Assembly (NCBI GenBank): GCA_964019415.1
Contig: OZ025885.1
Span: forward strand, 369,501 to 433,500
Direction of reading: 5' to 3'
DNA length: 64,000 bases
Origin: Ianthella basta
Lineage: Eukaryota; Porifera; Demospongiae; Verongiida; Ianthellidae
Position numbers and translations under genes: made by a program. How positions within the stretch are numbered: position 1 is the stretch's first letter; every line of letters starts with the position of its first letter. Shown piece after piece: positions 1-64,000 of the stretch. The notes below the pieces were generated by a model that saw only the letters and a program-made list of their open reading frames with translations, did no database searches and had not been told where the DNA came from.

Positions 1-1139
1 TTGCCATTTCTTACTACAACTTGTCTCATCTTGCCATTTCTTACTATATCTTGTCTCATCTTGCCATTTCTTACTACATCTTGTCTCATCTTGCCATTTC
101 TTACTATATCTTGTCTCATCATGCCATTTCTTGCTAAATTTTGTCTCATCTTGCCATTTCTTACTACATCTTGTCTCATCTTGTCATTTCTTTCTACATC
201 TTGTCTCATCTTGCCATTTCTTACTACATCTTGTCTCATCTTGCCATTTCTTACTATGTCTTGTGTCATCTTGCCATTTCTTACTACGTCTTGTCTCATC
301 TTGCCATTTCTTACTAAGTCTTGTCTTATCTTGCCATTTCTTACTAGGTCTTGTCTCATCTTGTCATTTCTTACTACTTATTGTCACATCTTGCCATTTC
401 TTACTACGTCTTGTCTCATCTTGTTTTTTCTTACTACTTATTGTTACATCTTGACATTTCTTACTACGTCTTGTCTCATTTTGCCATTTCTTACTACGTC
501 TTGTCACATCTTGTCATTTCTTACAATGCCTTGTCTTATCTTGCCATTTCTTACTACATCTTGTCTCATCTTGCCATTTCTTACTACATCTTGTCTCATC
601 TTGCCATTTCTTACTACGTCTTGTCTCATCTTGCCATTTCTTACTATTTATTGTCACATCTTGCCATTTCTTACTATGTCTTGTTTCATCTTGCCATTTC
701 TTACTACTTATTGTCTAATCTTGCCATTTCTTACTTTGTCTTGTCACATCTAGCCATTTCTTACTACGTCTTATCACATCTTTCCATTTCTTACTACGTC
801 TTGTCTCATCTTGCCATTTCTTACTACGTCTTGTCTCATCTTGCCATTTCTTATTACGTCTTGTCTCATCTTGCCATTTCTTACTACATCTTGTCATGCC
901 ATTTCTTACTGCGTCTTGTCTCATCTTACAATATTCTATCTAAGTCTTGTCTCATCTTGCCATTTCTTACTACGTCGTGTCACATCTTACCATTTCTTAC
1001 TACGTCTTGTCAAATCTTGCCATTTCTTACTACGTCTATTCGCATCTTGCCATTTCTTACTACGTCTTGTCTCATCTTGCCATTTCTTACTACGTCTTGT
1101 CTCAGCTTGCCATTTCTTACTAAGTCTTGTCTCATCTTG
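1..1139 (+). repeat. 30-bp satellite array, left block
   Basis: Tandem copies of a 30-bp monomer made of the 10-mers TTGCCATTTC, TTACTACATC and TTGTCTCATC. This block is more diverged than the main array: it has many substitutions, small indels around 890-960 and a truncated unit near 897. It continues beyond the left window edge. The orientation matches the main array at 5111-64000. Open frames across it are a by-product of the period being a multiple of three. Confidence 0.98.
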
Positions 1140-1415
1140 ACATTTCTTACCACATCTTGCCACATCTTGGCTCATCATGTCATAACTTGCCACATCTTGT
1201 CATGCTGGTCACATCTTGTGATATCGTGTCACATCTTTCCACATCTTGCCACATCTTGTCTCATCTTGCCATTTCTTACTACATCTTGCCACATCTTGTC
1301 ATTTCTTACCACATCTTGTCATTCCTGGTCACATCTTATCATAACGTGTCACATCTTTCCACATCTTGTCACATCTTGCCACATCTTGTCATATCTTGCC
1401 ACATCTTCATGGGTG
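1140..1415 (+). repeat. Degraded satellite edge with 10-bp period
   Basis: At the array edge the 30-bp order breaks down into a 10-bp ladder of words such as TTGCCACATC, TTGTCTCATC and TTTCCACATC. A segment beginning near 1199 is repeated in altered form near 1319 (120 bp later), including a 2-base insertion giving CTGGTCACATC in both. The 30-bp monomer divides into three 10-mers of the same pattern (TT at the start, TC at the end), so this edge may preserve the ancestral short unit. Confidence 0.85.
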
Positions 1416-1721
1416 GATTCAGGGAGGGGGCTTTTTAGCTTGATCCCCCTCCTTAGACCAGATCTGAAATAATATGTTTTCTAGCAAATTGCTGTCAAGT
1501 GTACATCCAACAGGACGTAATGGCCTAAATCATCTAAATAACTTTAGAGGAGTTGGTGTGAGCTACATAGAGTCTGGTATGGCTGCACAGGGATCTAAAT
1601 TATGTTCTTTCTTAGTTCTGGTCGCTGGCAGCCATTTTTATTTACGTCATATTATTATGATTGTGCAATAACTAATGAACCGCTGAACCCCTCTCAAAGG
1701 TTTGGCTAGATCCAACGCTGA
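1416..1721. other. Non-satellite stretch, no gene seen
   Basis: It starts with a short G-rich/C-rich inverted pair (GGAGGGGG near 1421 and CCCCCTCC near 1446), which could be the end of an unrecognised transposon. A 65-codon plus frame at 1474-1671 shows no recognisable family and no convincing splice sites. Nothing else can be supported here. Confidence 0.4.
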
Positions 1722-1808
1722 TCTTGTCATTTCTTACCGCGTCTTGTGTCACTTGTTGTCGTGGGTTACCGTGTCTTTAGTCCTGTTGTGTCATAGCTTG
1801 TCGTGTCA
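1722..1808 (+). repeat. Detached satellite remnant
   Basis: This begins GATCTTGTCATTTCTTACC and then decays into CTTGTGTCA and CTTGTCGTGTCAT words. It matches the satellite monomer for about one and a half units before becoming unrecognisable. It lies 300 bp outside the left array, so it is either an eroded outlier or a small seed copy. Confidence 0.7.
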
Positions 1809-1858
1809 TTAACCATATATGGTATTCTTCAGCTCCTTTCTGATTGTCTCCATTGCAG

Positions 1859-1981
1859 CCAGTGGCAGTGGCGAAGTACACTCAAGTTTTGGATCACTAT
1901 AGCGCGGACTCATTAGTACAAAATCCACCCACAGGAATAATACAAAATGAAGAGCTCTTTATTCTCCTACAGTCACTTGTG
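1859..1981 (+). CDS. Possible internal exon of an unidentified gene
   Basis: A 123-nt segment with no stop in one frame is bounded by strong splice signals: a pyrimidine-rich tract ending CCATTGCAG just before 1859, and GTGAGG as donor at 1982. It would encode 41 residues in phase 0 to phase 0, beginning PVAVAKYTQVLDHY and ending ELFILLQSLV. The composition (mixed hydrophobic and charged, no low complexity) looks like protein, but I do not recognise the family. No partner exon was found; the frame runs on to a stop at 2050 if the donor is not used. The neighbouring satellite may have displaced other exons. A chance open stretch with good-looking splice sites remains possible. Confidence 0.4.
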
Positions 1982-2158
1982 GTGAGGTGCTGGTCTGGCT
2001 TGATAGACCCTCCTTTAGTATATGTGTGTGTGTGTGATACTGTTGTGTAGGCTAGGTAATAATATTAATACATGGCTCCACTCTGTACACTGTAGTTGTC
2101 TACACATGCTAAAGACCTACATGCTTTGGCTTCACTGAAACAGGAGCTATGGTGAGTG

Positions 2159-2499
2159 TGACAGGGAGGACTCTGCTGTGACAGGGAGGACTCTGCTGTG
2201 ACAGGGAGGGACTCCGCTGTGACAGGGAGGACTCCGCTGTGACAGGGAGGACTCCGCTGTGACAGGGAGGACTCCGCTGTGACAGGGAGGACTCCGCTGT
2301 GACAGGGAGGACTCCGCTGTGACAGGGAGGACTCTGCTGTGACAGGGAGGACTCTGCTGTGGCAGGGAGGAATCCGCTGTGGCAGGGAGGACTCTGCTGT
2401 GGCAGGGAGGACTCTGCTGTGGCAGGGAGGACTCTGCTGTGACAGGGAGGACTCTGCTGTGACAGGGAGGACTCTGATGTGATAGGAAGAACCTGATGT
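2159..2499 (+). repeat. 20-bp minisatellite, about 17 copies
   Basis: Tandem copies of TGACAGGGAGGACTCTGCTG, with CTCC/CTCT and TGAC/TGGC variants, one unit with an extra G (near 2209), and a decayed last unit from 2481. It is unrelated in sequence to the 30-bp satellite. The minus-strand open frame across it (2065-2541) is produced by the repeat and is not a credible gene. Confidence 0.95.
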
Positions 2500-2803
2500 T
2501 TGTTGTGTGGTGGCTTTTACAACAGCAGCATTGAGAATCATTTATAACATAATGTTCCGACAGTAGGCACTGTCCTCATTAGAGAGGTGTCCTCATTTCA
2601 TAGGTAGTTTGTTCACATCTCTATGTAGCTGGGACAGTAAGCACTGCTCTCATTATTAGAGAGGGGTCCTGAATTCTGGTTGTCCTTTATAAGGAGGTTC
2701 CACTGTATTCACAATATCATTGCTGAGCCGAAAGGCGAGGCAAGTAATCGTGATGCATTGTTGTCCCCCGTTTGTATATATGTATGTATGTATATATGTA
2801 TAT
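2500..2803. other. Non-coding spacer with TATG microsatellite
   Basis: No gene is visible. It ends in a short TATG/TATA microsatellite at about 2772-2803. Confidence 0.6.
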
Positions 2804-3065
2804 CCGTCCCAGTCAACCCGAGACACCTAGATTGCGCAATAACCCGGTGTTCTTCGCAGGCGCTCACGACAACAAAACACTCTACTTGGCCACCATCGGC
2901 CACGAAACTGCTCAACACTCCACAGTCATCGCGGCACCCTGCGTTCAGATTGTTGTTAATGTCGCCCATTGCTTTAGTGAGGGCTACACGCCTGTTGGCC
3001 ATTCCGCCATATTGGCTGACGTCTATTGCCCTGCGTGATCGGGAACACTTTCACTGTTCCCTCGA
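2804..3065 (-). promoter_or_regulatory. CpG-rich promoter-like stretch with possible first exon
   Basis: CpG is much denser here than in the flanks. On the minus strand, a CRE-like TGACGTC (3017-3023, equally readable on plus), a CCAAT box (3015-3011) and a YY1-like ATGGCGG (3010-3004) lie close together, a layout typical of TATA-less promoters. An ATG at 3002-3000 opens a 97-codon minus frame beginning MANRRVALTKAMGDINNNL that runs to 2709. A GTGAGC donor candidate lies inside it. The protein family is not recognised, so both the promoter and the exon are inferences. Confidence 0.3.
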
Positions 3066-3394
3066 GTGAAGGGATAATGTGCACTGTGTTAGCACAGCAC
3101 AGACAGGCTTCCCTGTGCAGCTCCAAATATGTAGGTGTCAATTGCCCAGCTGCCATCCAGTGCTTGGTCTGGCTTGCCATCCCTTCTTTCTGACAGCCAG
3201 TGAAAGCAGATTGCAGTTCTATTGCCCAAAATGTACTTGCCCTGGCCGAGTTACGCTCATGCACTGTACTTTACTGAAATAGCTAGCTATATACATTCAA
3301 GCGAGGCTGATTGCATTTTAATGTATGCCCTAGTATCACTTGTAAAATTGTCTCCATAGCTATACCTTGACTATTGCTACAGTCCACCACTTAC
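3066..3394. other. No feature seen
   Basis: Mixed-composition DNA. Short frames on both strands have no recognisable family. A GCTAGCTATATAC string occurs near 3281. Confidence 0.5.
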
Positions 3395-3554
3395 ATTGAG
3401 AAGTTGTGTGGATAGGCTGTACAGGTCCCACTCTGGATTTGTATGTATTTGGTATTGGAATGTGTCTATCCTTCAGGCCTTTGCTGACTGCCTCACAGAA
3501 GAGTTCGTTTGAGGTGTTGGTGAAAGTGATTCGTAACGGTGGACGCATGTGAGG
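3395..3554 (-). CDS. Possible exon of an unidentified minus-strand gene
   Basis: A 160-nt segment is open on the minus strand between a weak acceptor (TTCATAG ending at 3555) and a good donor (GTAAGTGG from 3394). It would encode PHMRPPLRITFTNTSNEL followed by a stretch ending QPIHTTSQ, entering in phase 0 and leaving in phase 1. The residue mix looks protein-like but I do not recognise it. It lies downstream of the ADI1 polyadenylation signal on the same strand, so it would belong to another gene. No adjoining exon could be identified and the acceptor's pyrimidine tract is poor. Confidence 0.28.
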
Positions 3555-3591
3555 CTATGAACACAGCCACAAGACTGCCTACGTAGCTTGG

Positions 3592-3642
3592 ACACACACA
3601 CACACATGCATGCGAACGCACACACACACACACACACACACA
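3592..3642 (+). repeat. CA dinucleotide microsatellite
   Basis: Two CA runs (3592-3606 and 3619-3642) are separated by TGCATGCGAACG. It is a simple repeat in non-coding DNA. Confidence 0.97.
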
Positions 3643-4023
3643 TTTGTAATACAGTATTGAAGTGCAATGCATGTGCCAATGTTGCATGCAACGGACTCAC
3701 TCTACACTCAGCTGCGTGAAGGTAGTTTGCATGCATGCGCTACATGTGTGAGTGATCACAAACGCAGCCACAGAATATTTGGCTGAGTTCAAGCACTATA
3801 CCACGAATAGTAGAGTCCATGGAACTCGATTTAGAAAGTTCAGTAATTTCAACTCTGGTTGATTTAAGTGCACATGTGAAAATAGTGTAAGTAAGCGGCT
3901 TTTACGTCATGCATGCAACTACAGATGAAATACTGATAACCAGCAGCAGACAATAATATAAAATAGATTAGCAGCAGCTCCTACAAAATATAAAGAATAT
4001 AAAACTGTAAACGGTGGAATTAA
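3643..4023. other. Non-coding, no feature seen
   Basis: AT-rich DNA downstream of ADI1 with CATGCATG strings. No supported exon on either strand. Confidence 0.5.
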
Positions 4024-4029
4024 TTTATT
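4024..4029 (-). terminator. Polyadenylation signal of ADI1
   Basis: AATAAA on the minus strand, 35 nt past the present stop codon (4066-4064) and about 75 nt past the inferred original stop (4106-4104). This is the normal spacing for a short animal 3' UTR. Confidence 0.65.
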
Positions 4030-4063
4030 CACATTAAATTTGTCAGGAAGATTAATAAAGAGC

Positions 4064-4243
4064 TTAATTTCTTCTTGTGTATGAACCCCATGTGTTGCCA
4101 TGGTTACACTGCAGCCACTGTCTTGAGGTAGGTGCCTCGTATGGGAGGTAGGTGCCTCGTATGGGGGAGGAGTCTCCCGAGGGTCGGTTGACAGGGGTCC
4201 ACACAGGGTCCTCCTTGAAGAGACGGATGGCCTTGATGTAATT
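4064..4243 (-). pseudogene. ADI1: ADI1 terminal exon with 20-bp tandem duplication
   Basis: The acceptor CACCCCCAG ends at 4244. The exon opens NYIKAIRLFKEDPVWTPVNRP, closely following the family. Two identical 20-bp copies at 4125-4144 and 4145-4164 shift the frame after RGTYL, replacing the family-like ending with about 27 unrelated residues and moving the stop to 4066-4064. Reading with one copy only gives RGTYL followed by KTVAAV and a stop at 4106-4104, matching the usual short C-terminus, and makes the exon exactly 120 nt. Confidence 0.85.
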
Positions 4244-4385
4244 CTGGGGGTGTGGCAAAATGGGCGGGACAACAGGTAAAGGCTAAATTAAATAATTAGA
4301 TTCACGTGTAAAATTGCACACATAAGAGTCATTCTTATAAAGTTTGAATGAAGGTAAGTTTCTTTAAATCAGAAATTTATCAAGG

Positions 4386-4398
4386 TACAAAATATATG
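4386..4398 (+). repeat. SINE target-site duplication, left copy
   Basis: TACAAAATATATG, identical to 4639-4651 on the other side of the SINE. Confidence 0.9.
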
Positions 4399-4638
4399 CT
4401 CAGTGCCTAGAGCACTGGCAGCTAAAGCCAGATGTCCTGGGTTCGATTCCCAGCGGCGACGCTTGCTTTCCAACCCTGTGTTGTTTCAAAGGTCTACGGA
4501 CAGTAACGATGCCGATTGTGTCTTGTCGACGTGTTGCCAAGAGGTCTTCGGACTTAGCCTTCTTCCATCGTGCCTGTCTTTGGATGTGGCCTTCTTCCAA
4601 TGGCTTAGCTGTGTTTACGCTTAAGAATTTCTTCCTGC
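4399..4638 (+). mobile_element. tRNA-derived SINE in the ADI1 intron
   Basis: The 5' part resembles a tRNA: D-arm (CTCAGTGCCTAGAGCACTGG), anticodon stem CTGGC/GCCAG around loop AGCTAAA, T-arm CTGGG-TTCGATT-CCCAG (the polymerase III B box) and the 3' acceptor strand CGGCGAC. The matching 5' acceptor strand is missing. About 175 bp of tRNA-unrelated body follows. The element is bounded by a perfect 13-bp duplication TACAAAATATATG. It is plus-sense, opposite to ADI1. It needs reverse transcriptase supplied by a LINE; the partner cannot be named from this window. Confidence 0.85.
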
Positions 4639-4651
4639 TACAAAATATATG
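4639..4651 (+). repeat. SINE target-site duplication, right copy
   Basis: TACAAAATATATG, identical to 4386-4398. It is followed by GTAGGG where the original intron sequence resumes. Confidence 0.9.
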
Positions 4652-4924
4652 TAGGGATTTCCACCTAACGCATATTCTGTTCAGTGTACCAGTTCAGTTC
4701 GGTTAGGAACAAAACGAAAATGGACACAGTACCAAACTGTTCCATGGTGTCATGGTACACTGAAGCCCCTACCAGGTACAACTTGGTACAATGTAGCCTC
4801 AACTGTCACTTGACTAGTAGCCTCCACACCCATCATGTGCCTGGTGGCCTAAGCTCAGGTCTGTGGTGCTGACATGCATACACCTCAAGTGGCCTCCACT
4901 GCAATGTACCGTACACATGTATAC

Positions 4925-5108
4925 CTTAGTGTCCAGTGTGAAGCGGTGATATATATATCCCGGCTGGCAGGACAATCAGGTCTCCAGGGGCCATCTCAAT
5001 CCTGATCCACCTGTCCTTTGCATCACGCACATCAAAGTAACCACTGCCTTCCAAGATGAACCTAATCTCTTCATCTTCATGGAGATGCTCCTCAAAGAAC
5101 ACTCTAAT
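4925..5108 (-). pseudogene. ADI1: ADI1 penultimate exon with 4-nt frameshift
   Basis: This exon starts after ATTGTAG at 5109 and ends AAG before donor GTATAC (from 4924). Its length is 184 nt; removing four bases leaves exactly 60 codons in phase 0 at both ends, as expected. The cupin motif EEHLHEDEE supplies two His and one Glu metal ligands. After LPAGIY the AT run is (AT)5 where three AT pairs would keep frame. Translation then goes ISPLHTGH and hits a stop inside the exon. Without the extra ATAT the frame continues HRFTLDTK, including the fourth ligand His. The acceptor has no pyrimidine tract because purine-rich satellite lies directly upstream. Confidence 0.85.
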
Positions 5109-5110
5109 CT

Positions 5111-8100
5111 ACAATTTGCCATTCTTACTACATCTTGTCTCATCTTGCCATTTCTTACTACGTCTTGTCACATCTTGCCATTTCTTACTACATCTTGTCT
5201 CATCTTGCCATTTCTTACTATATCTTGTCTCATCTTGCCATTTCTTACTACATCTTGTCTCATCTTGCCATTTCTTACTATATCTTGTATCATCTTGCCA
5301 TTTCTTACTACGTCTAGTCTCATCTTCCATTTCTTACTACATCTTGTCTCATCTTGCCATTTCTTACTATATCTTGTCTCATCTTGCCATTTCTTACTAC
5401 GTCTTGTCTCATCTTGCCATTTCTTACTTCATCTTATCACATCTTTCCATTTCTTACTACATCTTCTCTCATCTTGCCATTTCTTACTATATCTTGTCTC
5501 ATCTTGCCATTTCTTATTACGTCTTGTCACATCTTGCCATTTCTTACTACATCTTGTCACATCTTGCCATTTCTTACTACATCTTGTCACATCTTGCCAT
5601 CTCTTACTACATCTAGTCTCATCTTGCCATTTCTTACTACGTCTTGTCACATCTTGCCATTTCTTACTACATCTTGTCTCATCTTGCCATTTCTTACTAC
5701 GTCTTGTCTCATCTTGCCATTTCGTACTACGTCTTGTCACATCTTGCCATTTCTTACTACATCTTGTCTCATCTTGCCATTTCTTACTACGTCTTGTCTC
5801 ATCTTGCCATTTCTTACTACGTCTTGTCACATCTTGCCATATCTTACTACGTCTTGTCTCATCTTGCCATTTCTTACTACGTCTTGTCTCATCTTGCCAT
5901 TTCTTACTATATCTTGTCTCATCTTGCCATTTCTTACTACATCTTGTCTCATCTTGCCATTTCTTACTATATCTTGTCTCATATTGCCATTTCTTACTAC
6001 ATCTTGTCACATCTTGCCATTTCTTACTACATGTTGTCTCATCTTGCCATTTCTTACTACATCTTGTCTCATCTTGCCATATCTTACTACGTCTTGTCAC
6101 ATCTTGCCATTTCTTACTATATCTTGTCTCATCATGCCATTTCTTACTACATCTTGTCTCATCATGCCATTTCTTACTATATCTTGTCTCATCTTGCCAT
6201 TTCTTACTACATCTTGTCACATCTTGCCATTTCTTACTACATCTTGTCTCATCGTGCCATTTCTTACTACATCTTGTCTCATCTTGCCATTTCTTACTAC
6301 ATCTTGTCTCATCTTGCCATTTCTTACTACATCTTGTCACATCTTGCCATTTCTTACTACATCTTGTCTCATCTTGCCATTTCTTACTACATCTTGTCTC
6401 ATCTTGCCATTTCTTACTACATCTTGTCTCATCTTGCCATTTCTTACTACATCTTGTCTCATCTTGCCATTTCTTACTATATCTTGTCACATCTTGCCAT
6501 TTCTTACTACATCCTGTCTCATCTTGCCATTTCTTACTACATCTTGTCTCATCTTGCCATTTCTTACTACATCTTGTCTCATCTTGCCATTTCTTACTAC
6601 ATCTTGTCTCATCTTGCCATTTCTTACTACGTCTTGTCTCATCTTGCCATTTCTTAATATATCTTGTCTAATCTTGCCATTTCTTACTACATCTTGTCTC
6701 ATCTTGCCATTTCTTACTACATCTTGTCTCATCTTGCCATTTCTTACTACGTCTTGTCTCATCTTGCCATTTCTTAATATATCTTGTCTAATCTTGCCAT
6801 TTCTTACTACATCTTGTCTCATCTTGCCATTTCTTACTACATCTTGTCTCATCTTGCCATTTCTTACTACATCTTGTCTCATCTTGCCATTTCTTACTAC
6901 ATCTTGTCTCATCTTGCCATTTCTTACTACATCTTCTCACATCTTGCCATTTCTTACTACATCTTGTCTCATCTTGCCATTTCTTACTACGTCTTGTCTC
7001 ATCTTGCCATTTCTTACTACGTCTTGTCTCATCTTGCCATTTCTTACTACGTCTTGTCACATCTTGCCATATCTTACTATATCTTGTCTCATCTTGCCAT
7101 TTCTTACTATATCTTGTCTCATATTGCCATTTCTTACTACATCTTGTCACATCTTGCCATTTCTTACTACGTCTTGTCACATCTTGCCATTTCTTACTAC
7201 GTCTTGTCTCATCTTGCCATTTCTTACTATCTCTTGTCACATCTTGCCATTTCTTACTATATCTTGTCTCATCATGCCATTTCTTACTATATCTTGTCTC
7301 ATCATGCCATTTCTTACTACATCTTGTCTCATCTTGCCATTCCTTACTACATCTTGTCTAATCTTGCCATTTCTTACTACATCTTGTCTCATCTTGCCAT
7401 TTCTTACTACATCTTGTCTCATCTTGCCATTTCTTACTACATCTTGTCTCATCTTGCCATTTCTTACTACATCTTGTCTCATCTTGCCATTTCTTACTAC
7501 ATCTTGTCACATCTTGCCATTTCTTACTACATCTTGTCTCATCTTGCCATTTCTTACTACATCCTGTCTCATCTTGCCATTTCTTACTACATCTTGTCTC
7601 ATCTTGCCATTTCTTACTACATCTTGTCTCATCTTGCCATTTCTTACTATATCTTGTCTCATCTTGCCATTTCTTACTACATCTTGTCTCATCTTGCCAT
7701 TTCTTAATATATCTTGTCTAATCTTGCCATTTCTTACTACATCTTGTCTCATCTTGCCATTTCTTACTACATCTTGTCTCATCTTGCCATTTCTTACTAC
7801 ATCTTGTCTCATCTTGCCATTTCTTACTACATCTTGTCTCATCTTGCCATTTCTTACTACATCTTGTCTCATCATGCCATTTCTTACTACCTCTTGTCTC
7901 ATCTTGCCATTTCTTACTACATCTTGTCTCATCTTGCCATTTCTTACTACATCTTGTCTCATCTTGCCATTTCTTACTACATCTTGTCTCATCTTGCCAT
8001 TTCTTAATACATCTTGTCTCATCTTGCCATTTCTTACTACATCTTGTCTCATCTTGCCATTTCTTACTACATCTTGTCTCATCTTGCCATTTCTTACTAC

Positions 8101-9938
8101 ATCTTGTCTCATCTTGCCATTTCTTACTACATCTTGTCTCATCTTGCCATTTCTTACTACATCTTGTCTCATCTTGCCATTTCTTACTACATCTTGTCTC
8201 ATCTTGCCATTTCTTACTACATCTTGTCTCATCTTGCCATTTCTTACTACATCTTGTCTCATCTTGCCATTTCTTACTACATCTTGTCTCATCTTGCCAT
8301 TTCTTACTACATCTTGTCTCATCTTGCCATTTCTTACTACATCTTGTCTCATCTTGCCATTTCTTACTACATCTTGTCTCATCTTGCCATTTCTTACTAC
8401 GTCTTGTCTCATCTTGCCATTTCTTACTACGTCTTGTCTCATCTTACCATTTCTTACTACATCTTGTCTCATCTTGCCATTTCTTACTACATCTTGTCTC
8501 ATCTTGCCATTTCTTACGACATCTTGTCTCATCTTGCCATTTCTTACGACATCTTGTCTCATCTTGCCATTTCTTACTATATCTTGTATCATCATGCCAT
8601 TTCTTACTACATCTTGTCTCATCATGCCATTTCTTACTAAATCTTGTCTCATCTTGCCATTTCTTACTATATCTTGCCTCATCTTGCCATTTCTTACTAC
8701 ATCTTGTCTCATCTTGCCATTTCTTACTACATCTTGTCTCATCTTGCCATTTCTTACTACGTCTAGTCTCATCTTGCCATTTCTTACTACATCTTGTCTC
8801 ATCTTGCCATTTCTTACTACGTCTTGTCTCATCTTGCCATTTCTTACTATATCCTGTCTCATCTTGCCATTTCTTACTATATCTTGTCTCATCTTGCCAT
8901 TTCTTACTATATCTTGTCACATCTTGCCATTTCTTACTACGTCTTGTCACATCTTGCCATTTCTTACTATATCTTGTCACATCTTGCCATTTCTTACTAT
9001 ATCTTGTCTCATCTTGCCATTTCTTACTATATCTTGTCTCATCTTGCCATTTCTTACTACATCTTGCCACATCTTGCCATTTCTTACTACGTCTTGTCTA
9101 ATCTTGCCATTTCTTACTACATCTTGTCACATCTTGCCATTTCTTACTACATCTTGTCTCATCTTGCCATTTCTTACTACGTCTTGTCTCATCTTGCCAT
9201 TTCTTAATATATCTTGTCTAATCTTGCCATTTCTTACTACTTCTTGTCTCATCTTGCCATTTCTTACTACATCTTGTCTCATCTTGCCATTTCTTACTAT
9301 ATCTGGTCTCATCTTGCCATTTCTTACTACATCTTGTCTCATCTTGCCATTTCTTACTACATCTTGTCTCATCTTGCCATTTCTTACTACATCTTGTCTC
9401 ATCTTGCCATTTCTTACTACATCTTGTCTCATCTTGCCATTTCTTACTACATCTTGTCTCATCTTACCATTTCTTACTACATCTTGTCTCATCTTGCCAT
9501 TTCTTACTACATCTTCTCACATCTTGCCATTTCTTACTACATCTTGTCTCATCTTGCCATTTCTTACTACGTCTTGTCTCATCTTGCCATTTCTAACTAC
9601 GTCTTGTCTCATCTTGCCATTTCTTACTACGTCTTGTCACATCTTGCCATTTCTTACTACGTCTTGTCACATCTTGCCATATCTTACTACGTCTTGTCTC
9701 ATCTTGCCATTTCTTACTACGTCTTGTCACATCTTGTCATTTCTTACTATATCTTGTCTCATCTTGCCATTTCTTACTACATCCTGTCTCATCTTGCCAT
9801 TTCTTACTATATCTTGTCTCATATTGCCATTTCTTACTACATCTTGTCACATCTTGCCATTTCTTACTACGTCTTGTCACATCTTGCCATTTCTTACTAC
9901 GTCTTGTCTCATCTTGCCATTTCTTACTATCTCTTGTC
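5111..9938 (+). repeat. 30-bp satellite array, block 1
   Basis: About 160 tandem monomers. The first unit (from 5111) joins ADI1 exon sequence almost directly and lacks one T. The main variable site is position 16-18 of the monomer (ACA, ACG, ATA or ATG) plus TCTC/TCAC near the end. The plus strand is about three-quarters pyrimidine, with only two G per unit. Frames read as repeating LPFLTTSCLI, CHFLLHLVSS or AISYYILSHL on plus and DETRCSKKWQ or MRQDVVRNGK on minus; none is taken as a gene. Confidence 0.98.
7780..9110 (+). repeat. Higher-order satellite block, copy A (2280-bp spacing)
   Basis: The pattern of monomer variants here recurs about 2461 bp downstream (for example the rare ATCTTGTATCATCATG word at 8581 and 11042). 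Subtracting the 181 bp added by the LINE insertion and its duplication leaves 2280 bp, exactly 76 monomers. Outer limits are approximate. Confidence 0.7.
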
Positions 9939-10046
9939 ATTGAAGAGTTGGGATTCCCTAAACCATCTGCGGAGGAGGCGTTCATGTGGGCCCAGAGTAG
10001 AGAAGACTGGAGACTGATCTGTAGTACATTAGCGAACACTGACTAG
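9939..10046 (+). pseudogene. C-terminal fragment of a LINE ORF2-like protein
   Basis: Thirty-five residues and a TAG stop, opening IEELGFPKPSAEEAF and closing with AQSREDWRLICSTLANTD. The pattern of an acidic/aromatic helix followed by (D/E)-x-W-R near the very C-terminus is common at the end of non-LTR retrotransposon polyproteins. No catalytic domain is present. The family call rests on the short tail plus the 3' microsatellite and is an inference. Confidence 0.5.
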
Positions 10047-10088
10047 TATATATATTATGCGTATGCGTATGTATGTATGACTCAGTGA

Positions 10089-10113
10089 ATTATGATTATG
10101 ATTATGATTATGA
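10089..10113 (+). repeat. ATTATG microsatellite tail of the LINE fragment
   Basis: Four copies of ATTATG at the element's 3' end, directly before the right target duplication CTTGTC. Confidence 0.9.
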
Positions 10114-10239
10114 CTTGTCTCATCTTGCCATTTCTTACTACCTCTTGTCTCATCTTGCCATTTCTTACTACATCTTGTCTCATCTTGCCATTTCTTACTA
10201 CATCTTGTCTCATCTTGCCATTTCTTACTACATCTTGTC

Positions 10240-11570
10240 TCATCTTGCCATTTCTTACTATATCTTGTCTCATCTTGCCATTTCTTACTACATCTTGTCT
10301 CATCTTGCCATTTCTTAATATATCTTGTCTCATCTTGCCATTTCTTACTACATCTTGTCTCATCTTGCCATTTCTTACTACATCTTGTCTCATCTTGCCA
10401 TTTCTTACTACATCTTGTCTCATCTTGCCATTTCTTACTACATCTTGTCTCATCTTGCCATTTCTTACTACATCTTGTCTCATCTTGCCATTTCTTACTA
10501 CATCTTGTCTCATCTTGCCATTTCTTACTACATCTTGTCTCATCTTGCCATTTCTTACTACATCTTGTCTCATCTTGCCATTTCTTACTACATCTTGTCT
10601 CATCTTGCCATTTCTTACTACATCTTGTCTCATCTTGCCATTTCTTACTACATCTTGTCTCATCTTGCCATTTCTTACTACATCTTGTCTCATCTTGCCA
10701 TTTCTTACTACGTCTTGTCTCATCTTGCCATTTCTTACTACATCTTGTCTCATCTTGCCATTTCTTACTACGTCTTGTCTCATCTTGCCATTTCTTACTA
10801 CGTCTTGTCTCATCTTGCCATTTCTTACTACATCTTGTCTCATCTTGCCTTTTCTTACTACATCTTGTCTCATCTTGTCATTTCTTACTACATCTTGTCT
10901 CATCTTACCATTTCTTACTACATCTTGTCTCATCTTGCCATTTCTTACTACATCTTGTCTCATCTTGCCATTTCTTACGACATCTTGTCTCATCTTGCCA
11001 TTTCTTACTATATCTTGTCTCATCTTGCCATTTCTTACTATATCTTGTATCATCATGCCATTTCTTACTACATCTTGTCTCATCATGCCATTTCTTACTA
11101 GATCTTGTCTCATCTTGCCATTTCTTACTAAATCTTGCCTCATCTTGCCATTTCTTACTACATCTTGTCTCATCTTGCCATTTCTTACTACATCTTGTCT
11201 CATCTTGCCATTTCTTACTACGTCTAGTCTCATCTTGCCATTTCTTACTACATCTTGTCTCATCTTGCCATTTCTTACTACGTCTTGTCTCATCTTGCCA
11301 TTTCTTACTATATCCTGTCTCATCTTGCCATTTCTTACTATATCTTGTCTCATCTTGCCATTTCTTACTATATCTTGTCACATCTTGCCATTTCTTACTA
11401 CGTCTTGTCACATCTTGCCATTTCTTACTATATCTTGTCACATCTTGCCATTTCTTACTATATCTTGTCTCATCTTGCCATTTCTTACTATATCTTGTCT
11501 CATCTTGCCATTTCTTACTACATCTTGCCACATCTTGCCATTTCTTACTACGTCTTGTCTCATCTTGCCA
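10240..11570 (+). repeat. Higher-order satellite block, copy B (2280-bp spacing)
   Basis: Partner of the block at about 7780-9110, sharing the same ordered series of variant monomers. The LINE at 9939 lies between the copies, so it inserted after, or was not included in, this duplication. Confidence 0.7.
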
Positions 11571-14500
11571 TTTCTTACTATATCTTGTCACATCTTGCCA
11601 TTTCTTACTATATCTTGTCACATCTTGCCATTTCTTACTATATCTTGTCTCATCTTGCCATTTCTTACTATATCTTCTCACATCTTGCCATTCCTTACTA
11701 TATCTTGTCTCATCTTGTCACATCTTGCCATTTCTCACTATATCTTGTCTCATCTTGCCATTTCTTACTACGTCTTGTCACATCTTGCCATTTCTTACTA
11801 TATCTTGTCACATCTTGCCATTTCTTACTACGTCTTGTCTCATCTTGCCATTTCTTACTATATCTTGTCACATCTTGCCATTTCTTACTATATCTTGTCA
11901 CATCTTGCCATTTCTTACTATATCTTGTCTCATCATGCCATTTCTTACTACATCTTGTCTAATCTTGCCATTTCTTACTACATCTTGTCTCATCTTGCCA
12001 TTTCTTACTATATCTTCTCACATCTTGCCATTTCTTACTATATCTTGTCTCATCTTGCCATTTCTTACTACATCTTGTCTCATCCTGCCATTTCTTACTA
12101 CATCTTGTCTCATCTTGCCATTTCTTACTACATCTTGTCTCATCTTGCCATTTCTTACTATATCTTGTCACATCTTGCCATTTCTTACTATATTTTGTCT
12201 CATCTTGCCATTTCTTACTATATCTTGTCTCATCATGCCATTTCTTACTATATCTTGTCTCATCTTGCCATTTCTTACTACATCTTGTCTCATCTTGCCA
12301 TTTCTTACTATATCTTCTCACATCTTGCCATTCCTTACTATATCTTGTCTCATCTAGTCACATCTTGCCATTTCTCACTATATCTTGTTACATCTTGCCA
12401 TTTCTTACTATATTTTGTCTCATCTTGCCATTTCTTACTACATCTTGTCTCATCATGCCATTTCTTACTATATCTTGTCTCATCTTGCCATTTCTTACTA
12501 CGTCTTGTCACATCTTGCCATTTCTTACTATATCTTGTCACATCTTGCCATTTCTTACTATATCTTGTCTCATCTTGCCATTTCTTACTACGTCTTGTCA
12601 CATCTTGCCATTTCTTACTATATCTTGTCACATCTTGCCATTTCTTATTACGTCTTGTCTCATCTTGCCATTTCTTACTATATCTTGTCACATCTTGCCA
12701 TTTCTTACTATATCTTGTCACATCTTGCCATTTCTTACTATATCTTGTCTCATCATGCCATTTCTTACTATATCTTGTCTCATCTTGCCATTTCTTACTA
12801 CATCTTGTCTCATCTTGCCATTTCTTACCATATCTTCTCACATCTTGCCATTTCTTACTATATCTTGTCTCATCTTGCCATTTCTTACTACATCTTGTCT
12901 CATCTTGCCATTTCTTACTACATCTTGTCTCATCTTGCCATTTCTTACTACATCTTGTCTCATCTTGCCATTTCTTACTACATCTTGTCTCATCTTGCCA
13001 TTTCTTACTATATCTTGTCACATCTTGCCATTTCTTACTATATTTTGTCTCATCTTGCCATTTCTTACTATAGCTTGTCTCATCATGCCATTTCTTACTA
13101 TATCTTGTCTCATCTTGCCATTTCTTACTACATCTTGTCTCATCTTGCCATTTCTTACTATATCTTCTCACATCTTGCCATTCCTTACTATATCTTGTCT
13201 CATCTTGTCACATCTTGCCATTTCTCACTATATCTTGTCTCATCTTGCCATTTCTTACTATATCTTGTCACATCTTGCCATTTCTTACTATATCTTGTCT
13301 CATCATGCCATTTCTTACTATATCTTGTCTCATCATGCCATTTCTTACTATATCTTGTCTCATCTTGCCATTTCTTACTACATCTTCTCACATCTTGCCA
13401 TTTCTTACTATATCTTGTCACATTTTGCCATTTCTTACTACATCTTGCCTCATCTTGCCATTTCTTACTACATCTTGTCTCATCTTGCCATTTCTTACTA
13501 CATCTTGTCACATCTTGCCATTTCTTACTATATCTTGTCTCATCTTGCCATTTCTTACTACATCTTGTCTCATCTTGCCATTTCTTACTATATCTTGTCT
13601 CATCTTGCCATTTCTTACTATATCTTGTCTCATCTTGCCATTTCTTACTATATCTCGTCTAATCTTGCCTTTTCTTACTACATCTTGTCACATCTTGCCA
13701 TTTCTTACTACATCTTGTCTCATCTTGCCATTTCTTACTACATCTTGTCTCATCTTGCCATTTCTTACTACATCTTGTCTCATCTTGCCAATTTTACTAT
13801 ATCTTGTCTCATCTTGCCATTTCTTACTACATCTTGTCTCATCTTGCCATTTCTTACTACATCTTGTCTCATCTTGCCATTTCTTACTACATCTTGTCTC
13901 ATCTTGCCATTTCTTACTATATCTTGTCTCATCTTGCCATTTCTTACTATATCTTGTCTCATCATGCCATTTCTTACTACATCTTGTCTCATCTTGCCAT
14001 TTCTTACTATATCTTGTCTCATCTTGCCATTTCTTACTACATCTTGTCTCATCTTGCCATTTCTTACTACATCTTGTCTCATCTTGCCTTTTCTTACTAT
14101 ATCTTGTCTCATCTTGCCATTTCTTACGATATCTTGTCTCATCTTGCAATTTCTTACTACATCTTGTCTCATCTTGCCATTTCTTACTACATCTTGTCTC
14201 ATCTTGCCATTTCTTACTACATCTTGTCTCATCTTGCCATTTCTTACTACATCTTGTTTCATCTTGCCATTTCTTACTACATCTTGTCTCATCTTGCCAT
14301 TTCTTACTACATCTTGTCTCATCTTGCCATTTCTTACTACATCTTGTCTCATCTTGCCATTTCTTACTACATCTTGTCTCATCTTGCCATTTCTTACTAC
14401 ATCTTGTTTCAACTTGCCATTTCTTACTACATCTTGTATCTTGCCATTTCTTACTACGTCTTGTCTCATCTTGCCATTTCTTACTACATCTTGTCTCATC

Positions 14501-16460
14501 TTGCCATTTCTTACTACGTCTTGTCTCATCTTGCCATTTCTTACTATATCCTGTCTCATCCTGCAATTTCTTACTACGTCTTGTCTCATCTTGCCATTTC
14601 TTACTATATCTTGTCACATCTTGCCATTTCTTACTACGTGTTGTCACATCTTGCCATTTCTTACTATATCTTGTCTCATCTTGCAATTTCTTACTTCGTC
14701 TTGTCACATCTTGCCATTTATTACTATATCTTGTCTCATCTTGCCATTTCTTACTACGTCTTGTCACATCTTGTTATTTCTTACTATATCTTGTCACATC
14801 TTGCCATTTCTTATTACGTCTTGTCTCATCTTGCCATTTCTTACTATATCTTGTCACATCTTGCCATTTCTTACTATATCTTGTCACATCTTGCCATTTC
14901 TTACTATATCTTGTCTCATCTCGCCATTTCTTACTATATCTTGTCTCATCTTGTTATTTCTTACTACATCTTGTCTCATCTTGCCATTTCTTACTATATC
15001 TTGCCTCATCTTGCCATTTCTTACTACGTCTTGTCTCATCTTGCCATTTCTTACTACATCTTGTCTCATCTTGCCATTTCTTACTACATCTTGTCTCATC
15101 TTGCCATTTCTTACTACGTCTTGTCTCATCTTCCCATTTCTTACTATATCCTGTCTCATCTTGCCATTTCTTACTACGTCTTGTCTCATCTTCCATTTCT
15201 TACTACATCTTGTCTCATCTTGCCATTTCTTACTATATCTTGTCTAATCTTGCCTTTTCTTACTATATCTTGTCTGATCTTGCCATTTCTTACTACATCT
15301 TGTCTCACATTGCCATTTCTTTAGACATCTTGTCTCATCTTGCCATTTCTTACTACATCTTGTCTCATCTTGCCATTTCTTACTACATCTTGTCACATCT
15401 TGCCATTTCTTACTACATCTTGTCTCATCTTGCCATTTCTTACTACATCTTGTCTCATCTTGCCATTTCTTACTATATCTTGTCTCATCTTGCCATTTCT
15501 TACTATATCTTGTATCATCATGCCATTTCTTACTACATCTTGTCTCATCTTTCCATTTCTTACTACATCTTGTCTCATCTTGCCATTTCTTACTACATCT
15601 TGTCTCATCTTGCCATTTCTTACTACATCTTGTCTCATCTTGCCATTTCTTACTGCGTCTTGTCTCATCTTGCCATTTCTTACTACATCTTGTCTCATCT
15701 TGCCATTTCTTACTACATCTTGTCTCATCTTGCCATTTCTTACTATATCTTGTCTAATCTTGCCATTTCTTACTACGTCTTGTCTCATCTTGCCATTTCT
15801 TACTATATCTTTTCACATCTTGCCATTTCTTACTACGTCTTGTCTCATCTTGCCATTTCTTACTATATCTTGTCACATCTTGCCATTTCTTACTACGTCT
15901 TGTCTCATCTTGCCATTTCTTACTACGTCTTGTCACATCTTGCCATTTCTTACTATATCTTGTCTCATCTTGTTATTTCTTACTACGTCTTGTCACATCT
16001 TGCCATTTCTTACTATATCTTGTCACATCTTGCCATTTCTTACTACGTCTTGTCTCTTCTTGCCATTTCTTACTATACCTTGTCACATCTTGCCATTTCT
16101 TACTATATCTTGTCACATCTTGCCATTTCTTACTATATCTTGTCTCATCATGCCATTTCTTACTATATCTTGTCTCATCATGCCATTTCTTACTATATCT
16201 TGTCTCATCTTGCCATTTCTTACTATATCTTGTCACATCTTGCCATTTCTTACTACATCTTGTCTCATCTTTCCATTTCTTACTACATCTTGTCTCATCT
16301 TGCCATTTCTTACTACATCTTGTCTCATCTTGCCATTTCTTACTACATCTTGTCACATCTTGCCATTTCTTACTATATCTTTTCACATCTAGCCATTTCT
16401 TACTATATCTTGTCTCATCTTGCCATTTCTTACCACATCTTGTCTCATCTTTCTATTTCT

Positions 16461-18430
16461 TACTACGTACATCTTGTCTCATCTTGCCATTTCTTACTAC
16501 ATCTTGTCTCATCTTGTCATTTCTAACTATATCTTGTCTCATCTTGCCATTTCTTACTATATCTTGTCTCATCTTGCCATTTCTTGCAATATCTTGTCTA
16601 ATCTTGCCATTTCATACTATATCTTGTCTCAGCTTGCCATTTCTTACTACATCTTGTCTCATCTTGCCATTTCTTACTACATCTTGTCTCATCTTGCCAT
16701 TTCTTACTATATCTTGTCTCATCTTGCCATTTCTTACTACATCTTGTCTCATCTTGCCATTTCTTACTGCGTCTTGTCTCATCTTGCCATTTCTTACTAC
16801 ATCCTGTCTCATCTTGCCATTTCTTACTATATCTTGTCTCATCTTGCCATTTCTTACTATATCTTGTCTAATCTTGCCATTTCTTACTACGTCTTGTCTC
16901 ATCTTGCCATTTCTTACTATATCTTGTCACATCTTGCCATTTCTTACTACGTCTTGTCACATCTTGCCATTTCTTACTGTATCTTGTCTCATCTTGCCAT
17001 TTCTTACTACGTCTTGTCACATCTTGCCATTTCTTACTATATCTTGTCACATCTTGCCATTTCTTACTACGTCTTGTCTCATCTTGCCATTTCTTACTAT
17101 ATCTTGTCACATCTTGCCATTTCTTACTATATCTTGTCACATCTTGCCATTTCTTACTATATCTTGTCTCATCATGCCATTTCTTACTATATCTTGTCTC
17201 ATCATGCCATTTCTTACTATATCTTGTCTCATCTTGCTATTTCTTACTACATCTTGTCTCATCTTGCCATTTCTTACTATATCTTGTCACATCTTGCCAT
17301 TTCTTACTACATCTTGTCTCATCTTGCCATTTCTTACTACATCTTGTCTCATCTTGCCATTTCTTACTACATCTTGTCTCATCTTGCCATTTCTTACTAC
17401 ATCTTGTCTCATCTTGCCATTTCTTACTATATCTTGTCACATCTAGCCATTTCTTACTATATTTTGTCTCATCTTGCCATTTCTTACTACATCTTGTCTC
17501 ATCTTTCCATTTCTAACTACATACATCTTGTCTCATCTTGCCATTTCTTACTACATCTTGTCTCATCTTGTCATTTCTAACTATATCTTGTCTCATCTGG
17601 CCATTTCTTACTATATCTTGTCTCATCTTGCCATTTCTTACTATATCTTGTCTAATCTTGCCATTTCATACTATATCTTGTCTCAGCTTGCCATTTCTTA
17701 CTACATCTTGTCTCATCTTGCCATTTCTTACTACGTCTTGTCTCATCTTGCCAGTTCTTACTACATCTTGTCTCATCTTGCCATTTCTTACTATATCTTG
17801 TCTCATCTTGCCATTTCTTACTATATCTTGTCTCATCTTGCCATTTCTTACTACGTCTTGTCACATCTTGCCATTTCTTACTATATCTTGTCTCATCTTG
17901 CCATTTCTTACTACGTCTTGTCACATCTTGCCATTTCTTACTATATCTTGTCACATCTTGCAATTTCTTACTACGTCTTGTCTCATCTTGCCATTTCTTA
18001 CTATATCTTGTCACATCTTGCCATTTCTTACTATATCTTGTCACATCTTGCCATTTCTTACTATATCTTGTCTCATCATGCCATTTCTTACTATATCTTG
18101 TCTCATCATGCCATTTCTTACTATATCTTGTCTCATCTTGCTATTTCTTACTACATCTTGTCTCATCTTGCCATTTCTTACTATATCTTGTCACATCTTG
18201 CCATTTCTTACTACATCTTGTCTCATCTTGCCATTTCATACTACATCTTGTCTCATCTTGCCATTTCTTACTACATCTTGTCTCATCTTGCCATTTCTTA
18301 CTACATCTTGTCTCATCTTGCCATTTCTTACTATATCTTGTCACATCTAGCCATTTCTTACTATATTTTGTCTCATCTTGCCATTTCTTACTACATCTTG
18401 TCTCATCTTTCCATTTCTTACTACGTACAT
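16461..18430 (+). repeat. Higher-order satellite blocks marked by a 4-bp insertion
   Basis: An unusual TACTACGTACATC junction (4 bp longer than a normal unit) occurs at 16461, 17515 (as AACTACATACATC) and 18419. The spacings of 1054 and 904 bp equal 35 and 30 monomers plus the 4 bp. Monomer order between markers is also shared. Confidence 0.75.
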
Positions 18431-21400
18431 CTTGTCTCATCTTGCCATTTCTTACTACATCTTGTCTCATCTTGTCATTTCTAACTATATCTTGTCTCAT
18501 CTGGCCATTTCTTACTATATCTTGTCTCATCTTGCCATTTCTTACAATATCTTGTCTAATCTTGCCATTTCATACTATATCTTGTCTCAGCTTGCCATTT
18601 CTTACTACATCTTGTCTCATCTTGCCATTTCTTACTACGTCTTGTCTCATCTTGCCAGTTCTTACTACATCTTGTCTCATCTTGCCATTTCTTACTATAT
18701 CTTGTCTCATCTTGCCATTTCTTACTATATCTTGTCTCATCTTGCCATTTCTTACTATATCTTGTCTCATCTTGCCATTTCTTACTACATCTTCTCTCAT
18801 CTTGCCATTTCTTACTACATCTTGTTTCATCTCGCCATTTCTTACTATATCTTGTCTCATCTTGCCTTTTCTTACTATATCTTGTCTCATCTTGCCATTT
18901 CTTACGATATCTTGTCTCATCTTGCAATTTCTTACTACATCTTGTCTCATCTTGCCATTTCTTACTACATCTTGTCTCATCTTGCCATTTCTTAATACAT
19001 CTTGTCTCATCTTGCCATTTCTTACTACATCTTGTTTCATCTTGCCATTTCTTACTACATCTTGTCTCATCTTGCCATTTCTTACTACATCTTGTCTCAT
19101 CTTGCCATTTCTTACTACATCTTGTCTCATCTTGCCATTTCTTACTACATCTTGTCACATCTTGCCATTTCTTACTATATCTTTTCACATCTTGCCATTT
19201 CTTACTACGTCTTGTCTCATCTTGCCATTTCTTACTATATCTTGTCTCATCTTGCCATTTCTTACTACGTCTTGTCTCATCTTGCCATTTCTTACTATAT
19301 CTTGTCACATCTTGCCATTTCTTTCTACATCTTGTCTCATCTTGCCATTTCTTACTATATCTTGTCACATCTTGCCATTTCTTACTATATCTTGTCAATT
19401 CTTCCATTTCTTACTATATCTTGTTTCATCATGCCATTTCTTACTATATCTTGTCTCATCTTGCCATTTCTTACTACATCTTGTCTCATCTTGCCATTTC
19501 TTACTACGTCTTGTCACATCTTGCCATTTCTTACTATATCTTGTCTCATCTTGCCATTTCTTACTACATCTTGTTTCATCTTGCCATTTCTTACTACATC
19601 TTGTCTCATCTTGCCATTTCTTACTATATCTTGTCTCATCATGCCTTTTCTTACTATATCTTGTCTCATTTTGCCATTTTTTACTACATCTTGTCTCATC
19701 TTGCCATTTCTTACTATATCTTGTCTCATCTTTCCATTTCTTACTATATCTTCTCTCATCTTGCCATTTCTTACTACATCTTGTCTCATCTTGCCATTTC
19801 TTACTACATCTTGTCTCATCTTGCCATTTCTTACTACATCTTGTCTCATCTTGCCATTTCTTACTATATCTTGTCACATCTTGCCATTTCTTACTATATT
19901 TTGTCTCATCTTGCCATTTCTTACTACATCTTGTCTCATCTTGCCATTTCTTACTATATCTTGTCTCATCTTGCCATTTCTTACTATATCTTGTCTAATC
20001 TTGTCTTTTCTTACTATATCTTGTCTCATCTTGCCATTTCTTACGACATCTTGTCTCATCTTGCCATTTCTTACTACATCTTGTTTCATCTTGCCATTTC
20101 TTACTACATCTTGTCTCATCTTGCCATTTCTTACTACTTCTTGTCTCATCTTGCCATTTCTTACTACATCTTGTCTCATCTTGCCATTTCTTACTACATC
20201 TTGTCTCATCTTGCCATTTCTTACTACATCTTGTCTCATCTTGCCATTTCTTACTACATCTTGTCTCATCTTGCCATTTCTCACTACATCTTGTCTCATC
20301 TTGCCATTTCTTACTACATCTTGTCTCATCTTGCCATTTCTTACTACATCTTGGTCTCATCTTGCCATTTCTTACTACATCTTGTCTCATCTTGCCATTT
20401 CTTACTATATCTTGTCTCTTCTTGCCATTTCTTACTATATCTTGTCTCGTCTTGCCATTTCTTACTATATCTTGTCTCATCTTGCCATTTCTTACTATAT
20501 CTTGTCTCATCTTGCCATTTCTTACTACATCTTGTCTCATCTTGCCATTTATTACTACATCTTGTCTAATCTTGCCTTTCTTACTATATCTTGTCTCATC
20601 TTGCCATTTCTTACTACATTTTGTCTCATCTTGCCATTTCTTACTACATCTTGTCTCATCTTGCCATTTCTTACTACATCTTGTCTCCTCTTGCCATTTT
20701 CTTACTACATCTTGTCCATCTTGCTATTTCTTACTACATCTTGTCTCATTTTGCCATTTCTTACTACATCTTGTCACATCTTGCCATTTCTTACTACATC
20801 TTGTCTCATCTTGCCATTTCTTACTACATCTTGTCTCTTTGCTATTTTTACTACATCTTGTCTCATTTTGCCATTTCTTACTACATCTTGTCTCATCTTG
20901 CCATTTCTTACTACATCTTGTCTCATCTTGCCATTTCTTACTACATCTTGTCTCATCTTGCCATTTCTTACTACATCTTGTCTCATCATGCCATTTCTTA
21001 CTATATCTTGTCTCATCTTGCCATTTCTTACTATATCTTTGTCTCATCTTGCCATTTCTTACTACATCTTGTCTTCATCTTGCCATTTCTTACTACATCT
21101 TGTCTCATCTTGCCATTTCTTACTATATCTTGTCTCATCTTGCCATTTCTTACTACGTCTTGTCTCATCTTGCCATTTCTTACTATATCTTGTCACATCT
21201 TGCCATTTCTTACTACATCTTGTCACATCTTGCCATTTCTTACTATATCTTTTCACATCTTGCCATTCTTACTATATCTTGTCTCATCTTGCCATCTCTT
21301 ACTATATCGTGTCTCATCTGCCATTTCTTACTACGTCTTGTCACATCTTGCCATTTCTTACTATTTCTTGTCACATCTTGCCATTTCTTACTACATCTTG

Positions 21401-23979
21401 TCTCATCTTGCCATTTCTTACTATATCTTGTCACATCTTGCCATTTCTTACTATATCTTGTCACATCTTCCATTTCTTACTATATCTTGTTTCATCATGC
21501 CATTTCTTACAATATCTTGTCTCATCTTGCCATTTCTTACTACATCTTGTCTCATCTTGCCATTTCTTACTACGTCTTGTCACATCTTGCCATTTCTTAC
21601 TATATCTTGTCTCATCTTGCCATTTCTTACTACATCTTGTTTCATCTTGCCATTTCTTACTACACTTGTCTCATCTTGCCATTTCTTACTATATCTTGTC
21701 TCATCATGCCTTTTCTTACTATATCTTGTCTCATCTTGCCATTTTTTACTACATCTTGTCTCATCTTGCCATTTCTTACTATATCTTGTCTCATCTTTCC
21801 ATTTCTTACTATATCTTCTCTCATCTTGCCATTTCTACTACATCCTGTCTCATCTTGCCATTTTTTACTACATCTTGTCTCATCTTGCCATTTCTTACTA
21901 CATCTTGTCTCATCTTGCCATTTCTTACTATATCTTGTCACATCTTGCCATTTCTTACTATATTTTGTCTCATCTTGCCATTTCTTACTACATCTTGTCT
22001 CATCTTGCTGTTTCTTACTATATCTTGTCTCATCTTGCCATTTCTTACTATATCTTGTCTATCTTGTCTTTTCTTACTATATCTTGTCTCATCTTGCCAT
22101 TTCTTACTACATCTTGTCTCATCTTGCCATTTTCTTACTACATCTTGTTTCATCTTGCCATTTCTTACTATATCTTGTCTCATCTTGCCATTTCTTTCTA
22201 CTTCTTGTCTCATCTTGCCATTTCTTACTACATCTTGTCTCATCTTGCCATTTCTTACTACATCTTGTCTCATCTTGCCATTTCTTACTACATCTTGTCT
22301 TATCCTGCCATTCTTACTACATCTTGTCTCCTCTTGCCATTTCTTACTACATCTTGTCTCATCTTGCCATTTCTTACTACATCTTGTCTCATCTTGCCAT
22401 TTCTTACTATATCTTGTCTCTTCTTGCTATTTCTTACTACATCTTGTCTCGTCTTGCCATTTCTTACTATATCTTGTCTCATCTTGCCATTTCTTACTAC
22501 ATCTTGTCTCTTCTTGCCATTTCTTACTACATCTTGTCTCATCTTGCCATTTCTTACTACATCTTGTCTCATCTTGCCTTTTCTTACTATATCTTGTCTA
22601 ATCTTGCCATTTCTTACTACATCTTGTCTCATCTTGCCATTTCTTACTACATCTTGTCTCATCTTGCCATTTCTTACTACATCTTGCCTGATCTTGCCAT
22701 TTCTTACTACATCTTGTCACATCTTGCCATTTCTTACTACATCTTGTCACATCTTGCCATTTCTTACTATATCTTGTATCATCTTGCCATTTCTTACTAT
22801 ATCTTGTCTCATCTGCCATTTCTTACTACATCTTGTCTTATCTTGTTATTTCTTACTGCATCTTGTCTCATTTTGCCATTTCTTACTACATCTTGTCTCA
22901 TCTTGCCATTTCTTACTGCATCTTGTCTCATCTTGCCATTTCTTACTACATCTTGTCTCATCTTGCCATTTCTTACTACATCTTGTCTCATCTTGCCATT
23001 TCTTACTACATCTTGTCTCATCTTGCCATTTCTTACTACATCTTGTCTCATCTTGCCATTTCTTACTACATCTTGTCTCATCTTGCCATTTCTTACTACA
23101 TCTTGTCTCATCTTGCCATATCTTACTACATCTTGTCTCCTCTTACCATTTCTTACTACATATTGTCTCATCTTGCCATTTCTTACTACATCTTGTCTCA
23201 TCTTGCCATTTCTTACTATATTTTGTCTCATTTTGCCATTTCTTACTACATCTTGTCTCGTCTTGCCATTTCTTACTATATCTTGTCTCATCTTGCCATT
23301 TCTTACTACATCTTGTCTCTTCTTGCCATTTCTTACTACATCTTGTCTCATCTTGCCATTTCTTACTACATCTTGTCAAATCTTGCCATTTCTTACTATA
23401 TCTTGTCTAATCTTGCCATTTCTTACTACATCTTGTCTCATCTTGCCATTTCTTACTACATCTTGTCTCATCTTGCCATTTCTTACTACATCTTGTCTGA
23501 TCTTGCCATTTCTTACTACATCTTGTCTCATCTTGCCATTTCTTACTACATCTTGTCTCATCTTGCCATTCCTTACTACATCTTGTCTCATCTTGCCATT
23601 TCTTACTACATCTTGTCACATCTTGCCATTTCTTACTATATCTTGTCTCATCTTGCCATTTCTTACTACATCTTGTCTCATCTTGCCATTTCTTACTACA
23701 TCTTGTCTCATCTTGCCATTTCTTACTACATCTTGTCTCATCTTGCCATTTCTTACTACATCTTGTCACATCTTGCCATTTCTTACTATATCTTGTCTCA
23801 TCTTGCCATTTCTCACTACATCTTGTCTCATCTTGCCATTTCTTACTACATCTTGTCTCATCTTGCCATTTCTTACTGCATCTTGTCTCATTTTGCCATT
23901 TCTTACTACATCTTGTCTCATCTTGCCATTTCTTACTACATCTTGTCTCATCTTGCCATTTCTTGCTACATCTTGTCTC

Positions 23980-24275
23980 GTTGATATTTCTAAAAGACAC
24001 TAGTTAAAGGGGATCAGGTATCAGACGTTTCGGCAGCACTACGGCTGCCTTCATCAGTGATTATAATGACACTTACAAGCAGGTGTATAAATAGGGGGGT
24101 AGTCACGTGAGGCATTGGTGTTTACAGGAAAAGCATACATCATGTAATGTCTCTAGTGTTTACAGAATTAAGCATACATCATGCAATGTCTTTAACCGGA
24201 ACAGGGGGTTAAAATAATAAGCGAAAATGAAATAATACTAATAACGGATGGACGGTTACATAAATCAATCTAGAA
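23980..24275 (+). repeat. Inverted repeat arm, left
   Basis: A 296-bp arm that is the reverse complement of 24470-24763, with two single-base indels and a few substitutions. It begins GTTGATATTTC and ends TCAATCTAGAA. Together the arms could form a stem of about 294 bp. Confidence 0.95.
24020..24061 (-). ncRNA. Hammerhead-like ribozyme, left Penelope arm
   Basis: On minus: helix I strand ATCA, core box CTGATGA, a hairpin GGCAGC/GCTGCC (helix II), core box GAAAC, cleavage triplet GTC, and helix I return strand TGAT. The boxes and helix I pairing are exact. There is one extra A between CTGATGA and helix II. Helix III is only the palindrome ACGT with no loop, so an active fold would need two molecules or two tandem copies. 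Confidence 0.7.
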
Positions 24276-24468
24276 GGGTTGCATAGAGCCCTGGCATGGG
24301 GCCCCTCTCTCTGTTGAGAGGGGCTTGCTGGTGTTGAATGTGCCAAGACTCTAGCAAGCACCGGGTCTGGGTGTGCAGATGGTAGTCAATCACCGATGCC
24401 TTCGACAGGTCAACCTGGTGGCCAGCTGTAAACACATGCTCAGCAACAGCCGAAGCAGTAACATCTCC
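24265..24468 (-). pseudogene. Penelope-like polyprotein, C-terminal endonuclease end
   Basis: Sixty-seven codons and a TGA stop (24267-24265) on minus. Diagnostic pieces, in order: SAVAEHVFTAGH, the ESWHI motif carrying the Glu expected at the GIY-YIG metal site, and NRERGPMPGLY close to the C-terminus. These are the conserved blocks at the end of Penelope-type proteins. The GIY-YIG sequence itself and the reverse transcriptase lie upstream and are missing. At 24468 the frame meets the inverted arm, so no start codon exists. Confidence 0.85.
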
Positions 24469-24469
24469 C

Positions 24470-24763
24470 TTCTAGATTGATTTATGTAACCGTCCATCCG
24501 TTATTAGTATTATTCATTTTCGCTTATTATTTTAACCCCCTGTTCGGTTAAAGACATTGCATGATGTATGCTTAATTCTGTAAACACTAGAGACATTACA
24601 TGATGTATGCTTTTCCTGTAAACACCAATGCCTCACGTGACCACCCCCCTATTTATACACCTGCTTGTAAGTGTCATTATAATCACTGATGAAGGCAGCC
24701 GTAGTGCTGCCGAAACGTCTGATACCTGATCCCCTTTGGCTAGTGTCTTTTAGAAATATCAAC
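24470..24763 (-). repeat. Inverted repeat arm, right
   Basis: A 294-bp arm beginning TTCTAGATTGA and ending ATATCAAC, pairing with 23980-24275. It includes a copy of the last codons (CTA GAT TGA) of the Penelope frame, so the arm is a duplicated, inverted 3' end. Confidence 0.95.
24682..24723 (+). ncRNA. Hammerhead-like ribozyme, right Penelope arm
   Basis: The same motif as the left-arm copy, in the opposite orientation: ATCA, CTGATGA, GGCAGC/GCTGCC, GAAAC, GTC, TGAT, all intact. Because the two copies are inverted, only one can be formed per transcript, and a read-through transcript of the whole element would tend to pair the arms instead. Confidence 0.7.
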
Positions 24764-24797
24764 ATGAATCTGCCTAGCCACTCAGGCCTTTACAGCA

Positions 24798-24812
24798 TAC
24801 ATCTTGTCTCAT
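24798..24812 (+). repeat. Satellite sliver between two insertions
   Basis: Fifteen satellite bases, TACATCTTGTCTCAT. They serve as the right target duplication of the Penelope-like insert (24798-24810) and the left target duplication of the next insert (24801-24812). Confidence 0.85.
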
Positions 24813-24930
24813 TTGTTGCTTGAAGGATCACTGGGTTACGCCACCAGCCAACTACACCAGTATTGGTGTTACAGTTGGTTGGGAGGCCCAAAAGGCCCTA
24901 TTAAGTTGGTAAATTGGCAACCAGTGATTC
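24813..24930 (+). repeat. Inverted repeat A
   Basis: Starts TTGTTGCTTGAAGG and runs to GGCAACCAGTGAT. It is the reverse complement of roughly 25198-25315 with few differences. Confidence 0.85.
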
Positions 24931-24962
24931 CCTTCCCCCTAACATCCTACAAAGATGGAAGA

Positions 24963-25007
24963 GCCACAGACAGCTGTTTCGCCCTAATTGGGGCTCATCA
25001 GTGTGGC
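24963..25007 (-). ncRNA. Hammerhead ribozyme, canonical core
   Basis: On minus: GCCACA (helix I), CTGATGA, GCCC-loop-GGGC (helix II), GAAAC, then AGCTGTC ending in the GTC cleavage triplet, and TGTGGC closing helix I with six exact pairs. All invariant core bases are present and spacing is standard. Helix III is the self-complementary ACAGCTGT, giving at most a strained hairpin in a monomer but eight pairs in a dimer. Expected cleavage is after GTC, between 24969 and 24968. Confidence 0.88.
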
Positions 25008-25197
25008 GTACTGATGGTAAAAGGATGAATGCCACCTCCATATGTATCCACCACAAGCTAAAACACTTGTGGTTTCAACACATAGAAGCAGCATAAAATT
25101 AGGGGGAAGCCTCAGCCAAAGACGGCTGGAGTCAGGGTTGTTCAAAGTGACTCTTGCAGTTGGGCCCCTGCAAAGGCTAGGTTTGTTGCTTGAAGGA

Positions 25198-25315
25198 TCA
25201 CTGGTTGCCAATTTACCAACTTAATAGGGCCTTTTGGGCCTCCCAACCAGCTGTAACACCAATACTGGTGTAGTTGGCTGGTGGCGTAAACCCAGTGATC
25301 CTTCAAGCAACAAAC
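25198..25315 (-). repeat. Inverted repeat A'
   Basis: Reverse-complement partner of 24813-24930. Its outer part also pairs with the immediately preceding 25183-25204, making a nested palindrome centred near 25250. Confidence 0.85.
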
Positions 25316-25909
25316 CTAGCCTTTGCAGGGGCCCAACTGCAAGAGTCACTTATGAACAATCTTGTCTCATCTTGCCATTTCTTACTACATCTCGTCTCAT
25401 CTTGCCATTTCTTACTACATCTTGTCTCCTCTTGCCATTTCTTACTAATCTTGTCTCATCTTGCCATTTCTTACTAATCTTGTCTCATCTTGCCATTTCT
25501 TACTACATCTTGTCTCATCTTGCCATTTCTTACTACATCTTGTCTCATCTTGCCATTTCTTACTATATCTTGTCTCATCTTGCCATTTCTTACTACGTCT
25601 TGTCTCATCTCGCCATTTCTTACTATATCTTGTCACATCTTCCCATTTCTTACTACATCTTGTCACATCTTGCCATTTCTTACTATATCTTTTCACATCT
25701 TGCCATTTCTTACTACGTCTTGTCTCATCTTGCCATTTCTTACTATATCTTGTCTCATCTTGCCATTTCTTACTACGTCTTGTCACATCTTGCCATTTCT
25801 TACTATATCTTGTCACATCTTGCCATTTCTTACTAGGTCTTGTCTCATCTTGCCATTTCTTACTATATCTTGTCACATCTTGCCATTTCTTACTATATCC
25901 TGTCACATC

Positions 25910-27790
25910 TTCCATTTCTTACTATATCTTGTTTCATCATGCCATTTCTTACTACATCTTGTCACATCTTGCCATTTCTTACTACATCTTGTCTCATCTT
26001 GCCATTTCTTACTACGTCTTGTCACATCTTCATCTTGCCATTTCTTACTATATCTTGTCACATCTTGCCATTTCTTACTACATCTTGTTTCATCTTGCCA
26101 TTTCTTACTACATCTTGTTTCATCTTGCCATTTCTTACTACATCTTGTCTCATCTTGCCATTTCTTACTATATCTTGTCACATCTTGCCATTTCTTACTA
26201 TATTATGTCTCATCTTGCCATTTCTTACTACATCTTGTCTCATCTTGCCATTTCTTACTACATCTTGTCTCATCTTGCCATTTCTTACTACATCTTGTCT
26301 CATCTTGCCATTACTTACTACATCTTGTCTCATCTTGCCATTTCATACTACATCTTGTCTCATCTTGCCAGTTCTTACATCATCTTGTCTCATCTTGCCA
26401 TTTCTTACTACATCTTGTCTCCTCTTGCCATTTCTTACTACATATTGTCTCATCTTGCCATTTCTTACTATATCTTGTCACATCTTGCCATTTCTTACTA
26501 TATCTTGTCACATCTTCCATTTCTTACTATATCTTGTTTCATCATGCCATTTCTTACTACATCTTGTCTCATCTTGCCATTTCTTACTACATCTTGTCTC
26601 ATCTTGCCATTTCTTACTACGTCTTGTCACATCTTGCCATTTCTTACTATATCTTGTCACATCTTGCCATTTCTTACTACATCTTGTTTCATCTTGCCAT
26701 TTCTTACTACATCTTGTCTCATCTTGCCATTTCTTACTACATCTTGTCTCATCTTGCCATTTCTTACTATATCTTGTCACATCTTGCCATTTCTTACTAT
26801 ATTTTGTCTCATCTTGCCATTTCTTACTACATCTTGTCTCATCTTGCCATTTCTTACTATATCTTGTCTCATCTTGCCATTTCTTACTACATCTTGTCTC
26901 ATCTTGCCATTTCTTACTACATCTTGTCTCATCTTGCCATTTCATACTACATCTTATCTCATCTTGCCAGTTCTTACATCATCTTGTCTCATCTTGCCAT
27001 TTCTTACTACATCTTGTCTCCTCTTGCCATTTCTTACTACATATTGTCTCATCTTGCCATTTCTTACTATATCTTGTCACATCTTGCCATTTCTTACTAT
27101 ATCTTGTCACATCTTCCATTTCTTACTATATCTTGTTTCATCATGCCATTTCTTACTACATCTTGTCTCATCTTGCCATTTCTTACTACATCTTGTCTCA
27201 TCTTGCCATTTCTTACTACGTCTTGTCACATCTTGCCATTTCTTACTATATCTTGTCACATCTTGCCATTTCTTACTACATCTTGTTTCATCTTGCCATT
27301 TTTTACTACATCTTGTCTCATCTTGCCATTTCTTACTACATCTTGTCTCATCTTGCCATTTCTTACTATATCTTGTCACATCTTGCCAATTCTTACTATA
27401 TTTTGTCTCATCTTGCCATTTCTTACTACATCTTGTCTCATCTTGCCATTTCTTACTACATCTTGTCTCATCTTGCCATTTCTTACTACATCTTGTCTCA
27501 TCTTGCCATTACTTACTACATCTTGTCTCATCTTGCCATTTCTTACTACATCTTGTCTCATCTTGCCAGTTCTTACATCATCTTGTCTCATCTTGCCATT
27601 TCTTACTACATCTTGTCTCATCTTGCCAGTTCTTACATCATCTTGTCTCATCTTGCCATTTCTTACTACATATTGTCTCATCTTGCCATTTCTTACTACA
27701 TCTTGTCTCATCTTGCCATTTCTTACTACGTCTTGTCTCATCTTGCCATTTCTTACTACGTCTTGTCTCATCTTGCCATTTCTTACTACA
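25910..27790 (+). repeat. Higher-order satellite blocks of about 600 bp
   Basis: A marker made of a one-base-short unit (CATCTTCCATTTC) followed by TTGTTTCATCATGCC occurs near 25909, 26514 and 27113, spaced about 600 bp. Related markers lie near 19400 and 21470. The series of variants after each marker is similar, including a distinctive TTCTTACATCATC word near 26370, 26970, 27570 and 27630. Confidence 0.7.
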
Positions 27791-30539
27791 TTTTGTCTCA
27801 TTTTGCCATTTCTTACTAAATTTTGTCTCATCTTGCCAATTCTTACTATATCTTGTCTCATCTTGCCATTTCTTACTATATCTTGTCACATCTTGCCATT
27901 TCTTACTATATCTTGTCTCATCTTGCCATTTCTTACTACGTCTTGTCTCATCTTGCCATTTCTTACTACGTCTTGTCTCATCTTGCCATTTCTTACTACA
28001 TCTTGTCTCATTTTGCCATTTCTTACTAAATTTTGTCTCATCTTGCCAATTCTTACTATATCTTGTCTCATCTTGCCATTTCTTACTATATCTTGTCACA
28101 TCTTGCCATTTCTTACTATATCTTGTCTCATCTTGCCATTTCTTACAACGTCTTGTCTCATCTTGCCATTTCTTACTATATCTTGTCACATCTTGCCATT
28201 TCATACTACATCTTGTCTCATCTTGCCATTCCGTACTATATCTTGTCTCATCTTGCCATTCCGTACTATATCTTGTCTCATCTTGCCATTCCTTACTATA
28301 TCTTACTACATCATGCCATCTCTTACTACATCTTGTCTCATCTTGCCATTCCTTACTACATCTTGTCTCATCTTGCCATTTCTTACTATATCTTGTCTCA
28401 TCTTGCCATTTCTTACTACATCTTGTCTCATCTTGCCATTTCTTACTATATCTTGTATCATCATGCCATTTCTTACTACATCTTGTCTCATCTTGCCATT
28501 TCTTACTATATCTTGTCTCATCTTGCCATTTCTTACTATATCTTGTCTCATCTTGCCATTTCTTACTTCATCTTGTCTCATCTTGCCTTATCATACTACT
28601 TCTTGTCTCATTTTGCCATTTCTTACTAAATCTTGTCTAATCTTGCCATTTCTAACTATATCTTGTCTCATCTTGCCATTTCTTACTATATCTTGTCACA
28701 TCTTTCCATTTCTTACTACATCTTCTCTCATCTTGCCATTTCTTACTACGTCTTGTCTCATCTTGCCATTTCTCACTATATCTTGTATCATCTTGCCATT
28801 TCTTACTACATCTTGTCACATCTTGCCATTTCTTACTATATCTTGTCTCATCTTGCCATTTCTTACTACATCTTGTCTCATCTTGCCATTTCTTACTACA
28901 TCTTGTCTCATTTTGCCATTTCTTACTAAATCTTGTCTCATCTTGCCATTTCTAACTATATCTTGTCTCAACTTGTTATTTCTTACTACATCTTGTCACA
29001 TCTTACCATTTCTTACTACATCTTGTCAAATCTTGCCATTTCTTACTACATCTCGTCTCATTTTGCCATTTCTTACTACATCTTGTCTCATCTTGCCAGT
29101 TCTTACTACGTTTTGTCTCAACTTACCATTTCTCACTATATCTTGTCTCATCTTGCCATTTCTATCTACGTCTTTTCTAATTTTGCCATTTCTTACTACA
29201 TCTTGTCTCATCTTGCCATTTCTTACTACGTCTTGTCAAATCTTGCCATTCCTTACTACATCTTGTCTCATCTTGCCATTTCTTACTACGTCTTGTCTCA
29301 TCTTGCCATCTCATGCTATATCTTGTCTCATCTTGCCATTTCTTACTACGTCTTGTCTCATCTTGCCATTTCTTACTATATCTTGTCACATCTTGCCATT
29401 TCTTACTACGTCTTGTCACATCTGGCCATTTCTTACTATGTCTTGTCACATCTTGCCATTTCTTACTACGTCTTGTCACATCTTGCCATTTCTCACTATA
29501 TCTTGTCTCATCTTGCCATTTCTTACTACGTCTTGTCACATCTTGCCATTTCTTACTATATCTTGTCACATCTTGCCATTTCTTACTACATATTGTCACA
29601 TCTTGCCATTTCTTACTATATCTTGTCACATCTTGCCATTTATTACTTTATCTTGTCTCATTATGCCATATCTCATTATATCTTGTCTCATCTTGCCATT
29701 TCTTACTACATCTTGTCTGATCTTGCCATTTCTTACTATATCTTGTCACATCTTGCCATTTCTTACTATATCTTGTCACATCTTGCCATTTCTTACTATA
29801 TCTTGTCTCATCTTGCCATTTCTTACTACATCTTGTCTCATCTTGCCATTTCTTACTGCATCTTGTCTCATCTTGCCATTTCTTACTATATCTTGTCACA
29901 TCTTGCCATTTCTTACTACATCTTGTCACATCTTGCCATTTCTTACTATATCTTGTCTCATCTTGCCATTTCTTACTACGTCTTGTCTCATCTTTCCATT
30001 TCTTACTACATCTTGTCTCATCTTGCCATTTCTTACTATATCTTGTCTCATCTTGCCATTTCTTACTATATCTTGTCTCATCTTGCCATTTCTTACTTCA
30101 TCTTGTTTCATTTTGCCATTTCTTACTACATCTTGTCTCATCTTGCCATTTCTTACTACATCTTGTCTCATCTTGCCATTTCTTACTATATCTTGTCACA
30201 TCTTGCCATTTCTTACCACATCTTGTCTCATCTTGCCATTTCTTACTACGTCTTGTCTCATCTTGCCATTTCTCACTACGTCTTGTCACATCTTGCCATT
30301 TCTTACTATATCTTGTCACATCTTGCCATTTCTTACTATATCTTGACTCATCTTGCTATTTCTTACTACGTCTTGTCACAACTTGCCATTTCTTACTATA
30401 TCTTGTCACATCTTGCCATTTCTTACTACGTCTTGTCTCATCTTGCCATTTCTTACTTTATCTTGTCACATCTTGCCATTTCTTACTACATCTTGTCTCA
30501 TCTTGCCATTTCTTACTATACCTTGTCTCATCTTGCCAT

Positions 30540-31380
30540 TTGTTACTACATCTTGCCACATCTTGCCATCTCTTACTACATCTTGTCTCATCTTGCCATT
30601 TCTTACTACATCTTGTCTCATCTTGCCATTTCTTACTACATCTTGTCTCATCTTGCCATTTCTTACTACATCTTGTCTCATCTTACCATTTCTTACTACA
30701 TCTTGTCTCATCTTGCTATTTCTTACTATATCTTGTCTCATCTTGCCATTTCTTGCTATATCTTGTCTCATCTTGCCATTTCTTACTATATCTTGTATCA
30801 TCATGCCATTTCTTACTACATCTTATCTCATCATGCCATTTCTTACTAAATCTTGTCTCATCTTGCCATTTCTTACTACATCTTGTCTCATCTTACCATT
30901 TCTTACTACATCTTGTCTCATCTTGCTATTTCTTACTATATCTTGTCTCATCTTGCCATTTCTTGCTATATCTTGTCTCATCTTGCCATTTCTTACTATA
31001 TCTTGTATCATCATGCCATTTCTTGCTACATCTTGTCTCATCATGCCATTTCTTACTACATCTTGTCTCATCTTGCCATTTCTTACTATACCTTGTCTCA
31101 TCTTGCCATTTGTTACTACATCTTGCCACATCTTGCCATCTCTTACTACATCTTGTCTCATCTTGTCATTTCTTACTACATCTTGTCTCATCTTGCCATT
31201 TCTTACTATATCTTGTCTCATCTTGCCATTTCTTACTACATCTTGTCTCATCTTACCATTTCTTACTACATCTTGTCTCATCTTGCTATTTCTTACTATA
31301 TCTTGTCTCATCTTGCCATTTCTTACTATATCTTGTCTCATCTTGCCATTTCTTACTATATCTTGTATCATCATGCCATT
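30540..31380 (+). repeat. Higher-order satellite block, 570-bp spacing
   Basis: The rare run TGTTACTACATCTTGCCACA recurs at 30541 and 31111, 570 bp (19 monomers) apart, with shared variants in the following units. Confidence 0.75.
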
Positions 31381-33669
31381 TCTTAATACATCTTGTCTCA
31401 TCATGCCATTTCTTACTATATCTTGTCTCATCTTGCCATTTCTTACTACATCTTGTCTCATCTTGCCATTTCTTACTACATCTTGTCTCCTCTTGCCATT
31501 TCTTACTACATCTTGTCTCATCTTGCCATTTCTTACTACGTCTTGTCTCATCTTGCCATTTCTTACTATATCTTGTCTCATCTTGCCATTTGTTACTATA
31601 TCTTGTCTCATCTTGCCAGTTCTTACTATATCTTGTCTCATCTTTCCATTTCTTACTACGTCTTGTCTCATCTTGCCATTTCTTACTATATCTTGTCACA
31701 TCTTGCCATTTCTTACTATATCTTGTCACATCTTGCCATTTCTTACTATATCTTGTCTCATCTTGCCATTTCTTACTACATCTTGTATCATCTTGCCATT
31801 TCTTACTACATCTTGTCTAATCTTGCCATTTCTTACTACATCTTGTCATATCTTGCCATTTCTTACTACATCTTGCCTCATCTTGCCATTTCTTACTACA
31901 TCTTGTCTCATCTTGCCATTTCTTACTACGTCTTGTCTCATCTTGCCATTTCTTACTATTTCTTGTCTCATCTTACCATTTCTTACTGCGTCTTGTCTCA
32001 TCTTGCCATTTCTTACTACGTCTTGTCACATCTTGCCATTTCTTACTATATCTTGTCACATCTTGCCATTTCTTACCAAATCTTGTCTCATCTTGCCATT
32101 TCTTACTACATCTTGTCTCATCATGCCATTTCTTACTATATCTTGTCACATCTTGCCATTTCTTACTACATCTTGTCTCATCTTGCGATTTCTTACTACA
32201 TCTTGTCTCATCTTGCCATTTCTTACTACATCTTGTCTCATCTTACCATTTCTTACTACATCTTGTCTCATCTTGCTATTTCTTACTATATCTTGTCTCA
32301 TCTTGCCATTTCTTACTATATCTTGTCTCATCTTGCCATTTCTTACTATATCTTGTATCATCATGCCAATTCTAACTACATCTTGTCTCATCATGCCATT
32401 TCTTACTATATCTTGTCTCATCTTGCCATTTCTTACTACATCTTGTCTCATCATGCCATTTCTTACTATATCTTGTCTCATCTTGCCATTTCTTACTACA
32501 TCTTGTCTCATCTTGCCATTTCTTACTACATCTTGTCTGATCTTGCCATTTCTTACTACATCTTGTCTCATCTTGCCATTTCTTAATATATCTTGTCTCA
32601 TCTTGCCATTTCTTACTACATCTTGTCTCATCTTGCCATTTCTTACTACATCTTGTCTAATCTTGCCATTTCTTACTACATCTTGTTTCATCTTGCCATT
32701 TCTTACTGTAGCTTGTCTCATCTTGCCATTTCTTACTACGTCTTGTCTCATTTTGCCATTTCTTACTGCATCTTGTGTCATTTTGCCATTTCTTGCTACA
32801 TCTGTTCTCATCTTGCCATTTCTTACTACGTCTTGTCTCATCTTCCATTTCGTACTACATCTTGTCTCATCTTGCCATTTCTTACTATATCTTGTCTCAT
32901 CTTCCATTTCGTACTACATCTTGTCTCATCTTGCCATTTCTTACTATATCTTGTCTCATCTTGCCATTTCTTACTACATCTTGTCTCATCTTGCCATTTC
33001 TTACTACTTCTTGTCTCATCTTGCCATTTCTTACTATATCTTGACACATCTTGCCATTTCTTACTGCATCTTGTCTCATCTTGCCATTTCTTACTACGTC
33101 TTGTTTCATCTTGCCATTTCTTACTACATCTTGTCTCATCTTGCCATTTCTTACTACGTCTTGTCACATCTTGCCTTTTCTTACTATATCTTGTCTCATC
33201 TTGCCATTTCTAACTACGTCTTGTCACATCTTGCCATTTCTTGCTATATCTTGTCACATCTTGCCATTTCTTACTACGTCTTGTCACATCTTGCCATTTC
33301 TTACTACATCTTGTCTCATCTTGCCATTTCTTACTACATCTTGTCTCATCTTGCCATTTCTTACTACATCTTGTCTCATCTTGCCATTTCTTACTACATC
33401 TTGTCTCATCTTGCCATTTCTTACTATATCTTGTCTCATCTTGCCATTTCTTACTGTATCATGTCTCATCTTGCCATTTCTTACTACATCTTGTCTCATC
33501 TTGCCATTTCTTACTACATCTTGTCTTATCTTGTTATTTCTTACTACATCTTCTTTCATCTTGCCATTTCTTACTATATCTTGTCTCATCTTGCCATTTC
33601 TTACTACGTCTTGTCTCATGTTGCCATTTCTTACTACATCTTGTGTCATCTTGCCATTTCTTACTACAT

Positions 33670-35886
33670 CTTGTCTCATCTTGCCATTTCTTACTACATC
33701 TTGTCTCATCTTGCCATTTCTTACTACATCTTGTCTCATCTTGCCATTTCTTACTATATCTTGTCACATCTTGCCATTTCTTACTACATCTTGTCTCATC
33801 TTGCCATTTCTTACTATATCTTGTCTCATCTTGCCATTTCTTACTACATCTTGTCTCATCTTGCCATTTCTTACTACGTCTTGTCTCATTTTGCCATTTC
33901 TTACTACATCTTGTGTCATTTTGCCATTTCTTGCTACATCTTGTCTCATCTTGCCATTTCTTACTACATCTTGTCTCATCTTCCATTTCTTACTATATCT
34001 TGTCTCATCTTGCCATTTCTTACTACATCTTGTCTCATCTTGCCATTTCTTACTACGTCTTGTCTCATCTTGCCATTTCTTTCTACATCTTGTTTCATCT
34101 TGCCATTTCTTACTACATCTTGTCTCATCTTGCCATTTCTTACTACATCTTGTCTCATTTTGCCATTTCTTAATAAATCTTGTCTAATCTTGCTATTTCT
34201 TTCTACGTCTTGTCTCATCTTGCCATTTCTTACTACGTCTTGTCTAATCTTGCTATTTCTTACTACGTCTTGTCTCATCTTGCCATTTCTTACTACGTCT
34301 TGTCACATCTTGCCATTTCTTACTGCATCTTGTCTCATCGTGCCATTTCTTACTATATCTGTTCTCATCTTGCCTTTTCTTACTACGTCTTGTCACATCT
34401 TGCCTTTTCTTACTACGTCTTGTCACATCTTGCCATTTCTTACTATGTCTTGTCTCATCTTGCCATTTCTTACTTCATCTTGTCTCATCTTGCCATTTCT
34501 TACTACATCTTGTCTCATCTTGCCATTTCTTACTACATCTTGTCTCATCTTGCCATTTCTTACTACGTCTTGTCTCATCTTGCCATTTCTCACTACGTCT
34601 TGTCTCATCTTGCCATTTCTTACTACGTCTTGTCTCATCTTGCCCTTTCTAACTACGTCTTGTCACATTTTGCCATTTCTTACTACGTCTTGTCTCATTT
34701 TGCCATTTCTTACTACGTCTTGTCTCATTTTGCCATTTCTTACTACGTCTTGTCTCATCTTGCTATTTCTTACTACATCTTGTCTCATCTTGCCATTTCA
34801 TACTACATCTTGTCTCATCTTGCCATTTCTTATTACATCTAGTCTCATCTTGCCATTTCTTACTACATCTTGTCATATCTTGCCATTTCTTACTACATCT
34901 TGTCTCATCTTGCCCTTTCTTACTACATCTTGTCACATCTTGCCATTTGTTATTATATCTTGTCTCATCTTGCCATTTCCTACTACGTCTTGTCTCATCT
35001 TGCCAGTTCTTACTATATCTTGTCTCATCTTGCCATTTCTTACTACGTCTTGTCTCATCTTGCCATTTCATACTACATCTTGTCTCATCTTGCTATTTCT
35101 TACTACATCTTGTCTCATCTTGCCATTTCTTACTACGTCTTGTCTCATCTTGCCATTTCTTACTACATCTTGTCTCATCTTGCCATTTCTTACTATCTCT
35201 TGTCTCATCTTGCCATTTCTTACTACATCTTGTCTCATCTTGCCATTTCTTACTACATCTTGTCTCATCTTACCATTTCTTACTATATCTTGTCTCATCT
35301 TGCCATTTCTTACTACATCTTGTCTCATCTTGCCATTTCTTACTCTATATTGTCACATCTTGCCATTTCTTACTAAATCCTGTCTCATCTTGCCATTTCT
35401 TACTACATCTTGTCTCATCTTGCCATTTCTTACTATATCTTGTCTCATCTTGCCATTTCTTACTATATCTTCTCTCATCTTGCCATTTCTTACTACGTCT
35501 AGTCTCATCTTGCCTTTTCTTACTACATCTTGTCTCTTCTTTTCATTTCTTACTATATCTTGTCTCATCTTGCCATTTCTTACGTCTTGTCTCATCTTGC
35601 CATTTCTTACTTCATCTTGTCTAATCTTGCCATTTCGTACTACGTCTTGTCTCATCTTGCCATTTCTCTCTTCATCTTGTCACATCTTGCCATTTCTTAC
35701 GACATCTTGTCTCATCTTGCCATTTCTTACTATATTTTGTCTAATCTTGCCATTTCTTAGTATATCTTGTCTCATCTTGCCATTTCGTACTACGTCATGT
35801 CACATCTTGCCATTTCTTACTACGTCTTGTCACATCTTGCCATTTCTTACTATATCTTGTCTCATCTTGCCATTTCTTACTAAATC
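33670..35886 (+). repeat. Higher-order block, copy 1 of a tandem triplication
   Basis: It shares an ordered series of rare variants with copies 2 and 3: TCTGTTCTCATC, CTTGCCCTTTC, TTCTTTTCATTTC, a 10-bp-short unit (TTACGTCTTGTC) and TCTCTCTTCATC. Offset to copy 2 is 2216 bp for the first part (34180 to 36396) and 1616 bp for the last part (35530 to 37146). The left limit is approximate. Confidence 0.85.
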
Positions 35887-37502
35887 TTGTCTCATCTAGC
35901 CATTTCTTACTACATCTTGTCACATCTTGCCATTTCTTACTACGTCTTGTCACATCTTGCCATTTCTTACTACATCTTGTCTCATCTTGCCATTTCTTAC
36001 TATATCTTGTCTCATCTTGCCATTTCTTACTACATCTTGTCTCATCTTGCCATTTCTTACTACGTCTTGTCTCATTTTGCCATTTCTTACTACATCTTGT
36101 GTCATTTTGCCATTTCTTGCTACATCTTGTCTCATCTTGCCATTTCTTACTACATCTTGTCTCATCTTGCCATTTCTTACTACATCTTGTCTCATCTTCT
36201 ATTTCTTACTATATCTTGTCTCATCTTGCCATTTCTTACTACATCTTGTCTCATCTTGCCATTTCTTACTACGTCTTGTCTCATCTTGCCATTTCTTTCT
36301 ACATCTTGTTTCATCTTGCCATTTCTTACTACATCTTGTCTCATCTTGCCATTTCTTACTACATCTTGTCTCATTTTGCCATTTCTTAATAAATCTTGTC
36401 TAATCTTGCTATTTCTTTCTACGTCTTGTCTCATCTTGCCATTTCTTACTACGTCTTGTCTAATCTTGCTATTTCTTACTACGTCTTGTCTCATCTTGCC
36501 ATTTCTTACTACGTCTTGTCACATCTTGCCATTTCTTACTGCATCTTGTCTCATCTTGCCATTTCTTACTATATCTGTTCTCATCTTGCCTTTTCTTACT
36601 ACGTCTTGTCACATCTTGCCTTTTCTTACTACGTCTTGTCACATCTTGCCATTTCTTACTATGTCTTGTCTCATCTTGCCATTTCTTACTTCATCTTGTC
36701 TCATCTTGCCATTTCTTACTACATCTTGTCTCATCTTGCCATTTCTTACTACATCTTGTCTCATCTTGCCATTTCTTACTACGTCTTGTCTCATCTTGCC
36801 ATTTCTCACTACGTCTTGTCTCATCTTGCCATTTCTTACTACGTCTTGTCTCATCTTGCCCTTTCTTACTACGTCTTGTCACATTTTGCCATTTCTTACT
36901 ACGTCTTGTCTCATTTTGCCATTTCTTACTACGTCTTGTCTCATTTTGCCATTTCTTACTACGTCTTGTCTCATCTTGCTATTTCTTACTACATCTTGTC
37001 TCATCTTGCCATTTCATACTACATCTTGTCTCATCTTGCCATTTCTTATTACATCTAGTCTCATCTTGCCATTTCTTACTACATCTTGTCATATCTTGCC
37101 ATTTCTTACTACGTCTAGTCTCATCTTGCCTTTTCTTACTACATCTTGTCTCTTCTTTTCATTTCTTACTATATCTTGTCTCATCTTGCCATTTCTTACG
37201 TCTTGTCTCATCTTGCCATTTCTTACTTCATCTTGTCTAATCTTGCCATTTCGTACTACGTCTTGTCTCATCTTGCCATTTCTCTCTTCATCTTGTCACA
37301 TCTTGCCATTTCTTACGACATCTTGTCTCATCTTGCCATTTCTTACTATATTTTGTCTAATCTTGCCATTTCTTAGTATATCTTGTCTCATCTTGCCATT
37401 TCTTACTACGTCATGTCACATCTTGCCATTTCTTACTACGTCTTGTCACATCTTGCCATTTCTTACTATATCTTGTCTCATCTTGCCATTTCTTACTAAA
37501 TC
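35887..37502 (+). repeat. Higher-order block, copy 2, lacking 600 bp
   Basis: It matches copies 1 and 3 but lacks exactly 600 bp (20 monomers); the jump is near 37105-37110. Length 1616 bp. It carries the one-base-different short unit CATCTTCTATTTC seen also in copy 3 (copy 1 has CATCTTCCATTTC), so copies 2 and 3 are the closest pair. Confidence 0.85.
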
Positions 37503-39718
37503 TTGTCTCATCTAGCCATTTCTTACTACATCTTGTCACATCTTGCCATTTCTTACTACGTCTTGTCACATCTTGCCATTTCTTACTACATCTTGTCTCA
37601 TCTTGCCATTTCTTACTATATCTTGTCTCATCTTGCCATTTCTTACTACATCTTGTCTCATCTTGCCATTTCTTACTACGTCTTGTCTCATTTTGCCATT
37701 TCTTACTACATCTTGTGTCATTTTGCCATTTCTTGCTACATCTTGTCTCATCTTGCCATTTCTTACTACATCTTGTCTCATCTTGCCATTTCTTACTACA
37801 TCTTGTCTCATCTTCTATTTCTTACTATATCTTGTCTCATCTTGCCATTTCTTACTACATCTTGTCTCATCTTGCCATTTCTTACTACGTCTTGTCTCAT
37901 CTTGCCATTTCTTTCTACATCTTGTTTCATCTTGCCATTTCTTACTACATCTTGTCTCATCTTGCCATTTCTTACTACATCTTGTCTCATTTTGCCATTT
38001 CTTAATAAATCTTGTCTAATCTTGCTATTTCTTTCTACGTCTTGTCTCATCTTGCCATTTCTTACTACGTCTTGTCTAATCTTGCTATTTCTTACTACGT
38101 CTTGTCTCATCTTGCCATTTCTTACTACGTCTTGTCACATCTTGCCATTTCTTACTGCATCTTGTCTCATCTTGCCATTTCTTACTATATCTGTTCTCAT
38201 CTTGCCTTTTCTTACTACGTCTTGTCACATCTTGCCTTTTCTTACTACGTCTTGTCACATCTTGCCATTTCTTACTATGTCTTGTCTCATCTTGCCATTT
38301 CTTACTTCATCTTGTCTCATCTTGCCATTTCTTACTACATCTTGTCTCATCTTGCCATTTCTTACTACATCTTGTCTCATCTTGCCATTTCTTACTACGT
38401 CTTGTCTCATCTTGCCATTTCTCACTACGTCTTGTCTCATCTTGCCATTTCTTACTACGTCTTGTCTCATCTTGCCCTTTCTTACTACGTCTTGTCACAT
38501 TTTGCCATTTCTTACTACGTCTTGTCTCATTTTGCCATTTCTTACTACGTCTTGTCTCATTTTGCCATTTCTTACTACGTCTTGTCTCATCTTGCTATTT
38601 CTTACTACATCTTGTCTCATCTTGCCATTTCATACTACATCTTGTCTCATCTTGCCATTTCTTATTACATCTAGTCTCATCTTGCCATTTCTTACTACAT
38701 CTTGTCATATCTTGCCATTTCTTACTACGTCTTGTCTCATCTTGCCCTTTCTTACTACATCTTGTCACATCTTGCCATTTGTTATTATATCTTGTCTCAT
38801 CTTGCCATTTCCTACTACGTCTTGTCTCATCTTGCCAGTTCTTACTATATCTTGTCTCATCTTGCCATTTCTTACTACGTCTTGTCTCATCTTGCCATTT
38901 CATACTACATCTTGTCTCATCTTGCCATTTCTTACTACATCTTGTCTCATCTTGCCATTTCTTACTATATCTTGTCTCATCTTGCCATTTCTTACAACAT
39001 CTTGTCTCATCTTGCCATTTCTTACTATCTCTTGTCTCATCTTGCCATTTCTTACTACATCTTGTCTCATCTTGCCATTTCTTACTACATCTTGTCTCAT
39101 CTTACCATTTCTTACTATATCTTGTCTCATCTTGCCATTTCTTACTACATCTTGTCTCATCTTGCCATTTCTTACTCTATATTGTCACATCTTGCCATTT
39201 CTTACTAAATCCTGTCTCATCTTGCCATTTCTTACTACATCTTGTCTCATCTTGCCATTTCTTACTACATCTTGTCTCATCTTGCCATTTCTTACTATAT
39301 CTTCTCTCATCTTGCCATTTCTTACTACGTCTAGTCTCATCTTGCCTTTTCTTACTACATCTTGTCTCTTCTTTTCATTTCTTACTATATCTTGTCTCAT
39401 CTTGCCATTTCTTACGTCTTGTCTCATCTTGCCATTTCTTACTTCATCTTGACTAATCTTGCCATTTCGTACTACGTCTTGTCTCATCTTGCCATTTCTC
39501 TCTTCATCTCGTCACATCTTGCCATTTCTTACGACATCTTGTCTCATCTTGCCATTTCTTACTATATCTTGTCTAATCTTGCCATTTCTTAGTATATCTT
39601 GTCTCATCTTGCCATTTCTTACTACGTCATGTCACATCTTGCCATTTCTTACTACGTCTTGTCACATCTTGCCATTTCTTACTATATCTTGTCTCATCTT
39701 GCCATTTCTTACTAAATC
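37503..39718 (+). repeat. Higher-order block, copy 3
   Basis: Full-length 2216-bp copy. Its start repeats 35887 at +1616 and its end repeats 37146-37502 at +2216. Only scattered single-base differences separate it from copy 2, indicating recent duplication, or a collapsed or expanded assembly. Confidence 0.85.
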
Positions 39719-42289
39719 TTGTCTCATCTAGCCATTTCTTACTACATCTTGTCACATCTTGCCATTTCTTACTACGTCTTGTCACATCTTGCCATTTCTT
39801 ACTATATCTTGTCTCATCTTGCCATTTCTTACTACGTCTTGTCTCATCTTGCCATTTCTTACTACATCTTGTCACATCTTGCCATTTCTCACTACGTCTT
39901 GTCTCATCTTGCCATTTCTTACTATATCTTGTCACATCTTGCCATTTCTTACTGCATCTTGTCTCATCTTACCATTTCTTACTATATCTTGTCACATCTT
40001 GCCATTTCTTACTAAATCTTGTCTCATCATGCCATTTCTTACTATATCTTGTCACATCTTGCCATTTCTTACTACATCTTGTCTCATCTTGCCATTTCTT
40101 ACTATATCTTGTCTCATCTTGCCATTTCTTACTAAATCTTGTCTCATCTTGCCATTTCTTACTACATCTTGTCTCATCTTGCCATTTCTTACTATATCTT
40201 GTCTCATCTTGCCATTTCTTACTACATCTTGTCTCATCTTGCCATTTCTTACTACATCTTGTCTCATCTTGCCATTTCTTACTACGTCTTGTCTCATCTT
40301 GCCATTTCTTACTACATCTTGTCTCATCTTGCCATTTCTTACTACATCTTGTCTCATCTTGCCATTTCTTACTACATCTTGTCTCATCTTGAGAATTCTT
40401 ACTATGTCTTGTCTCATTTTGCCATTTCTTACTACATTTTGTCTCATCTTGCCATTTCTTACTATATCTTGTCTCATCTTGCCATTTCTTACTATATCTT
40501 GTCTCATCTTGCCATTTCTTACTACATCTTGTCTCATCTTGCCATTTCTTACTACGTCTTGTCACATCTTGCCATTTTTTACTATATCTTGTCACATCTT
40601 GCCATTTCTTACTATATCTTGTTTCATCATGCCATTTCTTACTATATCTTGTCTCATCTTGCCTTTTCTTACTACATCTTGTCTCATCTTGCCATTTCTT
40701 ACTATATCTTGTCTCATCTTGCCATTTCTTACTACATCTTGTCTCATCTTGCCATTTCTTACTATATCTTGTCTCATCTTGCCATTTCTTACTACGTCTT
40801 GTCTCATCTTGCCATTTCTTACTATATCTTGTCACATCTTGCCATTTCTTACTACATCTTGTCTCATCTTGCCATTTCTTACTATATCTTGTCTCATCTT
40901 GCCTTTTCTTACTACGTCTTGTCTCATCTTGCCATTTCTTACTATATCTTGTCTCATCTTGCCATTTCTTACTACGTCTTGTCTCATCTTGCCATTTCGT
41001 ACTTCATCTTGTCTCATCTTGCCATTTCTTACTACGTCTTGTCTCATCTTGCCATTTCTCACTTCATCTTGTCTCATCCTGCCATTTCTTACTACATCTT
41101 ATCTCATCTTGCCATTTTTTACTATATTTTGTCTCATCTTGCCATTTCTTACTACGTCTTGTCTCATCTTGCCATTTCTTACTACATCTTGTCACATCTT
41201 GTTATTTTTTACTATGTCTTGTCACATCTTGCCATTTCTTACTACATCTTGTCACATCTTGCCATTTCTTACTACGTCTAGTCTAATCTTGCCATTTCTT
41301 ACTATATCTTGTCTCATCTTGCCATTTCTTACTACGTCTAGTCACATCTTGCCATTTCTTACTACGTCTTGTCACATCTTGCCATTTCTTACTATATCTT
41401 GTCTCATCTTGCCATTTCTTACTACGTCTTGTCTCATCTTGCCATTTCTTACTATATCTTGTCACATCTTGCCTTTTCTTACTACGTCTTGTCTCAACTT
41501 GCCATTTCTTATTATATCTTGTCACATCTTGCCATTTCTTACTATATCTTGTCTCATCTTGCCATTTCTTACTATATCTTGTCACATCTTGCCATTTCTT
41601 ACTACATCTTGTCTCATCATGCCATTTCTTACTATATCTTGTCACATCTTGCCATTTCTTACTACATCTTGTCTCATCTTGCCATTTCTTACTACATCTT
41701 TACTCATCTTGCCATTTCTTACTACGTCTTGTCTCATCTTGCCATTTCTTACTACATCTTGTCTCATCTTGCCATTTCTTATTACGTCTTGTCTCATCTT
41801 GCCATTTCTTACTACATCTTGTCTCATCTTGCCATTTCTTACTACGTCTTGTCTCATCTTGCCATTTCTTACTACATCTTGTCTCATGTTGCCATTTCTT
41901 ACTACATCTTGTCACATCTTGCCATTTGTTACTACATCTTGTCTCATCTTGCCATTTCTTACTACATCTTGTCTCATCTTGCCATTTCTTACTACATCTT
42001 GTCTCATCTTGCCATTTCTTACTACATCTTTTCTCATCTTGCCATTTCTTACTACATCTTGTCTCATCTTGCAATTTCTTACTACATCATGTCTCATCTT
42101 GCCATTTCTTACTACATCTTGTCTCATCTTGCCATTTCTTACTATATCTTGTCTCATCTTGCCATTTCTTACTATATCTTGTCTCATCTTGCCATTTCTT
42201 ACTACATCTTGTCTCATCTTGCCATTCTTACTAAATCTTGTCTCATCTTGCCATTTCTTACTACGTCTTGTCTCATCTGGCCATTTCGT

Positions 42290-44940
42290 ACTTCATCTAG
42301 TCTCATCTTGCCATTTCTTACTACGTCTTGTCTCATCTTGCCATTTCTTACTACATCTTGTCTCATCTTGCCATTTCTTACTACGTCTTGTCTCATCTTG
42401 CCTTTTCTTACTACGTCTTATCTCATCTTGCCTTTTCTTACTACGTCTTGTGTCATCTTGCCATATCTTGCTATGTCTTGTCACATCTTGCCATTTCTTA
42501 CTTCATCTAGTCTCATCATGCCATTTCTTACTGCGTCTTGTCACATCTTGCCATTTCTTACTACGTCTTGTCTCATCTTGCTATTTCTTACTACGGCTTG
42601 TCTAATCTTGCCATTTCTTTCTACGTCTTGTCACATCTTGCCATTTCTTACTTCATCTCTTCACATCTTGCCATTTCTTACTACGTCTTGTCTCATGTTG
42701 CCATTTCTTACTACGTCTTGTCTAATCTTGCCATTTCCTACTACGTCTTGTCACATCTTGCCATTTCTTACTTCATCTCTTCTCATCTTGCCATTTTTTA
42801 CTGCATCTTGTCTCATCTTGCCATTTCTTACTACTCATTGTCTCATCTTGCCATTTCTTACTACGTCTTGTCTCATCTTGCCATTTCTTACTATGTCTTG
42901 TCTCATCTTGCCATTTCTTACTACGTCTTGTCTCATCTTGCCATTTCTTACTACGTTTTGTCTAATCTTGCCATTTCCTACTACGTCTTGTCGCATCTTG
43001 CCATTTCTTACTTCATCTAGTCTCATCATGTTATTTCTTACTACATCTTGTCTCATCTTGCCATTTCTTACTACGTTTTGTCACATCTTGCCTTTTCTTA
43101 CTACGTCTTGTCACATCTTGCCTTATCTTACTGCGTCTTGTCTCATCTTGCCATTTCTTACTACATCTTGTCTCATCTTGCCATTTCTTACTATATCTTG
43201 TCTCATCTTGCCATTTCTTACTATATCTTGTCTCATCATGCTATTTCTTACTACGTCTTGTCTCATCTAGCCATTTCTTACTACGTCTTGTCTCATCTTG
43301 CTATTTCTTACTACGGCTTGTCTAATCTTGCCATTTCCCACTACGTCTTGTCACATCTTGCAATTTCTTACTTCATCTCTTCACATCTTGCCATTACTTA
43401 CTACGTCTTGTCTCATGTTGCCATTTCTTACTACGTCTTGTCTCATCTTGCCATTTCTTACTATATCTTGTCACATCTTGCCATTTCTTACTACGTCTTG
43501 TCTCAACTTGCCATTTCTTACTATATCTTGTCACATCTTGCCATTTCTTACTATATCTTGTCTCATCTTGCCATTTCTTACTACATCTTGTCACATCTTG
43601 CAATTTCTTACTACATCTTGTCTCATCATGCCATTTCTTACTATATCTTGTCACATCTTGCCATTTCTTACTACATCTTGTCTCATCTTGCCATTTCTTA
43701 CTACATCTTGTTTCATCTTGCCATTTCTTACTACGTCTTGTCTCATCTTGCCATTTCTTACTTTATCTTGTCTCATCTTGCCATTTCTTACTACGTCTTG
43801 TCTCATCTTGCCATTTCTTACTACATCTTGTCTCATCTTGCCATTTCTTACTACATCTTGTCACATCTTGCCATTTCTTACTACATCTTGTCTCATCTTG
43901 CCATTTCTTACTACATCTTGTCTCATCTTTCCATTTCTAACTACATCTTGTCTCATCTTGCCATTTCTTACTACATCTTGTCTCATCTTGCCATTTCTTA
44001 CTACATCATGTCTCATCTTGCCATTTCTTACTACATCTTGTCTCACCTTGCCATTTCTTACTACATCTTGTCTCATTTTGCCATTTCTTACTATATCTTG
44101 ACTCATGTTGCCATTTCTTACTATATCTTGTCTCATCTTGCCATTTCTTACTACATCTTGTCTCATCAGGCCATTCTTACTATATCTTGTCTCATCTTGC
44201 CATTTCTTACTACGTCTTGTCTCATCTTGCCATTTCTTATTTCATCTAGTCTCATCTTGCCATTTCTTACTACGTCTTGCCTCATCTTGCCATTTCTTAC
44301 TACATCTTGTCTCATCTTGCCATTTCTTACTACGTCTTGTCTCATCTTGCCATTTCTTACTACGTCTTATCTCATCTTGCCTTTTCTTACTACGTCTTGT
44401 GTCATCTTGCCATATCTTACTATGTCTTGTCACAAATTGCCATTTCTTACTTCATCTAGTCTCATCATGCCATTTCTTACTACGTCTTGTCACATCTTGC
44501 CATTTCTTACTACGGCTTGTCTAATCTTGCCATTTCCCACTACGTCTTGTCACATCTTGCCATTTCTTACTACATCTCTTCACATCTTGCCATTTCTTAC
44601 TACGTCTTGTCTCATGTTGTTATTTCTTACTACGTCTTGTCTAATCTTGCCATTTCCTACTACGTCTTGTCTCATCTTGCCATTTCTTACTTCATCTCTT
44701 CTCATCTTGCCATTTTTTACTGCATCTTGTCTCATCTTGCCATTTCTTACTACTCATTGTCTCATCTTGCCATTTCTTACTACGTCTTGTCTCATCTTGC
44801 CATTTCTTACTATGTCTTGTCTCATCTTGCCATTTCTTACTACGTCTTGTCTCATCTTGCCATTTCTTACTACGTTTTGTCTCATCTTGCCATTTCCTAC
44901 TACGTCTTGTCACATCTTGCCATTTCTTACTTTATCTAGT
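42290..44940 (+). repeat. Higher-order satellite blocks, 1949-bp spacing
   Basis: Variant series including CTACGGCTTGTC, TTCATCTCTTCAC and CTACTCATTGTC recur with an offset near 1949 bp (42293 to 44242), that is 65 monomers minus one base. CTACGGCTTGTC itself occurs near 42590, 43310 and 44510. Confidence 0.7.
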
Positions 44941-45285
44941 CTCATCATGCCATTTCTTACTACATCTTGTCTCATCTTGACATTTCCTACTACGTTTTGT
45001 CACATCTTGCCTTTGCTTACTACGTCTTGTCACATCTTGCCATTCTTACTATATCTTGTCTCATCTTGCCATTTCTTACTACGTCTTGTCTCATCTTGCC
45101 ATTTCTTACTATATCTTGTCTCATCTTGCCATTTCTTACTATATCTTGTCTCATCTTGCCATTTCGTACTACATCTTGTCTCATCTTGCCATTTCTTACT
45201 ATATCTTGTCACATCTTGCCATTTCTTATTACATCTTGTCTCATCTTGCCATTTCTTACTATATCTTGTCTCATCTTGCAATTTC

Positions 45286-46100
45286 TTAATATATCGTGTC
45301 TCATCTTGCCATTTCTTACTACGTCTTGTCACATCTAGCTATTTCTTACTATATCTTGTCTCATCTTGCCATTTCTTACTACGTCTTGTCACATCTTGCA
45401 ATTTCTTACTATATCTTGTCTCATCTTGCCATTTCTTACTACGTATTGTCACAACTTCCCATTTCTTACTATATCTTGTCTCATCTTGCCATTTCTTACT
45501 ACGTCTTGTCACATCTTGCCATTTCTTACTATATCTTGTCTCATCTTGCCATTTCTTACTACGTCTTGTCTCATCTTGCCATTTCTTACTATATCTCGTC
45601 ACATCTTGCCATTTCTTACTATATCTTGTCTCATCTTGCCATTTCTTACTATATCTTGTCTCATCATGCCATTTCTTACTATATCTTGTCTCATCTTGCC
45701 ATTTCTTACTACATCTTGTCTCATCATGCCATTTCTTACTATATCTTGTCACATCTTGCCATTTCTTACTATATCTTGTCTCATCTTGCCATTTCTTACT
45801 ACATCTTGTCTCATCTTGTCATTTCTTACTACATCTTGTCTCATCTTGTCATTTCTTACTATATCTTGTCACATCTTGCCATTTCTTACTACGTCTTGTC
45901 TCATCTTGCCATTTCTTACTACATCTTGTCTCATCTTGCCATTTCTTAATACATCTTGTCTCATCTTGCCATTTCTTACTACATCTTGTCTCATCTTGCC
46001 ATTTCTTACTACATCTTGTCTCATCTCGCCATTTCTTACTATATCTTGTCTCATCTTGCCATTGCTTACTATATCTTGTCACATCTTGCCATTTCTTACT
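45286..46100 (+). repeat. Higher-order satellite block, copy A (3090-bp spacing)
   Basis: The rare TTAATATATCGTGTC at 45286 and the variants after it recur at 48841. Offset is 3555 bp; removing the 465 bp contributed by the 47015-47467 insertion and its 12-bp duplication leaves 3090 bp, exactly 103 monomers. Confidence 0.75.
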
Positions 46101-47020
46101 ATATCTTGTCTAATCTTGCCTTTTCTTACTATATCTAATCTCATCTTGCCATTTCTGACTACATCTTGTCTCATCTTGCCATTTCTTACTACATCTTGTC
46201 TCATCTTGCCATTTCTTACTACGTCTTGTCTCATCTTGCCATTTCTTACTACGTCTTGTCTCATCTTGCCATTTCTTACTACGTCTTGTCTCATCTTGCC
46301 ATTTCTTACTACATCTTGTCTCATCTTGCCATTTCTTACTATATCTTGTCACATCTTGCCATTTCTTACTATATCTTGTTACATCTTGCCATTTCTTACT
46401 ACGTCTTGTCTCATCTTGCCATTTCTTTCTATATCTTGTCACATCTTGCTATTTCTTACTATATCTTGTCTCATCTTGCCATTTCTTACTACGTCTTGTC
46501 TCATCTTGCCATTCCTTGCTATATCTTGTCATATCTTGCCATTTCTTACTACGTCTTGTCACATCTTGCCATTTCTTACTATATCTTGTCTCATCTTGCC
46601 ATTTCTTACTATGTCTTGTCTCATCTTGCCATTTCTTACTATATCTTGTCACATCTTGCCATTTCTTACTACGTCTTGTCACATCTTGTTATTTCTTACT
46701 ATATCTTGTCACATCTTGCCATTTCTTACTACATCTTGTCACATCTTGCCATTTCTTACTATATCTTGTCACATCTTGCCATTTCTTACTACGTCTTGTC
46801 TCATCTTGCCATTTCTTACTATATCATATCACATCTTGTCATTTCTTACTATATCTTGTCACATCTTGCCGTTTCTTACTATATCTTGTCTCATCATGCC
46901 ATTTCTTACTATATCTTGTCTCATCTTGCCATTTCTTACTACGTCTTGTCTCATCTTTCCATTTCTTACTATATCTTGTCACATCTTGCCATTTCTTACT
47001 ATATCTTGTCTCATATATCG

Positions 47021-47105
47021 TAATATCCAGTGATAAGCCTTTGTTCAACCTAGCCCGGCCTGCATGGCCGTTGCAGTGGCTTACTGCAATGAACCGACCT
47101 CTCAA
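47021..47105 (+). repeat. Direct terminal repeat, left
   Basis: Runs from TAATATCCAGTGAT to GAACCGACCTCTCA. It is nearly identical to 47389-47468 apart from an internal CATG-containing insertion and a few substitutions. Confidence 0.9.
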
Positions 47106-47230
47106 CAATCCCGCGCAAGTCACGCTCATGACTTAGCCTTCCCCCATTAATATTCGCTCTTGTTGAAACCACAAGTGTTTCACTGGTGGGGGATACAAGA
47201 GTGACTAGTCATCATGCATTCCATCAGTAT

Positions 47231-47275
47231 GCCACCCTGATGATCCCCAATCAGGGCGAAACAGCTGTCTGTGGC
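47231..47275 (+). ncRNA. Hammerhead ribozyme motif, slightly degraded
   Basis: On plus: GCCACC (helix I), CTGATGA, TCCC-loop-GGGC (helix II with a U/C mismatch at the closing pair), GAAAC, AGCTGTC with the GTC triplet, TGTGGC. One helix I pair and one helix II pair are lost compared with 24963-25007, probably lowering activity. The palindromic helix III ACAGCTGT is intact. Confidence 0.75.
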
Positions 47276-47388
47276 TCTTCCATCTTTGTAGGATGACTAG
47301 TAATGGGGGAGGGCGCTCACTGGTTGCCATCAATAGGGCTCCGACCCCCAGCCTCCTGAAACACTTCGGTGTAGAAGGCTGTTAGGCA

Positions 47389-47467
47389 TAATATCCAGTG
47401 ATTAGCCTTTGATCAACCTAGCCCGGCCTGGCCGTTGCAGTGGCTTACTGCAATGAACCGACCTCTC
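47389..47467 (+). repeat. Direct terminal repeat, right
   Basis: Second copy of 47021-47105, offset 368 bp, slightly shorter inside (GGCCTGGCCG in place of GGCCTGCATGGCCG). Confidence 0.9.
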
Positions 47468-48840
47468 ATCTTGTCTCATCTTGCCATTTCTTACTACATC
47501 TTGTCTCATCTTGCCATTTCTTACTACATCTTGTCTCATCTTGCCATTTCTTACTACATCTTGTCTCATCTTGCCATTTCTTACTACGTCTTGTCTCATC
47601 TTGCCATTTCTTACTACATCTTGTCTCATCTTGTCATTTCTTACTACATCTTGTCTCATCTTGCCATTTCTTACTACATCTTGTCTCATCTTGCCATTTC
47701 TTACTATATCTTGTCTCATCTTGCCAGTTCTTACTACATCTTGTCTCATCTTGCCATTTCTTACTATATCTTGTCTCATCTTGCCATTTCTTACTATATC
47801 TTGTCTCATCTTGCCATTTCTTACTATATCTTGTCACATCTTGCCATTTCTTACTATATCTTGTCTCATCTTGCCATTTCTTACTACGTCTTGTCTCATC
47901 TTGCCATTTCTCACCATATCTTGTCTCATCTTGCCATTTCTTACTACGTCTTGTCACATCTTGCCATTTCTTACTATATCTTATCACATCTTGCCATTTC
48001 TTACTATATCTTGTCACATCTTGCCATTTCTTACAACATCTTGTCTCATCTTGCCATTTCTTACTACGTCCTGTCTCATCTTGCCATTTCTTACTACGTC
48101 TTGTCACATCTTGCCATTTCTTACTACGTCTTGTCTCATCTTGCCATTTCTTACTACGCTTTGTCTCATCTTGCCATTTCTTACTACATCTTGTCACATT
48201 TTGCCATTTCTTACTACGTCTTGTCTCATTTTGCCATTTCTTACTACATCTTGTCTCATCTTGCCATTTCTTACTACGTCTTGTCACATCTTGCCAATTC
48301 ATACTACGTCTTGTCACATCTTGTCATTTCTTACTATATCTTGTCTCATCTTGCCATTACTTACTACGTCTTGTCACATCTTGCCATTTCTTACTATATC
48401 TTGTCACATCTTGCCATTTCTTACTACGTCTTGTCTCATCTTGCCATTTCTTACTATATCTTGTCTCATCTTGCCATTTCTTACTATATCTTGTCACATT
48501 TTCCCATTTCTTGCTATATCTTGTCACATCTTGCCATTTCTTACTACGTCTAGTCTCATCTTGCCAATTCTTACTATATCTTGTCACATCTTGCCATTTC
48601 TTACTATATCTTGCCACATCTTGCCATTTCTTACCATAACTTGTCTCATCTTGTCATTTCTTACTATATCTTGTCTCATCTTGCCATTTCTTACTATATC
48701 TTGTCTCATCTTGCCATTTCTTACTACATCTTGTCTAATCTTGCCATTTCTTACTATATCTTGTCACATCTTGCCATTTCTTATTACATCTTGTCTCATC
48801 TTGCCATTTCTCACTATATCTTGTCTCATCTTGCCATTTC

Positions 48841-49700
48841 TTAATATATCGTGTCTCATCTTGCCATTTCTTACTACGTCTTGTCACATCTAGCTATTTC
48901 TTACTATATCTTGTCACATCTTGCCATTTCCTACTACGTCTTGTCACATCTTGCCATTTCTTACTATATCTTGTCTCATCTTGCCATTTCTTACTACGTC
49001 TTGTCACATCTTCCCATTTCTTACTATATCTTGTCTCATCTTGCCATTTCTTACTACGTCTTGTCACATCTTGCCATTTCTTACTATATCTTGTCACATC
49101 TTGCCATTTCTTACTACGTCTTGTCTCATCTTGCCATTTCTTACTATATCTCGTCACATCTTGCCATTTCTTACTATATCTTGACTCATCTTGCCATTTC
49201 TTACTATATCTTGTCTCATCATGCCATTTCTTACTATATCTTGTCTCATCTTGCCATTTCTTACTACATCTTGTCTCATCTTGCCATTTCTTACTATATC
49301 TTGTCACATCTTGCCATTTCTTACTATATCTTGTCTCATCTTGCCATTTCTTACTACATCTTGTCTCATCTTGCCATTTCTTACTACATCTTGTCTCATC
49401 TTGCCATTTCTTACTATATCTTGTCACATCTTGCCATTTCTTACTACGTCTTGTCTCATCTTGCCATTTCTTACTACATCTTGTCTCATCTTGCCATTTC
49501 TTACTACATCTTGTCTCATCTTGCCATTTCTTACTACATCTTGTCTCATCTTGCCATTTCTTACTACATCTTGTCTCATCTCGCCATTTCTTACTATATC
49601 TTATCTCATCTTTCCATTTCTTACTATATCTTGTCACATCTTGCCATTTCTTACTATATCTTGTCTAATCTTGCCTTTTCTTACTATATCTAGTCTCATC
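48841..49700 (+). repeat. Higher-order satellite block, copy B (3090-bp spacing)
   Basis: Partner of 45286-46100 with the same order of variants (CTAGCTATTTC, then alternating ATA/ACG units). It lies on the far side of the 47015-47467 insertion. Confidence 0.75.
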
Positions 49701-52450
49701 TTGCCATTTCTTTCTACATCTTGTCTCATCTTGCCATTTCTTACTACATCTTGTCTCATCTTGCCATTTCTTACTACGTCTTGTCTCATCTTGCCATTTC
49801 TTACTACATCTTGTCTCATCTTGCCATTTCTTACCACATCTTGTCTCATCTTGCCATTTCTTACTATATCTTGTCACATCTTGCCATTTCTTACTATATC
49901 TTGTCTCATCTTGCTATTTCTTACTATATCTTGTCACATCTTGCCATTTCTTACTACATCTTGTCTCATCTTGCCATTTCTTACTACATCTTGTCTCATC
50001 ATGCCATTTCTTACTATATCTTGTCACATCTTGCCATTTCTTACTATATCTTGTCTCATCTTGCCATTTCTTACTACATCTTGTCTCATCTTGCCATTTC
50101 TTACTACCTCTTGTCTCATCTTGCCATTTCTTACTATATCTTGTCACATCTTGCCATTTCTTACTATATCTTGTCTCATCTTGCCATTTCTTACTACATC
50201 TTGTCTCATCTTGCCATTTCTTAATACATCTTGTCTCATCTTGCCATTTCTTACAACATCTTGTCTCAACTTGCCATTTCTTACTACATCTTGTCTCATC
50301 TCGCCATTTCTTACTATATCTTGTCTCATCTTGCCATTTCTTACTATATCTTGTCACATCTTGCCATTTCTTACTATATCTTGTCTAATCTTGACTTTTC
50401 TTACTATATCTAGTCTCATCTTGCCATTTCTTACTACATCTTGTCTCATCTTGCTATTTCTTACTACATCTTGTCTCATCTTGCCATTTCTTACTACATC
50501 TTGTCTCATCTTGCCATTTCTTACTACATCTTGTCTCATCTTGCCATTTCTTACTACATCTTGCCTCATCTTGCCATTTCTTACTACATCTTGTCACATC
50601 TTGCCATTTCTTACCACTTCTTGCCTCATCTTGCCATTTCTTACTACATCTTGTCTCATCTTGCCATTTCTTACTACATCTTGTCTCATCTTGCCATTTC
50701 TTACTACATCTTGTCTCATCTTGCCATTTCTTAATACATCTAGTCTCATCTTGCCATTTCTTACTATATCTTGTCTCATCTTGCCATTTCTTACTACATC
50801 TTGTCTCATTTTGCCATTTCTTACTACATCTTGTGCCATCTTGCCATTTCAGACTATATCTTGTCTCATCTTGCCATTTCTTACTACATCTTGTCTCATC
50901 TTGCCATTTCTTACTATATCTTGTCTCATCTTGTTGATTCTTACTACGTCTTGTCTCATCTTGCCATTTCTTACTATATCTTGTCACATCTTGCTATTTC
51001 TTACTATATCTTGTCTCATCTTGCCATTTCTTACTACGTCTTGTCTCAACTTGCCATTTCTTACTACATCTTGTCACATCTTGCCATTTCTTACTATATC
51101 TTGTCTCATCTTGCCATTTCTTACTACATCTTGTCACATCTTGCCATTTCTTACTATATCTTGTCACATCTTGCCATTTCTTACTACATCTTGTCACATC
51201 TTGCCATTTCTTACTATATCTTGTCACATCTTGCCATTTCTAACTACGTCTTGTCACATCTTGCCATTACTTACTATATCTTGTCTCATCTTGCTCTTTC
51301 TTACTACGTCTTGTCACATCTTGCCATTTCTTACTATATCTTGTCACATCTTGCCATTTCTTACTACGTCTTGTCTCATCTTGCCAATTCTTACTATATC
51401 TTGTCACATCTTGCCATTTCTTACTATATCTTGTCACATTTTGCCATTTCTTACTACATCTTGTCTCATCATGCCATTTCTTACTATCTCTTGTCTCATC
51501 TTGCCATTTCTTACTATATCTTGTCTCATCTTGCCATTTCTTACTATATCTTGTCTCATCTTGCCATTTCTTACTACATCTTGTCTCATCTTGCCATTTC
51601 TTACTATATCTTGTCTCATCTTGCCATTTCTCACTACATCTTGTCTCATCTTGCCATTTCTTACTACATCTTGTCTCATCTTGCCATTTCTTACTACATC
51701 TTGTCTCATCTTGTTATTTCTTATAACATCTTGTCTCATCTTGCCGTTTCTTACTACATCTTGTCTCATCTTGCCATTTCTTACTACATCTTATCTCATC
51801 TTGCCCTTTCTTACTACATCTTGTCTCATCTTGCCGTTTCTTACTACATCTTGTCTCATTTTGCCATTTCTTACTATATCTTGTCTCATCTTGCCATTTC
51901 TTACTATATTTTGTCTCATCTTGCCATTTCTTACTATATCTTGTCACATCTTGCCATTTCTTACTACCTTTTGTCTCATCTTGCCAATTCTTACTATATC
52001 TTGTCACATCTTGCCATTTCTTACTATATCTTGTCACATCTTGCCATTTCTTACTATATCTTGTCACATCTTGCCATTTCTTACTATATCTTGTCTCATC
52101 ATGTTATTTCTTACTACGTCTTGTCTCATCTTGCCATTTCTTACTATATCTTGTCTCATCTTGCCATTTCTTACTATTTCTTGTCACATCTTGCCATTCC
52201 TTACTATATCTTGTCACATCTTGCCATTTCTTACTATATCTTGTCTCATCTTGCCATTTCTTACTACATCTTGTCTCATCTTGCCATTTCTTACTACATC
52301 TTGTCTCATCTTGCCATTTCTTACTACAACTTGTCTCATCATGCCATTTCTTACTACATCTTGTCACATCTTGCCATTTCTTACCTAATCTTGTCTAATC
52401 TTGCCATTTCTTACTACATCTTGTCTCATCTTGCCATTTCTTACTATATC
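49600..52450 (+). repeat. Higher-order block, copy A (2880-bp spacing)
   Basis: Its variant series (AATCTTGCCTTTTC, TAGTCTCATC, TTTCTTTCTAC, CATCTTGTGCC, TTCAGACTATATC, TTGTTGATTC, TTACCTAATC) recurs at +2880 bp, exactly 96 monomers (49634 to 52514, 50771 to 53651). Confidence 0.85.
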
Positions 52451-52479
52451 TTGTCTCATCTTGCCATTTCATACTACAT

Positions 52480-55240
52480 CTTGTCTCATCTTGCCATTTC
52501 TTACTATATCTTGTCACATCTTGCCATTTCTTACTATATCTTGTCTAATCTTGCCTTTTCTTACTATATCTAGTCTCATCTTGCCATTTCTTTCTACATC
52601 TTGTCTCATCTTGCCATTTCTTACTACATCTTGTCTCATCTTGCCATTTCTTACTACGTCTTGTCTCATCTTGCCATTTCTTACTACATCTTGTCTCATC
52701 TTGCCATTTCTTACCACATCTTGTCTCATCTTGCCATTTCTTACTATATCTCGTCACATCTTGCCATTTCTTACTATATCTTGTCTCATCTTGCTATTTC
52801 TTACTATATCTTGTCACATCTTGCCATTTCTTACTACATCTTGTCTCATCTTGCCATTTCTTACTACATCTTGTCTCATCATGCCATTTCTTACTATATC
52901 TTGTCACATCTTGCCATTTCTTACTATATCTTGTCTCATCTTGCCATTTCTTACTACATCTTGTCTCATCTTGCCATTTCTTACTACCTCTTGTCTCATC
53001 TTGCCATTTCTTACTATATCTTGTCACATCTTGCCATTTCTTACTATATCTTGTCTCATCTTGCCATTTCTTACTACATCTTGTCTCATCTTGCCATTTC
53101 TTAATACATCTTGTCTCATCTTGCCATTTCTTACAACATCTTGTCTCAACTTGCCATTTCTTACTACATCTTGTCTCATCTCGCCATTTCTTACTATATC
53201 TTGTCTCATCTTGCCATTTCTTACTATATCTTGTCACATCTTGCCATTTCTTACTATATCTTGTCTAATCTTGACTTTTCTTACTATATCTAGTCTCATC
53301 TTGCCATTTCTTACTACATCTTGTCTCATCTTGCTATTTCTTACTACATCTTGTCTCATCTTGCCATTTCTTACTACATCTTGTCTCATCTTGCCATTTC
53401 TTACTACATCTTGTCTCATCTTGCCATTTCTTACTACATCTTGCCTCATCTTGCCATTTCTTACTACATCTTGTCACATCTTGCCATTTCTTACCACTTC
53501 TTGCCTCATCTTGCCATTTCTTACTACATCTTGTCTCATCTTGCCATTTCTTACTACATCTTGTCTCATCTTGCCATTTCTTACTACATCTTGTCTCATC
53601 TTGCCATTTCTTAATACATCTAGTCTCATCTTGCCATTTCTTACTATATCTTGTCTCATCTTGCCATTTCTTACTACATCTTGTCTCATTTGCCATTTCT
53701 TACTACATCTTGTGCCATCTTGCCATTTCAGACTATATCTTGTCTCATCTTGCCATTTCTTACTACATCTTGTCTCATCTTGCCATTTCTTACTATATCT
53801 TGTCTCATCTTGTTGATTCTTACTACGTCTTGTCTCATCTTGCCATTTCTTACTATATCTTGTCACATCTTGCTATTTCTTACTATATCTTGTCTCATCT
53901 TGCCATTTCTTACTACGTCTTGTCTCAACTTGCATTTCTTACTACATCTTGTCACATCTTGCCATTTCTTACTATATCTTGTCTCATCTTGCCATTTCTT
54001 ACTACATCTTGTCACATCTTGCCATTTCTTACTATATCTTGTCACATCTTGCCATTTCTTACTACATCTTGTCACATCTTGCCATTTCTTACTATATCTT
54101 GTCACATCTTGCCATTTCTAACTACGTCTTGTCACATCTTGCCATTACTTACTATATCTTGTCTCATCTTGCTCTTTCTTACTACGTCTTGTCACATCTT
54201 GCCATTTCTTACTATATCTTGTCACATCTTGCCATTTCTTACTACGTCTTGTCTCATCTTGCCATTTCTTACTATATCTTGTCACATCTTGCCATTTCTT
54301 ACTATATCTTGTCACATTTTGCCATTTCTTACTATATCTTGTCTCATCATGCCATTTCTTACTATATCTTGTCTCATCTTGCCATTTCTTACTATATCTT
54401 GTCTCATCTTGCCATTTCTTACTATATCTTGTCTCATCTTGCCATTTCTTACTACATCTTGTCTCATCTTGCCATTTCTTACTATATCTTGTCTCATCTT
54501 GCCATTTCTCACTACATCTTGTCTCATCTTGCCATTTCTTACTACATCTTGTCTCATCTTGCCATTTCTTACTACATCTTGTCTCATCTTGTTATTTCTT
54601 ATAACATCTTGTCTCATCTTGCCATTTCTTACTACATCTTATCTCATCTTGCCCTTTCTTACTACATCTTGTCTCATCTTGCCGTTTCTTACTACATCTT
54701 GTCTCATTTTGCCATTTCTTACTATATCTTGTCTCATCTTGCCATTTCTTACTATATTTTGTCTCATCTTGCCATTTCTTACTATATCTTGTCACATCTT
54801 GCCATTTCTTACTACCTTTTGTCTCATCTTGCCAATTCTTACTATATCTTGTCACATCTTGCCATTTCTTACTATATCTTGTCACATCTTGCCATTTCTT
54901 ACTATATCTTGTCACATCTTGCCATTTCTTACTATATCTTGTCTCATCATGTTATTTCTTACTACGTCTTGTCTCATCTTGCCATTTCTTACTATATCTT
55001 GTCTCATCTTGCCATCTCTTACTATTTATTGTCACATCTTGCCATTCCTTACTATATCTTGTCACATCTTGCCATTTCTTACTATATCTTGTCTCATCTT
55101 GCCATTTCTTACTACATCTTGTCTCATCTTGCCATTTCTTACTACATCTTGTCTCATCTTGCCATTTCTTACTACAACTTGTCTCATCATGCCATTTCTT
55201 ACTACATCTTGTCACATCTTGCCATTTCTTACCTAATCTT
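52480..55240 (+). repeat. Higher-order block, copy B (2880-bp spacing)
   Basis: Nearly identical to 49600-52450, but with single-base losses near 53690 and 53931 and a 30-bp loss near 54625, so its later part is offset by less than 2880. Confidence 0.85.
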
Positions 55241-55929
55241 GTCTAATCTTGCCATTTCTTACTACATCTTGTCTCATCTTGCCATTTCTTTCTATATCTT
55301 GTCTCATCTAACCATTTCATACTACATCTTGTCTCATCTTGCCATTTCTTACTACATCTTGTCTCACCTTGCCATTTCTTACTATATCTTGTCTAATCTT
55401 GCCATTTCATACTACATCTTGTCTCATCTTGCCATTTCTTACTATATCTTGTCTCATCTTGCCATTTCTTACCACATCTTGTCTCATCTTGCCATTTCTT
55501 ACTACATCTTGTCTCATCTTGCCATTTCTAACTACATATTGTCTCATCTTGCCATATCTTACTAAATCTTGTCTCATCTTGCCATTTCTTACTACATCTT
55601 GTCTCATCTTGCCATTTCTTACTATATCTTGTCTCATCTTGCCATTTCTCACTACATCTTGTCTCATCTTGCCATTTCTTAATACATCTTGTCTCATCTT
55701 GCCATTTCTTACTACATCTTGTCTCATCTTGCCATTTCTTAATACATCTTGTCTCATCTTGCCATTTCTTACTACATCTTGTCTCATCTTGCCATTTCTT
55801 ACTACATCTTGTCTCATTTTGCCATTTCATACTATATCTTGTCTCATCTTGCCATTTCTTACTATATCTTGTCTCATCTAGCCATTTCTTACTATATCTT
55901 GTCTCATCTTGCCATTTCTTACTACCTCT

Positions 55930-57100
55930 TGTCTCATCTTCCATTTCTTACTATATCTTGTCTCATCTTGCCATTTGTTACTACATCTTGTCTCATCTTG
56001 CCATTTCTCACTACGTCTTGTCTCATCTTGCCATTTCTCACTATATCTTGTCTCATCTTGCCATTTCTTACTACGTCTTGTCTCATCTTGCCATTTCTTT
56101 CTACGTCAAGTCTCATCTTGCCATTTCTTACTATATCTTGTCTCATCTTGCCATTTCTTACTACGTCTTGTCTCATCATGCCATTTCTTACTATATCTTG
56201 TCACATCTTGCCATTTCTTACTACATCTTGTCTCATCTTGCCATTTCTTACTACGTCTTGTCTCATCTTGCCATTTCTCACTATATCTTGTCTCATCTTG
56301 CCATTTCTTACTACGTCTTGTCTCATCTTGCCATTTCTTTCTACGTCAAGTCTCATCTTGCCATTTCTTACTATATCTTGTCTCATCTTGCCATTTCTTA
56401 CTACATCTTGTCTCATCATGCCATTTCTTACTATATCTTGTCACATCTTTCCATTTCTTACTATATCTTGTCTCATCTTGCCATTTCTTACTACATCTTG
56501 TCTCATCTTGCCATTTCTTACTACCTCTTGTCTCATCTTGCCATTTCTTACTATATCTTGTCACATCTTGCCATTTCTTACTACGTCTTGTCTCATCTTG
56601 CCATTTCTTACTACATCTTGTCTCATCTTACCATTTTTTAATACATCTTGTCTCATCTTGCCATTTCTTACAACATCTTGTCTCAACTTGCCATTTCTTA
56701 CTACATCTTGTCTCATCTCGCCATTTCTTACTATATCTTGTCTAATCTTGCCATTTCATACTACATCTTGTCTCATCTTGCCATTTCTAACTACATATTG
56801 TCTCATCTTTCCATATCTTACTAAATCTTGTCTCATCTTGCCATTTCTTACTACATCTTGTCTCATCTTGCCATTTCTTACTATATCTTGTCTCATCTTG
56901 CCATTTCTCACTACATCTTGTCTCATCTTGCCATTTCTTACTACATCTTGTCTCATCTTGCCATTTCTTACTACATCTTGTCTCATCTTGCCATTTCTTG
57001 ATACATCTTGTCTCATCTTGCCATTTCTTACTACATCTTGTCTGATCTTGCCATTTCTTACTACATCTTGTCTCATTTTGCCATTTCATACTATATCTTG
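55930..57100 (+). repeat. Higher-order block, 1258-bp spacing
   Basis: The marker TTTCTACGTCAAGTCTCATC occurs at about 56097 and 56337 and again at about 57355 and 57595; the offset of 1258 bp is 42 monomers minus two bases. A further copy lies near 60715. Confidence 0.8.
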
Positions 57101-57459
57101 TCTCATCTTGCCATTCTTACTATATCTTGTCTCATCTTGCCATTTCTCACTATATCTTGTCTCATCTTTCCATTTCTTACTACATTTTGTCTCATCTTCC
57201 ATTTCTTACTACATCTTGTCTCATCTTGCCATTTCTTACTACATCTTGTCTCATCTTGCCATTTCTCACTACGTCTTGTCTCATCTTGCCATTTCTCACT
57301 ATATCTTGTCTCATCTTGCCATTTCTTACTACGTCTTGTCTCATCTTGCCATTTCTTTCTACGTCAAGTCTCATCTTGCCATTTCTTACTATATCTTGTC
57401 TCATCTTGCCATTTCTTACTACGTCTTGTCTCATCATGCCATTTCTTACTATATCTTGT

Positions 57460-60400
57460 CACATCTTGCCATTTCTTACTACATCTTGTCTCATCTTGCC
57501 ATTTCTCACTACGTCTTGTCTCATCTTGCCATTTCTCACTATATCTTGTCTCATCTTGCCATTTCTTACTACGTCTTGTCTCATCTTGCCATTTCTTTCT
57601 ACGTCAAGTCTCATCTTGCCATTTCTTACTATATCTTGTCTCATCTTGCCATTTCTTACTACATCTTGTCTCATCATGCCATTTCTTACTATATCTTGTC
57701 ACATCTTGCCATTTCTTACTATATCTTGTCTCATCTTGCCATTTCTTACTACATCTTGTCTCATCTTGCCATTTCTTACTACCTCTTGTCTCATCTTGCC
57801 ATTTCTTACTATATCTTGTCACATCTTGCCATTTCTTACTACGTCTTGTCTCATCTTGCCATTTCTTACTACATCTTGTCTCATCTTGCCATTTCTTAAT
57901 ACATCTTGTCTCATCTTGCCATTTCTTACAACATCTTGTCTCAACTTGCCATTTCTTACTACATCTTGTCTCATCTCGCCATTTCATACTATATCTTGTC
58001 TCATCTTGCCATTTCTTACTATATCTTGTCACATCTCGCCATTTCTTACTATATCTTGTCTAATCTTGCCTTTTCTTACTATATCTAGTCTCATCTTGCC
58101 ATTTCTTACTACATCTTGTCTCATCTTGCCATTTCATACTATATCTTGTCTCATCTTGCCATTTCTTACTACATCTTGTCTCATCTTGCCATTTCTTACT
58201 ACATCTTGTCTCATCTTGCCATTTCTTACTACATCTTGTCTCATCTTGCCATTTCTTACTACATCTTGTCACATCTTGCCATTTCTTACTACATCTTGCC
58301 TCATCTTGCCATTTCTTACTACATCTTGTCTCATCTTGCCATTTCTTACTACATCTTGTCTCATCTTGCCATTTCTTACTACATCTTGTCTCATCTTGCC
58401 ATTTCTTACTACATCTTGTCTCATCTTGCCATTTCTTACTATATCTTGTCTCATCTTGCCATTTCTTACTACATCTTGTCTCATTTTGCCATTTCTTACT
58501 ACATCTTGTGCCATCTTGCCATTTCTTACTATATCTTGTCTCATCTTGCCATTTCTTACTATATCTTGTCTCATCTTGCCATTTCTTACTATATCTTGTC
58601 TCATCTTGTTGATTCTTACTACGTCTTGTCTCATCTTGCCATTTCTTACTATATCTTGTCACATCTTGCTATTTCTTACTATATCTTGTCTCATCTTGCC
58701 ATTTCTTACTACGTCTTGTCTCAACTTGCCATTTCTTACTACATCTTGTCACATCTTGCCATTTCTTACTATATCTTGTCTCATCTTGCCATTTCTTACT
58801 ACATCTTGTCACATCTTGCCATTTCTTACTATATCTTGTCACATCTTGCCATTTCTTACTACGTCTTGTCACATCTTGCCATTTCTTACTATATCTTGTC
58901 ACATCTTGCCATTTCTTACTACGTCTTGTCACATCTTGCCATTACTTACTATATCTTGTCTCATCTTGCTCTTTCTTACTACGCCTTGTCACATCTTGCC
59001 ATTTCTTACTATATCTTGTCACATCTTGCCATTTCTTACTACGTCTTGTCTCATCTTGCCAATTCTTACTATATCTTGTCACATCTTGCCATTTCTTACT
59101 ATATCTTGTCACATCTTGCCATTTCTTACTATATCTTGTCTCATCATGCCATTTCTTACTACATCTTGTCTCATCTTGCCATTTCTTACTATATCTTGTC
59201 TCATCTTGCCATTTCTTACTATATCTTGTCTCATCTTGCCATTTCTTACTACATCTTGTCTCATCTTGCCATTTCTTACTACATCTTGTCTCATCTTGCC
59301 ATTTCTCACTACATCTTGTCTCATCTTGCCATTTCTTACTACATCTTGTCTCATCTTGCCATTTCTTACTACATCTTGTCTCATCTTGCCATTTCTTACT
59401 ACATCTTATCTCATCTTGCTGTTTCTTACTACATCTTGTCTCATCTTGCCATTTCTTACTACATCTTGTCTCATCTTGCCCTTTCTTACTATATCTTGTC
59501 TCATCTTGCCGTTTCTTACTACATCTTGTCTCATTTTGCCATTTCTTACTAAATCTTGTCTCATCTTGCCATTTCTTACTATATCTTGTCTCGTCTTGCC
59601 ATTTCTTACTATATCTTGTCACATCTTGCCATTTCTTACTACGTCTTGTCTCATCTTGCCAATTCTTACTATATCTTGTCACATCTTGCCATTTCTTACT
59701 ATATCTTGTCACATCTTGCCATTTCTTACTATATCTTGTCACATCTTGCCATTACTTACTATATCTTGTCTCATCATGCCATTTCTTACTACGTCTTGTC
59801 TCATCTTGCCATTTCTTACTATATCTTGTCTCATCTTGCCATTTCTTACTATTTCTTGTCACATCTTGCCATTCCTTACTATATCTTGTCACATCTTGCC
59901 ATTTCTTACTATATCTTGTCTCATCTTGCCATTTCTTACTACATCTTGTCTCATCTTGCCATTTCTTACTACATCTTGTCTCATCTTCCCATTTCTTACT
60001 ACAACTTGTCTCATCTTGCCATTTCTTACTACATCTTGTCACATCTTGCCATTTCTTACTATATCTTGTCACATCTTGCCATTTCTTACTACGTCTTGTC
60101 ACATCTTGCCATTTCTTACTATATCTTGTCACATCTTGCCATTTCTTACTACGTCTTGTCACATCTTGCCATTACTTACTATATCTTGTCTCATCTTGCT
60201 CTTTCTTACTACGTCTTGTCACATCTTGCCATTTCTTACTATATCTTGTCACATCTTGCCATTTCTTACTACATCTTGTCTCATCTTGCCAATTCTTACT
60301 ATATCTTGTCACATCTTGCCATTTCTTACTATATCTTGTCACATCTTGCCATTTCTTACTATATCTTGTCTCATCATGCCATTTCTTACTATATCTTGTC

Positions 60401-60570
60401 TCATCTTGCCATTTCTTACTTTATCTTGTCTCATCTTGCCATTTCTTACTATATCTTGTCTCATCTTGCCATTTCTCACTACATCTTGTCTCATCTTGCC
60501 ATTTCTTACTACATCTTGTCTCATCTTGCCATTTCTTACTACGTCTTGTCTCATCATGCCATTTCTTACT
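57460..60570 (+). repeat. Higher-order block, copy A (3119-bp spacing)
   Basis: The long variant series recurs at +3119 bp (57906 to 61025, 58116 to 61235, 58942 to 62061). That is 104 monomers minus one base; the missing base is the A lost near 60690 (TTACTCGTC). Confidence 0.85.
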
Positions 60571-60579
60571 ATATCTTGT

Positions 60580-63500
60580 CACATCTTGCCATTTCTTACT
60601 ACATCTTGTCTCATCTTGCCATTTCTCACTACGTCTTGTCTCATCTTGCCATTTCTCACTATATCTTGTCTCATCCTGCCATTTCTTACTCGTCTTGTCT
60701 CATCTTGCCATTTCTTTCTACGTCAAGTCTCATCTTGCCATTTCTTACTATATCTTGTCTCATCTTGCCATTTCTTACTACATCTTGTCTCATCATGCCA
60801 TTTCTTACTATATCTTGTCACATCTTGCCATTTCTTACTATATCTTGTCTCATCTTGCCATTTCTTACTACATCTTGTCTCATCTTGCCATTTCTTACTA
60901 CCTCTTGTCTCATCTTGCCATTTCTTACTATATCTTGTCACATCTTGCCATTTCTTACTACGTCTTGTCTCATCTTGCCATTTCTTACTACATCTTGTCT
61001 CATCTTGCCATTTCTTAATACATCTTGTCTCATCTTGCCATTTCTTACAACATCTTGTCTCAACTTGCCATTTCTTACTACATCTTGTCTCATCTCGCCA
61101 TTTCATACTATATCTTGTCTCATCTTGCCATTTCTTACTATATCTTGTCACATCTCGCCATTTCTTACTATATCTTGTCTAATCTTGCCTTTTCTTACTA
61201 TATCTAGTCTCATCTTGCCATTTCTTACTACATCTTGTCTCATCTTGCCATTTCATACTATATCTTGTCTCATCTTGCCATTTCTTACTACATCTTGTCT
61301 CATCTTGCCATTTCTTACTACATCTTGTCTCATCTTGCCATTTCTTACTACATCTTGTCTCATCTTGCCATTTCTTACTACATCTTGTCACATCTTGCCA
61401 TTTCTTACTACATCTTGCCTCATCTTGCCATTTCTTACTACATCTTGTCTCATCTTGCCATTTCTTACTACATCTTGTCTCATCTTGCCATTTCTTACTA
61501 CATCTTGTCTCATCTTGCCATTTCTTACTACATCTTGTCTCATCTTGCCATTTCTTACTATATCTTGTCTCATCTTGCCATTTCTTACTACATCTTGTCT
61601 CATTTTGCCATTTCTTACTACATCTTGTGCCATCTTGCCATTTCTTACTATATCTTGTCTCATCTTGCCATTTCTTACTATATCTTGTCTCATCTTGCCA
61701 TTTCTTACTATATCTTGTCTCATCTTGTTGATTCTTACTACGTCTTGTCTCATCTTGCCATTTCTTACTATATCTTGTCACATCTTGCTATTTCTTACTA
61801 TATCTTGTCTCATCTTGCCATTTCTTACTACGTCTTGTCTCAACTTGCCATTTCTTACTACATCTTGTCACATCTTGCCATTTCTTACTATATCTTGTCT
61901 CATCTTGCCATTTCTTACTACATCTTGTCACATCTTGCCATTTCTTACTATATCTTGTCACATCTTGCCATTTCTTACTACGTCTTGTCACATCTTGCCA
62001 TTTCTTACTATATCTTGTCACATCTTGCCATTTCTTACTACGTCTTGTCACATCTTGCCATTACTTACTATATCTTGTCTCATCTTGCTCTTTCTTACTA
62101 CGCCTTGTCACATCTTGCCATTTCTTACTATATCTTGTCACATCTTGCCATTTCTTACTACGTCTTGTCTCATCTTGCCAATTCTTACTATATCTTGTCA
62201 CATCTTGCCATTTCTTACTATATCTTGTCACATCTTGCCATTTCTTACTATATCTTGTCCCATCATGCCATTTCTTACTATATCTTGTCTCATCTTGCCA
62301 TTTCTTACTATATCTTGTCTCATCTTGCCATTTCTTACTATATCTTGTCTCATCTTGCCATTTCTTACTACATCTTGTCTCATCTTGCCATTTCTTACTA
62401 CATCTTGTCTCATCTTGCCATTTCTCACTACATCTTGTCTCATCTTGCCATTTCTTACTACATCTTGTCTCATCTTGCCATTTCTTACTACATCTTGTCT
62501 CATCTTGCCATTTCTTACTACATCTTATCTCATCTTGCTGTTTCTTACTACATCTTGTCTCATCTTGCCATTTCTTACTACATCTTGTCTCATCTTGCCC
62601 TTTCTTACTATATCTTGTCTCATCTTGCCGTTTCTTACTACATCTTGTCTCATTTTGCCATTTCTTACTAAATCTTGTCTCATCTTGCCATTTCTTACTA
62701 TATCTTGTCTCGTCTTGCCATTTCTTACTATATCTTGTCACATCTTGCCATTTCTTACTACGTCTTGTCTCATCTTGCCAATTCTTACTATATCTTGTCA
62801 CATCTTGCCATTTCTTACTATATCTTGTCACATCTTGCCATTTCTTACTATATCTTGTCACATCTTGCCATTTCTTACTATATCTTGTCTCATCATGCCA
62901 TTTCTTACTACGTCTTGTCTCATCTTGCCATTTCTTACTATATCTTGTCTCATCTTGCCATTTCTTACTATTTCTTGTCACATCTTGCCATTCCTTACTA
63001 TATCTTGTCACATCTTGCCATTTCTTACTACATCTTGTCTCATCTTGCCATTTCTTACTACATCTTGTCTCATCTTGCCATTTCTTACTACATCTTGTCT
63101 CATCTTCCCATTTCTTACTACAACTTGTCTCATCTTGCCATTTCTTACTACATCTTGTCACATCTTGCCATTTCTTACTATATCTTGTCACATCTTGCCA
63201 TTTCTTACTACGTCTTGTCACATCTTGCCATTTCTTACTATATCTTGTCACATCTTGCCATTTCTTACTACGTCTTGTCACATCTTGCCATTACTTACTA
63301 TATCTTGTCTCATCTTGCTCTTTCTTACTACGTCTTGTCACATCTTGCCATTTCTTACTATATCTTGTCACATCTTGCCATTTCTTACTACGTCTTGTCT
63401 CATCTTGCCAATTCTTACTATATCTTGTCACATCTTGCCATTTCTTACTATATCTTGTCACATCTTGCCATTTCTTACTATATCTTGTCTCATCATGTTT

Positions 63501-63690
63501 TTTCTTACTATATCTTGTCTCATCTTGCCATTTCTTACTTTATCTTGTCACATCTTGCCATTTCTTACTATATCTTGTCTCATCTTGCCATTTCTCACTA
63601 CATCTTGTCTCATCTTGCCATTTCTTACTACATCTTGTCTCATCTTGCCATTTCTTACTACATCTTGTCTCATCTTGCCATTTCTTACTA
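60580..63690 (+). repeat. Higher-order block, copy B (3119-bp spacing)
   Basis: Almost identical to 57460-60570, differing at scattered bases such as ATCATG variants near 62270. Such near-identity over 3 kb implies very recent duplication or an assembly repeat. Confidence 0.85.
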
Positions 63691-64000
63691 CATCTTGTCT
63701 CATCTTGCCGTTTCTTACTACATCTTGTCTCATCTTGCCATTTCTTACTACATCTTGTCTCATCTTGCCCTTTCTTACTATATCTTGTCTCATCTTGCCA
63801 TTTCTTACTACATCTTGTCTCATTTTGCCATTTCTTACTACATCTTGTCTCATCTTGCCATTTCTTACTATATCTTGTCTCATCTTGCCATTTCTTACTA
63901 TATCTTGTCACATCTTGCCATTTCTTACTACGTCTAGTCTCATCTTGCCAATTCTTACTATATCTTGTCACATCTTGCCATTTCTTACTATATCTTGTCA

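Follow-up and report, generated by a model that had tools for sequence, protein, structure and literature searches.

Three insertions of Penelope-type elements in a satellite array of the sponge Ianthella basta share nearly the same phase of the 30-bp monomer, probably because a Penelope-type enzyme with a weak palindromic site preference placed them where the monomer fits that preference best; a LINE at the same phase would be there by coincidence. The site preference likely exists and is general rather than directed at a satellite word, since a profile built without satellite sites ranks the phase high and the word CTTGTC occurs in none of the 32 ordinary duplications of these families. A tandem satellite serves here as a ruler: each monomer offers 30 equal choices, and the phase of an insertion reports the site preference of the integration enzyme.

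Insertions in the 30-bp satellite

The window is the whole stretch of 64,000 nucleotides that was analysed, located on C18. Its satellite was delimited with TRF and a phase HMM:

1..1407, + strand: neighbouring block of 30-bp satellite, right end (sequence from C18:322001 on)
5116..64000, + strand: main block of 30-bp satellite, consensus TTGCCATTTCTTACTACATCTTGTCTCATC

Monomers of the neighbouring block are degenerate from about position 1160, and 3.7 kb of non-satellite DNA (1408-5115) separates the two blocks. The main block, interrupted by the insertions described below, reaches at least C18:441000, i.e. at least 66 kb by phase HMM. The same HMM detected no insertions in the C18 satellite outside the window (47.5 kb at 322001-369500 and 7.5 kb at 433501-441000) or in 42.3 kb of 30-bp satellite on C1 (two stretches of about 200 bases being N, and the final 7.7 kb of the C1 stretch being non-satellite and outside the 42.3 kb), giving about 97 kb of empty satellite. 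The insertions and their target duplications are as follows:

9933..9938, + strand: LINE duplication CTTGTC, left copy, phase 20-25 (sequence check, phase HMM)
9939..10113, + strand: LINE-like tail, 5'-truncated, (ATTATG)n 3' end, 34 other genome matches
10114..10119, + strand: LINE duplication CTTGTC, right copy, phase 20-25 (sequence check, phase HMM)
23967..23979, + strand: element A duplication TACATCTTGTCTC, left copy, phase 15-27 (sequence check, phase HMM)
23980..24797, unstranded: element A, remnant of a Penelope-like element with inverted arms; end1 left, end2 with tail right
24798..24810, + strand: element A duplication TACATCTTGTCTC, right copy, phase 15-27
24798..24812, + strand: single 15-bp satellite stretch TACATCTTGTCTCAT, common to the duplications of A (24798-24810) and B (24801-24812)
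24801..24812, + strand: element B duplication ATCTTGTCTCAT, left copy, phase 18-29
24813..25358, unstranded: element B, putative hammerhead retrozyme; 374-bp unit, head-to-head inverted, end1 left, end2 right
24963..25007, - strand: hammerhead ribozyme of type I predicted within B (40.1 bits for Rfam RF00163, whose cut-off is 34)
25359..25370, + strand: element B duplication ATCTTGTCTCAT, right copy, phase 18-29
47003..47014, + strand: element C duplication ATCTTGTCTCAT, left copy, phase 18-29
47015..47467, + strand: element C, putative hammerhead retrozyme; 365-bp unit, 1.2 units direct, other (5') end left, end2 right
47231..47275, + strand: degenerate hammerhead ribozyme of type I predicted within C (RF00163 at E 0.009; its 22.3 bits miss the cut-off of 34)
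47468..47479, + strand: element C duplication ATCTTGTCTCAT, right copy, phase 18-29

A preliminary description had placed the four duplications at 20-25, 15-27, 18-29 and 18-29 of the monomer, which the sequence check and phase HMM bear out, and had noted that B and C carry the same duplication in opposite orientation; indeed, the hammerhead lies on the minus strand in B and on the plus strand in C. Its count of four is right for insertions but not for separate places, which number three because A and B lie on either side of a single 15-bp satellite stretch that serves both. The periodicity of an array makes a duplication of n indistinguishable from one of n plus multiples of 30; the length of 12-13 assigned here is supported by the non-satellite copies described below. 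Under a null of uniform phase, four centres falling within 2.5 of 30 positions have P = 0.003, in agreement with the earlier estimate of one percent or less, but the three non-LINE insertions alone give P = 0.025 and fall short of it.

The LINE had been counted as part of the pattern and is now set outside it, because CTTG directly follows the tail in none of 20 other copies (the 3' flanks of 20 out of the 34 other matches were read). In copy L087, CTTG stands a few bases beyond the tail. The LINE insertion at 9939 thus looks to share the phase by coincidence. The (ATTATG)n tail is present in the window copy and in 20 other copies, and the 35 codons of 9939-10113 gave no Pfam match.

Element families and their ends

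Element A appears to be a member of a Penelope-like family with a predicted reverse transcriptase (RT) and GIY-YIG nuclease. The window copy is a remnant with inverted arms of 234 nt, and the domain matches come from another copy, C3:6465116-6468420. There, PF00078 matched with E values of 6.9e-5 and 2.9e-5, under the curated cut-off, and PF01541 (GIY-YIG) with an E value of 3.1e-4 (21.4 bits against a cut-off of 22.6); the YVDD of RT and the VVYSIPC..TYIGQTGR of GIY-YIG were seen by eye. A search of the Penelope-like element (PLE) protein against PDB sequences returned no match at E 0.01. Element A also contains a hammerhead-like core, CTGATGA..GAAACGTC, seen by eye and without an Rfam match. 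Among 14 listed family A copies, 12 have a target duplication (11 at ordinary sites, one of these entered by hand, plus the window copy), one lacks a duplication and one lies inside an AAG repeat.

Judged from their sequences, elements B and C are hammerhead retrozymes. Besides the ribozyme matches listed above, both families occur in tandem, with 374-bp steps for B at C10:1606112-1607256 and 365-bp steps for C at C7:2398783-2401001.

Copies of all three families stop at two fixed points that bracket a tail of roughly 30-55 nt. Among 55 copies examined, 39 had assignable ends (13 A, 11 B and 15 C), and 38 of these combine one end1 with one end2 in the same insertion, including all 13 assignable family A copies (18 examined). 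The sole exception carries end1 on both sides and lies at a perfectly palindromic locus. In the other 16 copies (5 A, 4 B and 7 C), an end was unassigned, truncated or beyond the fetched stretch. Every tail folds with a hairpin, no better than shuffled sequences do.

A target profile and the satellite phase

The target profile was built from 32 non-satellite insertion sites (11 A, 9 B and 12 C). These remained from 49 listed insertions after six satellite sites had been set aside for testing and 11 insertions dropped for want of a clear duplication of at least 11 bp (C15_3687, C3_6463, C9_5199, L052, L057, L060, L061, L062, L067, L069 and L070; an 11-bp match in L052 was judged spurious and left out). 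Five loci with missing, palindromic or composite flanks had been excluded earlier (C3_8336, C3_8696, C8_7312, C4_3405 and C23_3446), and site C2_126, where the automatic finder had picked a TG repeat, was entered by hand. Copies were retrieved by best score rather than sampled at random.

Duplications at ordinary sites measure 11-17 bp (mode 13) in families A, B and C, and the 32 sites show a weak palindromic preference, with A at the duplication start and at -2, and T at the duplication end and at +2. In leave-one-out analysis over these sites, the true position had a median rank of 0.12-0.13 of offsets. Across families, the A profile predicted B and C together with a mean rank of 0.275 (displaced controls as good in 3/400) and C alone with 0.255 (6/400), B predicted C with 0.168 (0/400), and C predicted B with 0.221 (3/400); prediction was weak from A to B (0.300, controls as good in 37/400) and from B and C to A (0.361, 21/400). 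AT content alone as a predictor gave 0.375 for B and 0.330 for C.

When the 20-nt profile was applied to the 30-bp monomer consensus, the phase of B and C ranked first of 30 and that of A second. On the consensus of a related 35-bp satellite, family B copies on C21 and C15 ranked 1/35 and 2/35. The six satellite sites are few, with B and C of the window using an identical word and A and B a single monomer; their mean rank was 0.146 against an average of 0.588 for displaced-window profiles, none of 2000 being as good. Against the actual local sequence, the ranks out of 31 were 2 for A, 1 or 2 for B, 3 for C, 3 for C21 and 1 for C15, and column-shuffled profiles were as good in 7/1000 (five sites: A, C, C21, C15 and C10 at maximal duplication). 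Profiles from single families ranked the B/C phase 2/30 (A alone), 1/30 (C alone) and 3/30 (B alone); narrow profiles of 12-14 nt weakened it to 5-7 of 30. A family B copy on C10, also in the 35-bp satellite, ranked 23/35 on the consensus and 20/31 locally at maximal duplication, and 1/31 at minimal duplication, its site being ambiguous. A family C copy in a 10-bp satellite on C13, with a 6-bp duplication, ranked 23/31 and does not fit the profile.

AT content alone gave local ranks out of 31 of 27 for A, 11-13 for B, 19 for C and 19 for C21, and was first only for C15; the ranking of satellite sites led to the rejection of AT content as an explanation, and likewise of a tally of left-hand A and right-hand T.

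Pattern searches for family B in both orientations found satellite-embedded copies on C10, C15, C18 (the window) and C21, and those for family C found the C13 and window copies in the forward orientation and none in reverse. A forward search for family A found no satellite-embedded copy, an unfair negative, since the pattern also misses the copy in the window. In the 35-bp satellite, three family B insertions fall on CTTACCTTGTC or its near side. About 15 kb of this satellite was scanned by HMM, gaps of up to 15 bases being unlisted, and one 62-bp non-satellite gap was seen on C15. Phases elsewhere had been proposed as the test of the pattern: the three insertions near CTTACCTTGTC speak for it and the C13 copy against it. 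Likewise, the endonuclease preference first suggested stands for the three Penelope-type insertions, whose phase the profile picks, but not as a preference for a satellite word.

In the reading that we favour, one Penelope-type enzyme (GIY-YIG nuclease plus RT), derived from A or a close relative, would cut the two strands at positions staggered by 12-13 bp and prime reverse transcription at both ends. Because such an enzyme would have no strand bias, elements of both orientations could arrive with identical duplications, and the phase used would be the one at which the monomer agrees best with the general profile. That the four phases instead coincide by chance, without any preference, is improbable: the places are only three, the pattern was chosen post hoc, the non-LINE probability is modest and the LINE copies read lack a CTTG preference, but a profile trained independently gives these phases high ranks, and three further B insertions sit at or next to the homologous word of another satellite. 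It is more doubtful still that an enzyme specifically recognises CTTGTC. This word lies in all window duplications and in that of C21, and partly in those of C10 and C15, and CTTG or CAAG occurs in 7/32 ordinary duplications (in two of these, L063 and L065, which end in TTCTTG, the CTTG may stem from overlap with the element's own end); yet the full word is in 0/32, and the 97 kb of other 30-bp satellite holds no insertion. Least credible is array turnover, in which a single insertion was copied together with its flanks and its phase inherited: arrays do grow through unequal exchange, and an apparent family B pair, with one member towards each end of C15 (69995 and 7323985), has an identical junction string (by the matched string alone), but A, B and C in the window are distinct elements, none a copy of another, and junctions differ among C10, C15 and C21.

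Retrozyme mobilisation and known systems

The PLE-type end signature of B and C suggests that PLE enzymes mobilise retrozymes. More broadly, we consider it rather likely that animal hammerhead retrozymes are passengers of PLEs, carrying a PLE-type tail module that is read by a PLE enzyme and inheriting its staggered, palindromic target preference. The module in B and C would provide two alternative RT start points, one per strand, and may be marked by a CAAC just before or overlapping a CCTAGCC box that they share; the satellite phase would be one visible consequence of the inherited preference. PLEs have been proposed as a strong candidate mobiliser of metazoan retrozymes (PMC7229834), and a review states that they have no conserved motif pointing to a mobilising autonomous element (PMC7761336). 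LINEs are named as an alternative (PMC7229834, PMC11722881). Movement of B and C by a LINE rather than a Penelope-type element is nevertheless unlikely, as in the copies read neither family ends in a LINE-like tail, both resemble A in their two fixed ends, tail and head-to-head inversion, and both have A's range of duplication lengths and, weakly, its target profile. Schistosome W-elements, as far as they are treated in PMC8490949, have no direct bearing. If correct, the reading of retrozymes as PLE passengers supplies the missing motif that ties them to a mobiliser, and the two-end and tail signature, together with the common target profile, makes the proposal of a PLE mobiliser directly testable.

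Compared with known systems, the LINE with its (ATTATG)n 3' tail shows the familiar 5' truncation, simple-repeat tail and short duplication at 9939-10113, but the CTTG preference is absent in 20 other copies. Families B and C resemble metazoan non-LTR hammerhead retrozymes, as portrayed in PMC7229834 and PMC7761336, in their type I hammerheads, copies in direct tandem, duplications of more than 4 bp and units of 365-374 bp (published circRNAs, about 170-400 nt); in contrast to the tandem arrangement described there, many copies of B and C show the PLE-like combination of head-to-head inversion and a one-sided tail. Family A is like the EN+ PLEs of the Penelope/Poseidon type, for which the sections concerned report RT and GIY-YIG domains, inverted pLTRs, target duplications, a tail of about 30 nt at one inverted pLTR, and AT-leaning targets with both strands cut and primed (PMC3846280, PMC11167929). 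Indeed, the Anolis PLE protein is described as cleaving and extending both strands, preferring AT-rich DNA with ATT, and starting reverse transcription at two adjacent internal sites (PMC11167929). Relative to these descriptions, duplications here are longer (11-17 bp against 8-10 bp in the rotifer examples given), and the preference for target sites takes the form of a palindromic profile that was tested against satellite phase.

The satellite block and its insertions

The genome examined comprised 209 Mb in 96 contigs, with the window lying at C18:369501-433500. A tandem-repeat scan, together with the neighbouring sequence, showed that the 30-bp satellite fills the window from 5116 on and reaches at least C18:441000. 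A second block of this satellite, starting at C18:322001 or before, ends at window position 1407; the 3.7 kb separating the two (1408-5115) is other DNA. This interval carries an acireductone dioxygenase (ARD) exon adjoining the main block (4926-5108, minus strand; PF03079, E 1.3e-23) and a 20-bp tandem repeat, TGTGACAGGGAGGACTCTGC (2157-2486; 16.5 copies, 96% matches). According to a phase HMM, the main block is interrupted in the window, ignoring slips of no more than a few bases, only at 9939-10113, 23980-25358 and 47015-47467, which hold the following elements:

9939-10113, truncated LINE-like tail
23980-24797, element A, putative Penelope-like element (PLE)
24813-25358, element B, with a type I hammerhead
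47015-47467, element C, with a degenerate type I hammerhead

Among the first 100 of 1,032 satellite places in the genome, some lie near contig ends (e.g. C10:8221405-8237714 of 8240729) and others are contig-internal. The end-proximal ones, often on the minus strand at left contig ends and the plus strand at right, look as if they were subtelomeric. A related 10-bp satellite at C13:6780300-6781900 (L103; ATCTTGCCTC/ATCTTGCTTA) suggests that the 30-bp monomer, and a 35-bp one found elsewhere, grew from a decamer.

Identity and ends of the elements

The family of A includes a 3.3-kb copy on C3, whose protein is coded in two inverted halves. Matches to reverse transcriptase (RT; PF00078, E 7e-5 and 3e-5) and a GIY-YIG match from the tested half (PF01541, E 3e-4) fall slightly below the curated cut-offs; taken together with motifs recognised by eye and the inverted arms and tail of A, they lead us to read A as Penelope-like. 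The hammerhead of B scores 40.1 bits, and B itself belongs to a 374-bp unit that is tandem elsewhere in the genome. The hammerhead of C scores 22.3 bits, under the cut-off; C belongs to a 365-bp unit also tandem elsewhere and (compared with locus L009) shares 81.5% identity with B across 173 bp.

In each family, copy ends fall into two clusters, end1 and end2, spaced by roughly 30 nt (A), 43 nt (B) and 54 nt (C). Among 55 copies examined, 39 had both ends clustered, and 38 of these carried one end1 and one end2, both outward-facing; the one that does not is a locus forming a perfect palindrome. A CAAC marks end1 in A, B and C alike, placed just ahead of a common box, CCTAGCC, which it overlaps in C. 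Because B and C are related, the box counts as a single coincidence, which we put at the order of 0.5% for a match so placed.

A and B adjoin at 24798-24812 across one common 15-bp satellite stretch, although the block extends over at least 66 kb; candidate explanations are nested insertion into a fresh duplication, a joint event and array contraction. An apparently identical B insertion junction recurs at C15:69995 and C15:7323985, near both contig ends, which may reflect subtelomere exchange or an assembly artefact. The B locus at C4:3405372-3410613 is palindromic, visible flanks included, and may represent a recent large inverted duplication or an assembly fold-back.

Target profile and satellite phase

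The preliminary description had placed all four insertions at the same monomer position, and its target duplications were confirmed on the sequence: numbered from TTGCC, they cover positions 15-27 (A), 18-29 (B and C) and 20-25 (LINE). Under a uniform-phase null, P was 0.003 for all four insertions and 0.025 for the three Penelope-type insertions alone; A and B amount to one place rather than two, since a single 15-bp stretch is common to both. The LINE-like tail has 34 other matches in the genome, and CTTG immediately follows none of the 20 copies whose 3' flanks were inspected.

A preference for the satellite word CTTGTC had also been proposed; this word occurs in none of the duplications at 32 insertion sites outside satellites (11 A, 9 B and 12 C). 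These duplications measure 11-17 bp (mode 13), and centre alignment yields a weak mirror-symmetric profile common to all, with adenine close to the duplication's first base and two bases upstream of it, and thymine close to its last base and two bases beyond. When the 30-bp monomer was scored with this profile, the best of 30 centres was 23.5, the exact position of B and C, and the second was 21.5, that of A. Pattern searches located B copies in the 35-bp satellite on C10, C15 and C21: the C21 copy sits at the best position and the C15 copy at the second; the C10 duplication admits lengths of 9 to 15 bp and, depending on the length chosen, ranks from 1 to 20 of 31. No displaced-window control (0/2000) equalled the true profile across all six satellite sites, and 7 of 1,000 column-shuffled controls did so across five. 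AT content alone fails to explain the phase at every satellite site but C15. On the opposing side, a family-C copy in the C13 10-bp satellite has a 6-bp duplication and is at odds with the profile, narrow profiles drop B and C to fifth to seventh rank, and prediction of B from A is weak (37/400 controls equally good). The satellite insertions are few, six in all and partly non-independent, and the profile derives from 32 sites.

A probable mechanism and comparison with known elements

The ends, duplications and target profile of A, B and C are direct observations. Most probably one enzyme cuts both strands 12-13 bp apart and primes from both 3' ends; this would explain why the ends point outward, why a duplication forms and why orientation is immaterial. 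We infer that this enzyme is A's own or a relative's, also serving B and C. In PMC11167929, a PLE protein is described as cutting and extending on both strands, targeting AT-rich DNA with ATT favoured, and starting reverse transcription at two adjacent internal sites, equally on both strands in vitro. The published RT start shows no strand difference, so the one-of-each rule for ends needs its own explanation.

PLEs and retrozymes are already known kinds of element, and B and C agree with the metazoan retrozymes of PMC7229834. Mobilisation of such retrozymes by PLEs has already been proposed, without a shared motif (PMC7229834, PMC7761336, PMC11722881). Among the papers listed by searches of the open literature, we recognised none as a demonstration of it. 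Two ends, a tail and a target profile constitute the kind of evidence previously lacking for a PLE-retrozyme link.
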